From Polytrichum commune (taxonomy: Eukaryota; Streptophyta; Polytrichopsida; Polytrichales; Polytrichaceae): a stretch of 64,000 nt of DNA. Below are positions 1 to 64,000 of the stretch, one piece after another; position 1 is the stretch's first letter, and every line of letters begins with the position of its first letter. The stretch covers positions 25,000,144-25,064,143 of the forward strand of contig OX485809.1 in the NCBI GenBank assembly GCA_950295325.1, in the 5' to 3' direction. Both the position numbers and the translations under genes were made by a program. The notes below the pieces were generated by a model that was not told where the DNA came from, made no database searches, and saw only the letters and a list, made by a program, of their open reading frames with translations.

Positions 1-2880
1 ATGTTGAGGGCCGCTTCCAACATTGGGAAGGAAGGCCAAAATATATGGCTGCCAACAACCATGGTAATTTAGGTCCCCTCTCAACCTCATATTAAACTTG
101 ACAATCCACCAAGACTCCAAAAGAGTTTGGACCAAAATGCCATAAACCATAGTTGGGTAGCGCTAAGGGCCGCCACATCACATAAAGTGTTTAGAAACTT
201 TATGCTCCATTTTGACAAAGTATGATCAAACCACATCACATTTACAACATACAACAATTCATTTTAAATTTAAAAATGACTCCCCAATAAAGTGTCAATA
301 CTCTTACTATAAAGCCAAAAGTGAGAACATTTCAAGGAACATTATTGGTGATGTTTGGGAATATTCACTAACATTGTATTAAATTAGAGAAAAATCTCCA
401 TGTTTTTCAAAAAACACTTTGCTACATATGATTGGAATCTATGCAATCAAAATTTAATCACTTTGACAATGTTTCATTATCATTTGAAGTGTATACTTTA
501 ATGACCTTTTATTGTAATTCACTTTTTTTTCTTAATTATTTGCATGTACCCCCTCCCCTCCGGCAGGGGGTGGAGTCTTCATACCATGTGAGTGTATAAA
601 CTAACGTGAGTGTAAGAAGGGGTATTATTTGAGGCATTACCATACATAATATACATAAGGGAGATTTAATATTTTTATCTAGTTTGTACATTTAAACAAG
701 CTATCAAGATTTTGAAGTGAAGGGAGATGTACAAAGGGGGGCCAAAAGTTTCAGATTTTTTTTGACAATAGATGTTTTGATTTCATCCAATTCACGTACT
801 CATTCCTTGTTAGCATATGGTAATAGTCCTCAATGACTATACTCTTCATTCTTGATTGGGTTTGCATTTAGCTTCTAGGTTTCTATAAACTATAGGCTCT
901 TGGAGTGCTCATGGGCTCCTTTGGTTTTTCTCTTCAGAGTGTGGCCAAGTAATTGTGGTCTTGTCTTTGTTCTTTAATGCAATTGTGTAGTTACATGCTC
1001 TGGATGGAAAAAAAATGTTCAATGACTTTCTCATTGGAAAGTGAAAGTGGATCTATATGTAATAAAGGCCTATTTATTTGTAATATGTAGTAGAGGCATT
1101 TATCACATTAAATTTATTATTTTTAGCATAAATACATGAGTTTCTTTTAGTATGCCATTAGTATGTATATAATTGCTTTTGTCTATAAACTTCTTATACA
1201 TAGGAGGCTAAATTTCATCATGACCCATGCACGCTATTTTGGTTCTCAATGATGAGTCCACCCCCCCCCCGCATATTTTTGTAAACATTTTTGGGCATGC
1301 GTATGTGTTTGTTGACCTCTGAGTCTACACTATAAATTTTGCATATCAGAAGCAATTTATTGCCAAAAATATGTCAACAAATATTTGGGACCTCTGAGGA
1401 CCTGATCGATTTAGTGGTAGGTGGGGTTGTGGTATGACCTGGATGAAAGGTAGAGAAAATTTAGAATGTGATGGCCAATCATTTGTTCTTTCCCTAAGGC
1501 CATATGTATTATCCATGCCCTTCTATAAAACTAGAAGGCCACAAGCCCCCTCACAATTTACTTGACCTTAATAAATTTGCATCATGTCTTCATGATTTAA
1601 AGAAGAAGAAGAACTCCGGTCTCCGAAGGAGGCCGGAGTGAATAGAGTGTCTGTTTGTAAAACATCCCTCATGATTCAAACATACATCTTGGTTAATAGA
1701 CATTGATTTCTTTCCACAACCCAAGTTTCAACACTTGTTTGTGCATGATGAAAGAATTTTCGGAAAATGACATCAAGGCCATGGGGCAAATTGAGTTGAT
1801 GGCATGTTGTGGAAGATTGCTTTGAAGGATTGAGGTTTGACTTGGGAGGAGGGCTAACAACAATTGGCTGGAGGTGGCTGATCATTTTGTTGTTACACAC
1901 TATCTAGCAACCCTACAACCTCTTAAAATTCATATTCTTAAGATTTTTGGACTATGGCTCCATGGCCATTATGCTTGGTAACATACCATAGTTTTTGAAA
2001 AATTACATATCTTCCTCAACCATGCACCTTTATTAACCACCCTTCAAACAATTATTTTTCTTCAACATCCACAAATCTCATTTCATTTAGGTTTTTTCTT
2101 GTATTCATGTTGCTTCAATATAAACATTTAGGAGAAGAATTTGTTACATTTGTTATCTACTTTCAAGCAGTTGCAAGCAATTGAGTGTCAATATGAAAAA
2201 TTAATGAAAATTGTACATACTCAGAAATAAATAGAAATATAGGAAGAGAAGATATTTAAATAGTCAAATGAATTGCACGAGTAAAATTAAATTTGCATTT
2301 GCAAGTTGTTGTTGCTAGAAACCACACTCTGCATAGAAACTATGATGCGTTCACCATATCCAAATTTTGGGAGAATAACTTCAAAAGGTGCAAGTATTCT
2401 TGTCATTAGTAAACTATTGGAACAATTGGAATGTCATTGGAATTCAATATTCGCAGTTTTGATTTAAATTTTTGTCTTGATTCTACATTGAACTTCCTTA
2501 TCATCATTGGACTTGGCCTTGTCTTAGAAAAACATGGCTATTAAAGAAATGACACATCCCATGTGAAAAGGGTTAGCCTTGATGGACCATTCAATCTTTT
2601 GATCTTCTTATACTAATTTACTCAAAGAAAAATATTTTTGGGATATACTTTTGACCAAGGTAATTTCCATGAGTAAACAAGCAATCTATTTGCAAAAGCA
2701 ACCCAATTCCACATATGAGTCTAGAAGTTAGACCCATGAGATATTGTACTTAATTTTAATCTTGTCCCCCTAAAGTCTGGGAAACTTGTAAAAAAGTTAA
2801 TTGCCAAAGGTTTGAAGAATTCTTATCTTAACTTGCCCGTGAAAAAAGAACTTGGTCATAGGGACCTACTCCATGAAAAT
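1..2880. other. Intergenic, no gene seen
   Basis: I see no supportable coding region. Open frames are short, lack family resemblance and lie in AT-rich sequence. Two small G+C-rich hairpins stand out: one near 547-572 (ACCCCCT paired with AGGGGGT) and one at 1613-1639 (ACTCCGG/CCGGAGT arms). A poly-C run lies near 1261-1271. The sequence following the first hairpin (GGAGTCTTCA) resembles that near 38,938-38,962, so it may be a remnant of a dispersed repeat. Confidence 0.6.
1613..1639. repeat. Small G+C-rich inverted repeat (hairpin)
   Basis: Two arms of about 12 bp, ACTCCGGTCTCC and its near complement, flank a 3-nt loop with one mismatch. It stands out in AT-rich surroundings. No role can be assigned. 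Confidence 0.5.
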
Positions 2881-2884
2881 AGAA

Positions 2885-3190
2885 TCACCCAAACATGAAA
2901 TACACTAAACCTGATATTTAGTGTCACCAATTCTAATTGTCTTGCTCAATACTAATTGTAAACTACGACATAGTGTCACCAACACTAAATGTTAATTCAA
3001 CATTATTTTTTATCCCTTGTAATTTTTTTGGGGGATTACAAATTTACAGTGTTGCAATTACTGTCATTTACCAAGTAAATTTTCATTCAAATTTAAATCA
3101 TCCATGACAATGTTTTTCACAAGCTGGTGACAAGAGAAGGTGGGGATTTGGCCAATGGATGAACTCATCCATCATCCATGACAATATTTG
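2885..3190 (+). repeat. Dispersed repeat R2, copy 1
   Basis: This roughly 300-bp stretch is matched in inverted orientation at about 47,235-47,525. Shared blocks include TTTAGTGTCACCAATTCTAA, the run 'acagtgttgcaattac', and a tail with 'ggccaatggatgaac'. No coding capacity is visible. It is probably a degenerate non-autonomous transposable element; the class was not determined. Confidence 0.6.
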
Positions 3191-3224
3191 TTCACTTATC
3201 CATAAGGAGTGTCATCCGAACCAG

Positions 3225-3438
3225 TGCCCGGGAAGTTTTTGGGCATAGTCGGTCAAGATCCTAGTGATTCTAAATCCAGCCGGTTTCATGTTGACATCTT
3301 CCAATTTCGCTTTATTCATTTGAGGTATATTCTATAGATTCCTCTAAAACAATCGGTAATTCTCCTGAAGTCTCCAACTTCAACCGGTTATTTCTCAAAC
3401 TCAACCGATTCATCAGTAACTAACCGCCGGTTCTTCCA
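3225..3438 (+). repeat. Dispersed repeat R1, copy 1
   Basis: About 215 bp, matched in the same orientation at 28,185-28,376 and 63,111-63,322. Shared blocks are CGGTC(A/G)AGATCC, CCGGTTxxxxxTTGACATCTTxC, GAGGTATATTCTATAGATT and a TAACTAxCxGCCGGTTCT end. It could be the terminal part of a transposon or LTR. No coding sequence is visible. Confidence 0.6.
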
Positions 3439-3456
3439 GACATAGATCCGAACAAC

Positions 3457-3532
3457 CCAACATTATTCAGATCCATGAGAGTGTTATGTGAAACTGATAT
3501 TAATCTGTGGAATATTCCCCACATTTACTGAG
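3457..3532 (+). repeat. Half of a foldback element (relative of 38,655-38,821)
   Basis: About 75 bp resembles one arm of the palindrome at 38,655-38,821: AACATTATTCAGATCCAT, then GTGTT(A/T)TGTG, then a run ending in TATTCCCCACATT. The opposing arm is missing here, so this looks like a truncated or deleted copy. Confidence 0.5.
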
Positions 3533-4819
3533 TTACCATTCATAGTAACATCGAAGAATAGCATATGACATTGAATATCATGTTGAGTGTAGCATTCCCC
3601 CTGCACAGATGCAGCCTGTTGTTGTGTTTCTGAGTCCTGAGTCCTGATGACTGCCGTCTGCCTGCTGCGCTGCGGTATGTAATGAGTACACACTTTTGCG
3701 ACAGAGGCTGTCAGAGCCTGCAAAAGCACTGTGGTGGCATCGGTGAGACTATTTCCGAGCGTAGAACTTGGATGGCTGGCCAGTCACCGGTGCGTCCTTG
3801 CGGTCATCACATCTGTGGTGAACCTGATTCAGATCAGTCTAGCCCCACACTTGTTGCCTTGATCTCCTCCTTAGGGGACCTAGCTTACCCACAAGTCGCA
3901 GTCGCCAACTTGGCTCATCATCAGTCATGTCTTCTTCTTTCATCAGCTTCTCTCAGCTTCTCCCGCTGCAAACTTGTCCATGCAAGCCTATGAAATATTG
4001 AAGTGTCCTTATTAGATACATATTGCGCATGCATTTCCTCCATCTCCTTGCATTCTAGCTAGCTGCTGAATTTGAACTCCCAAATCACATATTTCGAGGC
4101 TCAAAATCGAAGGATACCGGTATGCTTTTTCAGGTCATTGCAAGATTTTGCAATAAGGTGTAAACAGCTGTGGAGCCTTCAGACACTGTGAACCAGCTTC
4201 TCCCTCATCTTATCCCCATCTGCTTTCTGCTTCTAAAGCATTGGAGTGACTCAGCCTATGGTCTCCAGACTAATTTTCAAAATGTCTCCCAATGTTCTGG
4301 AAATTGTTGGTTAGCCTGATAACCCCTGCTATGAAGAGCACAGATAATAGGTGACGTACAGAACAATTGTGAAATGAAAGGAATTTTTTTCCTTCCATAG
4401 CCGCTCCTCTCACCTTCCTTCGGCCTGCACTATTTCCTGATTTGTTTTCCTGCAGCTAGCAAAGAACGTGATTGGTGCCATCCCTTTAAAAGCGATGGTT
4501 GTCACTGAAAGTGTAGGCGAGAAGTGGAATTTCCAGTAGGACCTTAGATTCCTATGGAACTTCGACATTGACAATCCAAGCAATTACTCGCCTCTTGAGC
4601 ACTCCAGGGAGTCATTCAAAGCAGTCTCAGCAGCTTCGGTGCATACCGTTCTAAATTTAGGACATGGAGCTTACATAGTTCCAGCTCAATTAAAGGTTCA
4701 GCGTTGATGGTGATGGATTGGACTTAACAACCCAGGTGAGGACTTCTTCAATTTTGTGCAGGAGAAGAGCAAATTATATATGCATTGTAACAAAAGGAAG
4801 GCTGGGTGCGAGGAGGAGG

Positions 4820-7800
4820 ATGGGGTGCTGCGTGTCCTCTTTGGTGGCGGGGGAGGAATATCGCGAGGCAGAGGTGCAGCAGGATGAGAAGCTGAGCAAG
4901 AGAGACATCAGACGGGCGGAGGGCTTGACAGCGGAGGGCAAGGCGGATGCACTCCTGGCTCTCATTCCCAGCCGCTTGTTCACGAATGGAGCCAGCGATG
5001 GTGCATGCCTCTTCACACAGCAAGGCCGAAAAGGGACCAACCAAGATGCCATGGTCGTGTGGGAGGTGAACATCCATCTCCCCCATCCAAATCTGAATAT
5101 CCATCGCGAGCAATTCTTTAATTCTGCGAGGTAACCTTAAGTCAGCCGTGGTGAAGATAAGTTTAGGGTACATTGCTGACCTTTATTGTGATCCTCATAT
5201 GTGACCAACCAAGATACCATGGTCTTCCTGCTCAAGGATATGAATTCACCATGTTAAATGTTGTATGGCAAGATTGGGTGTCATGTTGAGCTGCTTGTGC
5301 ATCAATTCTGTGACACGAGATTTCATTGCAGATGATGAGTAAACCTGCGAGTATCCATCGGTAGCATACTTTTTTGAATCCTGCGAGGTAAGCTTAAGTC
5401 AGCCGCGGTGAAGATGAGTTTAGGGCACATTTCCGACCTTCATTGTGATCCTCATTTGACCTCGCAACTTTCTGCAACACATTTAACAGCCATTGAAGTA
5501 CTTTTAATATTCACTCATTCAAATCTGTATTACTTCCTGCTCAAGGATATCATTCACCATGTTGTATGGCATGATGGGTGCCAAGTTGAGCTGCTCGAGC
5601 ATCAATACTGTGACACGAGATTCTATTGCAGATGATGAGTATACCTGCGAATATCTAGCAAATGTATTAACCTTAAGTCAGCCGTGGTGAAGATAAGTTT
5701 AGGGCATATTGCTGACCTTCATTGTGATCCTCATTTGACCTCACGACTTGCTGCGATACACGTAAATAGCCACTGAAGTACTTTAATACTTCGAGGCAAG
5801 CGAACATCGCCAATTCCTAGACCCTGGGGAGACAAGAGGTTTTCATCTTGGCCTCTTTTCCATGTAATCTGTTGGTGGCAGGGTGTATCTTCAATGCAGT
5901 CACATGAGAAGCAGTGTTGTCGTAGAGGCATTGGAGACTTGGCTATGGTAACGGCAGTTTGTGAGTGCAACACTGATGAGCTTGTTAGCCATTTCCTCAC
6001 ACCGATCAAAGGAACAGGAAACTCTGTAGAAAAGGTTTGCTGGAATGATATATAATGCACTTTGCACGCTTTTCCCACAGGATTTTGGGTCCATGGAAGA
6101 TACAGTATTCTGTGGGGTGTTCGATGGGCATGGGCCATACGGCCACTTAGTAGCTAGGCGAGTGCGTGACTCCATACCATCAAAAGTCCTCCATTACTGG
6201 CAGGAGGAGCAGGCTCAACGTGGTGATGGCGAGCATAACACCACAGGAGAAACCCTAAACTCTCAGGAACTGCGAAACCCACATGAACATGGTGAGCATG
6301 AGCATCAAGAAGAAGGTGCCCAAATCAGTGGCTCCCAGAATCATGAGGATGCAGTGGCCAAGGAAGATCCAATTTTTGGGCTATGGAAAGAGTCGCATTT
6401 GGCTGCATACAGAGTGATGGACAAGGAGCTTCGGTCACATCCTGGCATCGATTGTTTCTGCAGTGGCACTACTGCCGTTACTGTGTTGAAGCAGGTGCAC
6501 AATACACTACATCATATCAATTAATCCCAACAATGTGTGTGTGATAAATCAAAATTGTTTGAAACACTTACCAGGAGATATATGTTTGCACTGAAATTTA
6601 ACGGATGCCATAACCTTTTCCCTCTCGATTACCTGAGCGTAATCTCCGACACTAGTTTTTAGCTATGAGCAAAACAAATCTGTGGCCACAATTATTTGTG
6701 GTAAGGGCAAGGATCAATCCACCAGTTGAGTAGAGAGTATCTGAGCATTGATAAGTTGTGTGCATTCATTGTAGGGTAAACATCTAGTGATAGGGAACGT
6801 TGGAGATTCGCGAGCAATTATGGGAACCAAGGACAGGAATGGTGCGTATGTTGCTGTGCAATTGACAATCGACCTGAAGCCGGACTTGCCAAGTAAGTCA
6901 AATTTGTATTAGCTTCTTGGCAACAAACATACCTATCACAGACTTAAGTACGTCATTTGATTATATTTCTTAAGTTAGGTGTGGCCATCACGGGCGGTGG
7001 CTGTGCATTTACTTTCATAAGGTTAGTGAAAGATGCTCAAAAGAGAAAATTTCTGTCAGACCATTAAAAACAGTGCAGATAACTGCAGTGTGACTAAAAT
7101 TGAAACATCAAGGTACAGCCTCTGCATCATAGGGCTCTTCCACAATTTCCACTTTAGGGTTGCATAATTCAAAATAGGACTCCGTCCTCTTCATTGTTTG
7201 AGTACAGTTGTGATGAGACCTTCAATAAGTTAGGGTTTGGTGATCTTGAGGGATGGATCCACTGTATGGGTGTGCAGAGGAAGCAGAGCGGATCCAGCAA
7301 TGCAGGGGACGTGTTTTTGCCTTGCAGGATGAACCCGAAGTGCCGAGGGTGTGGCTACCCTTTGATGACACCCCTGGACTTGCCATGGCCAGAGCATTTG
7401 GCGATTTCTGCTTGAAAGACTATGGTGTAATTGCAGTTCCTGAGATGACGTATCGAGAATTAACAGAGCAAGACCACTTCATTGTTCTAGCAACTGATGG
7501 AGTATGTTCAATAAAACTCTAGACTCTTAGCTGCACATTCACTACCTATTGCTCCGCACTAAAAAGATATGCACCAAAAATCAAATCATGTATACAAGCA
7601 ACCTATTAGGGCTTATCCTAAACCACAATCTTAGAAATCTAAGTACAAGCTTAATGATTTGGGTCTAACATCTGTCTCCCTTAAGAAGACAGGAAATCAT
7701 GATCTCTAAAATCAGTTTTCATCCTAATGTTAGCCTCAAACTAAGGTACAAACACTTAAGGAACCATATGCAGGACATCTCTAAGAGTTGCATCCGATGC

Positions 7801-8653
7801 TAATATGGATGATTCTTTCCTCTAGAGCTTATCGAAAACCAAAGATCTTAGTAATCTCAGCACTAACCTATGTTGTGTGACCTCTAACATTTGTGTCCCA
7901 TAAGAACAAAGGAATCCCATGATCTCGTTCAGTTTTTTATCGGAATCTTAGCCTCAAATTAGGGTACAAAAAATTCAAGTAACTATAGGTCTATGCAGGC
8001 GATATATATATATGATAAGAGTTGCATCCGTTTTTTATATGATAATTTCCTTGCAGATTTGGGATGTCCTAAGCAACGATGAAGTTGTGCAACTCATAGC
8101 ACAGGCGCCATCACGCGGGACAGCAGCACGAGGCCTGGTAGAGTCCGCCGTTCGAGTGTGGAGGTTGAAGTACCCAACCTCCAAAGTTGATGACTGTGCC
8201 GCCGTGATTCTTTTCTTGAATCACCCGTCGCATCCGCGCTCCAAATCCAAAAAATCTTCTTCATCAGGACCCAAATCAGATCAGTACTCATTGAACCTTC
8301 AGTACCAGGGAAGTAGGTCCCGCAAGACGAAGGCTGCCGGTATCAATTCATCATCACTGCAAGCTACTACAGCTGGGTTGAACGGGTCGTTTCGTCAAGA
8401 TCCACAATCCTCCTCGTGGCGCGAATTGGCAGGCGAGGGGAGAGCAACAAAGCTGCCGCGGAAGTTGGCGGATTGGCTCGGTGCAGATACGGAGGAGGAA
8501 GAAGAGTGGTCAGCTCTCCAGGGCGTCACGCGCGTCAATTCGCTCCTCAACTTGCCTAGATTTCAAGCAACTGACAGGCGAGCCAACGAAGGATTAGCCT
8601 CTCAACAAAGACCGGCTCCTAAGCCTTTCACTCAACCACCACGGTTCATTTAG
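4820..8653 (+). CDS. PP2C-type Ser/Thr protein phosphatase, plant clade E type
   Basis: Mn/Mg-dependent protein phosphatase (PPM/PP2C family) that removes phosphate from Ser/Thr residues. Five exons: 4820-5065, 6081-6494, 6775-6892, 7278-7501 and 8057-8653. All introns are GT-AG, and the 1599-nt frame gives 532 aa with no break. Family motifs appear in order: GTNQDA (about residues 72-77), metal-binding DGHG at 97-100, SGTTAV at 210-215, GNVGDSRA at 227-234, GLAMARAFGD at 293-302, DGIWD at 333-337 and DDC at 379-381. The start chosen is MGCC, a match to the plant N-myristoylation context MGxCxS. An upstream in-frame ATG (4718) would bury this signal and lacks family resemblance. The exon 2 junction (VVWE|DFGSMEDTVF) matches known clade E proteins. 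Residues 123-175 form an acidic, His-rich insert and the C-terminal ~130 residues are low-complexity and Ser-rich; both are typical variable parts. Likely membrane-associated. Substrates unknown. It appears intact. Confidence 0.93.
5066..6080 (+). other. PP2C intron 1, containing a repeated block
   Basis: This 1015-bp GT-AG intron lies between codons 82 and 83 (phase 0). It contains about 2.5 copies of a 257-279 bp unit; the marker GTCAGCCG begins at 5141, 5398 and 5677. Each unit carries a splice-donor-like CTGCGAG|GTAA or similar string and, in two units, an acceptor-like TTGCAG before GATGATGAGTA. The intron frames are not open, so the repeats are not conserved exons. Confidence 0.75.
5124..5790 (+). 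repeat. Direct repeats in PP2C intron 1 (about 2.5 copies)
   Basis: Three imperfect direct copies start near 5124, 5383 and 5668. Shared text includes CTTAAGTCAGCCG(T/C)GGTGAAG, TTCATTGTGATCCTCAT, CTGCTCAAGGATAT and TGTGACACGAGATT. The third copy is partial. It is a local duplication confined to the intron. Confidence 0.8.
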
Positions 8654-9209
8654 TAAGTTGTTTTTGTCCCAGTTAGAGGTTGCTGGGGTCGAATTAAACC
8701 TCGCTAACTGGGTTGAGCGTTATTTGACGCTCGCTGCGTTTGCTGAGAGCATCAGCACTCTGAACGGGTGAGGCTTTGCTGTGTTAAACCTCGAAGTTAA
8801 TCTCTTCGACTACAAACCCTTGAACCTCATAAAACTGATACATTCTGGATATTGAAGGGTTATGCCAGGTTATGCCAGGTTAAGGCCTTGCAGGTTATGC
8901 CAGGCCATGAACTGGGACACCATACCTAGTTGGCCACCATAGATACGGTCATGGGCAATGCAGCTAAATCCTAAACCCTAAACCCAAGTGTGTCCCGGGT
9001 GACTAAATCAGTCACCATTATTGTATATTCTGGAAACCCTGGACACTCGCTGTTGAAGTGAGTACACCTCATGATTTCCCTGAACGAGGACAATGGGACC
9101 AGATTTCTCGGTTGCAGATATAGATGTTGAAAATTGGTGACAGGACTTAAACTGATGTTGATGAACAATTTGCAGGAAGTGACATGTCCATTGTCCTCGA
9201 ACAGGACAA
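8654..9209 (+). other. PP2C 3' region and spacer, no gene
   Basis: The first few hundred bases are probably the 3' UTR of the PP2C. A short tandem of GGTTATGCCA occurs three times at about 8862-8907. Two telomere-like CCTAAA units occur near 8970-8983, too few to mean anything. The sequence ends in a small palindrome, TTGTCCTCGAACAGGACAA (9191-9209), directly against the left LTR of element A. Confidence 0.6.
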
Positions 9210-9536
9210 TAGTGTTAAACTAGTTGTTAGTTAGACATTCATCAAGGAACCTTCTAGAGGAAGTAAGCTGACACTAAGATACATGTGGCACAAGCATCTT
9301 TCTCTAAGCATCTTGTGCATGTAGTATACCAGGCATAGGAAGTTGTAAGAGCCACCTTCTGTAAGGGATGGCGATGCATAGCATAGCGATTTGAGTATCA
9401 AGCGTAGGAATATAGAACTTGTATATTATGTAGGAGACTCATTGTTGTACCACTTAAGCACTTCAGTAAAATTTCAAATCAAGCAAAGCTACTCTATCTC
9501 GCAGATACTTGTGACACCCAAAACTATTCTACATTA
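9210..9536 (+). repeat. Left (5') LTR of copia A
   Basis: A 327-bp LTR matched by 20,454-20,751. Shared blocks include GCTGACACTAAGATACATG, GTGCATGTAGTATACCA and CTACTCTATCTC. Termini are TAGTG and CATTA, a TA...TA end pair rather than the usual TG...CA. The primer site begins immediately after it. Confidence 0.85.
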
Positions 9537-9549
9537 GGTTATGGGCCCA
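9537..9549 (+). promoter_or_regulatory. Primer binding site of copia A (tRNA-iMet anticodon region)
   Basis: GGTTATGGGCCCA directly follows the LTR. It is complementary to the anticodon stem-loop of plant initiator tRNA-Met (TGGGCCCATAACC as I recall it), not to the tRNA 3' end. Drosophila copia is known to prime from such an internal 'half-tRNA' fragment. The match is seen directly; the mechanism is inferred from the family. Confidence 0.75.
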
Positions 9550-11206
9550 TTGGAGCTAGAATAGTTTTTGCATTTTGGGATTGATTCTTATGATCAATAC
9601 GATGGAGAAGCGTGACAGTGAGAAAGTATTTGATGGTATCAAATATGCCGTGTGGAAATTCCATATGGAAATTTGTTTTGAAGAAAATAGCATCATGAAG
9701 ATCGTCGGTGACACTATTGCTAAACCACCGGACTATGCTTCAGATTTTCGGAAGTGTGGCAGAAGGTTGACAACCTTGCGTGAAGAATGATAAGGGCTTC
9801 TGTTACTTTAGCAGTTCTTGAGAATCTTATTAATTGCACCACTGTTGCATGTACGTGGAGTGCTCTATATGCTTTCTACTAGCAGACAGCGAAAGAAAAT
9901 ATTTATATGGTGCAGAATAGTTTCTTCAAGTACAATGGGCCGAATCCGTCAACACAACCGTGTATCTCTTGAATCGAACGATCGATTCTCAAGTTGGTGT
10001 TCAAACGCCTTATGAGCTACGGTATAAGGAGAAGCCCAGTGTATCTCACTACCGTACATTCGGAACTATTGCGTATATATTTATTGACAAATCCTTGAGT
10101 ACAAAGTTCCAAGCAAAAGGTAGCTGGGTTGTTACTGTGTAATACAGCTCAACCAACAAGGGCTGGAGGTTTTGGAACCCTACCACTAATAAGATCACAG
10201 AGAGCTCTACCGCGATTTTTGCTGAAGAGGCAAGTTATTCATCTTCCTCCTTTCCCAGCACCACGCAATCCTATGTTGACCTTCCTTACTCTGCTCTCTT
10301 TGAATTTTTTCCATTAACATCTCCTCCTCCTCCAACCTCCTCAAACACTCCTCTTATTCCTCCTGCTGTCCTTGGTACCCCATCTGCTCCTCTTTCCTCT
10401 GCATCTTCAAGCGACATTCCTGCTACACATATCCTCTCTCCAATATCACTCCAACCTTTATCACCAGGTTCCCCAAGCTCATCTCCGGGTTCTATCAAAT
10501 TAAATTGTGATACTATACCTACTACTATTGAGCATATGACAAGGCCTATGATGACAGTGGGAGCTATTGCAGATTCTATGGCGGTATCTTCTATGGCTGT
10601 GGATGAAACTCCCTCCATCTCATCCCCTCCAATTACTACGCAAGCCTCTTCATCCTCTGCTTTTGATCCTTATTCTCTTTCTTTCAACAGACACTCTGTT
10701 CAATGTACCAACAACTTTTCCTTCTGATGAACCAATCAATCCCAGGTTCCGTGACTTCTTTGACATCTACAGAAAGACTCCTAGTTCTTCTTTTGAAGAT
10801 GAGGCTCCCTTTACTCAATCTTTTGCTAATATGATAACTCAGCAGAGACATATCGGGACCCTCAAACCTATAAACAGGCTACGATGTCACCTCAAGGCGT
10901 ACTGGAAAGCTGCGATGGAAAGGGAATATAATTCTCTCAAAGAGAATCACACTTGGATACTCGTTCCTTCCCCACTAGGACGCAAGATTCATACAATGCA
11001 AGTGGGTTTATAGCATCAAGTATACTTCTAAAGGGGAATTTGACAAGTACAAAGCCCGTTTGGTCACAAAAGGGTATGGCCAATTGGCAAGCATCGATCT
11101 CACTGAAACCTTGTGATTGAGCAGGATTCCATTCGTATCATATTTGCTATTATTGCCATACTTATGCACATGAAGCAATTCGATATAGGAACAACCTATT
11201 TAAATA

Positions 11207-11211
11207 GTGAC
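11207..11211. repeat. Left target duplication of copia B (GTGAC)
   Basis: GTGAC here and at 18,501-18,505 brackets copia B exactly. A 5-bp duplication is normal for copia integrase. Confidence 0.9.
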
Positions 11212-11500
11212 TATTGTTTGATAGAACCAGACAAGCTCACATATACTTACACATTGGTATACACAATAATTCTTCAACTACACTTTATTGATATCGAAGC
11301 AGTATTACATTAGGAAAACCAGACAGGCAGACGTAAAGAAGCGGAAGATCAATAAGTATTGAATCACCGGGAGAGACGACCCCTTGAGTGCGTTCATCCT
11401 TTTAGTGAACATTCATCCTTGTCACGATCCTTCCAGAAAGTTCTATTCTATAACTAGCTTCTACGTTCTTCTACAATGCTAATCATCTAAACTAACAATA
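11212..11500 (-). repeat. Copia B 3' LTR
   Basis: 289 bp with termini TATTGTT...AACAATA, a 7-bp perfect inverted repeat of TA...TA type. It differs at one site from 18,212-18,500. Read on -, it follows a purine-rich tract. Confidence 0.93.
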
Positions 11501-11512
11501 CTCCCACTCATT
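11501..11512 (-). promoter_or_regulatory. Polypurine tract of copia B
   Basis: On - the sequence AATGAGTGGGAG abuts the 3' LTR. A GTGGGAG core here is typical of plant copia elements and would prime plus-strand DNA synthesis. A similar string, AATGAGTGGGAG, occurs near 20,336-20,347 in copia A, about 105 bp before its right LTR. Confidence 0.75.
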
Positions 11513-13155
11513 GTCCAAGAACGTACAGAATCACCCCAATGTAGAATCTCCCACTTGATGAAGAACTTTCTTGGAGAGGTTGAGTGCAGCCCGAAGCTTG
11601 TGAAAAGTGTCAGGAGTTAAAGCTTTCGTAAGAATATCGGCAAGTTGCAGCTTGGTTGGAACATTAAGGATAGAAATATCCCCTCGTTCTTGAAATTCTC
11701 TGATGAGGTGAAAAACCACATCGATATGTTTAGTCCGTTTATGAAACTCAGGGTTTTCGACTAACCTGATTGCGGATTGATTATCCGAGAAGAGAGGTGT
11801 GGGGACCGGTTGAGAGAACCCTATATCTGCAAGAAGACGACGAGCCCAGACGGCTTCCTTGCTAGTGAGAGATGCGGCAACGTATTCTGACTCCGTAGTG
11901 GATGTCGCTGTGCATGGCTGTTTACGACTAAGCCACAAAACAGGGCCATTATTGAGTAGAAGAATGCTACCGCTACGATTTTTTCGGTTGTTGAGATCAC
12001 CTGCATAATCAACATCTGTGTAGGCAACAAGAGAGTTTGTAGCATTTGGGTCTGAAGAGTAGCATAACGCATAATCAGTAGTGCCTCTGAGATATTTGAG
12101 AATTCGTTTCACTGCAGTGCAATGAATTTCCCTGAAATTTGTGGAATATTGTGCCACAAGGGACACTGAGTGAGCAATGTCAGGTCTTGAATGAGTGGCA
12201 AGATAGAGTAAGGACCCAACAATTTCTTGGTAAGGAAAATTCGGAACAGGGGTATCACAGTCATTTGGCGGTGGATAGGAGAGGGGAACATGAGGGTCAC
12301 TTGGTGTCGAAACAGGGTTGGCATCCTTGTAACCAAATCTTGTAAGCAGGGTTTCGGTGTAGCGTTGTTGATCAATGTATAATTTGCGATGTGCCAAATC
12401 CCGGGTTATGTGAAGACCCACATAAACGTCAGCGTCGCCAACGGTCACCTCAAATTTAGTTTTCAAATGGGTGATCATCTTGGCTAACAATGACTTATCC
12501 TGACACATGGCTAAACCGTCATCTACCTAGAGGGCAAGAATGAGACGAGGATGGGATGTCGAATAGAAGATGCAAGAATTAGCAGTGCTCTGGATCAAAT
12601 CATATGCTTTGAGAAAATTTGAGAACGTCTTGTTCCAACTTCTGGCTGATTGTTTAAGGCCATATAGTCCTTTGCGTATTCGGCAGACCTTGCCTCGACT
12701 TCCAGGGAATTTCTTGAGAAACCATTCTTCAAAACCTTGCGGTAGAGCCATAAAGATGAGTTCCTGAATAGTGGAGTTCAGATATGCGGTTTTGATGTCA
12801 AATTGTACCATGTGGAGACCATCTGCTCCGGCAATCGATAAAATTATCCTGATGCTTTCAGCACGAGCAGTAGGGGCAAAGGTTTCTTGGTAATCCATGC
12901 CATAAGTCTGAGTAAACCCTTTTGCAACTAAACGGGCTTTGAACCGTTCTATTGTTCCATCGGATTTCACCTTTATCCGGAATACCCATTTGTTTTTGAC
13001 AAGATTGTGTCCAGGCGGGAGGGTTTCCAACGTCCACGTCTCATTTTTGAGAAGTGATTCAATCTCTTCCATCATTGCTAGTTCCCACTCTGCTTTGTGA
13101 TCGGACTTAATAGCTTGAGCGAAGGTTTGTGGTTCCGAAGGAAGAACTGAGACTC

Positions 13156-13163
13156 GGGAGATT
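13156..13163. repeat. Left target duplication of the hAT element (GGGAGATT)
   Basis: GGGAGATT is repeated perfectly at 15,151-15,158. An 8-bp duplication is the hAT hallmark. Confidence 0.9.
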
Positions 13164-13399
13164 CAGGGTTGTCTATTGTGTCGTGACGGAGGGTAATCCC
13201 GACATAATGTCGTGCCGTCACGACACGTATCCGTCACGACATTATGCCGGATGATGTCTTTATCCTGCCGGACTTGAATTTTACCGAATTTTTTGTGTAT
13301 TTACATTACCCCATTGCGGACACGTAGGAGTTACGATGTCCACGTGTGATGACATGTCAACAAAGTAGAGGTAAAGTGGGGAATAAAATTACTAGCGCC

Positions 13400-13767
13400 C
13401 GTCCGCCCCCGTTCCCTGTACCCTAACCCCGCTCCCTTAGCCCATTAACATGTTCCCTAACCCGTTCCCTACGTTCCCTCCCGTCCGACCCCCCCGTCCG
13501 ACCTTTTCCCGTCCGACCCTCCTGTCCGACCCTCCCCCCGTCCTCCCTCCCGTTCCCCTCCCCCGTTCCCCTCCCCCGTTCCCCTCCCCCGTTCCCCTAA
13601 TCCCGTTCCCATCCATCCCGTCCTATCCAAACCTCCCAAACCCGCTCCCATCCCCCGCTCCCCACGTTCCCACACGCTCCCCGCGTTCCCCCCCGTCCGC
13701 CCCCCCCCCCCCCCCCCGTTCCCACTTACCTTCCCCCCGTTCCCCGTACCCTAACCCCGTACCTTCC
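13400..13767. repeat. C-rich low-complexity core of the hAT element, left part
   Basis: Imperfect tandem words CCGTTCCCCTCC and CCGTCCGACCC, almost pure C/T with scattered G, and a C homopolymer near 13,698-13,717. Open frames here are proline- or glycine-rich artefacts of composition. The tract continues at 14,684-14,880 beyond the nested MITE. Confidence 0.8.
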
Positions 13768-14683
13768 CGGGGAGGGCACTCATACATGTATTTAATAACC
13801 CATCTGCGACGGAAGGGTATTTATCATGGGGCTATTTATCTAAGAAATTGGAATTCTTTACACCCTATCAGTACATATAAATCTAAATTTTGTCATTTTA
13901 GATGACCCTATTTGTATTTATAAAGTCGCAACTGAACTAGTTTCTAGAACCCTATGTTCCTTATAATTTTTATATTTGACCCCATGAATGACAACTCATA
14001 GGACTCTTGAAAGTTTGTAGTAAAAATTCAATAAACCATGTCTAGATTGAAGACATCAAACAATGTACCAAAACATAAAAACTTGAAGCATTATTAGGAC
14101 CTCCTATTGTTCCAAAACATACATCAAACAATGTTCAAATCAAACAAACTTGAAGCAAGTAAACTTGAGAGAAGCTCCAAAATAAAATGAGTGAAGACAA
14201 GATTCTACTACTAGAACTCCGAAAACCGCACACAACCACAAAATGCACGTCAAGAACTTCAACACCAAATCATGCCTCACAAGTAGCGCTGCATTGGCGC
14301 AAGCAACCCTAGGCAAAAATCAAAGATACAACGCACAAAGCAAATTAAGAACACCAAAACCCTCGTCATCCAAATTTTTCATTCGGGACTTTGGATTGAA
14401 AATGGATAGTTTTTCATCCATTGACCACCATAAAATGCATTATATACCTCTGCCTCAATATTTTTTTCTCTACCTACTATTTCCAACCCTATTTTAGATT
14501 GAAAGAATTAGATAAATTGATGCATTATATGGTACCCTTATTTTTTTATACACACAACTTTGTAATTGAAGAGGTGCTTCATTATATCGAAGAATTCTAT
14601 AAATTTTATCACAAATGAATAAAAAATACCCTACATTCTTTCTCACATGGTTTAATAAATTTTCGCGAGTGCCCCCCCCGGGC
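13768..14683. mobile_element. MITE nested inside the hAT element
   Basis: About 916 bp bounded by CGGGGAGGGCACTC on the left and its near complement GAGTGCCCCCCCCG on the right. The string GTACCTTCC is present at 13,759-13,767 and again at 14,684-14,692, giving an 8-9 bp target duplication (exact edge ambiguous in the C-rich context). The interior is AT-rich and non-coding. Its right end, with AAAATACCCTA and CTCACATGG...TTTATxAA..TTTT, recurs at 39,500-39,584, so this is a dispersed family, probably hAT-like. Confidence 0.75.
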
Positions 14684-14880
14684 GTACCTTCCCATCCTCC
14701 CTCCCCGTCCTCCCCCCCCCCGTCCGACCCCTCCCCCCCCCCCCATCCGACCCTTCCCCCCCCCCCCCCCCCCCGCCCGACCCTCCCCCCGTCCGCCCCC
14801 CCCGTCCGACCCCATGTTCCCCCGCGCTCCCCACCCGTTCCCCCCGTCCGACCCTCTCCCCCGTCCGACCTACACCCTCC
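14684..14880. repeat. C-rich low-complexity core of the hAT element, right part
   Basis: Continuation of the tract at 13,400-13,767 after the nested MITE, with the same CCGTCCGACCC words and long C runs. Not coding. Confidence 0.8.
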
Positions 14881-17800
14881 TTAGTAATATTTTATTACTT
14901 TGATTTTAACAAAATGGTAAACACAATGGCAAAATGGTTTACATGCCAAGGGAAATATGCACATCCACGTCGGCATTTTTTGCCACATAGGACGCCACCT
15001 TGGCAAGAAGGTAAGTATTTTACCCACCCTACTAGGTTGACCCTAGTTTGACCCTACGAGGAGCCTATTGTGTCGTGACGGAGGGGTCCGACCCGACACG
15101 ACGCGTCATGACGGCACGACCCCGTCATGACGTCGCGATAGACAACCCTGGGGAGATTGGTTTGACCTTAGGGGCAGCAACACATGAGATGGATTGAACA
15201 GGGGGTGTGGACTGATAAATATCATCCAGAGACCTAGTCTTCATAAAATGGATTAAGATGATCAGGTGAGATAGAAGAGGCATGTGGGCTGATACTTTGG
15301 TCACAACTAGAATTATGAGTGGATGACACAACAGAGTTGAAAGAGTCAGGTAATGGAGATGTGTCGGAAGAACCTGATGAGGAGACAGGTAGTATCTGAA
15401 AAGATTCAGAAAGTTGAGGAAACAGTGTAGGGTTCGAACCGTCCCTCGATGTTGATAAGCGTGAGTGAGTCGCTCCCACTGTTTCATGTGAATGTGGGGA
15501 AGAAGCTCCCACTACTTCTTGTAGATGTGAGGAAGAGGCTCTCACTGCTTCATGTAGAGGTGTGGAAGAGGCTCCCACTGCTTCATGGATCCCTGGTTGG
15601 GATGCTCCCACTGAAGTGGAGGGTGATGACATATTGGGGATTGTGTTCACCGATGAGGAAATACTAGTGGAGACAGGTGTGTCAAAAGGAAATAGAAGAG
15701 AATAATCAGGTGGTACCTGTGAAGTAACTGGCTGCAACTGTTGTTGAGTTGGTGTTGCCTCATCAAAAATAACATCGCGGGTGATGATGATCTTGCGTTT
15801 GCTTAAGCACCATAATCGATAAGCTTTTGTTGTTGTGCAGTAACCCACAAAAAGGCATTCCTGAGCCTTACGATCCAACTTCTGACGAACTTGTTTCGGT
15901 ACATGGCCGTAACAGATGGAACCAAATTCTCTGAAGTAGCTAACATCTGGGGGTTCGCCATACCATTTGGTGAAGGGAGTTGCACCATGGAGGGTGCGAC
16001 TGGAGACGCGATTTAGAATGTAGACAACGGTATTAATAGCTTCGCCCCATAATTCGAGTTGGAGAGAGCGGTGATGTAACATACTCCGTGCGCATTCAAC
16101 CATTGTGCGATTGTCTCGTTCGATGACAGAGTCTTGCTCCGGACTGTAGGGTGATGTAAACTCGTGGCGGATCCCCTTATGTTGAACATAAGCTTGGAAA
16201 TCGTGTGACAGAAACTCAAGACCATTATTTGTGCGAAGTTTGATCATCGAGCGACCAATTTCTTTCTTGGCCTGTTTGTAAATGGTCTGAAATGTGGATA
16301 GAATATCCTTCTTGTCTTTCAAGAAAAATACGAAGCGATAATTGCTGTGATCATCTTTATAGGTGATGAAATAGTAGTGGCCACCATATGATTGCACTTG
16401 AAAAGGACCTGAAATATCAACATGAAAGAATAATCCAGGTTTGTGCATGCGTTTTCTCTCTGTGTTTATGGGAAAGGGGGTGCGATGACTTTTGCCATAA
16501 GCACATCCTGAGCACACAGGATGAGTGGTACTATCAAAAGAGGGTAACCCTAGAACTAAGTCTTGAGTACTCATCTTCTTGATGGTATTAACACTGACGT
16601 GACCAAGGCGAGCATGCCATCTTTGCAGAGTGAGATTAGGTTTAGATAAACCTCGATTGCTGGCATGAGTGGTGGCTACCAGATTTGCAGTGCTTGGCTG
16701 ATTGACAGTAGAGATGTGAAGACGCCAGAGCCCTCCACATTTTTGGCCAGTCATGATAATGTGTCCCTCACCATAATTGATGATCATTTTGCACATGTTT
16801 CTGACATGTATAATGGCAACACGTCGTTCGGTGAGACGTCCTGTAGAGATAAGGTTCCTGCGAAGTTTTGGGACATATAGCACATTCTTGAGTTTAATGG
16901 TAGATACTTCTCCATTCACAAGAGTATTGACATGGATATCCCCGATTCCTCGTACATACAGGAGATGGTTATCGGCAATTGTGACACTCCAGGAGTGATT
17001 GTCGATTGCTTGAAAATTTGTGAACCAACGGAGCTTATCCGTCATGTGTTCTGTCGCCCCTGAGTCGGCGAACCATGCAGCATCATCTTCATTGGTAGTG
17101 TCAATTTGGACGCAATAAGCTTTGCTTGAAGCCGAAGAGTAGGAATCAGAAGAATCTCGTGCAAGTGCGCTAGCGGTGATGTGCGCATGACTCCGTTTGC
17201 CTTTGTGCTGGTGATGTTTCCGAGGCCCCGAGCTTTTGTGTGGAACGACCATGCGTTTCGGAGAAGCAGGTGACGAGCTATCAGAATCTTCAGGACAGTC
17301 TTTCCCGAAATGACCTCAGTGGCCGCACCTGTAGCATCTCGCATGTTTCTTGTACTTCGCATGTCGATCTGCTCGTTCCTTCTTCTGCTCAACAGAGGGA
17401 GAAGGTTTCGCATGAGCTGGTGTAGTTTTCGTGAAATAGGCCTTGTCGTTGGGTCCATCAAGAAATGCACCGCGCTCACGAAGCTTACTCTGGAATTTGA
17501 TGAGCCTGGTCTGAAAAGTGACGAGGGTTTGCTCAGCGAGAGGAACGCTTTCCCACGCAAGGAGAAGATGGTCAAACGAAGATGGTAACCCACATTTTAT
17601 TTTGCTAATTAGTTGTTGTTCGGTGATGGGCTACTTCAGATCGGTAAGCTGTTTAGCTAATCGCTGAAGTGTACTGATGAATGTAGCAATTGACTCACCA
17701 TCCCCGAGCTTACAACTATAATACTTTTCTTGCAGAGCGATGATACACTCATCAGAATGTTGATCATGATAGGCTTGAAGCTGACTCCACATTTCATGAG

Positions 17801-18201
17801 AGGTTGAACAATTAATAACCTCTTCCTTGTGGAAGGAATCAATTGTCGCAAGAATAGCAACAATTGCCTGTTTATCATGTTTCTCCCAGAGTAATTGCTC
17901 TGCAGCATTTGTCAGATCAGATTTCTTGAGAGAACCATTGACAATAGAGAAAAGTTCCCTGGACTGAAAGATAAACCTCATATGCATCTTCCATAACTGG
18001 AAGTTAGTGCCATTGTAAGTGTCTACAGAGTTAGCTTCACGGATTTCTGACATGGCTCTTGTCTCAGCCACCAATGTAAGACTATAATTCCTCTTGGACA
18101 GACACACTAATCCTCAGAAAATAAATTCTCTAAGCTATTGCTTTCTGGGCTAACTTTACCTCTAAACAGTAACTATTCTCCGCAGCTTGAGTGTAGACGG
18201 C

Positions 18202-18211
18202 GCCCATAACC
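18202..18211 (-). promoter_or_regulatory. Primer binding site of copia B
   Basis: Read on -, GGTTATGGGC directly follows the 5' LTR. It matches the first ten bases of the site in copia A and is complementary to the anticodon region of initiator tRNA-Met. The match is shorter than in A. Confidence 0.7.
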
Positions 18212-18500
18212 TATTGTTTGATAGAACCAGACAAGCTCACATATACTTACACATTGGTATACACAATAATTCTTCAACTACACTTTATTGATATCGAAGC
18301 AGTATTACATTAGGAAAACCAGACAGGCAGACGTAAAGAAGCGGAAGATCAATAAGTATTGAATCACCGGGAGAGACGACCCCTTGAGTGCGTTCATCCT
18401 TTTAGTGAACATTCATCCTTGTCACGATCCTTCCAGAAAGTTCTATTCTATAACTTGCTTCTACGTTCTTCTACAATGCTAATCATCTAAACTAACAATA
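18212..18500 (-). repeat. Copia B 5' LTR
   Basis: 289 bp, one difference from the LTR at 11,212-11,500. Flanked on its outer side by the GTGAC duplication at 18,501-18,505. Confidence 0.93.
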
Positions 18501-19714
18501 GTGACCATAAAACTGTAATCTTCATGCATTGACCGGAAGGGTTCATAAACCCTAAATACCCCAAGCATGTATGCCAGCTTCTAAAAAGTCTTTATGGACT
18601 TGACCGGACGACTTTGGAATCATACTTTTGATGTTTTCTTGAAGCTGTACGATCTCATCACCAGCGATGCTGATAGCGGCGTTTAATATCGCATCACTAC
18701 TGCCAGCAAAGTTGACCTCATTATTGGTGTTTTTGAGGACGACGGGATTGTTTGTGCCACAAATGAACGCGATCTTGTTAATGTCATTCAACACCTCTCA
18801 ACTATGTTCAAGGTGACACACAACGCTATGGACTACTACGTGGGCTTTCAAGCTCACCAAAACCCATCTACGCATTCCACTTTCATTAATCAAGCTCGTT
18901 ATATTGTTGATATCGTCAAACGGTTCCTTCTAGATACCGCAAATCCGATCTCCACTCTTGCAGATACTCATGTTTGCCTTCAAGAAACCTAAGGTCTTGA
19001 TGATCATGAAATATCTTCTTCCATCCTATTTCAAGAGGCTGTAGGTTCTCTTAATGTTTCCAATGGTCACTACCAGGTTTGATATTGCATACGCTGCAAG
19101 TCCTGTAGCCAAGTTCACCAACAAACCTCGCGAGTCCCTCGCGAGTCCCATTGGACTGCCGTCAGACGGATATTTTATTACCTTGCAGGAACCCCACCAT
19201 GGGTATTTCTTATTTTGGTTCCATCACAAACTTCTCTCCCAAGGGTTATTGTGATGTTGATTATGCTGGAAACTACGACGATAGAAAGTCTCGTACAAGC
19301 TATCTCTTTACTCTTGCCAACGGCGCTATGGCATGGTGCGGTAAGCGCCAAACTTGTAGCGCAGACTCCACTAAAAAGGCCGAGTTTGTTGTTTTGGCAG
19401 AATCCGTAATGGAAACCATTGGCTTTGATGCTTATTATCCAGCTATGGATTTCCTCAAACCGATCCTACTCTTATTCTCTTGGGTAACCAAGGAGCTATA
19501 CAGTTGGTGAAAAATCCTTGCTATCATAAGCGAACCAAGTACATTGAGATGAAATATTATCTGATTCAGGAAAGTATGAGCGGCAACAAATTGACGATCA
19601 TTACATCAACACCAAGCTACAACTCGCTGAACTCCAAACGAAAGCTCTCTCTCGTGAGGCTTTTTAGAATCTTTGCACTCTTGAGGGCCTTACTAATCCT
19701 CTATGATGAGCAAA

Positions 19715-20330
19715 CACGGTCAAGTGTATGGAAAAAATGCTCCAGCATACTAAAATCATAATTGTTTTGGTCAAACTCCTAAAAGTAGTAGCAAAATGTT
19801 ATTTAAATTGAATTTTTTTCATGGCACCCTCTATTGTTGTGTTAGGTACTCAAATATAGAATATCAAGATGAGATATTCAAAATTTATCATTAAAAATAG
19901 TGCTATGAAGGTAATGGCTAAATCTGGTTTTGGTCATAGATTTCATGACCTTAAATATTTTGAAGGTGGATTTATTTATTTATTTATTTCAGAATCCTTG
20001 AATTCATTATAAACTTGAGGGCATCATTACAAAACTTTGTAGAAATACATCAATTTGGAGTAATTTTATCATATTTAGAACAAATTTTAGATAATTGCGT
20101 GTTCAGTATAACTACTTGCACACTACTTGCATCATCTTCTAGAATTTGTAGACTTTTCTACAGAAACAATTTGTGAATATAAAGTGCTTGGCTTTGTAGA
20201 TCAATGTGTTTTTCAAGTGTTTATGATTTTTTCCTTTACAAAATTCTAAATTAGTATGTAGTTTTGAATCGCTTTCACTTAAACCTATGCAAGGTAATGG
20301 AGTTGTGTGTTTAAGCATGTTTGCACCCTA
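19715..20330 (+). repeat. Dispersed repeat in the 3' part of copia A
   Basis: Non-coding sequence between RNase H and the right LTR, matched at 43,612-44,165. Shared blocks: AAATGCTCCAG(C/T)ATACTAAAA, CCTAAAAGTAGTAGCAAAA, ACAAATTTTAGA(T/C)AATT and TACTTGCACAC(T/C)ACTTG. Either this is the 3' untranslated part of the copia A family, or a separate element inserted here. Confidence 0.65.
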
Positions 20331-20453
20331 TGTTAAATGAGTGGGAGTCTATGTCATGATTTCTTGATCATGATGAGCGTTTACCACAAATCATTAGATG
20401 AACGAGTGAGAGTGATAAACAAAATTGGGTTACTATGACGGTCATCCATTTAT

Positions 20454-20751
20454 TAGTGTTAAATTATTTGTTAGTTAGATATGCATCCACGAACCTTCTT
20501 AAGAAAGTAGGCTGACACTAAGATACATGCAGCACAAGCATCTCTCTAAGCATTATGTGCATGTAGTATACCAAACGTAGGAAGTTGTAAAAGCCACTTT
20601 CTATAAGATATGACAATGCCTAGTATAGCGATTTGAATATTAAGTGTATTTGACTCATTGTTATTCCACTTAAGTAGCTTGGTTAGATTCAATGTAAGCA
20701 AAACTACTCTATCTCACAGATACGTGTGATACTCGACATTATTTTGCATTA
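20454..20751 (+). repeat. Right (3') LTR of copia A
   Basis: 298 bp aligned with 9210-9536, about 80% similar, shorter because of one gap of roughly 20-25 bp and smaller indels. Starts TAGTG and ends CATTA. Confidence 0.85.
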
Positions 20752-23700
20752 CTGACTACATAGCCGTAAATAAGAACTAATTCATTATGTATGATAATGG
20801 AGGAGCAACTGGTGATGGAAGGTTGGTGACCACAAAGATTGGGCATCTTGTGTAACTGATGTATGTCAATGTATGTGGCTCTATTGTGGACGCTTTGAAT
20901 TCCAAAGCCTATTTTGGTTATTGGACTGAAATGCAAATTGTCTTATTGGGTTAGCAAATATAAATTACAAAGATTTTCATTTAAAGTTTTAAAAGTGAAT
21001 TTTTTTCTTCCAAGTGATTACATATAATCTTTTGATTGTGTTAACTATTCGATGGTCAATATGATTTAAACACATACTAGTCCAACCTTCTTGTATCACG
21101 TGTCTTTTTGATGTCCATTGTTAACTAAAAGTCATATCATTTACCATTTAAATATAAGTATCTATAAAAGAAGAGTGACCGGATGTGGCTACACACTACT
21201 TAACATTGTTGTTATGCAAAAGACATGGGTATGAATTATACTCAGAAGACACGTGCATATGGTGGAAGTGCGCTTCGCTATGCGCTTGGCGGAGGTCGAG
21301 TATGCCTCCACCTTCCCACTGCTTTCTAAAATTACCTTGCCCTACTAGTTTTTACAAAAAAATTAATAATACAACAAACCACGACGGTTCTTATTTAGGG
21401 CCTTTAATACATAAAAATAGTACAATGAGGTCCAAGGCTTTTTGCATTTTTTACTACTCTTGATGATGTTCAAACAAAATAGTCATATCATGAGAAAAAA
21501 ATTAATTTATTCTTATTTTTATGGTGATGTTCTTGACGTTTTCAATTTGTAGAGCACATATGAGACCAACATTAGATTTTTTGGAGTTTAGTGTTGAAGT
21601 TCAATATAATTCAATTGTTGTGCTCTATATTTGAATGCAATGTTTCTTTACGAAAGTTGTTGTAGATTGATCCTAAATAAATATTTCTTATGATGTAGTA
21701 TAAGGAAATATATGATATACAACTCCAGACATGTTGAACCACAAGTATTAGAAGAATTATAAAATGAACTTTATGACATTTGAACATTTGGTTTCAAAAC
21801 TTATACCATTTTACGTCCCACTGATGATATGTTTTTAGGCCTTCTACATCTATTAGAAAGTAGATGTTATTAGTTGTACATTGATTACCCTATGATTTTA
21901 TTATAAAACCATAGATAATATATATGATTTTGGAAAGTCTACCATTAGAAAAAAACACGCTTATTGTTTGTAGGGTATTTTCTTGTTAAAATGGATTGTT
22001 TGATACATATATATCCATATACTTAAAGGCCACAAATTAACTAACTCTATCTATAAGTTCCGTGATATTACTAGTTTGTCCAATGTGATGACAAGTATAG
22101 ATGACACACAATTTTTTTTATTTTTAAGGCCTCAAAAATGCTTAATTTTTGTGACTTGTAAATTTTTTATTAGGAACAAATTCCATAATAGACTTTTGCA
22201 AGCAATATGTAATTTAAAAGGTTTTTTTAAAATGTTTGTGTAAAACAACTTAGTAGAATACATAATTTTGGTCAGTTAGCATGGTCCAAAATTTATACGC
22301 AGCTTAGAAAAAGAGAGATATTACTTTAATTAACCTTGAAGATTGATAAAATTGAAGTTATACCATATTTGTTTGAAAATTTTGCCTAGCCTAGCTATTT
22401 ATATGTACTGAAGAATTTTAAGGTCAATATCATTCATTCCAATTTTTCTGATAAGAAAAAATTTGATGATTCTGTGAAATCATAAAGTATTATGATTGAG
22501 ATACATAAATATGCTATAATATTATCTGGTGATGATTGAGCTGGTAAAGTAGCTGAGGAATAGATGAAATCAACAATTCTTTATTAGAGAATAGCGAAAA
22601 ACCCAGCTTTATAAACTATTGAATCATAATATTATCTATTATTTTATGTAATGATAAATATATTACTGGCAATGAAATTCTTATTTAGGTGTATATTAAG
22701 TTCTATTATATCCATAATCATGTAGTTGCTAGGTAGATCCAATTTTAATCTTAAATATACTTGAGATCTTTTGATAATAAATACCAAACATGTACTTATA
22801 TATTATTTTTATTATATTTTCCAACTCAAAGTGTAAAAAAAATATAAATTCTATTATAATAAATCAAGTAACTGATAACAACATTCATATATTTGGTTGG
22901 ATAATTCGTTTTATTTTTGGATTAAATATGTAGTGTGATGGATTGTTTTGATAGTCGTCAAATCGGATTTCTAATAAATAAAATATTGTAAGAATTTTTT
23001 TATACAGATGGTCAGGTTTGAATTTTGACAACTTCGTTGAATATCTTAAGGTATATCTTATTTAATACTTGATCTGTGGGATAGTAAGACATGAAAATTA
23101 TAATATTCATTCACAACAACTCGTTGTACTCGTAACATCCGACTAGTAATTACTGGCTATATTAATAAAAAATCTTTTAGTTATTGTGGTTTTATAGTGG
23201 ATTTATATGTATTGGTTTTGAATTTGTAATTTTTTGTATATATGTTAAAAGATTCTAAGTAATTGGTTTGATAATTAATAAATTAAGAATCTTGTTGATA
23301 ATACATTATACCAAATTTAAATAAAATATAACATAGAATATTTATATAGAATATTTATTTCATTTGTACAATATCTTTTACAAATTATAACTTACGAATT
23401 TTAATTGGATCTTTATGAATGTTATGCATTAGGAATAAATATTTTTTAACAGTTATAGAATGTTAATATTTTATTTTATTTTATTTTATTACTTCAAGAT
23501 AATTTATAATATAAAAATTATAAAAATTATAAAATTATAAGGATATCTTTTTAAGCAAATAACATATATGTAGTATGTGTGTTCAATTGAATATTTAATC
23601 AATACGAAGTAGACACATTGAGTTAAACATGATTTGATTTTCTTTTGATAAACCAAATATAGTGTGGTTTTAATATTTTAAAAGTTGGTATATATTTATA

Positions 23701-26255
23701 TATATATAATTGTATTTTATCTGTTATCATTTATTCAACAATAATAAGATGCATATTTTTATTCAATATTTAATTTTGAATATTGAATATATATATATAT
23801 ATAATATATATGAATTTATAAAATCCAAGTAATTAATTCATAAGAATTATGAAATAAAAATGTGTGGCAAATTGATATTGCTATATTACATCAAAATGAC
23901 AAATAAATTTGTTTTGAGACATCCAATTTGCTAATTTGCCATAACGTCTTCTTTAAGCTTTGGAGCACATTTGTAAAAATACTTGTCATCGTTTCATGTG
24001 ACATATGTGTAGGTTTAAATATTTTTAATTCCAACTTTTTATTGTCCTCATGTATTTTGATAGTAGTCTCTAACTTCAACTTCTATATTCCACGAGTAGA
24101 TTTGCAAAATTGATCCAATGAAGCATCCATATGAGAGCTAACCTTCTCTTCTTCATGAATTGTCCTTAGACAGCATGCAAATTAGAAGCTCTGATTCTAG
24201 GAGACTCTAATTCATTCCTTTGAACTTGCTGTATTTTTTTTTGTTGATTTGGATGTTGTTCTTCTACACCTACATTTTTATTATTGTCCATACCTCTAGA
24301 TACCCATCAGTTTTAGTTTTTTTAAAAGTGTCTTATCAATTTTGTTGAACCAAATCTATTATGATCCTGTATTATCACCCATGACATTGTGCATTTTCTT
24401 CTCCTTATGATAATGTTGCTTGAGCTTGTTCCACTTGTCCCTACCTTTAGTCCAAGTTCTTTTGCCTTAATAGGATAATATTTCAAAACCTACTTTCTAA
24501 TCCTCTCCCAATTTTGTTGTTTAAAAAATTGTGACATAATTTTCAATTTTCTCTTATACCAAATTTATTAGGTATTTAGTAACAACATGAATCTATTCCG
24601 TTGTTGGAAGAGGTGGTAACCCTAAAGCCACAATTTGCCCACCAGTTGAAGGAGTTGGAGTGCCCAAAACTACAGGTGATGCAAATACCATGGTCTCCAA
24701 AAATCCTAATCCTTCTTCCATGATGGAAAAAAAACCCTAACTTGTAGTGAAGTGCAAGTAGCTTGTAGTGAAGTAGCTTTAATATGTGTGTGTGAGTTTG
24801 AGAGAAAAAAAAAAAATAGAGAGTTTAAGAGTGTTGAAGTTATTCTTAAATGTGTTGTTGGAATGAATGTTGGAAGAAGTATAGTTGCTGAAGTAAGTGG
24901 GGAACCAGAGTAAGAAAATACACAAGAATTTACCTAATGGAGGGCGGCGAACCTGTGGCTTGCGAGCTGTGGTGCATAGTTAGCTATGCCAACCGCTCCG
25001 GCAGAGGGAGGGTGTCTTGCACAGAGCATGATGGATTTCATCCACTTCGCCAGACGGAGCGGTTGGTCCCTGCTCATATGCGTGGTATTAGAAACTATTT
25101 GTTGAGGTGTTAATAATGTGGATGAGCGCTTGCGGGACATAAAGTTGAGCCCCTAGGTTAATTAAATCATGATGGATTGGAAAAAGAGTCAAGTTTGCTA
25201 GAACTCTCACTTTTAGGGATTAAGTTGTGATTTGGTTCATATGATTCAAAAGCATAGATGCTAAATTGGTACTCTAGAAAACAAGAAAAAACTTGTTCAT
25301 CTAACTAAAATACTTTTCCCTTGTGATTTCCTTTAAGTTTGTAATCAGGTGTTAAAAATATATATGTCAAGGTGAGACCTAGATAAAACCCAGTCATCTG
25401 CAACAACAGTTGGTTTCAATTGCCATATCTTTTAGTTCACATATATAGCTATTATGAACCCTTTTACTTGAACCAAAAGTCTTTATATTCACACTTCCAA
25501 CCAGTGACTGACTTTTATGAATTTGATTGCTAGATCACAATATTAATAAGATTATGGTGAAGATCCACCAAAACCTATAATTACTAAATCTACTTAATTT
25601 GGTTTGAAGTTCTACTTGTTGTGATTTTCTTCATGTAATATAGAACAATAGTGCATGAAGGGATATTACGCAAATGTGTAGGTGATTTCATTGCTTTTGC
25701 TTGTGGGCATATATGGGTAGTAAATCATGTACTTGGGGGTCTCAGCCATCTTCAAAAAGTTGTGCATAGTGAATGAGATACTAAATTAATGCCGATAAAG
25801 TGTGAAGTAGTAAGATAGCCGATGAACTCATTCTCATGATATATATTAATCTTAAGAACTGAGAGCCTTGAAGGGGCATTTTGTTTTTCTCTCACATGTG
25901 CAAACTGAATATTATACTTTTGTGAACAGTACGGAGAGATTATCAAAGATCAGAACTTCAAATCTAAAGTCGTCTGCATGAATGTAAGTAATTTACAGGA
26001 TATCCAAAGCAAATATTACATCAGCCAAGACACCGTGGTATAATATTCAGAGCCCCTAAATGGGGTGTTGATATACACAATCATATATCATATTAACTCT
26101 GCTGGACTTTCTTTCAAAATCAAGTAGCCATCCTATTGAGGGCCCTTTCGAGTAGATACACCGCAACTAGGTATTTGCACCGAGCTGCGCACATCAGGTC
26201 CTTCACTCTATTTTGGGAAGGTCACCTGACTTCTCATCTAGTAGTAGCTGGGAGA
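20752..26255. other. AT-rich intergenic region, no gene seen
   Basis: No open frame resembles a known family. Composition is strongly AT-rich between about 21,900 and 23,900, with short TA and ATTTT runs near 23,470, 23,700 and 23,790. A 12-bp perfect inverted repeat, CCAACCGCTCCG / CGGAGCGGTTGG, lies at 24,989-25,066. The block 26,100-26,255 is probably the 3' UTR of the broken Cys-rich gene on -. Confidence 0.6.
24989..25066. repeat. Inverted repeat with 12-bp perfect arms
   Basis: CCAACCGCTCCG at 24,989-25,000 pairs with CGGAGCGGTTGG at 25,055-25,066 across a 54-nt loop, in an island of higher G+C. It could be the relic of a transposon end pair. No duplication was identified. Confidence 0.45.
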
Positions 26256-27521
26256 TCAGTGCACACACTTCTTCTGGTAGCTGTCGTAGTGATACCCACT
26301 CTTGCAATTCACGCCACACTTTCCATGGCTGCAATAACCCATCAACAGAACACCCCAAATTCACAAATTGGTCAACATCATCTTGCACGCATTTTGCAAA
26401 CGAGATTACGACATTAATTTGCTTATGATCAGGGAAATGCGACAAATTTGACTTACCGTAGGCTTCCCATATTACTCAGTTAATAATTTTGCTGAAACGG
26501 GTGACAATTTTGATGAGAAATCATAGTATCCCAGACGTGATGAAATAATCAAATTCTTCTCCCTGTATGTCTGAAAAACTTAACAAACTCAATCCACGAA
26601 CCTCCAAGTTGGGAGAGCGTTAGGATCAGTGCAGGGGCACAGCTCCAATTGCCGCATCCGCCGCAGTTGAACACATCCTTGCCCACATCGGTCTCGCAAC
26701 CGTTCTCCTTCTTTCCATCGCAATCACTCCAGCCAGAGGTGCATTTGGAGCCGCACTTGCCTCTGAAGCAGGTGGCAATGCTGTAGGGGTAGGTGGGGCA
26801 GCTCACACCGCAGCCTCCGCAGTTCTTCACAGACTTGCCCACGTCGGTCTCGCATCCGTCGTGCATGTTGTGGTTGCAGTTCTTCCACCCTTGTGTGCAC
26901 GTGGACTCGCACTTTTCGTTGTTACACTTGGTGGTGCTGTAGGGGTAGCTCTTGCAGCACACTCCACACTTGCCGCAGTTCTTCAGGTCGCTCTTAGTGT
27001 TAGCCTCGCACCCATTCTCCTTCTTGTGGTCGCAATCAGTCCATCCCGAGCTGCAGGTGTAGCCGCACTTGCCATTGGAGCAAGCGGGTACGGTGTAGGG
27101 GGTAGGCGGGACACCGGACACCACAGTCACCGCAGTTCTTCTCATCGCTCCTAATTAATGGATGTCTCACATCTGTTGTGGGGATTGTAGTCACAGTCCT
27201 TGCATCCAGATTTGTACCACGCATCAGCCGAACCTGCCAGAAACAGACACAATGGTATCTTATCGAAGGACATTAGTGAAACTCTTCCGAGCCACAATTG
27301 AAACGTTACAAGTGCATGCACCACCTAATTAAATCATCCATAACCTAAGCTTGGATCAACAGACATTAATGTTGTTGAAATAATCAAGTACACGAGATGC
27401 ACAGAAACCTATATTTCCATCGTAATGGTTGAGAGATCGACGAGAGGTCACTTGCCAGCAAGACTGCAGATCATCAACAACGAGCAGCAACAGCTGCGAT
27501 TGCTCCATGAGATGCCGCCAT
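26256..27521 (-). pseudogene. Broken copy of the 52-residue-module Cys-rich secreted protein
   Basis: Three exon-like blocks on - mirror the intact paralogues: a signal-peptide-like exon at about 27,456-27,521, a repeat exon at about 26,602-27,233 and a last exon at 26,256-26,328. The repeat exon holds three full modules (for example NCGKCGVCCKSYPYS and NCGGCGVSCPTYPYS), and the last exon still reads SHGKCGVNCKSGYHYDSYQ. The frame is lost several times: in the signal exon, at two places early in the repeat exon (a net +4 and a +1 relative to the paralogue at 33.5 kb) and again near the end of that exon. The first intron also starts GC rather than GT, and the usual CTGCAG before the second donor is changed. 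A TATA box remains. Probably a pseudogene; sequencing error is unlikely to explain all the breaks. Confidence 0.8.
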
Positions 27522-27641
27522 CCTGCCTGACCTCCAAATTTGATCAATGGCCTTTTCTGACAAGGATCGATGGAAGGGGGACTTGAAATCGAACTGTGCT
27601 TGACGGAATGAAGCAAGTCTGGTGGTTTGAAGGCTGTAGGG

Positions 27642-27649
27642 TTTATATA
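27642..27649 (-). promoter_or_regulatory. TATA box of the broken Cys-rich copy
   Basis: On -, TATATAAA lies about 120 bp before the expected start. It matches the position of the TATA boxes of the intact copies. Confidence 0.55.
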
Positions 27650-28184
27650 CTACTATTTTGGAACTTAATCGGTTTGGATGTGAGAAATGCTTCAGGTATT
27701 TATTGACCATTCAAGGTTAACCCTGAGTGGTTTTCACTAGCCTGAGTCATATTGTCAACGAGAGTCCTGTGCATCTTAATTAGCCTGGGATTGATATTCA
27801 ATATACCAAGCATCTTAATTTGCTGCAGTGGAAGCAGTGTAGATTGACCCGGGTTTCGAACATGAATTTATGTGAGGAAGTGCAATGTCAACTGGTGCCT
27901 GGATACGTTGTTTCTTAACCGCACTGTAACAGTACAATGCATGTCACGAGTATTTTGTCTCATTCAATCAGTGCATGATGTGCACGGACTTATGCCGTCG
28001 TTAATTTGAGTTTCTGCAAAGCCACCAGATTGCAGTTGATTCTAAGATTTGAGGAGATCAGACCCATCGGATGGAGAAATGATTGGAACGACTGATTTCA
28101 TCTGCAGAGTTATTGACCTCAATGTGTAAGGCTCAAGTGCTTGGACTGTACCGAAGGAGACAGATTCGGATGGGAATCTCAATG

Positions 28185-28376
28185 TCCGGGGAGATTTGGG
28201 AAAAAATCGGTCGAGATCCAAGTGTTTCCAAGTCAAACCGGTTGATATCTTGCGGTTCTCCTTTAATATAAGTGTGAGGTACATTCTATAGATTTCTCTC
28301 AAGTGATCGACTTGAACTTAGAACCGCCCGTTTCTGAAACTCGACCGGCCCATCTGTAACTAGCGGTAGGATCTCC
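28185..28376 (+). repeat. Dispersed repeat R1, copy 2
   Basis: Same family as 3225-3438 and 63,111-63,322. Begins CCGGGGAGATTT and ends near TAACTAGCGGTAGG. Shared central block GTGAGGTACATTCTATAGATT. Confidence 0.6.
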
Positions 28377-28947
28377 CTGTTCACAGAATGGGATCTGTTA
28401 CATAATTCTCCTTGTTGCCATTAGGACCCCCATCAGAGAACCACTTGGTCTCGATCAGAAGTAATTTGGCCGTACTGAATATTTCTTCTTCTTCCATTTG
28501 TTGCATGTCGTAACGGAAAGTTGACCATTTCGTTCGAGCTGGTCACAGAATATTACTGATGACACTTAGAGGTAATTTGACGCCACATGTTTTGGAATCC
28601 AGGTTAACACGCACGCAGCCTGTTCATCATATTCTTGACCATGTACTATTAAATCTTACCAACACATTTAATTAGCGTCGATGGAATCTTACGCTAAATG
28701 TCTATATTCACAAATCTGTAAAAGTCACTGAATCGCAGAAATGTGCAATTAATTGCAACCGCGAGTCGTAGGTGGGGTTGGACCGGACTTAATGGGTAGA
28801 CATAGCATACAAGCTGATTCTACAAGCACACCATACGAGCGGATCGCTCAAGAATCAACCCTGTTATCGAAAGGATAGTAGAATCGAGGATAAATCATGT
28901 AAATATGCAAGGCAGGCGGGTGAACTGCGTGTAAATTGCTTCCGATC

Positions 28948-28976
28948 CGCATGGGAAGGGCATGGGAAGGGCATGG
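28948..28976. repeat. Short tandem repeat, GGGAAGGGCAT words
   Basis: About 2.5 copies of an 11-bp word, GCATGGGAAGG. A small microsatellite-like feature without visible function. Confidence 0.6.
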
Positions 28977-29312
28977 GAGTGCATGCGTACGCGTGCGCGG
29001 TGAAGGATCTGCGTCGAGGGGTGGAGGTAGGTAGGTAGACCATGTTCTTCCGAATCCAGATAAGGTTGACGGGGCAATCTCCGACGCGACGATATTGCTC
29101 CCACAATTTACTTACAAAAGGCGTTCATCAAGGTGGTCCCGTGGAACTCTTGAGTGACAATGACATCCTGTCCGGTTGCTTGCACAAAATAGACGCCGGA
29201 GTCAATTGTTACTATTTTGAGCGCGGCGACAATCTGGCGGCACTGTCTCAACCCTGCATGCCAGGGCTATTGGGCTGTTTTAGCCGCGGGGAGGCCCGGC
29301 AGCTGAGCGTGC

Positions 29313-29575
29313 TCAAGTGGAGGCCACACATGTTTGAAAACGCCGCTTTGGGAACGGAGTTTGGTAAGCCTCGACATGTGTCTAATTTCGAGCAGCTGGG
29401 GTTTTGAGGTTGGTCCTTTTTTATTGGTTAAAACCGTCCGTTTTCAACTCCGCTCACAAATGGAGGTTTCAAGTTAGGCATATGTCAAGGTTAACATTTT
29501 TTTGTCTTAGCTTATCAAATTTTGTTTCGAAATCAACGTTTTTGAACGTTTGGTTTCTTCTTCATGCCCGATCAC
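29313..29575. repeat. Foldback repeat F, copy 1
   Basis: The left arm (GAGGCCACACATGTTTGAAAACGCC..., GAGTTTGGTAAGCC) is loosely complementary to the right part (GCTTATCAAA...AACGTTTTTGAACG), with GGTTGGTCC...TTGGTTAAAACC in the middle. The same words form the long palindrome at 59,364-59,835. The right arm is shortened here. A 121-codon open frame that overlaps (29,042-29,407) shows no family resemblance and is not called. Confidence 0.55.
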
Positions 29576-29639
29576 ACCAAAAAATTTCGTCTTGTTCTAG
29601 CTGTGAAATTGTTGGAGATTATATTGAGAAGTAATAATT

Positions 29640-31735
29640 GACCCACTCCTTTTCACACGATTACAGCCGAAGATGTCGACAATGGTGTTAGAACATGATG
29701 GTGTGATCAACCCCTTAGTAATAGCTCCTCAAAACGGGGACTACGGCACCGTCCATCTTGCCTGAGATGGATGGCCGCATGCCCTGTTTGACTTCAAAAA
29801 AACGTTGGTCACAAATCCCATATCGAATGCACCTCACTTCAAGATCATGTGTATATATATATCTTCACTTCAATACAATATCAAAGTATTGAATAGGAAC
29901 TTTGGTCTCTAAGTGGCAACCACTAGTAAAGCTTGTCCTCATCTAGGACGTATAAGATTTGAAAAGAAGTCTCCATTAGCAATCAAGCTACCCCCAAGCA
30001 CTTAGGGATAAGGCCTTATTTTTAGGGTTTAAGGTTTTAGGGCCCTTAAGTGAGGGTTAAGAGTTTTGGGTTTACGGTTTTGATTGCACTTAATTAGTTT
30101 GAATGTGGTTGATACCTGTGAAAGGAGAAGGCATTAATTACAATATCAAATTTTAATAAACGAATTGGTAGAAATTTTTACAAGTATTCATAGACATTCA
30201 AAAGACCCATTTAATCACAAACGACAAGTGAATTTGTCAAAGATTTTAAGTTCAATATTAAAACATTAAGGCCCTTTCAAACGGTTAGTTGCAAAAGGTA
30301 CAAGATTATTATTAGTAAGGAACTTATTCCATGCTTTCTTGACGGTTTCAATTGCTAATAATTTTTCAAACAATTACTTACTTGCAATGTTGAAGTGAAC
30401 ATGTATATTGGACCTTGACATGAAGTGCACTCAATACAAGCTTTGCTTATTTATGTTTAGTGTCATATGGTATTTTATAATCATATGACATCTCTAAATT
30501 TTGGCTTCAAGCATGCCCGGAAGACTTCACATGGGCCAATAGGAGAGTGGCCATAATAAAGGGAGGGGGGGATGGGATGGGTTCGGTGGGCCATACCAAG
30601 CACATAGTAGGTCATCTAAGTAGAGATAGGGACAACTCACCACATTATTGGCCCTCTAATCTAGATAAAGGGAGGGGTAGGACCACCCGCGAGGTTGGCA
30701 CCCTTAGATAAGGTTGAGGCATCTATGACTGCTAAAATATGAGAGTTTGCATTTGTTTAGATGGAGTAATAGTGGGGAATTATTTTTCTTGCGAAGAGAA
30801 ACATTTTCTAAGGAGAATGCAATTATCTTTATAAAATATCTACCGTTTGGATTCTTTAAATTACACAATCGTGTGTTTTATGTACACAAATGCTATTATT
30901 GGAGCACTTCATAGTTGCGCATACAACAAGGCCCCTGGACCACAAAAAATAAAACCAAATCAAGTGTTTTTACTGGTGATGGATCATGAACTCCACAACA
31001 ATGGATATGATTCGGAGATGTCACCTCCAAAAAAATCATTGTGAAACCTTAGCTCCGTCGAAGTGATTTCTTAAAGTTCAGGCAACTGTCCAATCCCAAT
31101 GAACCATGGAGATGCATATCAGTCTCAATGGACTAAATGCACACATAGGGGTGGGTATTTTTTACTAGCCTAGTACTTGAGGAAGGTAACATCCAATCCA
31201 TAATGTTTGCCACACCCCACACACCATCCCGTACACAAAAGTGTGAACTTTTCCCTTGAAATCGCGTGATTCCATGCCTGGTCCTTTAGAGGTTAAGGTC
31301 GAGGCATCTATAATCTCAATACATAGAGTTCCCTAAAGCCGTGAAGTTCTACACACATTGTTGTCATTATTTAAGATGATAGGAAAAGCCGTGAAGTTTC
31401 ATACATGTAGTAGTCACATCTAGCATGATGAAAAAGTAAGTTAAAAGGGCATGCATTTGGGTTCCTTGAAAAGGCATCAACTGTATACAAGTTTTTGTCT
31501 ACCCATTACCATAGAGTAGGCCAACTTATGTTGTGAATATTGGTTGGGGGAGAATCTTGTCTTTAGAAATATATTGTAATTTCAATACTTCAAATAATTT
31601 GTGATTTTTTAAATAAATGTCGTGATATCAATTTCTAGGCCTATAAAAAATAACTCCATTGTCACACTAGTATCACACTTATAAAAAATTGCTAAAGTTG
31701 TCATAAATGGGTTTGTCTAGGGTTTGTCTACCTTT
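29640..31735. other. Intergenic, no gene seen
   Basis: No coding region is supported. A small palindrome with GTGTCATATGG...CATATGACAT lies near 30,460-30,492. G-rich runs occur near 30,563-30,573. Confidence 0.55.
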
Positions 31736-31739
31736 TAAA

Positions 31740-32025
31740 GCACTCCCTCACCAAATTCTAGTGGGAATGAGGGCAAATGTAGATGGGATCTAGTGGGGAA
31801 GTATTCATATGCCCCAACCAACTGTTGCTACTTTAAGTGTTTAGTGGGCGCAAAGAATTTTAGTGGCCCATGGTCACGGGCCTCCACATTCAACTAGACA
31901 ACTAGTGGGTCAAATGTTGTCCTTATGAAAACCAGATTTGGTTGCTTTTGTTATTTTCATAAGGACAACCTCCGACCCACTTATGTAGAATCTAGTGGGC
32001 GAGCAGCCTACATGGAAACCCAACC
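31740..32025. repeat. Degenerate copy of the 42.2-kb TIR element
   Basis: The right end, AATCTAGTGGGCGAGCAGCC then TACATGGAAACC, matches the right end of the element at 42,244-42,684. Interior words such as CACGGGCC and AGTGGC are also shared. An inner inverted repeat, AGTGGGTC...TTGTCCTTATGAAAA against TTTTCATAAGGACAA...GACCCACT, spans 31,904-31,981. The left end is not clear. Confidence 0.5.
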
Positions 32026-33129
32026 TAAGCTTAATCGCAGGTTGCTGAATCCCGTGGCAAGACAACACAAGGGAGAGTGCTTATTGAGGTCATTTCTTTG
32101 AGACATTTGGGCCTGGTCGGTGTGTAATTGGTATCTGCATGCAGAGGTTGGTGACCTTTAGTTGATTCCGCAATGCCACTAGATGTCAGCTGCTGGGCAT
32201 GTCACAGACTCATCCCTAGGCCCACTGTGACAAGCGTCGAGATGACAAGATCATACCAATGGCTTCAGTTTAGCCATGGGTTTGAGAAATGCTGAAATGA
32301 TATAATTAATGTTGACATTATCTCGATTGTCACAAAATTTGAAGGAAATTATCACACGATTTTGGATTTTATGTTAAAGGAGACATTTTCTTCAGGTGGT
32401 AGGTGGGTATGATACTCCATGTGCCCGAGCAGATCTCCAGGAAGTGATACTTAGCAGCCACTTCCAAATCGATGATCTGATGGTTCTCCTCATTGCCATT
32501 TAAAAAATGCAGAAAGTGGAAAGATTGTGGTGCCACTTCATCTTTATTGGTTACGTACATTGTGTAAACAACTGTTTTCAATCAATTAAAGTTAAGATCG
32601 ATGCTGGGATTCCACATCAAGTGTTGACATGTAACCATCGATTGTCAATTTCAATATATAGGTAAGTATATAGGTAAGTACAATACTAGGGGATACAGTT
32701 TGTAATCTTGGGTGGTAATACACTATGGGTGTTTAGTACGTAAACACCTCCAGCTTCAAGATAAAAACACATCCAGCTTCGAGATAAAAATACATTGAAC
32801 CAATGGATGGAGTGCGAGCACCTTTGTCTGATCCTTGCCTGTTGGTTGCTCGACTATGTGCAGCTTCAGGCCAATAACTTCGCAAAGAAGAGAAATCAAG
32901 TATGTCACGGTTATTCAGCGTTGACAAGCATCGTCAGCACCATAGAATAAAATGTAGTAGGTAGGAAATTCCTTGGCAGCAGTTACTACTATATGATCTC
33001 CTTGCCAAGGTTTCTCTTGCTTCGACAAATTACTTTGTGTCAAAATGACATGTCTAACCGTTATTCTCAGCCGAGTTGTTAGGATCAGGGTAGGTGAGAA
33101 GAAGTCACCAGAAGGTGAGCAAGTCGCCA
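32026..33129. other. Intergenic, upstream of the + Cys-rich gene
   Basis: No gene recognised. A 12-bp direct repeat (TATAGGTAAGTA) occurs near 32,658 and 32,670. The last few hundred bases are the likely promoter region of the gene starting at 33,287. Confidence 0.5.
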
Positions 33130-33135
33130 TATAAA
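33130..33135 (+). promoter_or_regulatory. TATA box of the Cys-rich gene at 33.3 kb
   Basis: TATAAA in CCATATAAAGAGG, 152 bp before the ATG. The copy at 49.8 kb carries a similar ACCATATAAAT, supporting it as a core promoter. Confidence 0.65.
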
Positions 33136-33286
33136 GAGGCTGGCACCAGGCACTTATTGTATCAGCATTCACGATCTTGCCTTCTGTTTGGAGCTCAGAG
33201 CTAGAACACGCACCTCCTACTTGTCTGGGCAGCTTGTTCGGATTTGGATTTTCGATTGGAGTCCGGAAGCAGCAGCTGCTAGAAGC

Positions 33287-34374
33287 ATGGCGGTCTCTCA
33301 GCAATTGACGGTTCTGGCCGTCGTCGTTGCGATCTTCTGTATTGCAGGTAGACAATGCACTTTCGTAAATTACAATTTTGATTGCTCTGCGTGTGATCCA
33401 CATGTGATTCAGCTCACTGTGGATGAAGGCAATGGTGCATCAGTTCACGAATTACAATTTCTTTTAGATTTTCCCAATGCAACATTAGCAAGGGAATTCG
33501 GCTACAACCTGTCCATGCAATATGAGCACTGAATGAATTCTCTTGTTGTTTCTGTCCAATTGGTTGCAGGCTCGGCTGATGCGTGGTGCAAGTCCGGGTT
33601 CAAGGACTGCGACTACAACCCCCACAACGGATGCGAGACATGCATCCAGAAGGATGTAAAGAACTGCGGCGATTGTGGCGTCCAGTGCCCAACCTACCCC
33701 TACACCAAACCCACTTGCTCCAACGGCAAGTGCGGCTACACCTGCAGCTCGGGATGGACCGACTGCGACCACAAGAAGGAGAACGGGTGCGAGGCTAACA
33801 CCAAGAGCGACCTGAAGAACTGCGGCAAGTGTGGAGTGCAGTGCAAGACCTACCCCTACAGCACCACCAAGTGCAACAACGGAAAGTGTGAGTCCACGTG
33901 TACACAGGGGTGGAAGGACTGCAACCACAACATGCAGCACGACGGGTGCGAGACCGATGTGGGCAAGGACGTCCACAACTGCGGAGGCTGCGGCAAGAAG
34001 TGCCCCTGCAACGATTTCAACGCTCTGCCCACCTGCAGGTATTTATTTACATCCATACATGCATTTGCGCATTTCCTCTCTATCTCCATGGCCGTGGCCG
34101 TGGCCGAAGAGGAGGTTTGGCAGGACCGATCCTTAAATTATATTATCCTGGCTAAAACTGTACCCGCAACCGCCAGTATCATTCTTTGACATGAATGAGC
34201 AATTAATCCTTAATTATCTTGTATTGCACTTATTCAATATCCCTGTTTTGAGACTAACCTGTGCGGATGAGTATCGGATGTGGTTATGGTGGATGTGGCA
34301 GCAATGGCAAGTGTGGAGTGCAGTGCAAGAGTGGATTCCACTACGACAAGCACCAGAAGAAGTGTGTGTACTAA
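33287..34374 (+). CDS. Secreted Cys-rich protein, two 52-residue modules
   Basis: Three exons: 33,287-33,347, 33,570-34,038 and 34,302-34,374; 200 aa. Residues 1-25 form a signal peptide with likely cleavage after GSADA, so the protein should enter the secretory pathway. The mature chain holds two full modules of about 52 residues starting at NCGDCGVQC (residue 52) and NCGKCGVQC (104), then a shortened NCGGCGKKCPC module and a terminal SNGKCGVQCKSGFHYDKHQ motif. I count 28 Cys in the mature part. The pattern NCGxCGxxC...GKCG resembles plant STIG1-type domains; the NGCETD linker is closer to repeats seen in myxobacterial secreted proteins. The function is unknown; disulfide-rich and extracellular is inferred. 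The last exon acceptor (GGCAG|CAATGG) was chosen because it restores the CSNGKCG motif in frame and is shared by all copies. It has one module fewer than the copies at 37 and 50 kb. Confidence 0.88.
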
Positions 34375-34601
34375 GCATTGCCACCAGATGCTGCAGCGCC
34401 GTTGATCAGAAAGTGGGGGCAGCTAGAGTGAATTTATAGTACCTGCTTCTCTAGCCATAGGAATGTGCTTACACTTCGGTGTTGGAGCAGTGATGAATTA
34501 TAGGCATAAGTTCATGTGTATCTTCAGGCTACGGATACGTGGATCACGACATGAGTGAGCACGGAACAAGATTCAGCACCTTGCTGATTCCTATATACAT
34601 A

Positions 34602-34607
34602 AATAAA
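34602..34607 (+). other. Candidate poly(A) signal of the 33.3-kb gene
   Basis: AATAAA, about 230 nt after the stop codon at 34,374. Confidence 0.5.
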
Positions 34608-36357
34608 AGCTTCAAGCAGATCACTTGGTTGTATCTATTTCTTTTGGCGGATGTCAGATGAACCATATGGTGGAACCCTGGGTCCCATCGGCCCCTGGGT
34701 CTTGCATAAACTCTGTAGCATTGTCAATATAACTATGATTCCTTATTACGAAGGCGGCAATCGACTGCTCACATCATGAGCTACATGGAGACATTCAAGT
34801 CAATTTTTTTCAATGGTGATGTAATTAATCATTTTTAAGGTATCATGCTCATTTTTTAGGTGGATTTCAGGTTAAATAAGTAAGAACATATTTTTGAGTG
34901 AAGTTATTAAAAGGGAAACTAGCTGAGAGCAAGAGTGATCCAACGGTGCACTACGAGATGCAGTAATGACTTCAAGCCAACATCTACAAGTTTAGGTTTA
35001 GGTTTATGTTGCAACACAAACACTCCAACAAAATAAATAATTATTGAGGTTTTGAGACAGTCTATGCGGGCTCCGGGGTCCCGCCATAAGGTTCAGATGG
35101 CCACTTAGCAAATTCACTTTTGGCTTAAATCTCATTTTCCTTGTTAGCCCCCAACACATAGTGGTAAAGTTCTACGGCATATTTGCTAGTATTTGATGCT
35201 TGGTGGAAAAGTATATGCCATCTGAATATCATCACCCGCACATATATCATGGTATTTCAATGAACTTTTTGAATCCAAATGTGAGAGCTGTGATGTTAGT
35301 TTATTGCGCTTGTTGCAAAGGGGTTCAAACCTTGAAACTAATATATTTAAACTCCCTCTGAAAAGACTGGACCCAATAGACATTTGGTTATGCAAATGTT
35401 TAGCGTCCACCATAGTCACGACACTTTAGAAAGACTATCTAAAGAATTGTCTATAAAAACGCAATTGTGAATGATCTGGAATCATTTGAAGAAGGTTATT
35501 ACAGTGCTTAATTACTTGTCTACTCATCTGTAACTCTTAAGCTCTGCAGTTAATGAAGGTCAAATATATACTTCTCAGCTTAGACCTTGCATGACCATAC
35601 CCTTCCGTAACCTACCAAAATCTGTAAGGTGTTTTTGGCAATGTTTTTCTCATATTTATTGAGACACATAATATTGCATAACAAGAGAAATTTTCCATAA
35701 ATGAAGGGTGGGCATTGAATCGAGGTTGGCATCGATGGCACTTACAGCGAAATTAGGTGGCTAGACGTTAGTTTATGGAGTTTGAAGTTTTCAACCATCC
35801 GGAGGCCTACAATGTAGAGTATTGTGTGAATTTTGGGCTACTTATGTCTAAATATGTTCAGAGAAGTGCCCCCAATTGGAGTTAGAAATTTCGACCTCAG
35901 TTAATATCTGTAAGTTAGGGTCCATATACAATGGACGAGGTATGCTAACTCAGCTTGCTTCAATTTTATGCTCTCGTTGCAAATCCTCGCTAAGTTATTT
36001 CTAACACTCACTTGCAAAGAATATGGCCGGCGTGCACGTGGCTGGCAACTGAACAAAAAGAACATTACTTTGTTTCCATCTCAGAAGAAGTCTGGTCAAA
36101 TTCACCAACTATTCCACAAATTAGTAGCTAAATTTATGCTCCAATTTCATCTTTTGATTTTTGACTGAAAGGAGACTTTTCAGATTCCCCCACAAACAAT
36201 CAGTGTAAATAGTGTACATTAAGCACATCTAAGACATTGTTGTGCTGTCGAAGACTCATCAAATGAGCGAAAATTTTACAACCAATAGCGATTGTGCAGT
36301 GTGATCAACCTGACATCGGAAGTGCACGATAGTGCACAAGGTTTCCTGCCGGGAAAC
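34608..36357. other. Spacer between two tail-to-tail Cys-rich genes
   Basis: No gene seen. The + gene ends on the left and the - gene at 36,578 ends on the right. Open frames are short and unrelated to known families. Confidence 0.6.
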
Positions 36358-36363
36358 TTTATT
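36358..36363 (-). other. Candidate poly(A) signal of the 37-kb gene
   Basis: AATAAA on -, about 215 nt after the stop codon at 36,578. Confidence 0.5.
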
Positions 36364-36577
36364 CATACATATGTACCGAAACTGCCAAACTTTGTTCCAG
36401 CTTCAGCCTCTCTTGTACAATTATCCACAACATCAACAGCTACCTATACTCTTTCAGTGGTCGAACCTGCACCACCATACTATGGATGTTATTCTGGCTG
36501 CAAGCCTGCAGTAGTTCTGTCGCATTTCCAGCTGCCCCCTTGTTCTTCTGATCCTGAACAATCCAGTCAAGATGAAA

Positions 36578-37824
36578 CTAGTACACACACTTCTTCTGGT
36601 AGCTGTCGTAGTGGAACCCACTCTTGCATTGCACTCCACATTTCCCGTTGCTGCCAATCATCAACAACACATTCAAAATTCACTCACACAAGTTAGTCAG
36701 CTGCGTTAGACATACCTTCGTGTTCTAATCGGTTAACAGAATTTCAACTTACAGGAGGCCTGCGATGTCCATTTGTAATTCTAATCATCTTCGAGCCTGA
36801 CTAAAATGTTAGGAAAAGAAATTTGATGATATTATCACTCAAAAATTAGTAAAATTGAACCTGACATGAATCATTCTCTCTTCGATGATTTATTTAGCTG
36901 TGGAATCAAAGTAGATCAAAACAAAAGTGTCTACCTGCAGGTGGGAAGAGCATTGCCATCGGTGCAGGGGCACTTCTTGCCGCATCCTCCGCAGTTGTTC
37001 ACGTCCTTGCCCACATCGGTCTCGCACCCATTTTGTTTATTGCCATCGCAGTCACTCCAGCCAGATGTGCATTTCGATCCGCATTTGCCTCCGGAGCAGG
37101 TGGCAATGCTGTAGGGGTAGGTGGGGCAGCACACACCGCAGCCTCCGCAGTTCTTCACGTCCTGGCCCACATCGGTCTCGCATCCGTCCTGCATGTTCTT
37201 GTTGCAGTCCTTCCAGAGCTTGTTGCACACGTACTCGCACTTTCCGTTGTTGCACTTGGTGCTGCTGTAGGGGTACGTCTGGCATGACGCTCCACACTTG
37301 CCGCAGTTCTTCGTGTCGCTCTTGGTGTTAGCCTCGCATCCGTCCTGCATGTTCTTGTTGCAATCGCTCCATCCGGGGCTGCAGGTGATGCCGCACTTGC
37401 CGTTGGAGCAAGTAGGGGAGCTGTAGGGGTACGTGGGGCACTTCACACCACAGTCGCCGCAGTTCTTCACATCGTTCTTGATGCATGTCTCACATCCATT
37501 TTGGTAGTTGTGGTCGCAGTCCTTGAATCCGGATTTGCACCACGCATCTGCGGAACCTGGTGTTGCAAACAAGAAGTGGATCAGGAGTGAATGAAACCTG
37601 GATATTCGCATCATAAAAAGGTACCTAGTAAATCGACCATAGCATCAGCAGGCATACCAACTTCAGCTTCGTTCGAATTCTGCTTACACTATAGACTCCC
37701 AAAACAATAACATGAGGAATAACATCTATCGATGCATTATTAGCAAGTGTAGAAATGAAATACCAGCCACGCAGCAGATGGCAACAACGATGGCAAGCAC
37801 CGTCAAATGCTGGGAGATCGCCAT
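36578..37824 (-). CDS. Secreted Cys-rich protein, three 52-residue modules (copy at 37 kb)
   Basis: Three exons on -: 37,764-37,824, 36,935-37,556 and 36,578-36,650; 251 aa. Signal peptide MAISQHLTVLAIVVAICCVA, cleavage likely after GSADA. NCG motifs fall at residues 52, 104, 156 and 208, an exact 52-residue period, giving three full modules plus a shortened one. Each module has the order NCGxCGxxC, TYPYS, C..GKC, C...W.DC and GCE(T/A). Module 3 carries an extra Cys (GVCCPTYP), which makes the mature count odd (37 by eye). Exon sizes of 61, 622 and 73 nt are identical to the + copy at 49.8 kb, and the repeat-exon protein is identical to it. Intron 1 is 207 bp. Role unknown; extracellular and disulfide-rich by inference, STIG1-like in part. 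Confidence 0.9.
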
Positions 37825-37922
37825 GGTTGAGTAGCTGACTTGAGAGTAAGCCGGCAACCAGTGTAGAAAAGGTGAGAAGGTAGCTCAATTGATCGTGCTC
37901 TAAGTGTCTGTGCGAGGCGGAT

Positions 37923-37928
37923 TTTATA
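37923..37928 (-). promoter_or_regulatory. TATA box of the 37-kb Cys-rich gene
   Basis: TATAAA on - within ACTATAAAATCC, about 100 bp before the ATG at 37,824. Confidence 0.6.
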
Positions 37929-38654
37929 GTCGCATTCTGAAGTTCACCTATACTGATAATTGACATCTTCAATTTCACCACTCTGACACAATGAAAATGA
38001 TCTCGGAGTGAAACTGTGAAAGATCAGAATGACTAGATGTTGTAAAGTAGATCTGTCGTGAACTAACACACTTCCTGAATTACTGTCACCAAACTTTCAA
38101 CTCTTTCTTGCAGCAATATCGATGTGGCTCATGTAGTCAACGGAGCCTCTTCCATCGAACGCTCGGGAACAGTGCGCTGCTCTGGTAGAAGTTGATGTGT
38201 GACTCGACACAGTAAGGGAAGTGTGTCTTTCATTTATCAATGGCGTCAGCCTCCATAGTCCGTCAGTCGCCCTGCATAGCTATGTAGGAAGTGCTTTCTT
38301 AAGGCCCGGGAAAACTTGGGTGTGTCGGAGTGAGACATGCATATATAGCGTCAGGTAGTGATTCGTGAGCATCTAAATATGTTCAGATATGTATTTTTGC
38401 TCCAACTGATAAGGTGGGTGCACCTAATGCAGACAATGTCAACCTAATTAAAGTAACTTCAGATCTGATTTCTAACTACATTTTCTAGGCTAAAGTGTAC
38501 ATATTTGAAAGAAAATTGATACAAGTCATCTATAAGTAGCTTCACCGTAGTAGCTTCCCACTTATTGTCGTTGAAGGTAAGATCACAATTTCCTCTCAAT
38601 CCAAGTGGTTCACAATGTAATGCCTCTAAAGAGGAGCCATAATTTAGAGCATTT

Positions 38655-38821
38655 CATAACATTATTCAAATCCATAACAGTGTTTTGTGGGATTGACAGT
38701 ATTCCACGTAGTATTCCCAGTTATTCCCCACATTCAGTCTGAATGTGAGGAATATCTACGTATATTGCGTGAAATATTGTCAATCCCACAAAACATTGTT
38801 ATGGATCTGAATAATGTTATG
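38655..38821. repeat. Foldback MITE-like palindrome
   Basis: A 167-bp near-complete palindrome. CATAACATTATTCA at the left edge is mirrored by TGAATAATGTTATG at the right, and inner segments such as TTTTGTGGGATTGACA have matching complements. Arms are about 80 bp with scattered mismatches. One arm recurs at 3457-3532. Likely a small foldback transposon; the transcript would form a long hairpin. Confidence 0.75.
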
Positions 38822-39330
38822 TTGACCTACACACAAGACCAAATCATCAATGAGTGAATACTTCTAGTTACTATTTGCTTGGAGACCCTCTCTAACAAGC
38901 TCAACTCTTCCCTAAGTCTTCAACAAGCAAACCCCTCGCCCCAGGGGGTGGACTCTTCAATGGAAACCTAAAATGATATACATGTAAATTTGTGTTTGAG
39001 AAATCCCCCCGAATACATACAAAAGTTTAAAATAAATAAATCATATACATCCTAGTGAATTGTATATGCCAAAAAAACCATGTAAAAGATATGGCTTAAA
39101 TACTCTTAGAGAGACATATTTATTTATCATTGATGCAATCATTGAACATTCATTCATTCATTTAATGTAACTCATGCAAATTTGTTTCTAAAATATAAGT
39201 CATTATAGCCAATGCCATGCAATGACTTCATTTGGACTTCTTCTAGATTACCTGCTTCATTATAATTGACTATCAATGGGCCTAGAGCTACAAATACAAC
39301 TAGAATTATATGAATAATATGCCAGTATAT
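38822..39330. other. Intergenic, no gene seen
   Basis: AT-rich. A C-rich/G-rich hairpin (ACCCCTCGCCCCAGGGGGT) near 38,932-38,950 resembles one near 547-572. Confidence 0.5.
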
Positions 39331-39584
39331 TTACAAAGCTAGAATAAAGAATACCCGTATCTTATATATATATATATATATATATATTGTGACCTGTAAG
39401 CACAAATAAAACCCCTTTTGTGCACCCACGTGGGTCCCTTTATGCCACATTGGGTGCATCCCCCGAGTTTCATCCACAATATACTAATTCCAAAACTTGT
39501 ATAATTTTTTGCTCTATTGAATTTAAAATACCCTATATTTTTTCTCATTTGATTTTATAAAATTTTGATAGTGACCTCCCCGTG
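39330..39584. repeat. Right-end fragment of the 13.8-kb MITE family
   Basis: The right ~90 bp matches the right end of the MITE nested in the hAT element: AAAATACCCTA, TTCTCAxxTG, TTTATAAAATTTT and GTGACCTCCCC at the edge. A (TA)13 run is at 39,363-39,389. No matching left end was found nearby, so the copy is probably truncated; the left limit is approximate. Confidence 0.5.
39363..39389. repeat. (TA)n microsatellite
   Basis: About 13 uninterrupted TA units. Confidence 0.9.
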
Positions 39585-40405
39585 AGTGTCATTAAGCATT
39601 CTTAAGTGGTGTAGAAAGTGTAGTAAGCATTCTACCTAGAGAAGTAGTTTGGAGAATGTACACTCAATGAGATTCTTTTTGGCTAGTTTCTTAGGTTGAA
39701 TCTTGGTAGATGTGATAAGGCCTTGCTAAAAGCTAAGGGGGGGAAAGAGGGCACTAGCGAAATGTAGAAAACCACGTGCGAGAAAATGCAAGGTGGATTT
39801 TATTCAAGACACATAATTTTTTACATTTTTCTCAGATATATAATAGTGTTCTATGAATTTGGAAATTATATATAATGTATGGTATAGTTTAAGTTGTGGT
39901 ATTTTATAGTTATATGTAAAGTAGCATAAATAGAATTAATTTCATATTTTTTAATTTATAGGTTCAACATAAATCATTTTCCATTAGTGGCATTGGATGA
40001 TAAATAGGTCAAATGCATTTGGAGATGTGGATAGATTTGTTAAAACAGTCGCCTTTGGATAAAAAGTACCATCATCTTGCGATGAGAGGGTTGGTCAGCT
40101 TATTTAGGGTTTCCTGGGGGGTTCAAGAATCATATGCAGTATGCTAAAGTTTACAATATGATGGTTGTATGTGGGTAATGTGTAGAGTAGTACATGTGCA
40201 GTGTAATGTATGCATAATATATGCATAGTGTACCGTGTGCATAATGTATGTGCAGATTGTTCACAAGAAATTTCTACTACTTATAAATAAGATGGGTTGG
40301 TTATAATTATGTGACTCTTGAATTTATATATAATGATAGGGTGTTAGAAAATATCATCCAATAAAAATCTAGTTACTTATAGGGTGGAAAATATTCAGCA
40401 AAGGA

Positions 40406-41002
40406 CGGTAAATCATGGGGAGGTCACTCCATTGTCAAGTTGAACACCACGTGTGAACAAAGTTTGCTACCCCTATATTACATGCCATAGATAATTTTGA
40501 AATTTATGATATTTTTTCTACATATGCATAACCATTGATAGTATCTTTTTTTAAAAAATTTAGTCATCTTCATTTTTTATAGTAATTCTTTTAGTTCAAT
40601 TCTGCGTCATTCTAGTTAGAAACGGTATGTTTTATTAAAAAAACAAATCATCAAATTTAGTTATCATTTTTAATTATGTAATAAACACTGCGTATATCTA
40701 CTCATGATTTTTTTTTCATAAAAGTTCGATCCATTTTGGTGATGCTTTATGTAAAAAGTAGGATTTCTTACATGTGAAGTGTTCACACATGGTTGTTCAG
40801 CTTTAAACACCATATTCGAAATTTTGGGAAAATTCCATGATTTTGGGAAAATACAGTTTAGGTTGAGTCGACCTAAAATGTACCCACTGGGTACATTTTA
40901 GGTCGACTCCACCTAAACTGTCATCAAATTGGGAGACTGGAAATCTCCCAAAATTTCGAATATGGTGTTTTTACAATGGAGTGACCTCCACATGCGGTAA
41001 AT
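40406..41002. mobile_element. hAT-like MITE with a large central hairpin
   Basis: The element spans 40,414-40,994. Terminal inverted repeats share GGAGGTCACTCCATTGT perfectly (40,419-40,435 and 40,973-40,989) and begin CATG. CGGTAAAT is duplicated on both sides (40,406-40,413 and 40,995-41,002), an 8-bp duplication as in hAT elements. The inner 40,805-40,970 is a near-perfect palindrome: 25-bp outer arms without mismatch, a mismatched zone, then roughly 34-bp inner arms around the centre near 40,886. No coding capacity. Confidence 0.85.
40805..40970. repeat. Central long hairpin of the 40.4-kb MITE
   Basis: Outer arms at 40,805-40,829 and 40,946-40,970 match perfectly. Inner arms around TACCCACTGGGTA are near-perfect with a two-base mismatch. 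A transcript would fold into a long stem that could be a small-RNA source. Confidence 0.85.
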
Positions 41003-42240
41003 ACCCCCCCCCCTCCCATTAGATAGGGGGTTCTCGCACGTATATACATAAATCAAGTGTAGGTGCACCCCCCCCCCCCCCATGGCCAAAAGATAACATG
41101 TAACATTTAGTTAAGCATGTCTAATTTGGCTACCAATCTAAAATGGTCACCTATGATATTTGAATGGTGTCTGATTAAGTGTGGTCTTGACACCACAAAG
41201 AAATGTGATTAAAAGATATTGCAATGCAACTCAAATTATGTTAACCATCCTATTAAGCTCAATAGCGAGCATAATTGGAGGGGACCCATATGGTCATTTA
41301 TTAGGAAGTAGATATTTACTTTGTCAGTAAATCAAAAAATCATATGACCGGAAAACTAATAAGAAAAATGACTGTATGCATAATTTGGGTATAACTAGTA
41401 TTTGGATAATTCCAAAAAAAAAAAGGGCCAATTTTGGACTAATTATCGTTGCACACCCCTTTAATATCTCCACTATGATGATGAACGTTTGTGTACACCA
41501 TGTCCACAATCATTTAATATAATATCACGTACATAATGGCTACATGGTGAGTACAACATTTGAAGCACGAATGTTCACATTTCCCAAAATTACTTGCTTA
41601 TTATGAACTCATCAAAAGTCCAAAATTACCTAAGTGCTAGTTATATGTTGATGATCATGATCTTACACTAATCCTGTGTTTGATATTGTACAAGAAGTGG
41701 ATATAAAGCTTAACATGTTTGTATAAGATCTACTTACCTAAATGAAAGTGTTGCATTACCCTAATGAGAGTTTGGCACATGAATATCCTTGGAATTTATA
41801 CAAGCAACTGACAAGCCCTTGATTATAAAAAACTTATGCATGAAGCTCTAAGCATATTAAAAAAACCCTCCTTGCACATACCCTACACATGTCACTAGTA
41901 TAGAACGTGGCTCTTTCGAAGACTTGGTTCTGACACATATTTTCTTATGTCAATCTCCACACTCTTTTGAACCATCATTAGAGCCATTTTGTCATTTGGG
42001 CCACCACTAATTTTGTGGTGTTAATCTTCTAAATTATAAATCATATTTTTGTAGGCCATGGTGTTGTTTTGCTATTTTTGTTGGCCATGCAAAAGGTGCA
42101 TGAAGTTTTTGTCATGTTTTTTACTATGTATTAGATATAGATTTCATTCAAGTTTACTCATAATATCTAGATCACATTTCTGTTATTGAATTTACAATAT
42201 GAACAAACTTATGTTCTCTCTTTGTTTAATTTAGAGATCA
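41003..42240. other. Intergenic, no gene seen
   Basis: Two C homopolymer runs near 41,003-41,012 and 41,069-41,081, otherwise AT-rich non-coding sequence. Confidence 0.55.
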
Positions 42241-42243
42241 TCT

Positions 42244-42684
42244 ATGGGTGAGTTTCCATGTAGGCCACTCGCCCACTAGATTCCAAATAATAGTGGGTTG
42301 GAGGTGTTTGCATGTAGTTAAGCACAAGCCACCATCCAACCACATTCTAGTGGTCTCCTAGAATGTGGAGGTCCGGAGGACCATGGACACGGGCCACTAG
42401 ACTTCCATGTGTCCGTTAAAAAATCTTTAACCTACAAGTGCTGTCACTGAAGGAGTAAGATTGATTGAGGACTCAAGAGAACTAGACTCAAGTTGGTCTA
42501 GAACTCCATCCTTATGTAACCAAGATGATGAGGTTAGTAGGTGGGCCCGGATTTGAGAAGATGGGAATAGCAAGTTGGCACATCCAAACCCTACCCCACC
42601 ATATTGCCTCTAAATTTGGGTGGGTTAGTCCTTATTCACATTAAAATCTAGTGGGTGAGTGACCTACATGGAAACTCATCCTTA
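42244..42684. mobile_element. MITE with about 37-bp terminal inverted repeats
   Basis: The left end GGGTGAGTTTCCATGTAGG continues into CACTCGCCCACTAGATT. The right end is the near complement, AATCTAGTGGGTGAGTGACC then TACATGGAAACTCATCC. About 33 of 37 positions match. No clean target duplication was found, so the superfamily stays open. A degenerate relative lies at 31,740-32,025. Confidence 0.65.
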
Positions 42685-43611
42685 TAGATCTAGATATAGA
42701 TGTGAGTCACCTTCTTAAGTAATTACTATTGTGAGAGAAAGGGAATTATTGCATACAAGTGTGTCATTCATTCATCCAACATAGAAGCATTGACGTAGTA
42801 AACGGTCCATATTTTAATGTTATGGTTATGTAGACACCGGATTTAGTTTAAAGACCCCAAATTAGTTTACTTCAAGTCATTTGAGATGAATTCATCAAAA
42901 ACCTATAGGGGATAAAAAATTTTGTTGGATGGATGAGAGGTACTTTACTTGGAAGGTTATCACAATACAAGCTAAAAAGTGGCCTTCACATATAAAGAGG
43001 CTTCAAAGCCATCTCTTTGTACATGTGTGGTGCAATGAGTTGGTAGCTAAGATATCCAAATGGGGGCGATGAGATATAAGATTTCAATCCCTTGGCCTAA
43101 TCTTGTAGGGCTATGTACCTTAGGCCACTTAGGTGGGGAGGGCCTACCAACATGTTTGACATGCTTTTCATCATATGACTACGATCTTTCAAATTCTAAA
43201 AACTTATCTTGGAATTTACTAATAAACTTACCGCACAAAACTTACCTTGGACCAAAAATTACCATGTCATAACAAATAATTTGTCAGTGCTTGAATAAAT
43301 TTAGATTTGTGTCAAAAGGGGGTATGACCTTAGCACACAGCTCAAACAACACTCTTTGGACCACCTTAGGAGTCATGGACTAAAATTTTAACATGTGTCA
43401 AATGGACCCTTTTTAACTCTTTTTATATCAAAACACACGTTTAAAAGAGCAATGTTTTGTACTAGTGTTTATGAGAATGTTATGCAAAGTGTGCACGCAC
43501 CTTACTTATACATCCCAAACTGACATATGTCATAGTCACGAATACAAGACTTCAATAATCGCGGAGATACACATGTCCCGGTGGCCTTGTAAATTTTTGG
43601 CAGTGGGTGCA

Positions 43612-44165
43612 AGCATGGTCAAGTGGACCAAAAAAATGCTCCAGTATACTAAAACCATAATTTTTTGGTCAAAGGCCTAAAAGTAGTAGCAAAACATTGT
43701 TGATGTTGGATTTCTTTTCATGATGACCTTTGTTAGTATTAAAAATGATGCTCGAAGCAAATGGTTGAGTCTGGTTTTGGACAAAGATTTCATGCCCGTA
43801 ATTATTTTGAAGTTGGAATTTTCTTTCATATTCCTTGAATTCATTATCTACTTGAGGGCATCATTACAAAATTTTGTGGAAAACCATCAATTTAACAGAA
43901 TTTTATCGTACTTTAAACAAATTTTAGACAATTACTTATTCAATATCACCTACTTGCACACCACTTGTAGCATCTTCTAAAATATGTAGACATTTCTTGG
44001 AATTCTTTTTGTCATCATAATTTGCTTGACTTTGTAGATCAATATGTTTTTAAAATGTCTATGAATTTTTCCTCCACAAAATTCAAAGCTAGTGTATAGA
44101 TTTGAATCACTTTCACTGAACACTAGGCAAGGACCGGGGGCTGTCCACTTTACCGTGCTTGCACC
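43612..44165 (+). repeat. Dispersed repeat shared with the 3' part of copia A
   Basis: Same-orientation match to 19,715-20,330 with many substitutions. It is not followed by a recognisable LTR here. It could be a relic of a second copia A family member. Confidence 0.6.
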
Positions 44166-44683
44166 CTAGTGCAATAAGCTTTGTTCATTTCTCTCAAGAA
44201 GGAAAGAAACTCAAAACTTTGCAAAATACAAAATTGTCAATCTAAGGTGGACCTTTGTGGCATTTGGATAAACATCTTCTTTTGGATACGATTGGTCACG
44301 ATTGGATTGCTAGGTTGACATTTGATGGTGTCCATGAATCCTCAAATGATGCACAAGCATTGTGATTTGGAGAGAGGGCCTTCTCCTGATCCCACTTGAC
44401 ATGATGGGGAAGTTGTTCTAAACCAACTACTACTGGCCTAGATTAGAGTGAAGGAAGGCTTGTCAAACCAAGTTGGAGCAGTCAAGGTTGAGTGCAACAT
44501 TCCCCGGGCGGAGTGACTCCATGTGGACATATTATGTATAGCAATTTTGAGGAGGACCTATGGTTATCTCATTCTCTCAATGAACTCAGGCTACAAAGTT
44601 CAATTCAATGGTATCTTACTAAATGTAATTGACCACCATGTTTATCACAAAGTAATGGATTAACAACAAAATTCAAAAAAATG

Positions 44684-44884
44684 TACTCCCTCCATCTCAA
44701 AATGATTGTCCTACTTCTCAGAGTTTTATGGTCCAAAATGATTGCCCGAGATTCAATGTTTATTGATTTTGTTAATGCAAAAAAAAATTCTGGACAATTT
44801 GATGTGCCTAATAATTTCTTCATCAACAAAATCAATAAACGTTTGATCTTGGACAATCATTTTGGGACAAAAACTCCGGGAGTA
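44684..44884. mobile_element. Stowaway-type (Tc1/mariner) MITE
   Basis: The element 44,686-44,882 (197 bp) begins CTCCCTCCATCTCAAAATGA and ends in the complement (CATTTTGGGAC...GGGAG), with TA on each side. CTCCCTCC ends and a TA duplication are the Stowaway signature. Most of the element is self-complementary, including GTTTATTGATTTTGTT paired with AACAAAATCAATAAAC. Open frames on both strands are products of this palindrome. Confidence 0.88.
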
Positions 44885-46289
44885 TGACAATCTAGTGTAT
44901 TCAAAGTGTTACATTGATGAGTTTGCCCATAGAATATAGACAACCAAGACTCTAAATTTTGAAATTATGTCTAGATTGACTTCAAAAAATCAATAAGATT
45001 ATTGACAATTTCATTTTGGATACAAAATATATCATCCTTATCAATAGTTGTTTGACCTATATGACAAGAGATTATTTTTCTACACCATTTTAAGAATATT
45101 CCTAATCTTATTATGATGAAAATCCGATTTTGACATATTTTATTGAAATTCACCTCATACATTGATACATAAGTGACAAAACTTATTTAATGTTATTTTA
45201 ATGGGGGATTGTGGGAGTGCAATGTACACTACACCCAACTTCATGAATTTGATTCCATCTGCCTAGTACACATTTCCCATTTTGTTATCAATGGGAGGAA
45301 TGCTACAATGAAAGCCTTGGGAACCTCGGATTCCTTGTAGTTATTAGTAGCTAGAAAGTCCCTTGACCAAAATCGGAAGCCCCTCAACCTTTAAAGACAT
45401 TGAAGCCTTGTTACTTAATAGGTAGAAGTTGAACAACAAGCAAAGTTTGTAATGCACATTATTACATAGTGAGTAACTTTATGGTCGACTGACGGAGTTG
45501 TAGGTTATGGGTAGCTTACCTAGCAGGTAGTAGGTATGAGCCTCATTGGAACTTGGCAGATAAGACCAACCACCATGCACATAATTTGCATAAACTTGAA
45601 GCACCTAAAAATAAAAATCCATGTCATTGTCAAAGTTTGACTTGAACCCAAGGCTCTTTTGCATAATTACTCATCAATGCTTATTTATTTATTTATTATT
45701 TCAAGAGAGCAGCTTTGAGCCTTTGCTTGCAAACCATTGGAGTTACAAGACACATATGGATGACTATACAAAATTTCATCCATGAACGCACATATTCATC
45801 CCAAACTTGGAGATTTCATCCAATTTCTATGATTTTAAAAGATTTTTTGCCCGATTCTATGCATGCAAAAACATAAGAAAGCCTTACTACTATTGTATAA
45901 ATTTGGCATGATATGTTTCTAGAAACACAAATTAGCAGTAGATTAAAAATCACCAATGCAAATTATTTACTATTTCTTTTGCAAAGTTCAAAATTTGTTT
46001 CTTAATTTTGTTCGTCCACTTAGTGTATCTTGGGAATTTTGGTTGTCCAAGTTCTTGTACATGACAATGTACTTCATGTGTGTTACGAACCTCTCACCAG
46101 TTGGCAATTTGTTTCTTGACAACAAAGTCTCAAAGTAAAGAATTGAAACAAACACCAATTTTATTTCTTCCTCCTCTAAGTACAAACCACAACCAAATAT
46201 GGTTTGGTCATAGAAGCTCTACCACCCGACCATAGGAGAGAGACAAAAAAGATCCTCTCTCCTCCCCCAAGCTTCCTCTTATACCGAAA
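44885..46289. other. Intergenic, no gene seen
   Basis: AT-rich, no supported coding region. Confidence 0.55.
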
Positions 46290-46739
46290 CACTACTTTTA
46301 CTTTCTATATTTACATATAGTAAAAGTATTCTATTCATAGCTCTATCTCATAGTTCTACTATGAATCTTCTATCTTTGGTTCTTCTAGAACCTTCTTTCA
46401 TCTCTTATCTCAATTCCATTCTTCCAATTGAAACTGTCTAATTCCAATTGGATTCATCCATTCTTCTTTCTAGTTGGAACTGTCTAATTCCAACTAAATA
46501 CATCCATCCTTTATTCCAGTTGGAACTGTCTAATTCCAACTAGCTTTATCTATGGAGTGGTCTAACTCCTGTGCACCTCATCGAGAGTTGCCTAACTCAC
46601 GTGCACATGTTCTCAATTGGAATGGTCTAGTTCCAATGCACTAAATGCGGAGCTGTCTAACTCCAGTGCACATGTTGTCAATCTGGAGTTGTCTTACTCC
46701 TTTCCATTCATCCTCAACTGAGAGTTGTCTAGCTCTCAT
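46290..46739. repeat. Array of short hairpins with covarying stems
   Basis: From about 46,424 to 46,738 there are nine units of the form stem-(T/C)(T/G)GTCTA-stem'. Examples: AGTTGGAA-CTGTCTAA-TTCCAACT (twice), ATTGGAA-TGGTCTAG-TTCCAAT, GGAGT-GGTCTA-ACTCC, TGAGAG-TTGTCTAG-CTCTCA. The stem sequence changes from unit to unit while pairing is kept; the loop hardly changes. Less regular hairpins (GGTTCTTCTAGAACC, TACTTTTAC/GTAAAAGTA) precede it from about 46,290. Spacing is 30-60 bp. No family recognised. Confidence 0.75.
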
Positions 46740-47234
46740 TTTTCTCTGCTTACACACTGGCACATGTAGTTAGAATATTTCTTAATAATTCTAGTTACAT
46801 TACAATGTGCTACTTTCTTGTTTTGAAAATTGGCAAGTTATCCGTACTTTGGTTATCATGCTGAAGTGAGTTTTTGAGATCCTACTACAATATTAAGGAT
46901 CAAGTCACATGGACCCATCCAACCCATCTGCCCATGAAGAACAAAAAAATGAGTGATGTCATTGTAGTAAAGAATGAGTGACATTGACATTGTTCCTACA
47001 CAATGCACCTCCATGTGAAGCAACCTATTCACTCATTCTTCATACCTTTATCTCCCTTCCCATGTATTTGAGAGAAGTCCATAGGGTAGGCTAGTACCTA
47101 CAAATGCCACAATTGTGGAAGGAGGCTAAAATACCTACCACTGGATCATAAGATAGGTACATTAAATATGGTAGTAAGTGTCATATGGTATTTTATGTCA
47201 CTATGATAGCTTTTCAAATGACACTTCTTATGAA

Positions 47235-47525
47235 TAAGTGAACACAAACTGTCAGGAATGATGGATACGTTCATCCATTGGCCAAAACCCTACCTTCTCT
47301 TGTAAGCAAGGTGTGATGAAATATTGTCGTGGATGATTGAAATTTGGATGAAAAATCACTTGGTAAGTGATAGTAATTGCAACACTGTAAATCTAAGAAT
47401 CCCCAAATAATGTTGGGTCAGCATTTAGTGTTGGTGACACTATACCGCTGTTTAGAATTAGTCTTGAGCAAGACACTTAGAATTGGTGACACTAAATATC
47501 ATATTTAGTGTAGTTACCATTGGGG
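47235..47525 (-). repeat. Dispersed repeat R2, copy 2
   Basis: Inverted relative to 2885-3190, with the same ordered blocks (ATTAGTCTTGAGCAAGACA region, TTTAGTGTTGGTGACACTAT, GTAATTGCAACACTGTAAAT). Confidence 0.6.
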
Positions 47526-49687
47526 GATCCATCCAAGCTTACTTATTCTTGGGTCCTTTTGATTACAAGATGGGTAACAAGGGGGTCAACTCATCTATTT
47601 TTTGGATGGGTTGAAGGTGAATGGGTCCATGGGTTGTCCCATCTATGAACGGGTGCCCTACCTTTTTTCCCAAAAAGAATGATGGATGGGTCTAAGTGAC
47701 TTGACCCTAACTTCAACTCGAAGATTGTGTGCAGTAGGCTCAATTGGTAGGTTATTTGAAAGCGGTTGTTATTTTTCCTCGCAATGAAGTGATTCATTCT
47801 TGCAAATTTGTTTGAAAATTAGACAAAAAATGGTCTCCATTTTTTATCATAACAAGAAAAAGAAAAAGAACCCCACAAAATGTAAACAATCTCCTCATAA
47901 ATTGGCCTTTAGAACTTGGTCTTGCTTTGGTATTTTGTAATGGTCCTAGGGCGGCAACTCTCCCTTTTTGGACAATTGTTTCTAAATCACTTCTAATACT
48001 TCGAGTGATTAAATGATTTGTTCGTTCACAAAAAGAAAAGCCCGCTTGAAAAGAGAGCATTCAGAGGAATGCATTGATACAATTTGTTTCTGGTTTAGAA
48101 AGAACTTGCACTTTCATAAAATTCCTTGAAATTTATAGACTTTAATTTCCTTTTACAATGCAGATTTAAAGCAGCTCCCAAATGCATATTTAAAGTAGCC
48201 CCCACTTGCTGCTTCTTAGAAAGGGTTCAGTAGCTCCAAAAACTAAGTTCTAAAAATGGTAATCCTTTGCCTGTGCTACAGATAGTTGCCAACCCCCGGT
48301 AAATGCCAGTAGCATTATGGAAATTTCTTTGAAAGTTCGGTTGGAAAGCTGGCATAAGCTTCCTAGTTAACTATTTTGTAGCCTCACTCTACCCTACTCC
48401 ACTCTACTCTATGATCCTCAACACACAAAATTCATTTCCTTCTGCACAGTGGGCGCGTTGGAATTAAACGGTTGTCAGTACTTCAATCTCCTTCCTGCTG
48501 ACTCAGAGATATCCTTGATGCAAGCTTACAAATAATTCGTCGCGAGTTCACAGCTAAATTCTTTCCATGCAGTAGGGCAGGTATATTCTTCATCCTAGCC
48601 TAGTATCTGCGAGGAATCTAATCGAACATGACAGTGGTAAGTAATAAGCCTATGTGTCATGATCTTCTGCAAGATTTCATTTCTTATTCCAAACTCCACA
48701 AGCTGCTTTAGTGTTGACCGAACTTCCATGTCCATCAAAGATACTTGAAAGCATCTGAAGGTAGTCTACTATGTTCTAAGATTTCGCAGGCAAATATCCA
48801 TATGAAGACATTGACTAAAGCTTGCTTCATTTTTGCAAGGACATTGGATATGAAACCTGGGTATATATGAAACAACTAGGCTGCTACCGAATCAAAGCCC
48901 AAGTGTATGCTAAGTTATAACTGAGAAAAGCTGTTTAGAGATGGAATATTTGATCAATGGCAACACGAATGCCACCCACCCCTCACCGACCACATGATCT
49001 TATCGATGGAGGATCGAGTTGGATCGTTTATCTTGACTGAGTTCGACTCCTATGAATGCTGGAAGGAGGCCGAGGGTCATTGACTTTTAGACGATTGCAG
49101 AATATCTCCAACGTCAGAGCTCGTTGATTGGACTGTAGCAGGTTGCTGGTCTTCAAGTTTTTGCAGCTAATGAACTCGGCCAACTCCCTAAGTGGTTGCT
49201 AATGAATGTAAGTTCAAGAGTTCATTTGTTGTTGTGAGGTGGTTGTATATTGATGCAACTTAGCTGTGTGTCATTACCACTGGTGACTTGGTGCATGCGG
49301 TGATAAGATTCGGAGCCGCAGTTGACAATGTGTCGACTCAAAAGAAAGCGGCAACATTCCGAGAAATTAGCTGGGTTGACCAGGCAACGTCCCAGGGGCC
49401 AGTACTCGACGTAGACTCAACGCCTCGATAAATGGTACTTGAAAAACGTTGAATTTTTTGGTGACAACCATGCAGATGACAGTGTCAATTTTGTTGTTTG
49501 GTGATAAACAGCCTTTTACGCTGACAAAATCTACGATATCAACTCATAGGCTTGCCGGAGGATGTAGGTTAAGGATTCACAATTATTGACTCACTTGGTT
49601 CAAGTAATTACTCCAAATGACGGGTGAGAGTTACCGAGTGGAAGATGGAAAAAAAAGTTCCAGAAGCTGGCACCAAGAAGATCACCA
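47526..49687. other. Intergenic, upstream of the 49.8-kb Cys-rich gene
   Basis: No gene recognised. Composition rises in G+C toward 49 kb. The last few hundred bases are the probable promoter of the gene at 49,806. Confidence 0.55.
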
Positions 49688-49693
49688 TATAAA
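49688..49693 (+). promoter_or_regulatory. TATA box of the 49.8-kb Cys-rich gene
   Basis: TATAAA within ACCATATAAATAC, 118 bp before the ATG at 49,806. Confidence 0.65.
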
Positions 49694-49805
49694 TACACAT
49701 GGTGGCACTAAGAAAATATTGTGTCCAGTAACAGTTGCCTCGTGATCTCAGAGTCCATAGCGAGGAGTTCGACATACGCTTGAGAACGAAGGCAGTTACT
49801 CAATC

Positions 49806-51205
49806 ATGGCGATCTCCCGGCATTTGACGGTGCTTGCCATCGTTGTTGCCATCTGCTGCGTGGCTGGTATTTCATTTCTACATTTGTTAACATTGCATCG
49901 ATAGATGTTGTTTCTCATGTTATTGTTTTGTGAGTCTACAGTGTAAGCAGAATTCGAACGAAGCTGAAGTTGGTATGCCTGCTGATGCTGAGGTTGAATT
50001 ACTACGCACCTTTCCATGATGTGAATATCCAGGTTTCATTCACTCCTCTGATCCACTTCTTGTTTGCAACACCAGGTTCCGCGGATGCGTGGTGCAAATC
50101 CGGATTCAAGGACTGCGACCACAACTACCAAAATGGATGTGAGACATGCATTAAGAACGATGTGAAGAACTGCGGCGACTGTGGTGTGAAGTGCCCCACG
50201 TACCCCTACAGCTCACCCACTTGTTCCAACGGCAAGTGCGGCATCACCTGCAGCCCCGGATGGAGCGATTGCAACAAGAACATGCAGGACGGATGCGAGG
50301 CTAACACCAAGAGCGACACGAAGAACTGCGGCAAGTGTGGAGCGTCATGCCAGACGTACCCCTACAGCAGCACCAAGTGCAACAACGGAAAGTGCGAGTA
50401 CGTGTGCAACAAGCTCTGGAAGGACTGCAACAAGAACATGCAGGACGGATGCGAGACCGATGTGGGCCAGGACGTGAAGAACTGCGGAGGCTGCGGTGTG
50501 TGCTGCCCCACCTACCCCTACAGCATTGCCACCTGCTCCGGAGGCAAATGCGGATCGAAATGCACATCTGGCTGGAGTGACTGCGATGGCAATAAACAAA
50601 ACGGATGCGAGACCGATGTGGGCAAGGACGTGAACAACTGCGGAGGATGCGGCAAGAAGTGCCCCTGCACCGATGGCAACGCTCTTCCCACCTGCAGGTC
50701 TGTGATTTCACCAACCTGTCCACATTGTGATAGACATGCAATATGCACAGAGAAATCGACATGGAGTTGAGACCTGTATTGAACTTGAAATTTATTGTTG
50801 CAATTAACGCCTCTGAAGCCTCGAAATTCTTAGAGAATGAAACTCCACATCATCTGAATCGCATCTAGTATTGGGTCTAGGCATTCTCCGTATTTGAAAC
50901 ATGTGAACCAAATTTGAACTACCGTCCCAGGTAATTTACCACAGGAATGTCCCTTATTTAGTAGAGGTGTAGTTATAAAACATCGAAGGTATGACATATA
51001 CATCACATCATGAAATCCTTGAATTTGAGTTATGTTTGAATACATAATGTATTAGGTAACGTAAAAAAAATCTGCCTGTGCTGGAGCTTAATTAACTGTA
51101 GTCTATGTGGGGTGTGATTGTGTAAATGGCAGCAACGGGAAATGTGGAACGCAATGCAAGAGTGGATTCCACTATGACAGCTACCAGCAGAAGTGTGTCT
51201 ACTGA
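49806..51205 (+). CDS. Secreted Cys-rich protein, three 52-residue modules (copy at 50 kb)
   Basis: Three exons: 49,806-49,866, 50,076-50,697 and 51,133-51,205; 251 aa. Signal peptide MAISRHLTVLAIVVAICCVA, then GSADA and the mature chain. NCG motifs sit at residues 52, 104, 156 and 208. The 207-residue repeat-exon product is identical to that of the 37-kb gene. Differences from it are one residue in the signal peptide (Arg for Gln) and two in the last exon (GTQC for GVQC, QQKC for QKKC). The last acceptor (GGCAG|CAACGG) again restores CSNGKCG. The alternative TAG acceptor 35 bases upstream would not keep frame. Intron 2 (435 bp) is longer than in its twin (284 bp). Inferred secreted, disulfide-rich, function unknown. 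Confidence 0.9.
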
Positions 51206-51456
51206 GCGAATTTCACTCAGTAGATGAAGCAGTCGTCTGATCATCAGATGACACGCGCACAAGGACCATTGTCTTTCAAATAATGCAGATGATCATCTGA
51301 ATCTTGCAGCATAGGTATTTCTTCAGTAAGTAGCAAATTTGGTCCAATGGCAATTGTTGGAGGAAGCTCGAGAGGCTATGGCCAGTTAACTTATACCTGA
51401 CCGTGATCACTGGGACACACATGCAAGAAACTTTCTGGGAGCATTGCGTCGTGTGT

Positions 51457-51462
51457 AATAAA
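51457..51462 (+). other. Candidate poly(A) signal of the 49.8-kb gene
   Basis: AATAAA, about 250 nt after the stop codon at 51,205. Confidence 0.5.
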
Positions 51463-52168
51463 GAGAGGAATTTATGGATTGTGTATTATGATTTTGATGT
51501 GCTTGCTGATCTCAGGTTTAATTGCTGTGTTTTTATCTCCTCAATTCCTCAACTAACTATATATCCATAGCTATGCATGCAACACACTAATCAAACTCCT
51601 CCTTTGAAATGCCCTTGGTTCGAAATATAACTTTGTTCCCCAGAGCATTGAGATTATTGTCACAGGATTTCTTCCAAATTCATCATGATCCTGGATTGCT
51701 AAAACAAGTTCTCGGCCATGAAGTGCAAGCTCCCATTTTGGGACTTATTTTAGGAGAACTCATTCCTGCATCAGATTCTCCAGTCACCATATTTGTATTT
51801 CACAGCACACAAAGTTTTTAAATGTATTAATGGGTTTCATGATGTATCATAAACTTGCTATAAAATTTACAAAATTTACTCTCAGTGATTGGTGCAATAT
51901 TGTTTTGCATACCTTCATCCAGAGGCCTAACTTTTTTAAATCATTGCCCACCCTAATGCCACATATGCGTAAGTGCACAATATTCCATTTGATTGAAAAT
52001 TATGCTACAGAATAGTAACATACACTGTGTATGTTCTGTTATGTCACCGGCCTAAAAATGTCAGCTGCCTTGTATTGAATCCTTTGTGTAGGTGATACTT
52101 ATTGTCAATATGTTAATTCTTGTTACTTTGGGGGTCGCAATTTCCATATTATAAGACCACTATTACAG
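51463..52168. other. Intergenic, no gene seen
   Basis: Non-coding, AT-rich; no repeats recognised apart from the flanking MITE. Confidence 0.5.
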
Positions 52169-52689
52169 AACCTTATCCCAGGTACGCAACTCCCATATTA
52201 TACGCAAGGGGCATCGTACTTAAAACGGCTTAGAGGACGGCTTTTGTAAAAATTATATCAAATTATATCAAATTAAAATGATCAAAAATTTGGGTGAAGA
52301 CCAAATTAAATAAAATGAGATGAAAAAAAAGTTGGGTTGCATATTTATTAAGCCTCCCATTAAAATTATAAAACATGAATAGTTGCCTCCCATTAAAATT
52401 ATAATTCATTCACAATGTTAAAATTTTATTAAAAAGTCTAAAAAGTTGGGTAGTTTGACCTATGGTACCTGTTTAAAAAAATCATATAATTAGGTTTTTA
52501 ATGCAATTATATGCTTCAAAATATATTCATTTCCTATATATAATTACATTTTTGGATTCCTTGTTAGAAGGGCTACAAGGGTTTCCTACATTAAAACAAA
52601 TTGTATCACTCAATATTGGACTAAAACGCATTATAAGTGATTATAATCAGGACCATATAATACGGGAGTTGCGTACCCGGGAACCTTAT
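52169..52689. mobile_element. hAT-like MITE with 8-bp target duplication
   Basis: The element 52,177-52,681 (505 bp) has inverted ends CCC(A/G)GGTACGCAACTCCC extending into (A/G)TATTATA, about 26 bp with two mismatches. AACCTTAT is present on both sides (52,169-52,176 and 52,682-52,689). The interior is AT-rich with a doubled ATTATATCAA word. Non-coding. An 8-bp duplication fits hAT; a 9-bp reading fitting Mutator cannot be excluded. Confidence 0.82.
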
Positions 52690-55393
52690 ATGACATACAA
52701 TGTGAACAACCTGAAGTGAATTGTTAAAATAAGTCACATATTTGAAGAAGTGAATGAACACCACTTTTTTCCATAATATTTTGAAAAAAAAATGTTTATA
52801 AAAGCATATATCATAAGTTAGCACATGTCTAGAATATGAAAATTTATGGTACAGATAGGAGAGTGGGCAACTTAAGTCATTTTTGGCAACTTCTTACATA
52901 ATTTTAATATGTTATGATACATTATAATACTAACATTATTAACTTGATACGCATGTGATGCATTTATTATACATTATCCTATCTTCAAAATCTAATTGAA
53001 TTCCACATATTCTACCCGGTTCTATGTGCAAATAACATGGAAGTTGCCACCTTAGGTTGCTACTTCACTCCTTACTTCATTCCTAAATTTTTTACTTACA
53101 CATAATCTCAAATGTTTAAGATATATATTAAAAAACTACTTTTGATATGTTGATAATATATGGCATTTATAGAGTTATAGACAATATAGTGTAACCTCTT
53201 GCAAAAAATGTGACACCATAAACATTGTAGTGCTCTCCCAGGGGTTGGACTATTTTCAATTCTTCAAATTGGAATGACCAAGCAATGAGATGCTTTACTA
53301 TTTTCCATGAGGTTGCACCACATCCATATGATCACTTGATATTACTATATGTGTAAGCTCATTGAAGAATTTGTTCTCTTCCCTTGCTGGCCTAGTCTTG
53401 GATTAAGCCTAGGCTAGCATATGTGGCTTGGACATTGTAACTTGTCTTATGACGTAATCCATGTGCTTTGAGGGAATCCAAAAAGGTCCAAATGCCTCAG
53501 AAGACCTTACAATAATATATGCTTAGAGTATTCTAGATATATTATTTATACAAGGGTTCAAAAATTTCCTTGTACTGCATCTTATGTATGCATTTCCAAA
53601 GCATTCTCAACTTGATACAACCGACAACTAGTCACTCACAAACTTTGGGAGTGACATTTATAAGTCAGTGCATGTCACACCTACTACATGTGGTTAGGTT
53701 GTGCTGCATTGAAGCTCTTAAAGAATGTATATCATACTAGGGATCGAGTCCCACTTTGAAGTTAAAAGTCATGCTAATTGACACCTCTCAAAAGGCAGTT
53801 TACTTGACTCATTGTCAATTTCAACCATACTATAGTACTAAACTGCATTGCAATCTGTGCATTATGTCAACAGAAGCCGGTGAATGGGAATCCCAAGCTA
53901 TGGGAATCACGCGGTAGTAGATGGAAAACTACATTCATAGAATTTGTGGCCATCTAGACGTGGTTAGGAAGGACTGGTATGATCACTTCTTCCTTTTATT
54001 GGATATTATAGTTGATTATCTAACCATTGACTGGCTCAATGAATCCATCTCGGGTTCACATATGAATAGAGACAATGTCCAAGATTGAAGCGTCCCTTAT
54101 GCATGTGGGCTCACGGCTGGTGTCATGATCGTCTCGCTGAGTATGACCCAAATTACGATAGGGACAATACAAATGCACATTCACGCCTAATTATATCACT
54201 CACACAAGCATGTTATAATAAAGTAATCTATACTAGATTGATAAACAATACCTAGTATGTTAATATTGTAATAGTGTCCCATTGCATAGACACATTGCTA
54301 GGTCTCATGCTTTGTCGCCCTAAGTAGGAGAATAATATGACCAAGGACTAGGAATAAACATGTTAGAATTCTTAAAAAACACCGGCCTAAGTCTTAGTGC
54401 GGTAGCAAGGTCTCATGAAACATGAAATTTCATTAGAAAGGGTGAGGGAGCATGAGGCTAACCAATGTTAATATGTGCATCACGGATATTAGCCTTACCA
54501 TGTAAGTAATGCTGGACCAAATAAGAAATAGATGGATGAGACACTTTTCTTCATTCATGAAATTCAAATTTATCAAGATAACATGTTTGATGCCAACTGA
54601 TTACTTGTACATGGATACTTGAACATTGAACACAATAATTTTATGGGTTTGGTTTACATGTTGAAACACACACTACTGAAATCTAATAGATTTAAAGTCA
54701 TATTCGTTTGTCAACTTTGTGACATTCATAATTTCCAGTAAGAGAAAGTGTCTAAGAGAAAGTGTCATATATGTGTCATTTTTGTGCTCAATAAGTTGAC
54801 ATTAACACAGCCAAAAGACGTTAGTGACAGTAGATGTAGGCATGTGCAACTTTGACAGATTCTGCTGATGGGACTTCAGCCTACAACTTGAACTTTGACA
54901 TCCACTGATTGTAATCTATTACAAATTTACATCATGTGCAATCCATAAAAAAAAAAAATAGTAGGTCTGCTTCAAAGGTCATAGAACATATATATATATA
55001 TAGTAAACTGCTGCTGGAAATTATGAACTTCAGTGCATTGTCCATTGAGCTCATGGACTCTGCTATACCATATATCTTAATGCAAGAGCCATTGCATGAA
55101 TGATCCCACTTCTCATGTGATCTGTCAATTTACAGCTTCTCAAAGTCTAGTTGTTAGTGTGGTATACTGGACTAAGCATCAGCCTGGTAAAAGCTGACCA
55201 AAATCATCACTTATTTCTGCATAGGCCATGTAGTGGACAGTAATTCATGGCCGCTCAAACGATATAACTAGACATCCAGCTGTCTGCATCGACAGCTAAT
55301 TAGTAGATTATTGAAGTTTGGTATATCGGTTCACCAGGAGTGAAACTGAATTCCATTGATGGACGACCAGAGTTAGGCGCCATCATCTAGCCA
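52690..55393. other. Intergenic, no gene seen
   Basis: AT-rich, no coding region or clear element. A run of A near 54,949-54,958 and a short (TA)n near 54,989-55,001. The right end is the 3' flank of the - Cys-rich gene. Confidence 0.55.
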
Positions 55394-56921
55394 CTAGTGC
55401 GAGTAATAACACTTCTTCTGGTAGTTGTCATACTTGCACCCACTCTTGCATTGTGTCCCGCACACCCCGTTGCTGCGATCAAAAATCACCATATCTTAAT
55501 TAGCGCATGTCAACAAAATTCATGGCATAGACTGTCATGTTAATTTTTCTGAAGAGTTTAGCCATGAGCCAAGTTCAGGAAATGGGCAGCTATGGAGTTA
55601 ATGTATATGGCATTTCTTGGGTCACAATTGCAATGAAACTAATTTCCATTAATTTTCGCAATTACCAAATGAATAGAGTCCTATGATCAAACAGCACACA
55701 GGATCCGGTAATTCATGAATTGTGAATGTATAATGCGTGAGGAGGGGTGATTCAGTCTACTCTATTTAAGGTAGGCGGAAATCAAATGATGTGATGAATC
55801 TGTATAAATTTGATTTAGCAATCTGGCAGCGCAGGGTAGCAACATAAGGAGAGGATCTCCATGGAAGAGACTGAACATTTTCTGCCAATTGTTGCCTAGA
55901 AATTGAAATTTTGAAAAAGACAAACTTGGTGAAAGAGTATGCTAATTGAATTGAACCTGCAAATGGCCACAGCGTTAGAGTCGGTGCAGGGGCACTTGTT
56001 GCCACATCCTCCACAGTTGTTCACATCCTTGCTCACATCGGTCTCGCATCCATTCTCCTTCTTGCCGTCGCAATCCTTCCATCCCGAGGTGCAAGTGTAT
56101 CCGCACTTGCTTCCGGAGCAGGTGGCAACGCTGTAGGGGTAGGTGGGGCAGGTCATACCGCAGCCTCCGCAGTTGTTCACATCCTTGCTCACATCGGCTT
56201 CGCATCCATTCTGACTGTTGGAGTCGCAATTCATCCAGCCATTGCTGCATTCGTAGCCGCAGTTGCCACCTGAGCAGGTGGGAGAGCTGTTGGGGTAGGT
56301 GGGACACTTGTGGTTACAGTCACCGCAGTTACTCACATCGGTCTTGATACATGTCTCGCACCCGTTCTGTGAGTTGTAGTCGCAGTCTTTGTACCCAGAA
56401 GGGCATTGCGTCCAAGCAGCCACTGGACCTGCATGCGTGATCAATAATACAGCAAACCTGCCTTAGAATGGGCATAGAATAGAATGCAGTCATGAATTAA
56501 GTGTTATGAATGCACAGCGTGAATTCACATTCATACATGACCTGACCGAATTTGTTCAATCTTTTAATATTATCCATATGTATGCATCAATATCGTCATC
56601 AATCTGCAGGGCTACGTATATTGTGTATGTAACTTATATATGTACATAACAATTTGGCGTTATAAGATTGGGGAAGAGAACGCCTTCCATGGAGCATAAC
56701 CCTCTCCTTCCCATGCCCTCAATCTAGGTTGTCCATCTCCGTGATTGAAGGGTCTAGAGGAGAGGGCATCAAAATGGTTATGTCCAGGAACCCCTCTCCC
56801 CCCCCCCGGCGGGCCTCGAAGCCTACCTAATCCAGATGAACAACTTACCAGCAAGACTGCTCACACACAGTACCACCACAATGGCAGCAGCCATGATGTG
56901 CTTCTGAGAGCTGATCGCCAT
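55394..56921 (-). CDS. Secreted Cys-rich protein, two 52-residue modules (divergent copy)
   Basis: Three exons on -: 56,849-56,921, 55,957-56,428 and 55,394-55,472; 207 aa. Signal peptide of about 29 residues (MAISSQKHIMAAAIVVVLCV then SSLAGPVAA). The mature part opens WTQCPSGYKDCDYN, then NCGDCNHKC, NCGGCGMTC and a final NCGGCGNKCPC, and ends SNGVCGTQCKSGCKYDNYQ. Gene plan and intron phases (1 and 2) are the same as in the other copies. It is the most divergent member: NHKC replaces GVxC in module 1, PNSSPTC replaces PYSSPTC, and there is an extra Cys and a YYSH tail in the last exon. Probably secreted; role unknown. Intron 1 is 420 bp, intron 2 484 bp. Confidence 0.88.
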
Positions 56922-57097
56922 ATTGGTGTTGTCTGGACACCAGGCTGCTGCTGTGTTGATTTGAAGACTGCAGGGAATCCCTCAACCTCAACTCTGAATT
57001 CGACCAGAGAAGCAGCTAGCACCAGGGTTGTGAAGATTCAGCCAGAGACTGTGATGGGCACTGGATCGGCAGATGAATTGAGCTGCTGTGCACCTTG

Positions 57098-57105
57098 TTT
57101 ATATA
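57098..57105 (-). promoter_or_regulatory. TATA box of the 56-kb Cys-rich gene
   Basis: TATATAAA on -, about 177 bp before the ATG at 56,921. Confidence 0.6.
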
Positions 57106-58296
57106 CTGCCTAACCCTTGGGAAGTTTAATGGGTCACCCCAGGTCACCCTGGCAAGGTTACCCTAAATCTTGACCTTGGTCGTGATGAACGCCATTGTTG
57201 TCAACGAGTCTATATGCTAGATTCAACATTCATGTTATCGGAGTTAGCAGGTACTCACTGTCCAGGTACTGCTCGCGAAACTTGCATGGCATGTGGGCAT
57301 ATCTGAGGATGGAACAATGAATTCATTCATCATTTCTCGATATCTGGGGTTTCTTAATGCAGTCCTCTACGTCTTCATTCTGGTCAATGAAGTTTCATAT
57401 AATTAAAACCTGATGAACCAAGATCAGCCATCGTGTCTACTCGGGCTCCACGTACCAATGCAAGATGCGGATATCATTGGTTGCTGCCTTTGACATGCAC
57501 CCATGCATTAATATTCACAGCATGACTCAAAGTCGTAGGCGGGCATGCATTTACAAATTAGTGACGACTCACGAGAATGATAATAATGTAGTGCCGCCTG
57601 GCCAAGAAGATCAACAGATCTCAACAGTGCAGAACACCGACGAAATGAATTATATTTGTAAGTTGGGCAAAGGGCTACAAGGTAGGTGGTCCTGGAACCC
57701 TCTAAAGAATTTCTGAATGGAAGTTGATCAAAAGGGACTCGACTGCACTGCAGTGACATCCTCACGAATTCAGGATTGGACTGAGTCAAATGATCTACAG
57801 CACTCTTAATCTGCTAAGTCGTGTGGGCAGCTCATAACATCAATGTTGTACACTTACAGTTATTGAGGAGCTGCAAGTGAGAAGAGGACTTTAGCTGAGT
57901 CTTCTATTTGGTAACTGATTGCATGTATTAAACTTGAAGTTTCTTTCCATCCCCTTTCCATCGAAATGGGTGTGCAACCTAAACTTTCGAACACCATTTG
58001 GCTCTAATTATTTAGTCGACTCCTATATTGAAATGGCCCTGCCCCCCTCAACAGCACTCTTACACAGCCCGGATTGCACACTACTGGAATCGGAACGTGT
58101 TCAAAACCTTTGAGGCAGTGTAGAGGAATTAAGAGTCAAGACATGTCCTATCAATAGTAAATCTTAAAACACTTTGGACTCTTGAATCTTGATTTCTTGA
58201 AATATATAACTTGAATTATATTGTGTCTATTAGCGATAGCTGCCAAATGCTTACCACAAAAATTGAGTTGCATCATCAGCAACAACCTCAATCAAC
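57106..58296. other. Intergenic, no gene seen
   Basis: Probable upstream region of the - gene at 56.9 kb followed by unassigned non-coding sequence. Confidence 0.5.
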
Positions 58297-58836
58297 ACTA
58301 CATCAGACTGGATGTCACATGAGTACGACAACTCTACTACATCCATCCTGACAAAAAAAAAATGTGGTGGGCATGCATATTGATGATTACTTGATTAGTG
58401 GTGGTCCATCAGTTATAATTTTTTCATAACATTGATTATATACTTTTGGGATACGGTTTTTCTTTTATTTCTTTGAAATAGGTTTTGGTATTAATCAGTT
58501 CTGCTTCGTATCCTTCCACTTAGAAATCTAATGGAATTGAGTTAAATATTTGGACGTGTTGTGGGTACTACATCAGACTAGATGTCACATGAGTACGACG
58601 ACTCTGCTACATCCATCCTGACAAAAAAAAATTGTGGTGGGCATGCATATTGATGATTACTTGATTAGTGGTGGTCCATCAGTTATAATTTTTTCATGAC
58701 ATTGATTATATACTTTTGGGATTCAGTTTTTCTCCTATTTCTTTGAAATAGGTTTTGGTATTAATCAGTTCTGGTTCGTATCCTTCCACTTAAAAATCTA
58801 ATGATATTGAGTTAAATGTTTGGACGTGTTGTGGGT
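58297..58836 (+). repeat. 270-bp tandem dimer
   Basis: Units 58,297-58,566 and 58,567-58,836 are directly adjacent and roughly 95% alike. Both begin ACTACATCAGACT and end GGACGTGTTGTGGGT. Differences are scattered single bases and one A-run length. Non-coding; a recent local duplication. Confidence 0.88.
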
Positions 58837-59363
58837 ACACATCAAGTTATGTCAAGCCTGCCCCACTTCCGGATATTGTGTCAGCAGTATGTCGTTGAGA
58901 AGTGGAGAACAGGGTTAATAAGAAGTCAAGCTGCAGTCAGTCGGCTGTAAATATTAGAATAAGTTAGTGTGGGTTCCATACAATATTATCTCAGGCCACG
59001 TGCTGCCAAAAATTGTCGGAGGTGAATGTCTAACCAAGAATAATTGTACTGCAGTTGGGAGCGAGGGGAGGCTGGCTGGGTGAAAGTTGACCTTTTCAGC
59101 TCAGGACCTTATCATTTCTGAAGGAAGATAAGAAACCCTCAAAACATGCATCCAGACAGTCTCACACATCTGGCACACAAAACATGCATGGACAAATGAA
59201 AGTCGGTGCAGCTGCGACGCTGGGAAATGACACCCACTTAACATTTCGTCCTCATGCACTCGTACACGCGGAATTAAAAAGATATGATATTGTGACTCAT
59301 CACAAGCCTGTAGTATGAAGCGGAGGCCACACATGTTCAAGAGTGCTGGTTTTGGGTTTAGGG

Positions 59364-59835
59364 TTGTAGTACCTAGTTGTGTGCATGGAAAACCTAGTTT
59401 CTAGACAAAAACTCAAGGGGAGGCCGCAAGCATTCGAAAACGCCGGTTCTGAAATGGAGTTTGGTAAGCCAAGGTAAAAGATTGTTGGCCTTGAGATGTA
59501 CCTAACTTTGAGGAGTTGGGTTTCAAGATTGGTCCCTCTTTTTTTGGTTAAAACCATTAGTTTTCAACTCTGATTCAAGACGACGTTTTTGCGAGGCTTA
59601 AAACCTCCATTTTTTTTTTTATCGGAGTTGGAAATGGACAGTTTTAACCAATAAAAAAGAGACCAACCTCCAAACCCAACTCCTCGAAGTTAAGCACATG
59701 ACAAGGCCAACAATCTTTTACCTTGGCTTATCAAACTCCATTTCAGAACCGGCGTTTTCGAATGTTTGTGGCCTCCCCTTCAGTTTTTGTCTAGAAACTA
59801 GGTTTTCCATGCACACAACTAGTAGGTACTACACA
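59364..59835. repeat. Foldback repeat F, copy 2 (about 210-bp arms)
   Basis: A long imperfect palindrome. GTAGTACC...TAGTTGTGTGCATGGAAAAC on the left is mirrored at 59,796-59,835, and GGAGGCC, TTCGAAAACGCCGGTTCTGA, GGTAAGCCAAGGTAAAAGAT and GGTTAAAACCAT have complements on the right. The spacer is about 50 bp. Shares words with 29,313-29,575. A further fragment (GGAGGCCACACATGTTCAAG) sits at 59,316-59,340. Open frames on both strands are mirror products of the palindrome. Likely a foldback or Mutator-like MITE; duplication not determined. Confidence 0.75.
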
Positions 59836-60064
59836 GATATGTGCAATTCAATTGCCCCCACATTCATTTGTCAACATTCCAACCTATTTGAATATTTACT
59901 ACCATATAAAGGAAAGAAATTAATTATTTTTTACTATGGTTGCTTAATAGATGAATAACAAAGTTACAAGTTTTGTGATATGGTTTGACCCAAGGTAATT
60001 TGCACGGGTTAAGAGACAACCAAGTTGCAAACTTGGTGCACATGGGCAACCTACATAATTGGTA

Positions 60065-60320
60065 CAGTGTACACACTAAACAGTCTTATTATTGTGGTTG
60101 TAGTAATTCTCTAGAACCTACATTATTTCTCTTAATGGCATTTCAAAATCTTAACCCATGCCAAATCCTTAGTTTTAAAGTATTGTGGCCACATTGATTG
60201 TGTTTCTCCACGAAATTGATGTGGGTGACTATATTTCTATGCTATTTTTTCTTTGAACTAACATTCATGGTGTTAGTTGGCATAAGTCTCCATGAATATT
60301 TACAAGGGGAAGACTCGGGG
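60065..60320 (+). repeat. Dispersed repeat R3, copy 1
   Basis: Loosely matched by 63,750-64,000. Shared: ACACTAAA(C/T)AGTCTTAT, AATTGATGTGGGT / AATTAATGTGGGT, and TAAGTCTCCATGAA / AAAGTCTTCATGAA near the end. Confidence 0.45.
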
Positions 60321-62277
60321 TCTTGGACCCACGTTAATTCCACCCATACTAGACAATTAGTGTATCCCACATTAATTATCCCGTCATTGATTCTCCACCC
60401 ACACTAACGGCATAATTTTAAGGTGGTGTAGTGCTTGAGTGGTTGTGGTCGTGGTTGTGTTCTAGTCCATTGTCAAGCACAAAAAGAAAATCTTATGTTT
60501 TTTTCTTTAATTAATTGTTTGCCATTTACACATAATGTGTAGTTGTAAATGAAGAGTCAATTTGACCCCAACTATCAATGATTATCAATCTTATTGGTGC
60601 AATACTTGGAGTGAAGACAAAAGAATTATGATTTTTAGTGTTGTTTGCCTAAGATTAAGAGTAATTGTCTTGGAATTGTCTTCTACAAACCCTCTCTTGA
60701 CAATGCATGTTTTTGGTCTTGAGGTTGTCTCCATGTGGATACATAGAAAGTACAAACAAAATGGAATCAAAGAAAGTAAACTATGGATTTATAATCTCTC
60801 TTTTTAAAAGAAAAATGAAACAATATTTATTCATTGCCAAACAAACCAACAAGGTCACTAGGACCCAAAGAAGAGAACATGGAAAGTTTCTTGAGTTCAC
60901 CCAATGAAACCACAACCCCTAAGAGGGTGGGCAACTTGGGCATGAATCATGATCAAATGAGTCAACATCAGGCGCATGAATCTGCCACGTAATTCTAGAG
61001 TTCGATCAATGATAGAGGAGGTTGTTGCTACTCCAAGTAGTATCAAACTTCACCAAAACATCATCGTAGATAGCTTCCCTTTTCAAGCCCATGAGCACTT
61101 TCTCCCTAACAATTCTAGCATACTATCACTATATTCATTAATTTGAGACTTTCTCTTGTCTCAAATTAATATATGAACCACAACAACATGGTCTAATGTT
61201 TGGGTCGTCCTACCTAAAGTTCTAAACTATCTTGATATGAGTTCTTAATTGGGTTCTTGATATGAACACCCGCTTCAAAGTATTTGCATGTTACAACATT
61301 CTCCAATATCTGTGTGATTTTATCCATGTTCTTATATTTGTAATTGTCTCAAAATGCTGAAAAAGTCCTAAATTAACGAATATAGTCAAGGAAACCTTGC
61401 CAAATGATTTGTGAAAGTAAACTATGTAACCATCCCAATCACCCTCAAGTATGCTTAAATATTGTTGTTGGTGAATATATAAAGTAAGAGTAGACTTTGT
61501 GGTTGTGGTTGTCATGAATGATGTGATTCTTTCCTCCTTGCCTCTAGAAACTAGAGTCAGGGCCGGTTTAGACTTGGAGTCAAGGCTCAAAAATGGGTTG
61601 GGGTGAAAGAAATCCACTCCTCTCATTGGTAGAGAGGCTGGGACTCGCCTCTTCAAGTTTACACCATGAGTTGGGGCCAATTAACAAATAAATTATTTTA
61701 TTCATCATGACAATGGCCTCAAGCCTTGGAAAAGAGAGCTCCCATCCTTGTGGACTCTTTCCCTCTAGTTGAGGCCATTGTCATAGCTTTTATTTGCTTG
61801 TAGTAGTTTATTCTTTGAGCATTGAATAGGAGGGGAGACATTCTAAATTTATTATACTTTAATCATTATCCATAGAATAGTTCATGAGTACGTTGGAACC
61901 TCTCATAACCCTCTCATAATTGCAGCCTCCAAATGGCCCCAACCCCACCTAAATAGGTTTACACATGAAAGCAATGAATGAAGGTAGGTTACTTTCTTAT
62001 TAATGACCTTGGGGGCCCATTTGCATGTCACATGGGACATATTGGCCTTCGTTCACAATGGCCTTGATCCCAAGTCTAAACATGCCCTCAAAGCAAGGAA
62101 ACTACAATCATCAATCATTGCAGTAAAATGTTGTGATTCTTAATAAACTCTCATTGAATCTCTTTGATTCCTATTTTTAAAAACATTTTCATATTGATTA
62201 TGTTTCCAAGGTTGTCAAATCGGATGGGACAGGACAACCATCATGTGCAACGACCGTTGGATGGCAAACTATGTAAC

Positions 62278-62300
62278 TAATAATAATAATAATAATAATT
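62278..62300. repeat. (TAA)n microsatellite
   Basis: Between seven and eight TAA units without interruption. Confidence 0.9.
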
Positions 62301-62302
62301 TA

Positions 62303-62462
62303 TTGACCGGTTGTCTTGATTGGTCAACCTAAAAACTTGAGTTCACCAAACTAGTCAAGCAGTCATTTTGACCAATTAGTATAAAATTGAGGTCGACCGG
62401 AGTAGACAACCAGTTGGCCTAAAAATTCAAGTTAACCGGACTAGTTGGCCAGTCAGCCTTCA
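62303..62462 (+). repeat. Degenerate two-unit tandem (about 80 bp)
   Basis: GACCGGTTGTC...CCTAAAAACTTGAGTTCACC and GACCGGAGTAG...CCTAAAAATTCAAGTTAACC follow each other, each ending AGTCA. Both units are rich in GACC/GGTC words. Confidence 0.5.
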
Positions 62463-63110
62463 AGTTGGGAGTAAACAATTGGAAGGTTGATAAGGATATC
62501 AATCAATCAAACTCACATGGCTTAAATTGCTTCATAGATCTAACTAGTCATTCAATTTGACTTCATGGTCGACTAGTCCATCATCCCGAATGTAATTTTT
62601 TTAATTGAAAAAAATTGGGTTGACTGACTGGACAACATACGTGGAGCATTTTGATTGAATTTTATCCTTTGGGATGAATAAACTTACCATCTCCTGTCTG
62701 GATGGATGGCAAGGTCCCCATTACGTCGGATGACAAACTTGACATGGACAACCATGGTATATACAATCGTTACATTTGGATTGATATGAAAATTTCATCA
62801 GACTCTTTCCGAAACATTGTGTGTTCGTTGTCCAGATCTCAAGAAGAGTAACCATGCAAGATAACAAACTAACAATATCTACCAAAAAAATGTGCATCAT
62901 TCACTTTATATAATTTCAAAATACCATATGTATGAAGGCCCAAATCCGCCCCCCATAAGCATTTAGGGTTAATGCAAAGATCCTCCTAACCACGTGCATC
63001 TATCAAGTTGATGGTGCATTAAGTTAAGGCCAAAGTCCAAACCCAAAGGAGCATCCCATTTTATCGGACTTTGGCCTTAGTGTGAAGGATCGAGAGGCCA
63101 AACTCACTGA

Positions 63111-63322
63111 TCGGGGAGATTTTAGGACACAATCAGTTGAGATCCTAGTATTTGCAAGTCCAACCGGTTACATGTTGACATCCTTCGATTCTTCTATATT
63201 AATTTGAGGTATATTCCATAAATTCTTCTAAAGTGATCAGTAATTCTCTTGAAATCTTGAACTTTTGCCAATTATTCCTCAAACTCAACCAGTTCATTTG
63301 TAACTAACTGCCGGTTCTCCCC
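63111..63322 (+). repeat. Dispersed repeat R1, copy 3
   Basis: Same family and orientation as 3225-3438 and 28,185-28,376. Begins TCGGGGAGATTTT and ends TAACTAACTGCCGGTTCTCC. Confidence 0.6.
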
Positions 63323-63749
63323 TATCAGAGGGCCGAACTCTTGATTTCTTACAATATGATTGGTGGAAATCGACAGCCTCTCAACCTTCAGCCATAGTGT
63401 GAAGTGCCCCTAAGTCAATGAATTAGAAAGGGAGGAGGGGAGATTTGAAAGGCTGGCAGAGATCTCTTCCTCGAATTTTAAACATGTACTCAGAAGATTC
63501 CCACAAAGGTACAATATCGTCTTAAATTCACCAAACCCTGCTAAATGAGGTGCCTCTAAACCCTCAAACTAAAGAGTCACATATATACGGACTGAGGAGG
63601 AATTTCCAAGTACTTACATAGACTTAATTTTTTGATGAACAGTTACTTAATATGTATAACTTAGTACTCTAGAAGACACATTCATGGTACTCATTGTACA
63701 TGTAATTTGTACATACTCTTGGATAGACTCAATATCAGTTGGTAACAGT

Positions 63750-64000
63750 TCCAAATCAACTACACTAAATAGTCTTATCACTGTGGACCACACTAATTTG
63801 TCTAGAGCGCACACTAGTTTTCGTGATGAGAATTAATGTGGGTCACGTTAAATTTCTACTAAAATGTCAATGTGAGAGATATTTATTGTTTTCTGCAAGA
63901 TTAATGTGGATGGTCATTTTATTTTCTGTTACTTTGTCGTGTAATTAGTATTCATTGTGTTCGTCAAAAGTCTTCATGAAGACTTAGGTGAAGACCCAGG
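63750..64000 (+). repeat. Dispersed repeat R3, copy 2 (cut by window end)
   Basis: Matches 60,065-60,320 in order, including ACACTAAATAGTCTTAT and AAAGTCTTCATGAA. The match appears to run into the window end, so the full length is unknown. Confidence 0.45.

Follow-up and report, generated by a model that had tools for sequence, protein, structure and literature searches.

Gene structure and selection

How a moss came to carry a cysteine-rich repeat that looks bacterial is the question raised by the window analysed here, a stretch of 64,000 nucleotides from Polytrichum commune. The window holds four intact genes of three exons each (a signal-peptide exon, an array exon and a tail exon), at 33.3-34.4 kb (+), 36.6-37.8 kb (-), 49.8-51.2 kb (+) and 55.4-56.9 kb (-), and one broken copy. 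A first-pass annotation had proposed four intact and one broken signal-peptide genes, which the reading of the exons bore out together with the end points given, the tail exon of the broken copy having its final base at position 26256 and gene 56k its ATG at 56921.

Exon 1 of gene 33k (33287..33347, + strand) encodes the signal peptide MAVSQQLTVLAVVVAIFCIA and ends at the donor CAG/GTAGAC (slashes mark splice sites), exon 2 (33570..34038) encodes an array of 52/53-residue modules, and exon 3 (34302..34374) the end of the last module and the stop. The minus-strand gene 37k comprises a signal-peptide exon (MAISQHLTVLAIVVAICCVA) at 37764..37824, an array at 36935..37556 and a tail exon at 36578..36650. 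For gene 50k, on the plus strand, the corresponding exons lie at 49806..49866 (signal peptide MAISRHLTVLAIVVAICCVA), 50076..50697 (an array encoding the same residues as that of 37k) and 51133..51205. Gene 56k, on the minus strand, has its signal peptide (MAISSQKHIMAAAIVVVLCVSSLA) at 56849..56921, its array at 55957..56428 and its exon 3 (SNGVCGTQCKSGCKYDNYQKKCYYSH) at 55394..55472, with the acceptor CGCAG/C and DNA 70% identical to exon 3 of gene 33k. The array exon is flanked by an intron at either end: the 5' intron, after the signal-peptide exon, is in phase 1, and the 3' intron lies within the last module (TGCAG/GT ... AG/C) in phase 2. The last exon encodes NGKCGxQCKSGFHYDxxQxKCVY or near variants. 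The broken copy (26256..27233, minus strand) consists of a tail exon at 26328-26256 and an array remnant at 27233-26549, with an in-frame TAG in module 1 and a frame change in the last module. A DNA scan found for it no signal-peptide exon more than 62% identical to exon 1 of gene 33k, and the same scan also missed exon 1 of gene 56k, which is intact and more diverged.

The array is kept under purifying selection. The twin genes 37k and 50k differ at 8 array-exon positions, all of them third-position and synonymous (dN 0, dS 0.07), and 21 of the 29 mismatches in their 911 aligned bases fall within about 285 intron bases. For the remaining nine gene pairs, dN/dS ranged from 0.21 to 0.32.

The family extends past the window, with a further member of the C7 cluster at C7:25129233, and a search of the moss's own genome located relatives on C4, C6 and C2 besides C7, with dS between members of up to 1.1. 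Seven contigs of 42-78 Mb account for almost the whole of the 407.8 Mb genome, and contig C8 carries chlL (473 bits), a gene not known from flowering plants. The TGCAG/GT donor in the last module is common to the C7, C4 and C2 genes; a 3' intron is not clearly present in the C6 relatives. No Pfam family matched four of these relatives (C4, two C6 and C2) at E<=0.1, and the 52-residue module seems to be without a Pfam model.

The repeated module and its predicted role

The module had been described as exactly 52 residues long, and the spacing of C7 and C4 modules agreed in 35 of 36 cases. Among eleven proteins of the Polytrichum genome, NCGxCG-type anchors were spaced by exactly 52 residues in 36 of 47 cases (C7 15/16, C4 20/20, C6 1/9, C2 0/2), the C2 modules being spaced 79-80 residues apart. 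A one-module HMM built from C7 never scored on decoys, whether these kept the Cys positions (0/64) or were reversed (0/64), so the regularity of the repeat is far beyond chance. Bacterial anchor spacings also peaked at 52 (75 of 324), followed by 43 (68).

In 30 distinct 52-residue plant modules from C7 and C4, positions 34, 36, 41 and 46 were D/N and position 44 was E without exception (100%). The same residues at positions 34, 36, 41, 46 and 44 occurred in 86, 94, 98, 71 and 98%, respectively, of 65 bacterial modules, whose selection for holding NGCE/DGCE favours positions 41-44. The most likely role predicted for this loop, (D/N)C(D/N)xxxx(D/N)GCEx(D/N), is the binding of a divalent cation, for example calcium. 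The site would not be a standard motif, because position 38 is often not D/N (D/N in 80% of the plant modules and in roughly half of those from bacteria). Each module would most likely be a small fold unit with four disulfides. The signal-peptide-like exons suggest that the encoded proteins are secreted, and a chain of roughly 3-11 modules may form an extended extracellular element, presumably in the wall or matrix. A structure prediction from the window proteins alone (pLDDT 46) was discarded.

Affinity with Myxococcota proteins

The bacterial affinity of the module, proposed in the first-pass annotation, was strongly borne out when similarity was measured. Genome searches with module profiles covered one bacterial phylum, Myxococcota. 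With an E-value limit of 1e-5, profile A4, built from window proteins only, matched 58 of 140 genomes in a Myxococcota sample, its best match reaching 5.2e-47 over about 200 positions. Profile A2, with rows from C7 (the 50k gene of the window included), C4 and C6, gave matches in 136 of 282 genomes; a contig scan of genomes with A2 yielded one locus out of 221 pattern matches. From the fetched loci, open frames of at least 100 residues with at least 2 anchors were taken and contained duplicates removed, leaving 54 bacterial proteins, among which L061 and L063 still overlap. The C7 HMM matched 43 of these 54 and none of the 128 decoys. By source, the matches were 31/31 for loci fetched with A2, which had been selected by a profile related to the C7 HMM, 11/22 for those fetched with Stig1, and 1/1 for L059 (Polyangiaceae), a protein mostly of the other module type, not NGCE. 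The best bacterial score, 60.7 bits, lay above the moss's own C6 (54.2) and C2 (43.0) relatives and below C4 (74.3).

The window proteins resemble the fetched Myxococcota proteins in their tandem NCGxCGxxC modules with a GF/GW-x-DCD-NGCE loop. NF041328, the model of MXAN_6577-like cysteine-rich proteins, describes the same tandem Cys module as that of the plant family, although the plant copies differ in having introns, a separate signal-peptide exon and a TYPYS/YPHS loop. It scored 27.4-38.6 bits on the five window proteins (E 2.5e-6 to 9.4e-10), below its curated cut-off of 100 bits, which a 622-residue frame on C4 (L014) passed with 102.6 bits; among Myxococcota proteins it gave 117.1 (L061), 97.1 (L074), 86.9 (L069) and 82.8 bits (L068). 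When four bacterial proteins were compared with Pfam, two were without any match. In L061 the match was to a MopE metal-binding motif, with CPL1-like following below cut-off at residues 891-931, and in L074 it was to the Dictyostelium CTDC repeat, strongest over residues 43-63. A PDB sequence search and a plasmid tblastn gave no match, and none of 17 pattern matches in viral contigs was a relative.

Comparison with STIG1 proteins

STIG1/GRI proteins have roles in pollen-stigma and cell-death signalling. The Pfam family PF04885 (Stig1) shares with the window family the NCGxCGxxC module start and the secreted type, but lacks the NGCE loop and has CCxGxC in its place. The first-pass annotation had set plant STIG1 against a bacterial NGCETD half; the bacterial affinity of NGCETD stands, whereas STIG1 is not plant-only, Stig1 relatives above the Pfam cut-off occurring in 89 of 188 sampled Myxococcota genomes. 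The contrast is thus better drawn between two types of bacterial module, both of which have a branch in plants, and proteins mixing the two exist in bacteria. Stig1 has been encountered elsewhere: a Stig1-superfamily hit appears among the secreted proteins of a Trebouxia alga (PMC12712428), and Stig1 is among the domains listed under small secreted proteins of fungi (PMC3828140).

We advance only tentatively, as a possibility we would not yet bet on, that plants hold two branches, NGCE and STIG1/GRI, of one Myxococcota-centred eight-cysteine family, both descended from bacterial secreted repeats. Two separate transfers might account for the branches, or a single one involving a mixed protein. 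The window family hints at such a bacterial root of STIG1/GRI, in which case a classic family of reproductive signals in plants would have its origin in bacteria.

Phylogeny and origin of the family

The trees were built on 52 (or 36) columns, with plant STIG1 represented by 4 modules from two proteins; the C2 genes are in neither tree, since their spacing of 79-80 exceeds the length limit of 38-60. Plant modules fell within the bacterial NGCE group and those of plant STIG1 joined the other type found in bacteria (93/87), a grouping that persisted, more weakly (68/73), when the NGCE loop columns were removed. A first, quick tree of 115 rows was set aside because trees in which groups were held together had higher likelihood. 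Weight was placed on a careful tree of 57 rows. For this tree the rows from C7, C4 and bacteria were drawn at random, C6 contributed the first six of its eight rows, and the four STIG1 rows were all included; one long row from bacteria had been omitted beforehand. The AU test on this tree did not reject a single clade of all plant modules, STIG1 included (p 0.27), nor was a joint plant clade rejected on the larger, poorly searched tree (p 0.84). The trees give moderate support to the grouping of plant with bacterial NGCE modules. Of the nesting check proposed earlier, the placement of plant copies inside bacterial diversity was obtained, but with few columns and an AU p of 0.27.

We consider transfer from Myxococcota-like bacteria, followed by introns and duplication, the best reading, and a reasonably probable one, together with a role as secreted cation-binding repeats. 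The earlier suggestion of transfer and later intron gain is in keeping with the Myxococcota affinity and with the introns in a plant chromosome, but the trees leave the nesting unsettled; the direction and mode of transfer are our inference. An ancestor of the lineage would have acquired a gene of tandem NGCE-type eight-cysteine modules from Myxococcota, which then may have gained a signal-peptide exon and the intron within the last module. Duplication would have carried it to several chromosomes (the C7 cluster, the C4 pair, C2, and the C6 pair as the most bacterial-looking), where purifying selection would have maintained it. If so, a land plant possesses a selected multi-gene family of extracellular type made of myxobacterial repeats.

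An old, vertically inherited and under-described family, whose NGCE module goes back to an ancient event and has been present ever since in plants or in eukaryotes more widely, is the rival that survives best, and we regard it as unlikely. The spread over four chromosomes, the shared introns and the diverged members indicate that the family is not recent, the genome searches covered prokaryotes and the Polytrichum genome only, and the AU test is compatible with a joint plant clade. Some bacterial proteins, however, outscore the C6 and C2 relatives with C7 modules, plant copies lie inside bacterial diversity in the trees, and even an acquisition of great age would count as a transfer.

That the module branched off, within this lineage alone, from the STIG1 domain of the plant itself appears improbable. 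Both share NCGxCGxxC, NF041328 matches both kinds in the Polytrichum genome, and gene 56k reached a marginal 11.7 bits with PF04885 (E 0.37, gathering cut-off 24.1), the other four of the five window proteins being without a match at E<=1. A module scoring best against plant STIG1 and lacking bacterial affinity, the contrary outcome named in advance, was not what we saw: the C7 HMM matched none of ten STIG1 proteins of this genome at E<=10, a set without the near-identical L045, L053 and L054 and without L042 (same gene as L050). Moreover, the 50k protein had 39 matches in its own genome, with none of the listed STIG1 loci among them, and several STIG1 genes (e.g. L044, L050) have a signal-peptide-like start and Cys domain in a single open frame, unlike the three-exon window family. 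Convergence on one Cys spacing in plant and bacterium is still harder to credit, for although Cys-rich repeats readily come out similar, the likeness exceeds Cys (G-W/F-x-D/N-C-D/N, D/N-G-C-E), Cys-preserving shuffles did not match and E-values go down to 5e-47. Contamination or assembly artefact, to which GC content could point (56-59% in the array exons of the four intact genes, 39.8% in the window as a whole), is very unlikely to the point of being negligible, because of the GT-AG introns, the dispersal to C2, C4 and C6 and the purifying selection, and it is further opposed by the duplicates, the decayed copy, the 42 Mb contig and the plant-type Copia and PP2C frames nearby.

A literature search found no paper on the module in plants or on a bacterial origin of STIG1. 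Microbial genes in mosses have a precedent in the NAS genes of Polytrichum, Funaria, Hypnum and Tetraphis, described in PMC12454661 as of bacterial or fungal origin, with plant-gene flanks and, in some, introns; NAS is an enzyme gene, whereas the window family encodes repeat proteins.

Structure of the gene family

The assembly that carries the window (C7:25000144-25064143) comprises 407.8 Mb in 64 contigs. A single family is present in the window as four intact genes (33k, 37k, 50k and 56k) and one broken copy, confirming the inventory of the first-pass annotation, whose coordinates were exact. Exon models predicted from homology and splice signals divide every intact gene into three: a signal-peptide-like exon, an exon encoding the array of 52-residue, eight-cysteine modules, and lastly a short tail exon. 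The two introns differ in phase: the 5' one is phase 1, and the 3' one (TGCAG/GT ... AG/C), which interrupts the last module, is phase 2. Summed exons predict proteins of 200 residues for 33k, 251 for both 37k and 50k, and 207 for 56k. In the broken copy (26.3-27.2 kb) the tail exon is retained, module 1 is interrupted by a stop and the reading frame changes within the last module; no signal exon was recognised in it. The array exons of the four intact genes (50076-50697, for example) had a GC content of 56-59%, compared to 39.8% for the window; a bacterial origin, a coding sequence rich in Gly and Cys, or gene conversion may account for the difference. Base composition also revealed a very AT-rich stretch at 22001-24000 (22% GC against the same window value). 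Elsewhere in the window, exons resembling a plant PP2C phosphatase gene (4694-8653, plus strand) and Copia-type retroelement pieces with integrase and reverse transcriptase frames (11531-18113, minus strand) were identified by eye.

Relatives in the same genome

Searching the plant's own genome with the 50k protein gave 39 matches at E<=0.001 among the 40 candidates scored. They included the C7 cluster, which extends beyond the window by one gene (at 25129233); two adjoining C4 genes, whose open frames span 622 residues with 11 NCGxCG-type anchors and 633 residues with 10; a C6 gene pair of 445 and 366 residues; and further loci on C2 (2267k, 2490k, 2522k) and C6 (2554k). These matches also took in decayed or truncated fragments dispersed over C4, C5 and C7 (C4:13607864, C5:17439998, C7:2861896). 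The C7, C4 and C2 genes have the conserved 3' donor, which was not evident in the C6 genes; the C6 pair is the most bacterial-looking of the plant relatives (GFTCHAGFKDCDGNPFNGCET). The 50k matches did not include any STIG1 locus listed by the Pfam Stig1 profile (PF04885). True STIG1 genes are clustered at C1:11.63-11.69 Mb, C7:5.08-5.29 Mb and C7:30.51-30.54 Mb, and some contain tandem Stig1 domains (L052, L044 and, at C7:20.07 Mb, L050); 38 of the 40 own-genome Stig1 matches listed were over cut-off, one of them only together with its neighbours.

Affinity to bacterial proteins

With this genome as the one plant genome searched, bacterial origin is the best explanation of the family's history. 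Pfam assigned no family to four window proteins and Stig1 to the fifth at E 0.37. All five matched the NCBIfam MXAN_6577-like cysteine-rich family (NF041328), each under cut-off, and a C4 frame scored 102.6 bits, over the cut-off of 100. A profile search of genome contigs gave a single hit, a Polyangiaceae record (phylum Myxococcota), and a 1223-residue open frame in the Polyangiaceae genome matched A2, the profile built from C7, C4 and C6 rows, at 3.3e-39. In overlapping, evenly drawn samples from this one bacterial phylum, A2 matched 136 of 282 genomes and A4, built from window proteins alone, 58 of 140 (E<=1e-5). Searched with NF041328 and PF04885, none of 14 named control genomes matched either of those two profiles.

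A one-module HMM was built from 15 C7 blocks (12 distinct), including the 129k gene (the C7 gene outside the window) and the open stretch of the broken copy. Its best domain scores were 74.3 bits for C4, 60.7 for bacteria, 54.2 for C6 and 43.0 for C2. It matched 43 of 54 bacterial proteins (median 40.5 bits among those matched), 0 of 10 STIG1 proteins of this plant and 0 of 128 decoys. By source, the bacterial matches were 31 of 31 fetched with A2, a count biased because these rows had been picked by a related profile, 11 of 22 fetched with Stig1, which had not been so picked, and the single protein L059 (1/1). The bacterial affinity proposed in the first-pass annotation is well supported as similarity.

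Module spacing in the bacterial proteins peaked at 52 (75/324) and 43 (68/324) residues. The 52-residue modules are largely of the NGCE type and the 43-residue ones of the STIG1-like CGGxCV type, both being mixed within single proteins such as L073, L109 and L098. Of 188 Myxococcota genomes sampled, 89 had PF04885 matches over cut-off (bacterial loci such as L097 and L098-L121). L097 scored 158.5 bits and L105 97.1; three STIG1 proteins of this plant scored 82.3, 99.2 and 121.7 bits. Each plant family therefore has a bacterial counterpart, and the plant name of the Stig1 family conceals its bacterial membership. The Dictyostelium CTDC repeat (PF00526) is matched in six stretches, at 78.6 bits, by L074, one of the bacterial proteins with NGCE modules.

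Phylogenetic analysis

In a tree of 57 rows and 52 columns, for which the program flagged few columns and an unsettled bootstrap, 14 bacterial rows of the other type and four plant STIG1 modules (from two proteins) were separated from 24 bacterial NGCE and 15 plant 52-type rows with support of 93/87. Ten of those 15 plant rows (C7, C4 and one C6) were grouped at 98/96, and the five C6_a rows were scattered loosely among bacterial rows. Removal of the NGCE loop (36 columns) left the same picture with weaker support (68/73) and three bacterial rows on the opposite side. Weighing against the bacterial nesting of plant copies envisaged earlier, a single clade of all plant rows was not rejected (AU p 0.27). 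With 115 rows, neither a single clade of plant 52-type rows (p 0.67) nor one of all plant rows (p 0.84) was rejected. The trees are therefore consistent with nesting and no proof of it.

Module chemistry and selection

Among 30 distinct 52-residue plant modules (C7 and C4), eight cysteines at fixed places are invariant; every module has D or N at loop positions 34, 36, 41 and 46 and E at position 44, and 80% have D or N at position 38. Such a module could form four disulfides, and its loop might bind a cation. The protein may be a secreted extended rod in the wall or matrix. A glycine-rich stretch precedes the array in the C4 relatives, and such stretches are common in wall proteins. AlphaFold on five window rows was uninformative (pLDDT 46).

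Purifying selection acts on the array, and the family is not of recent origin. The twin genes 37k and 50k differ at 29 of 911 aligned bases, 21 of them outside the array, in approximately 285 bases of adjoining intron; the 8 array-exon differences are all synonymous third-position changes (dN 0, dS 0.07). For the other nine gene pairs, dN/dS ranged from 0.21 to 0.32 and dS from 0.39 to 1.1.
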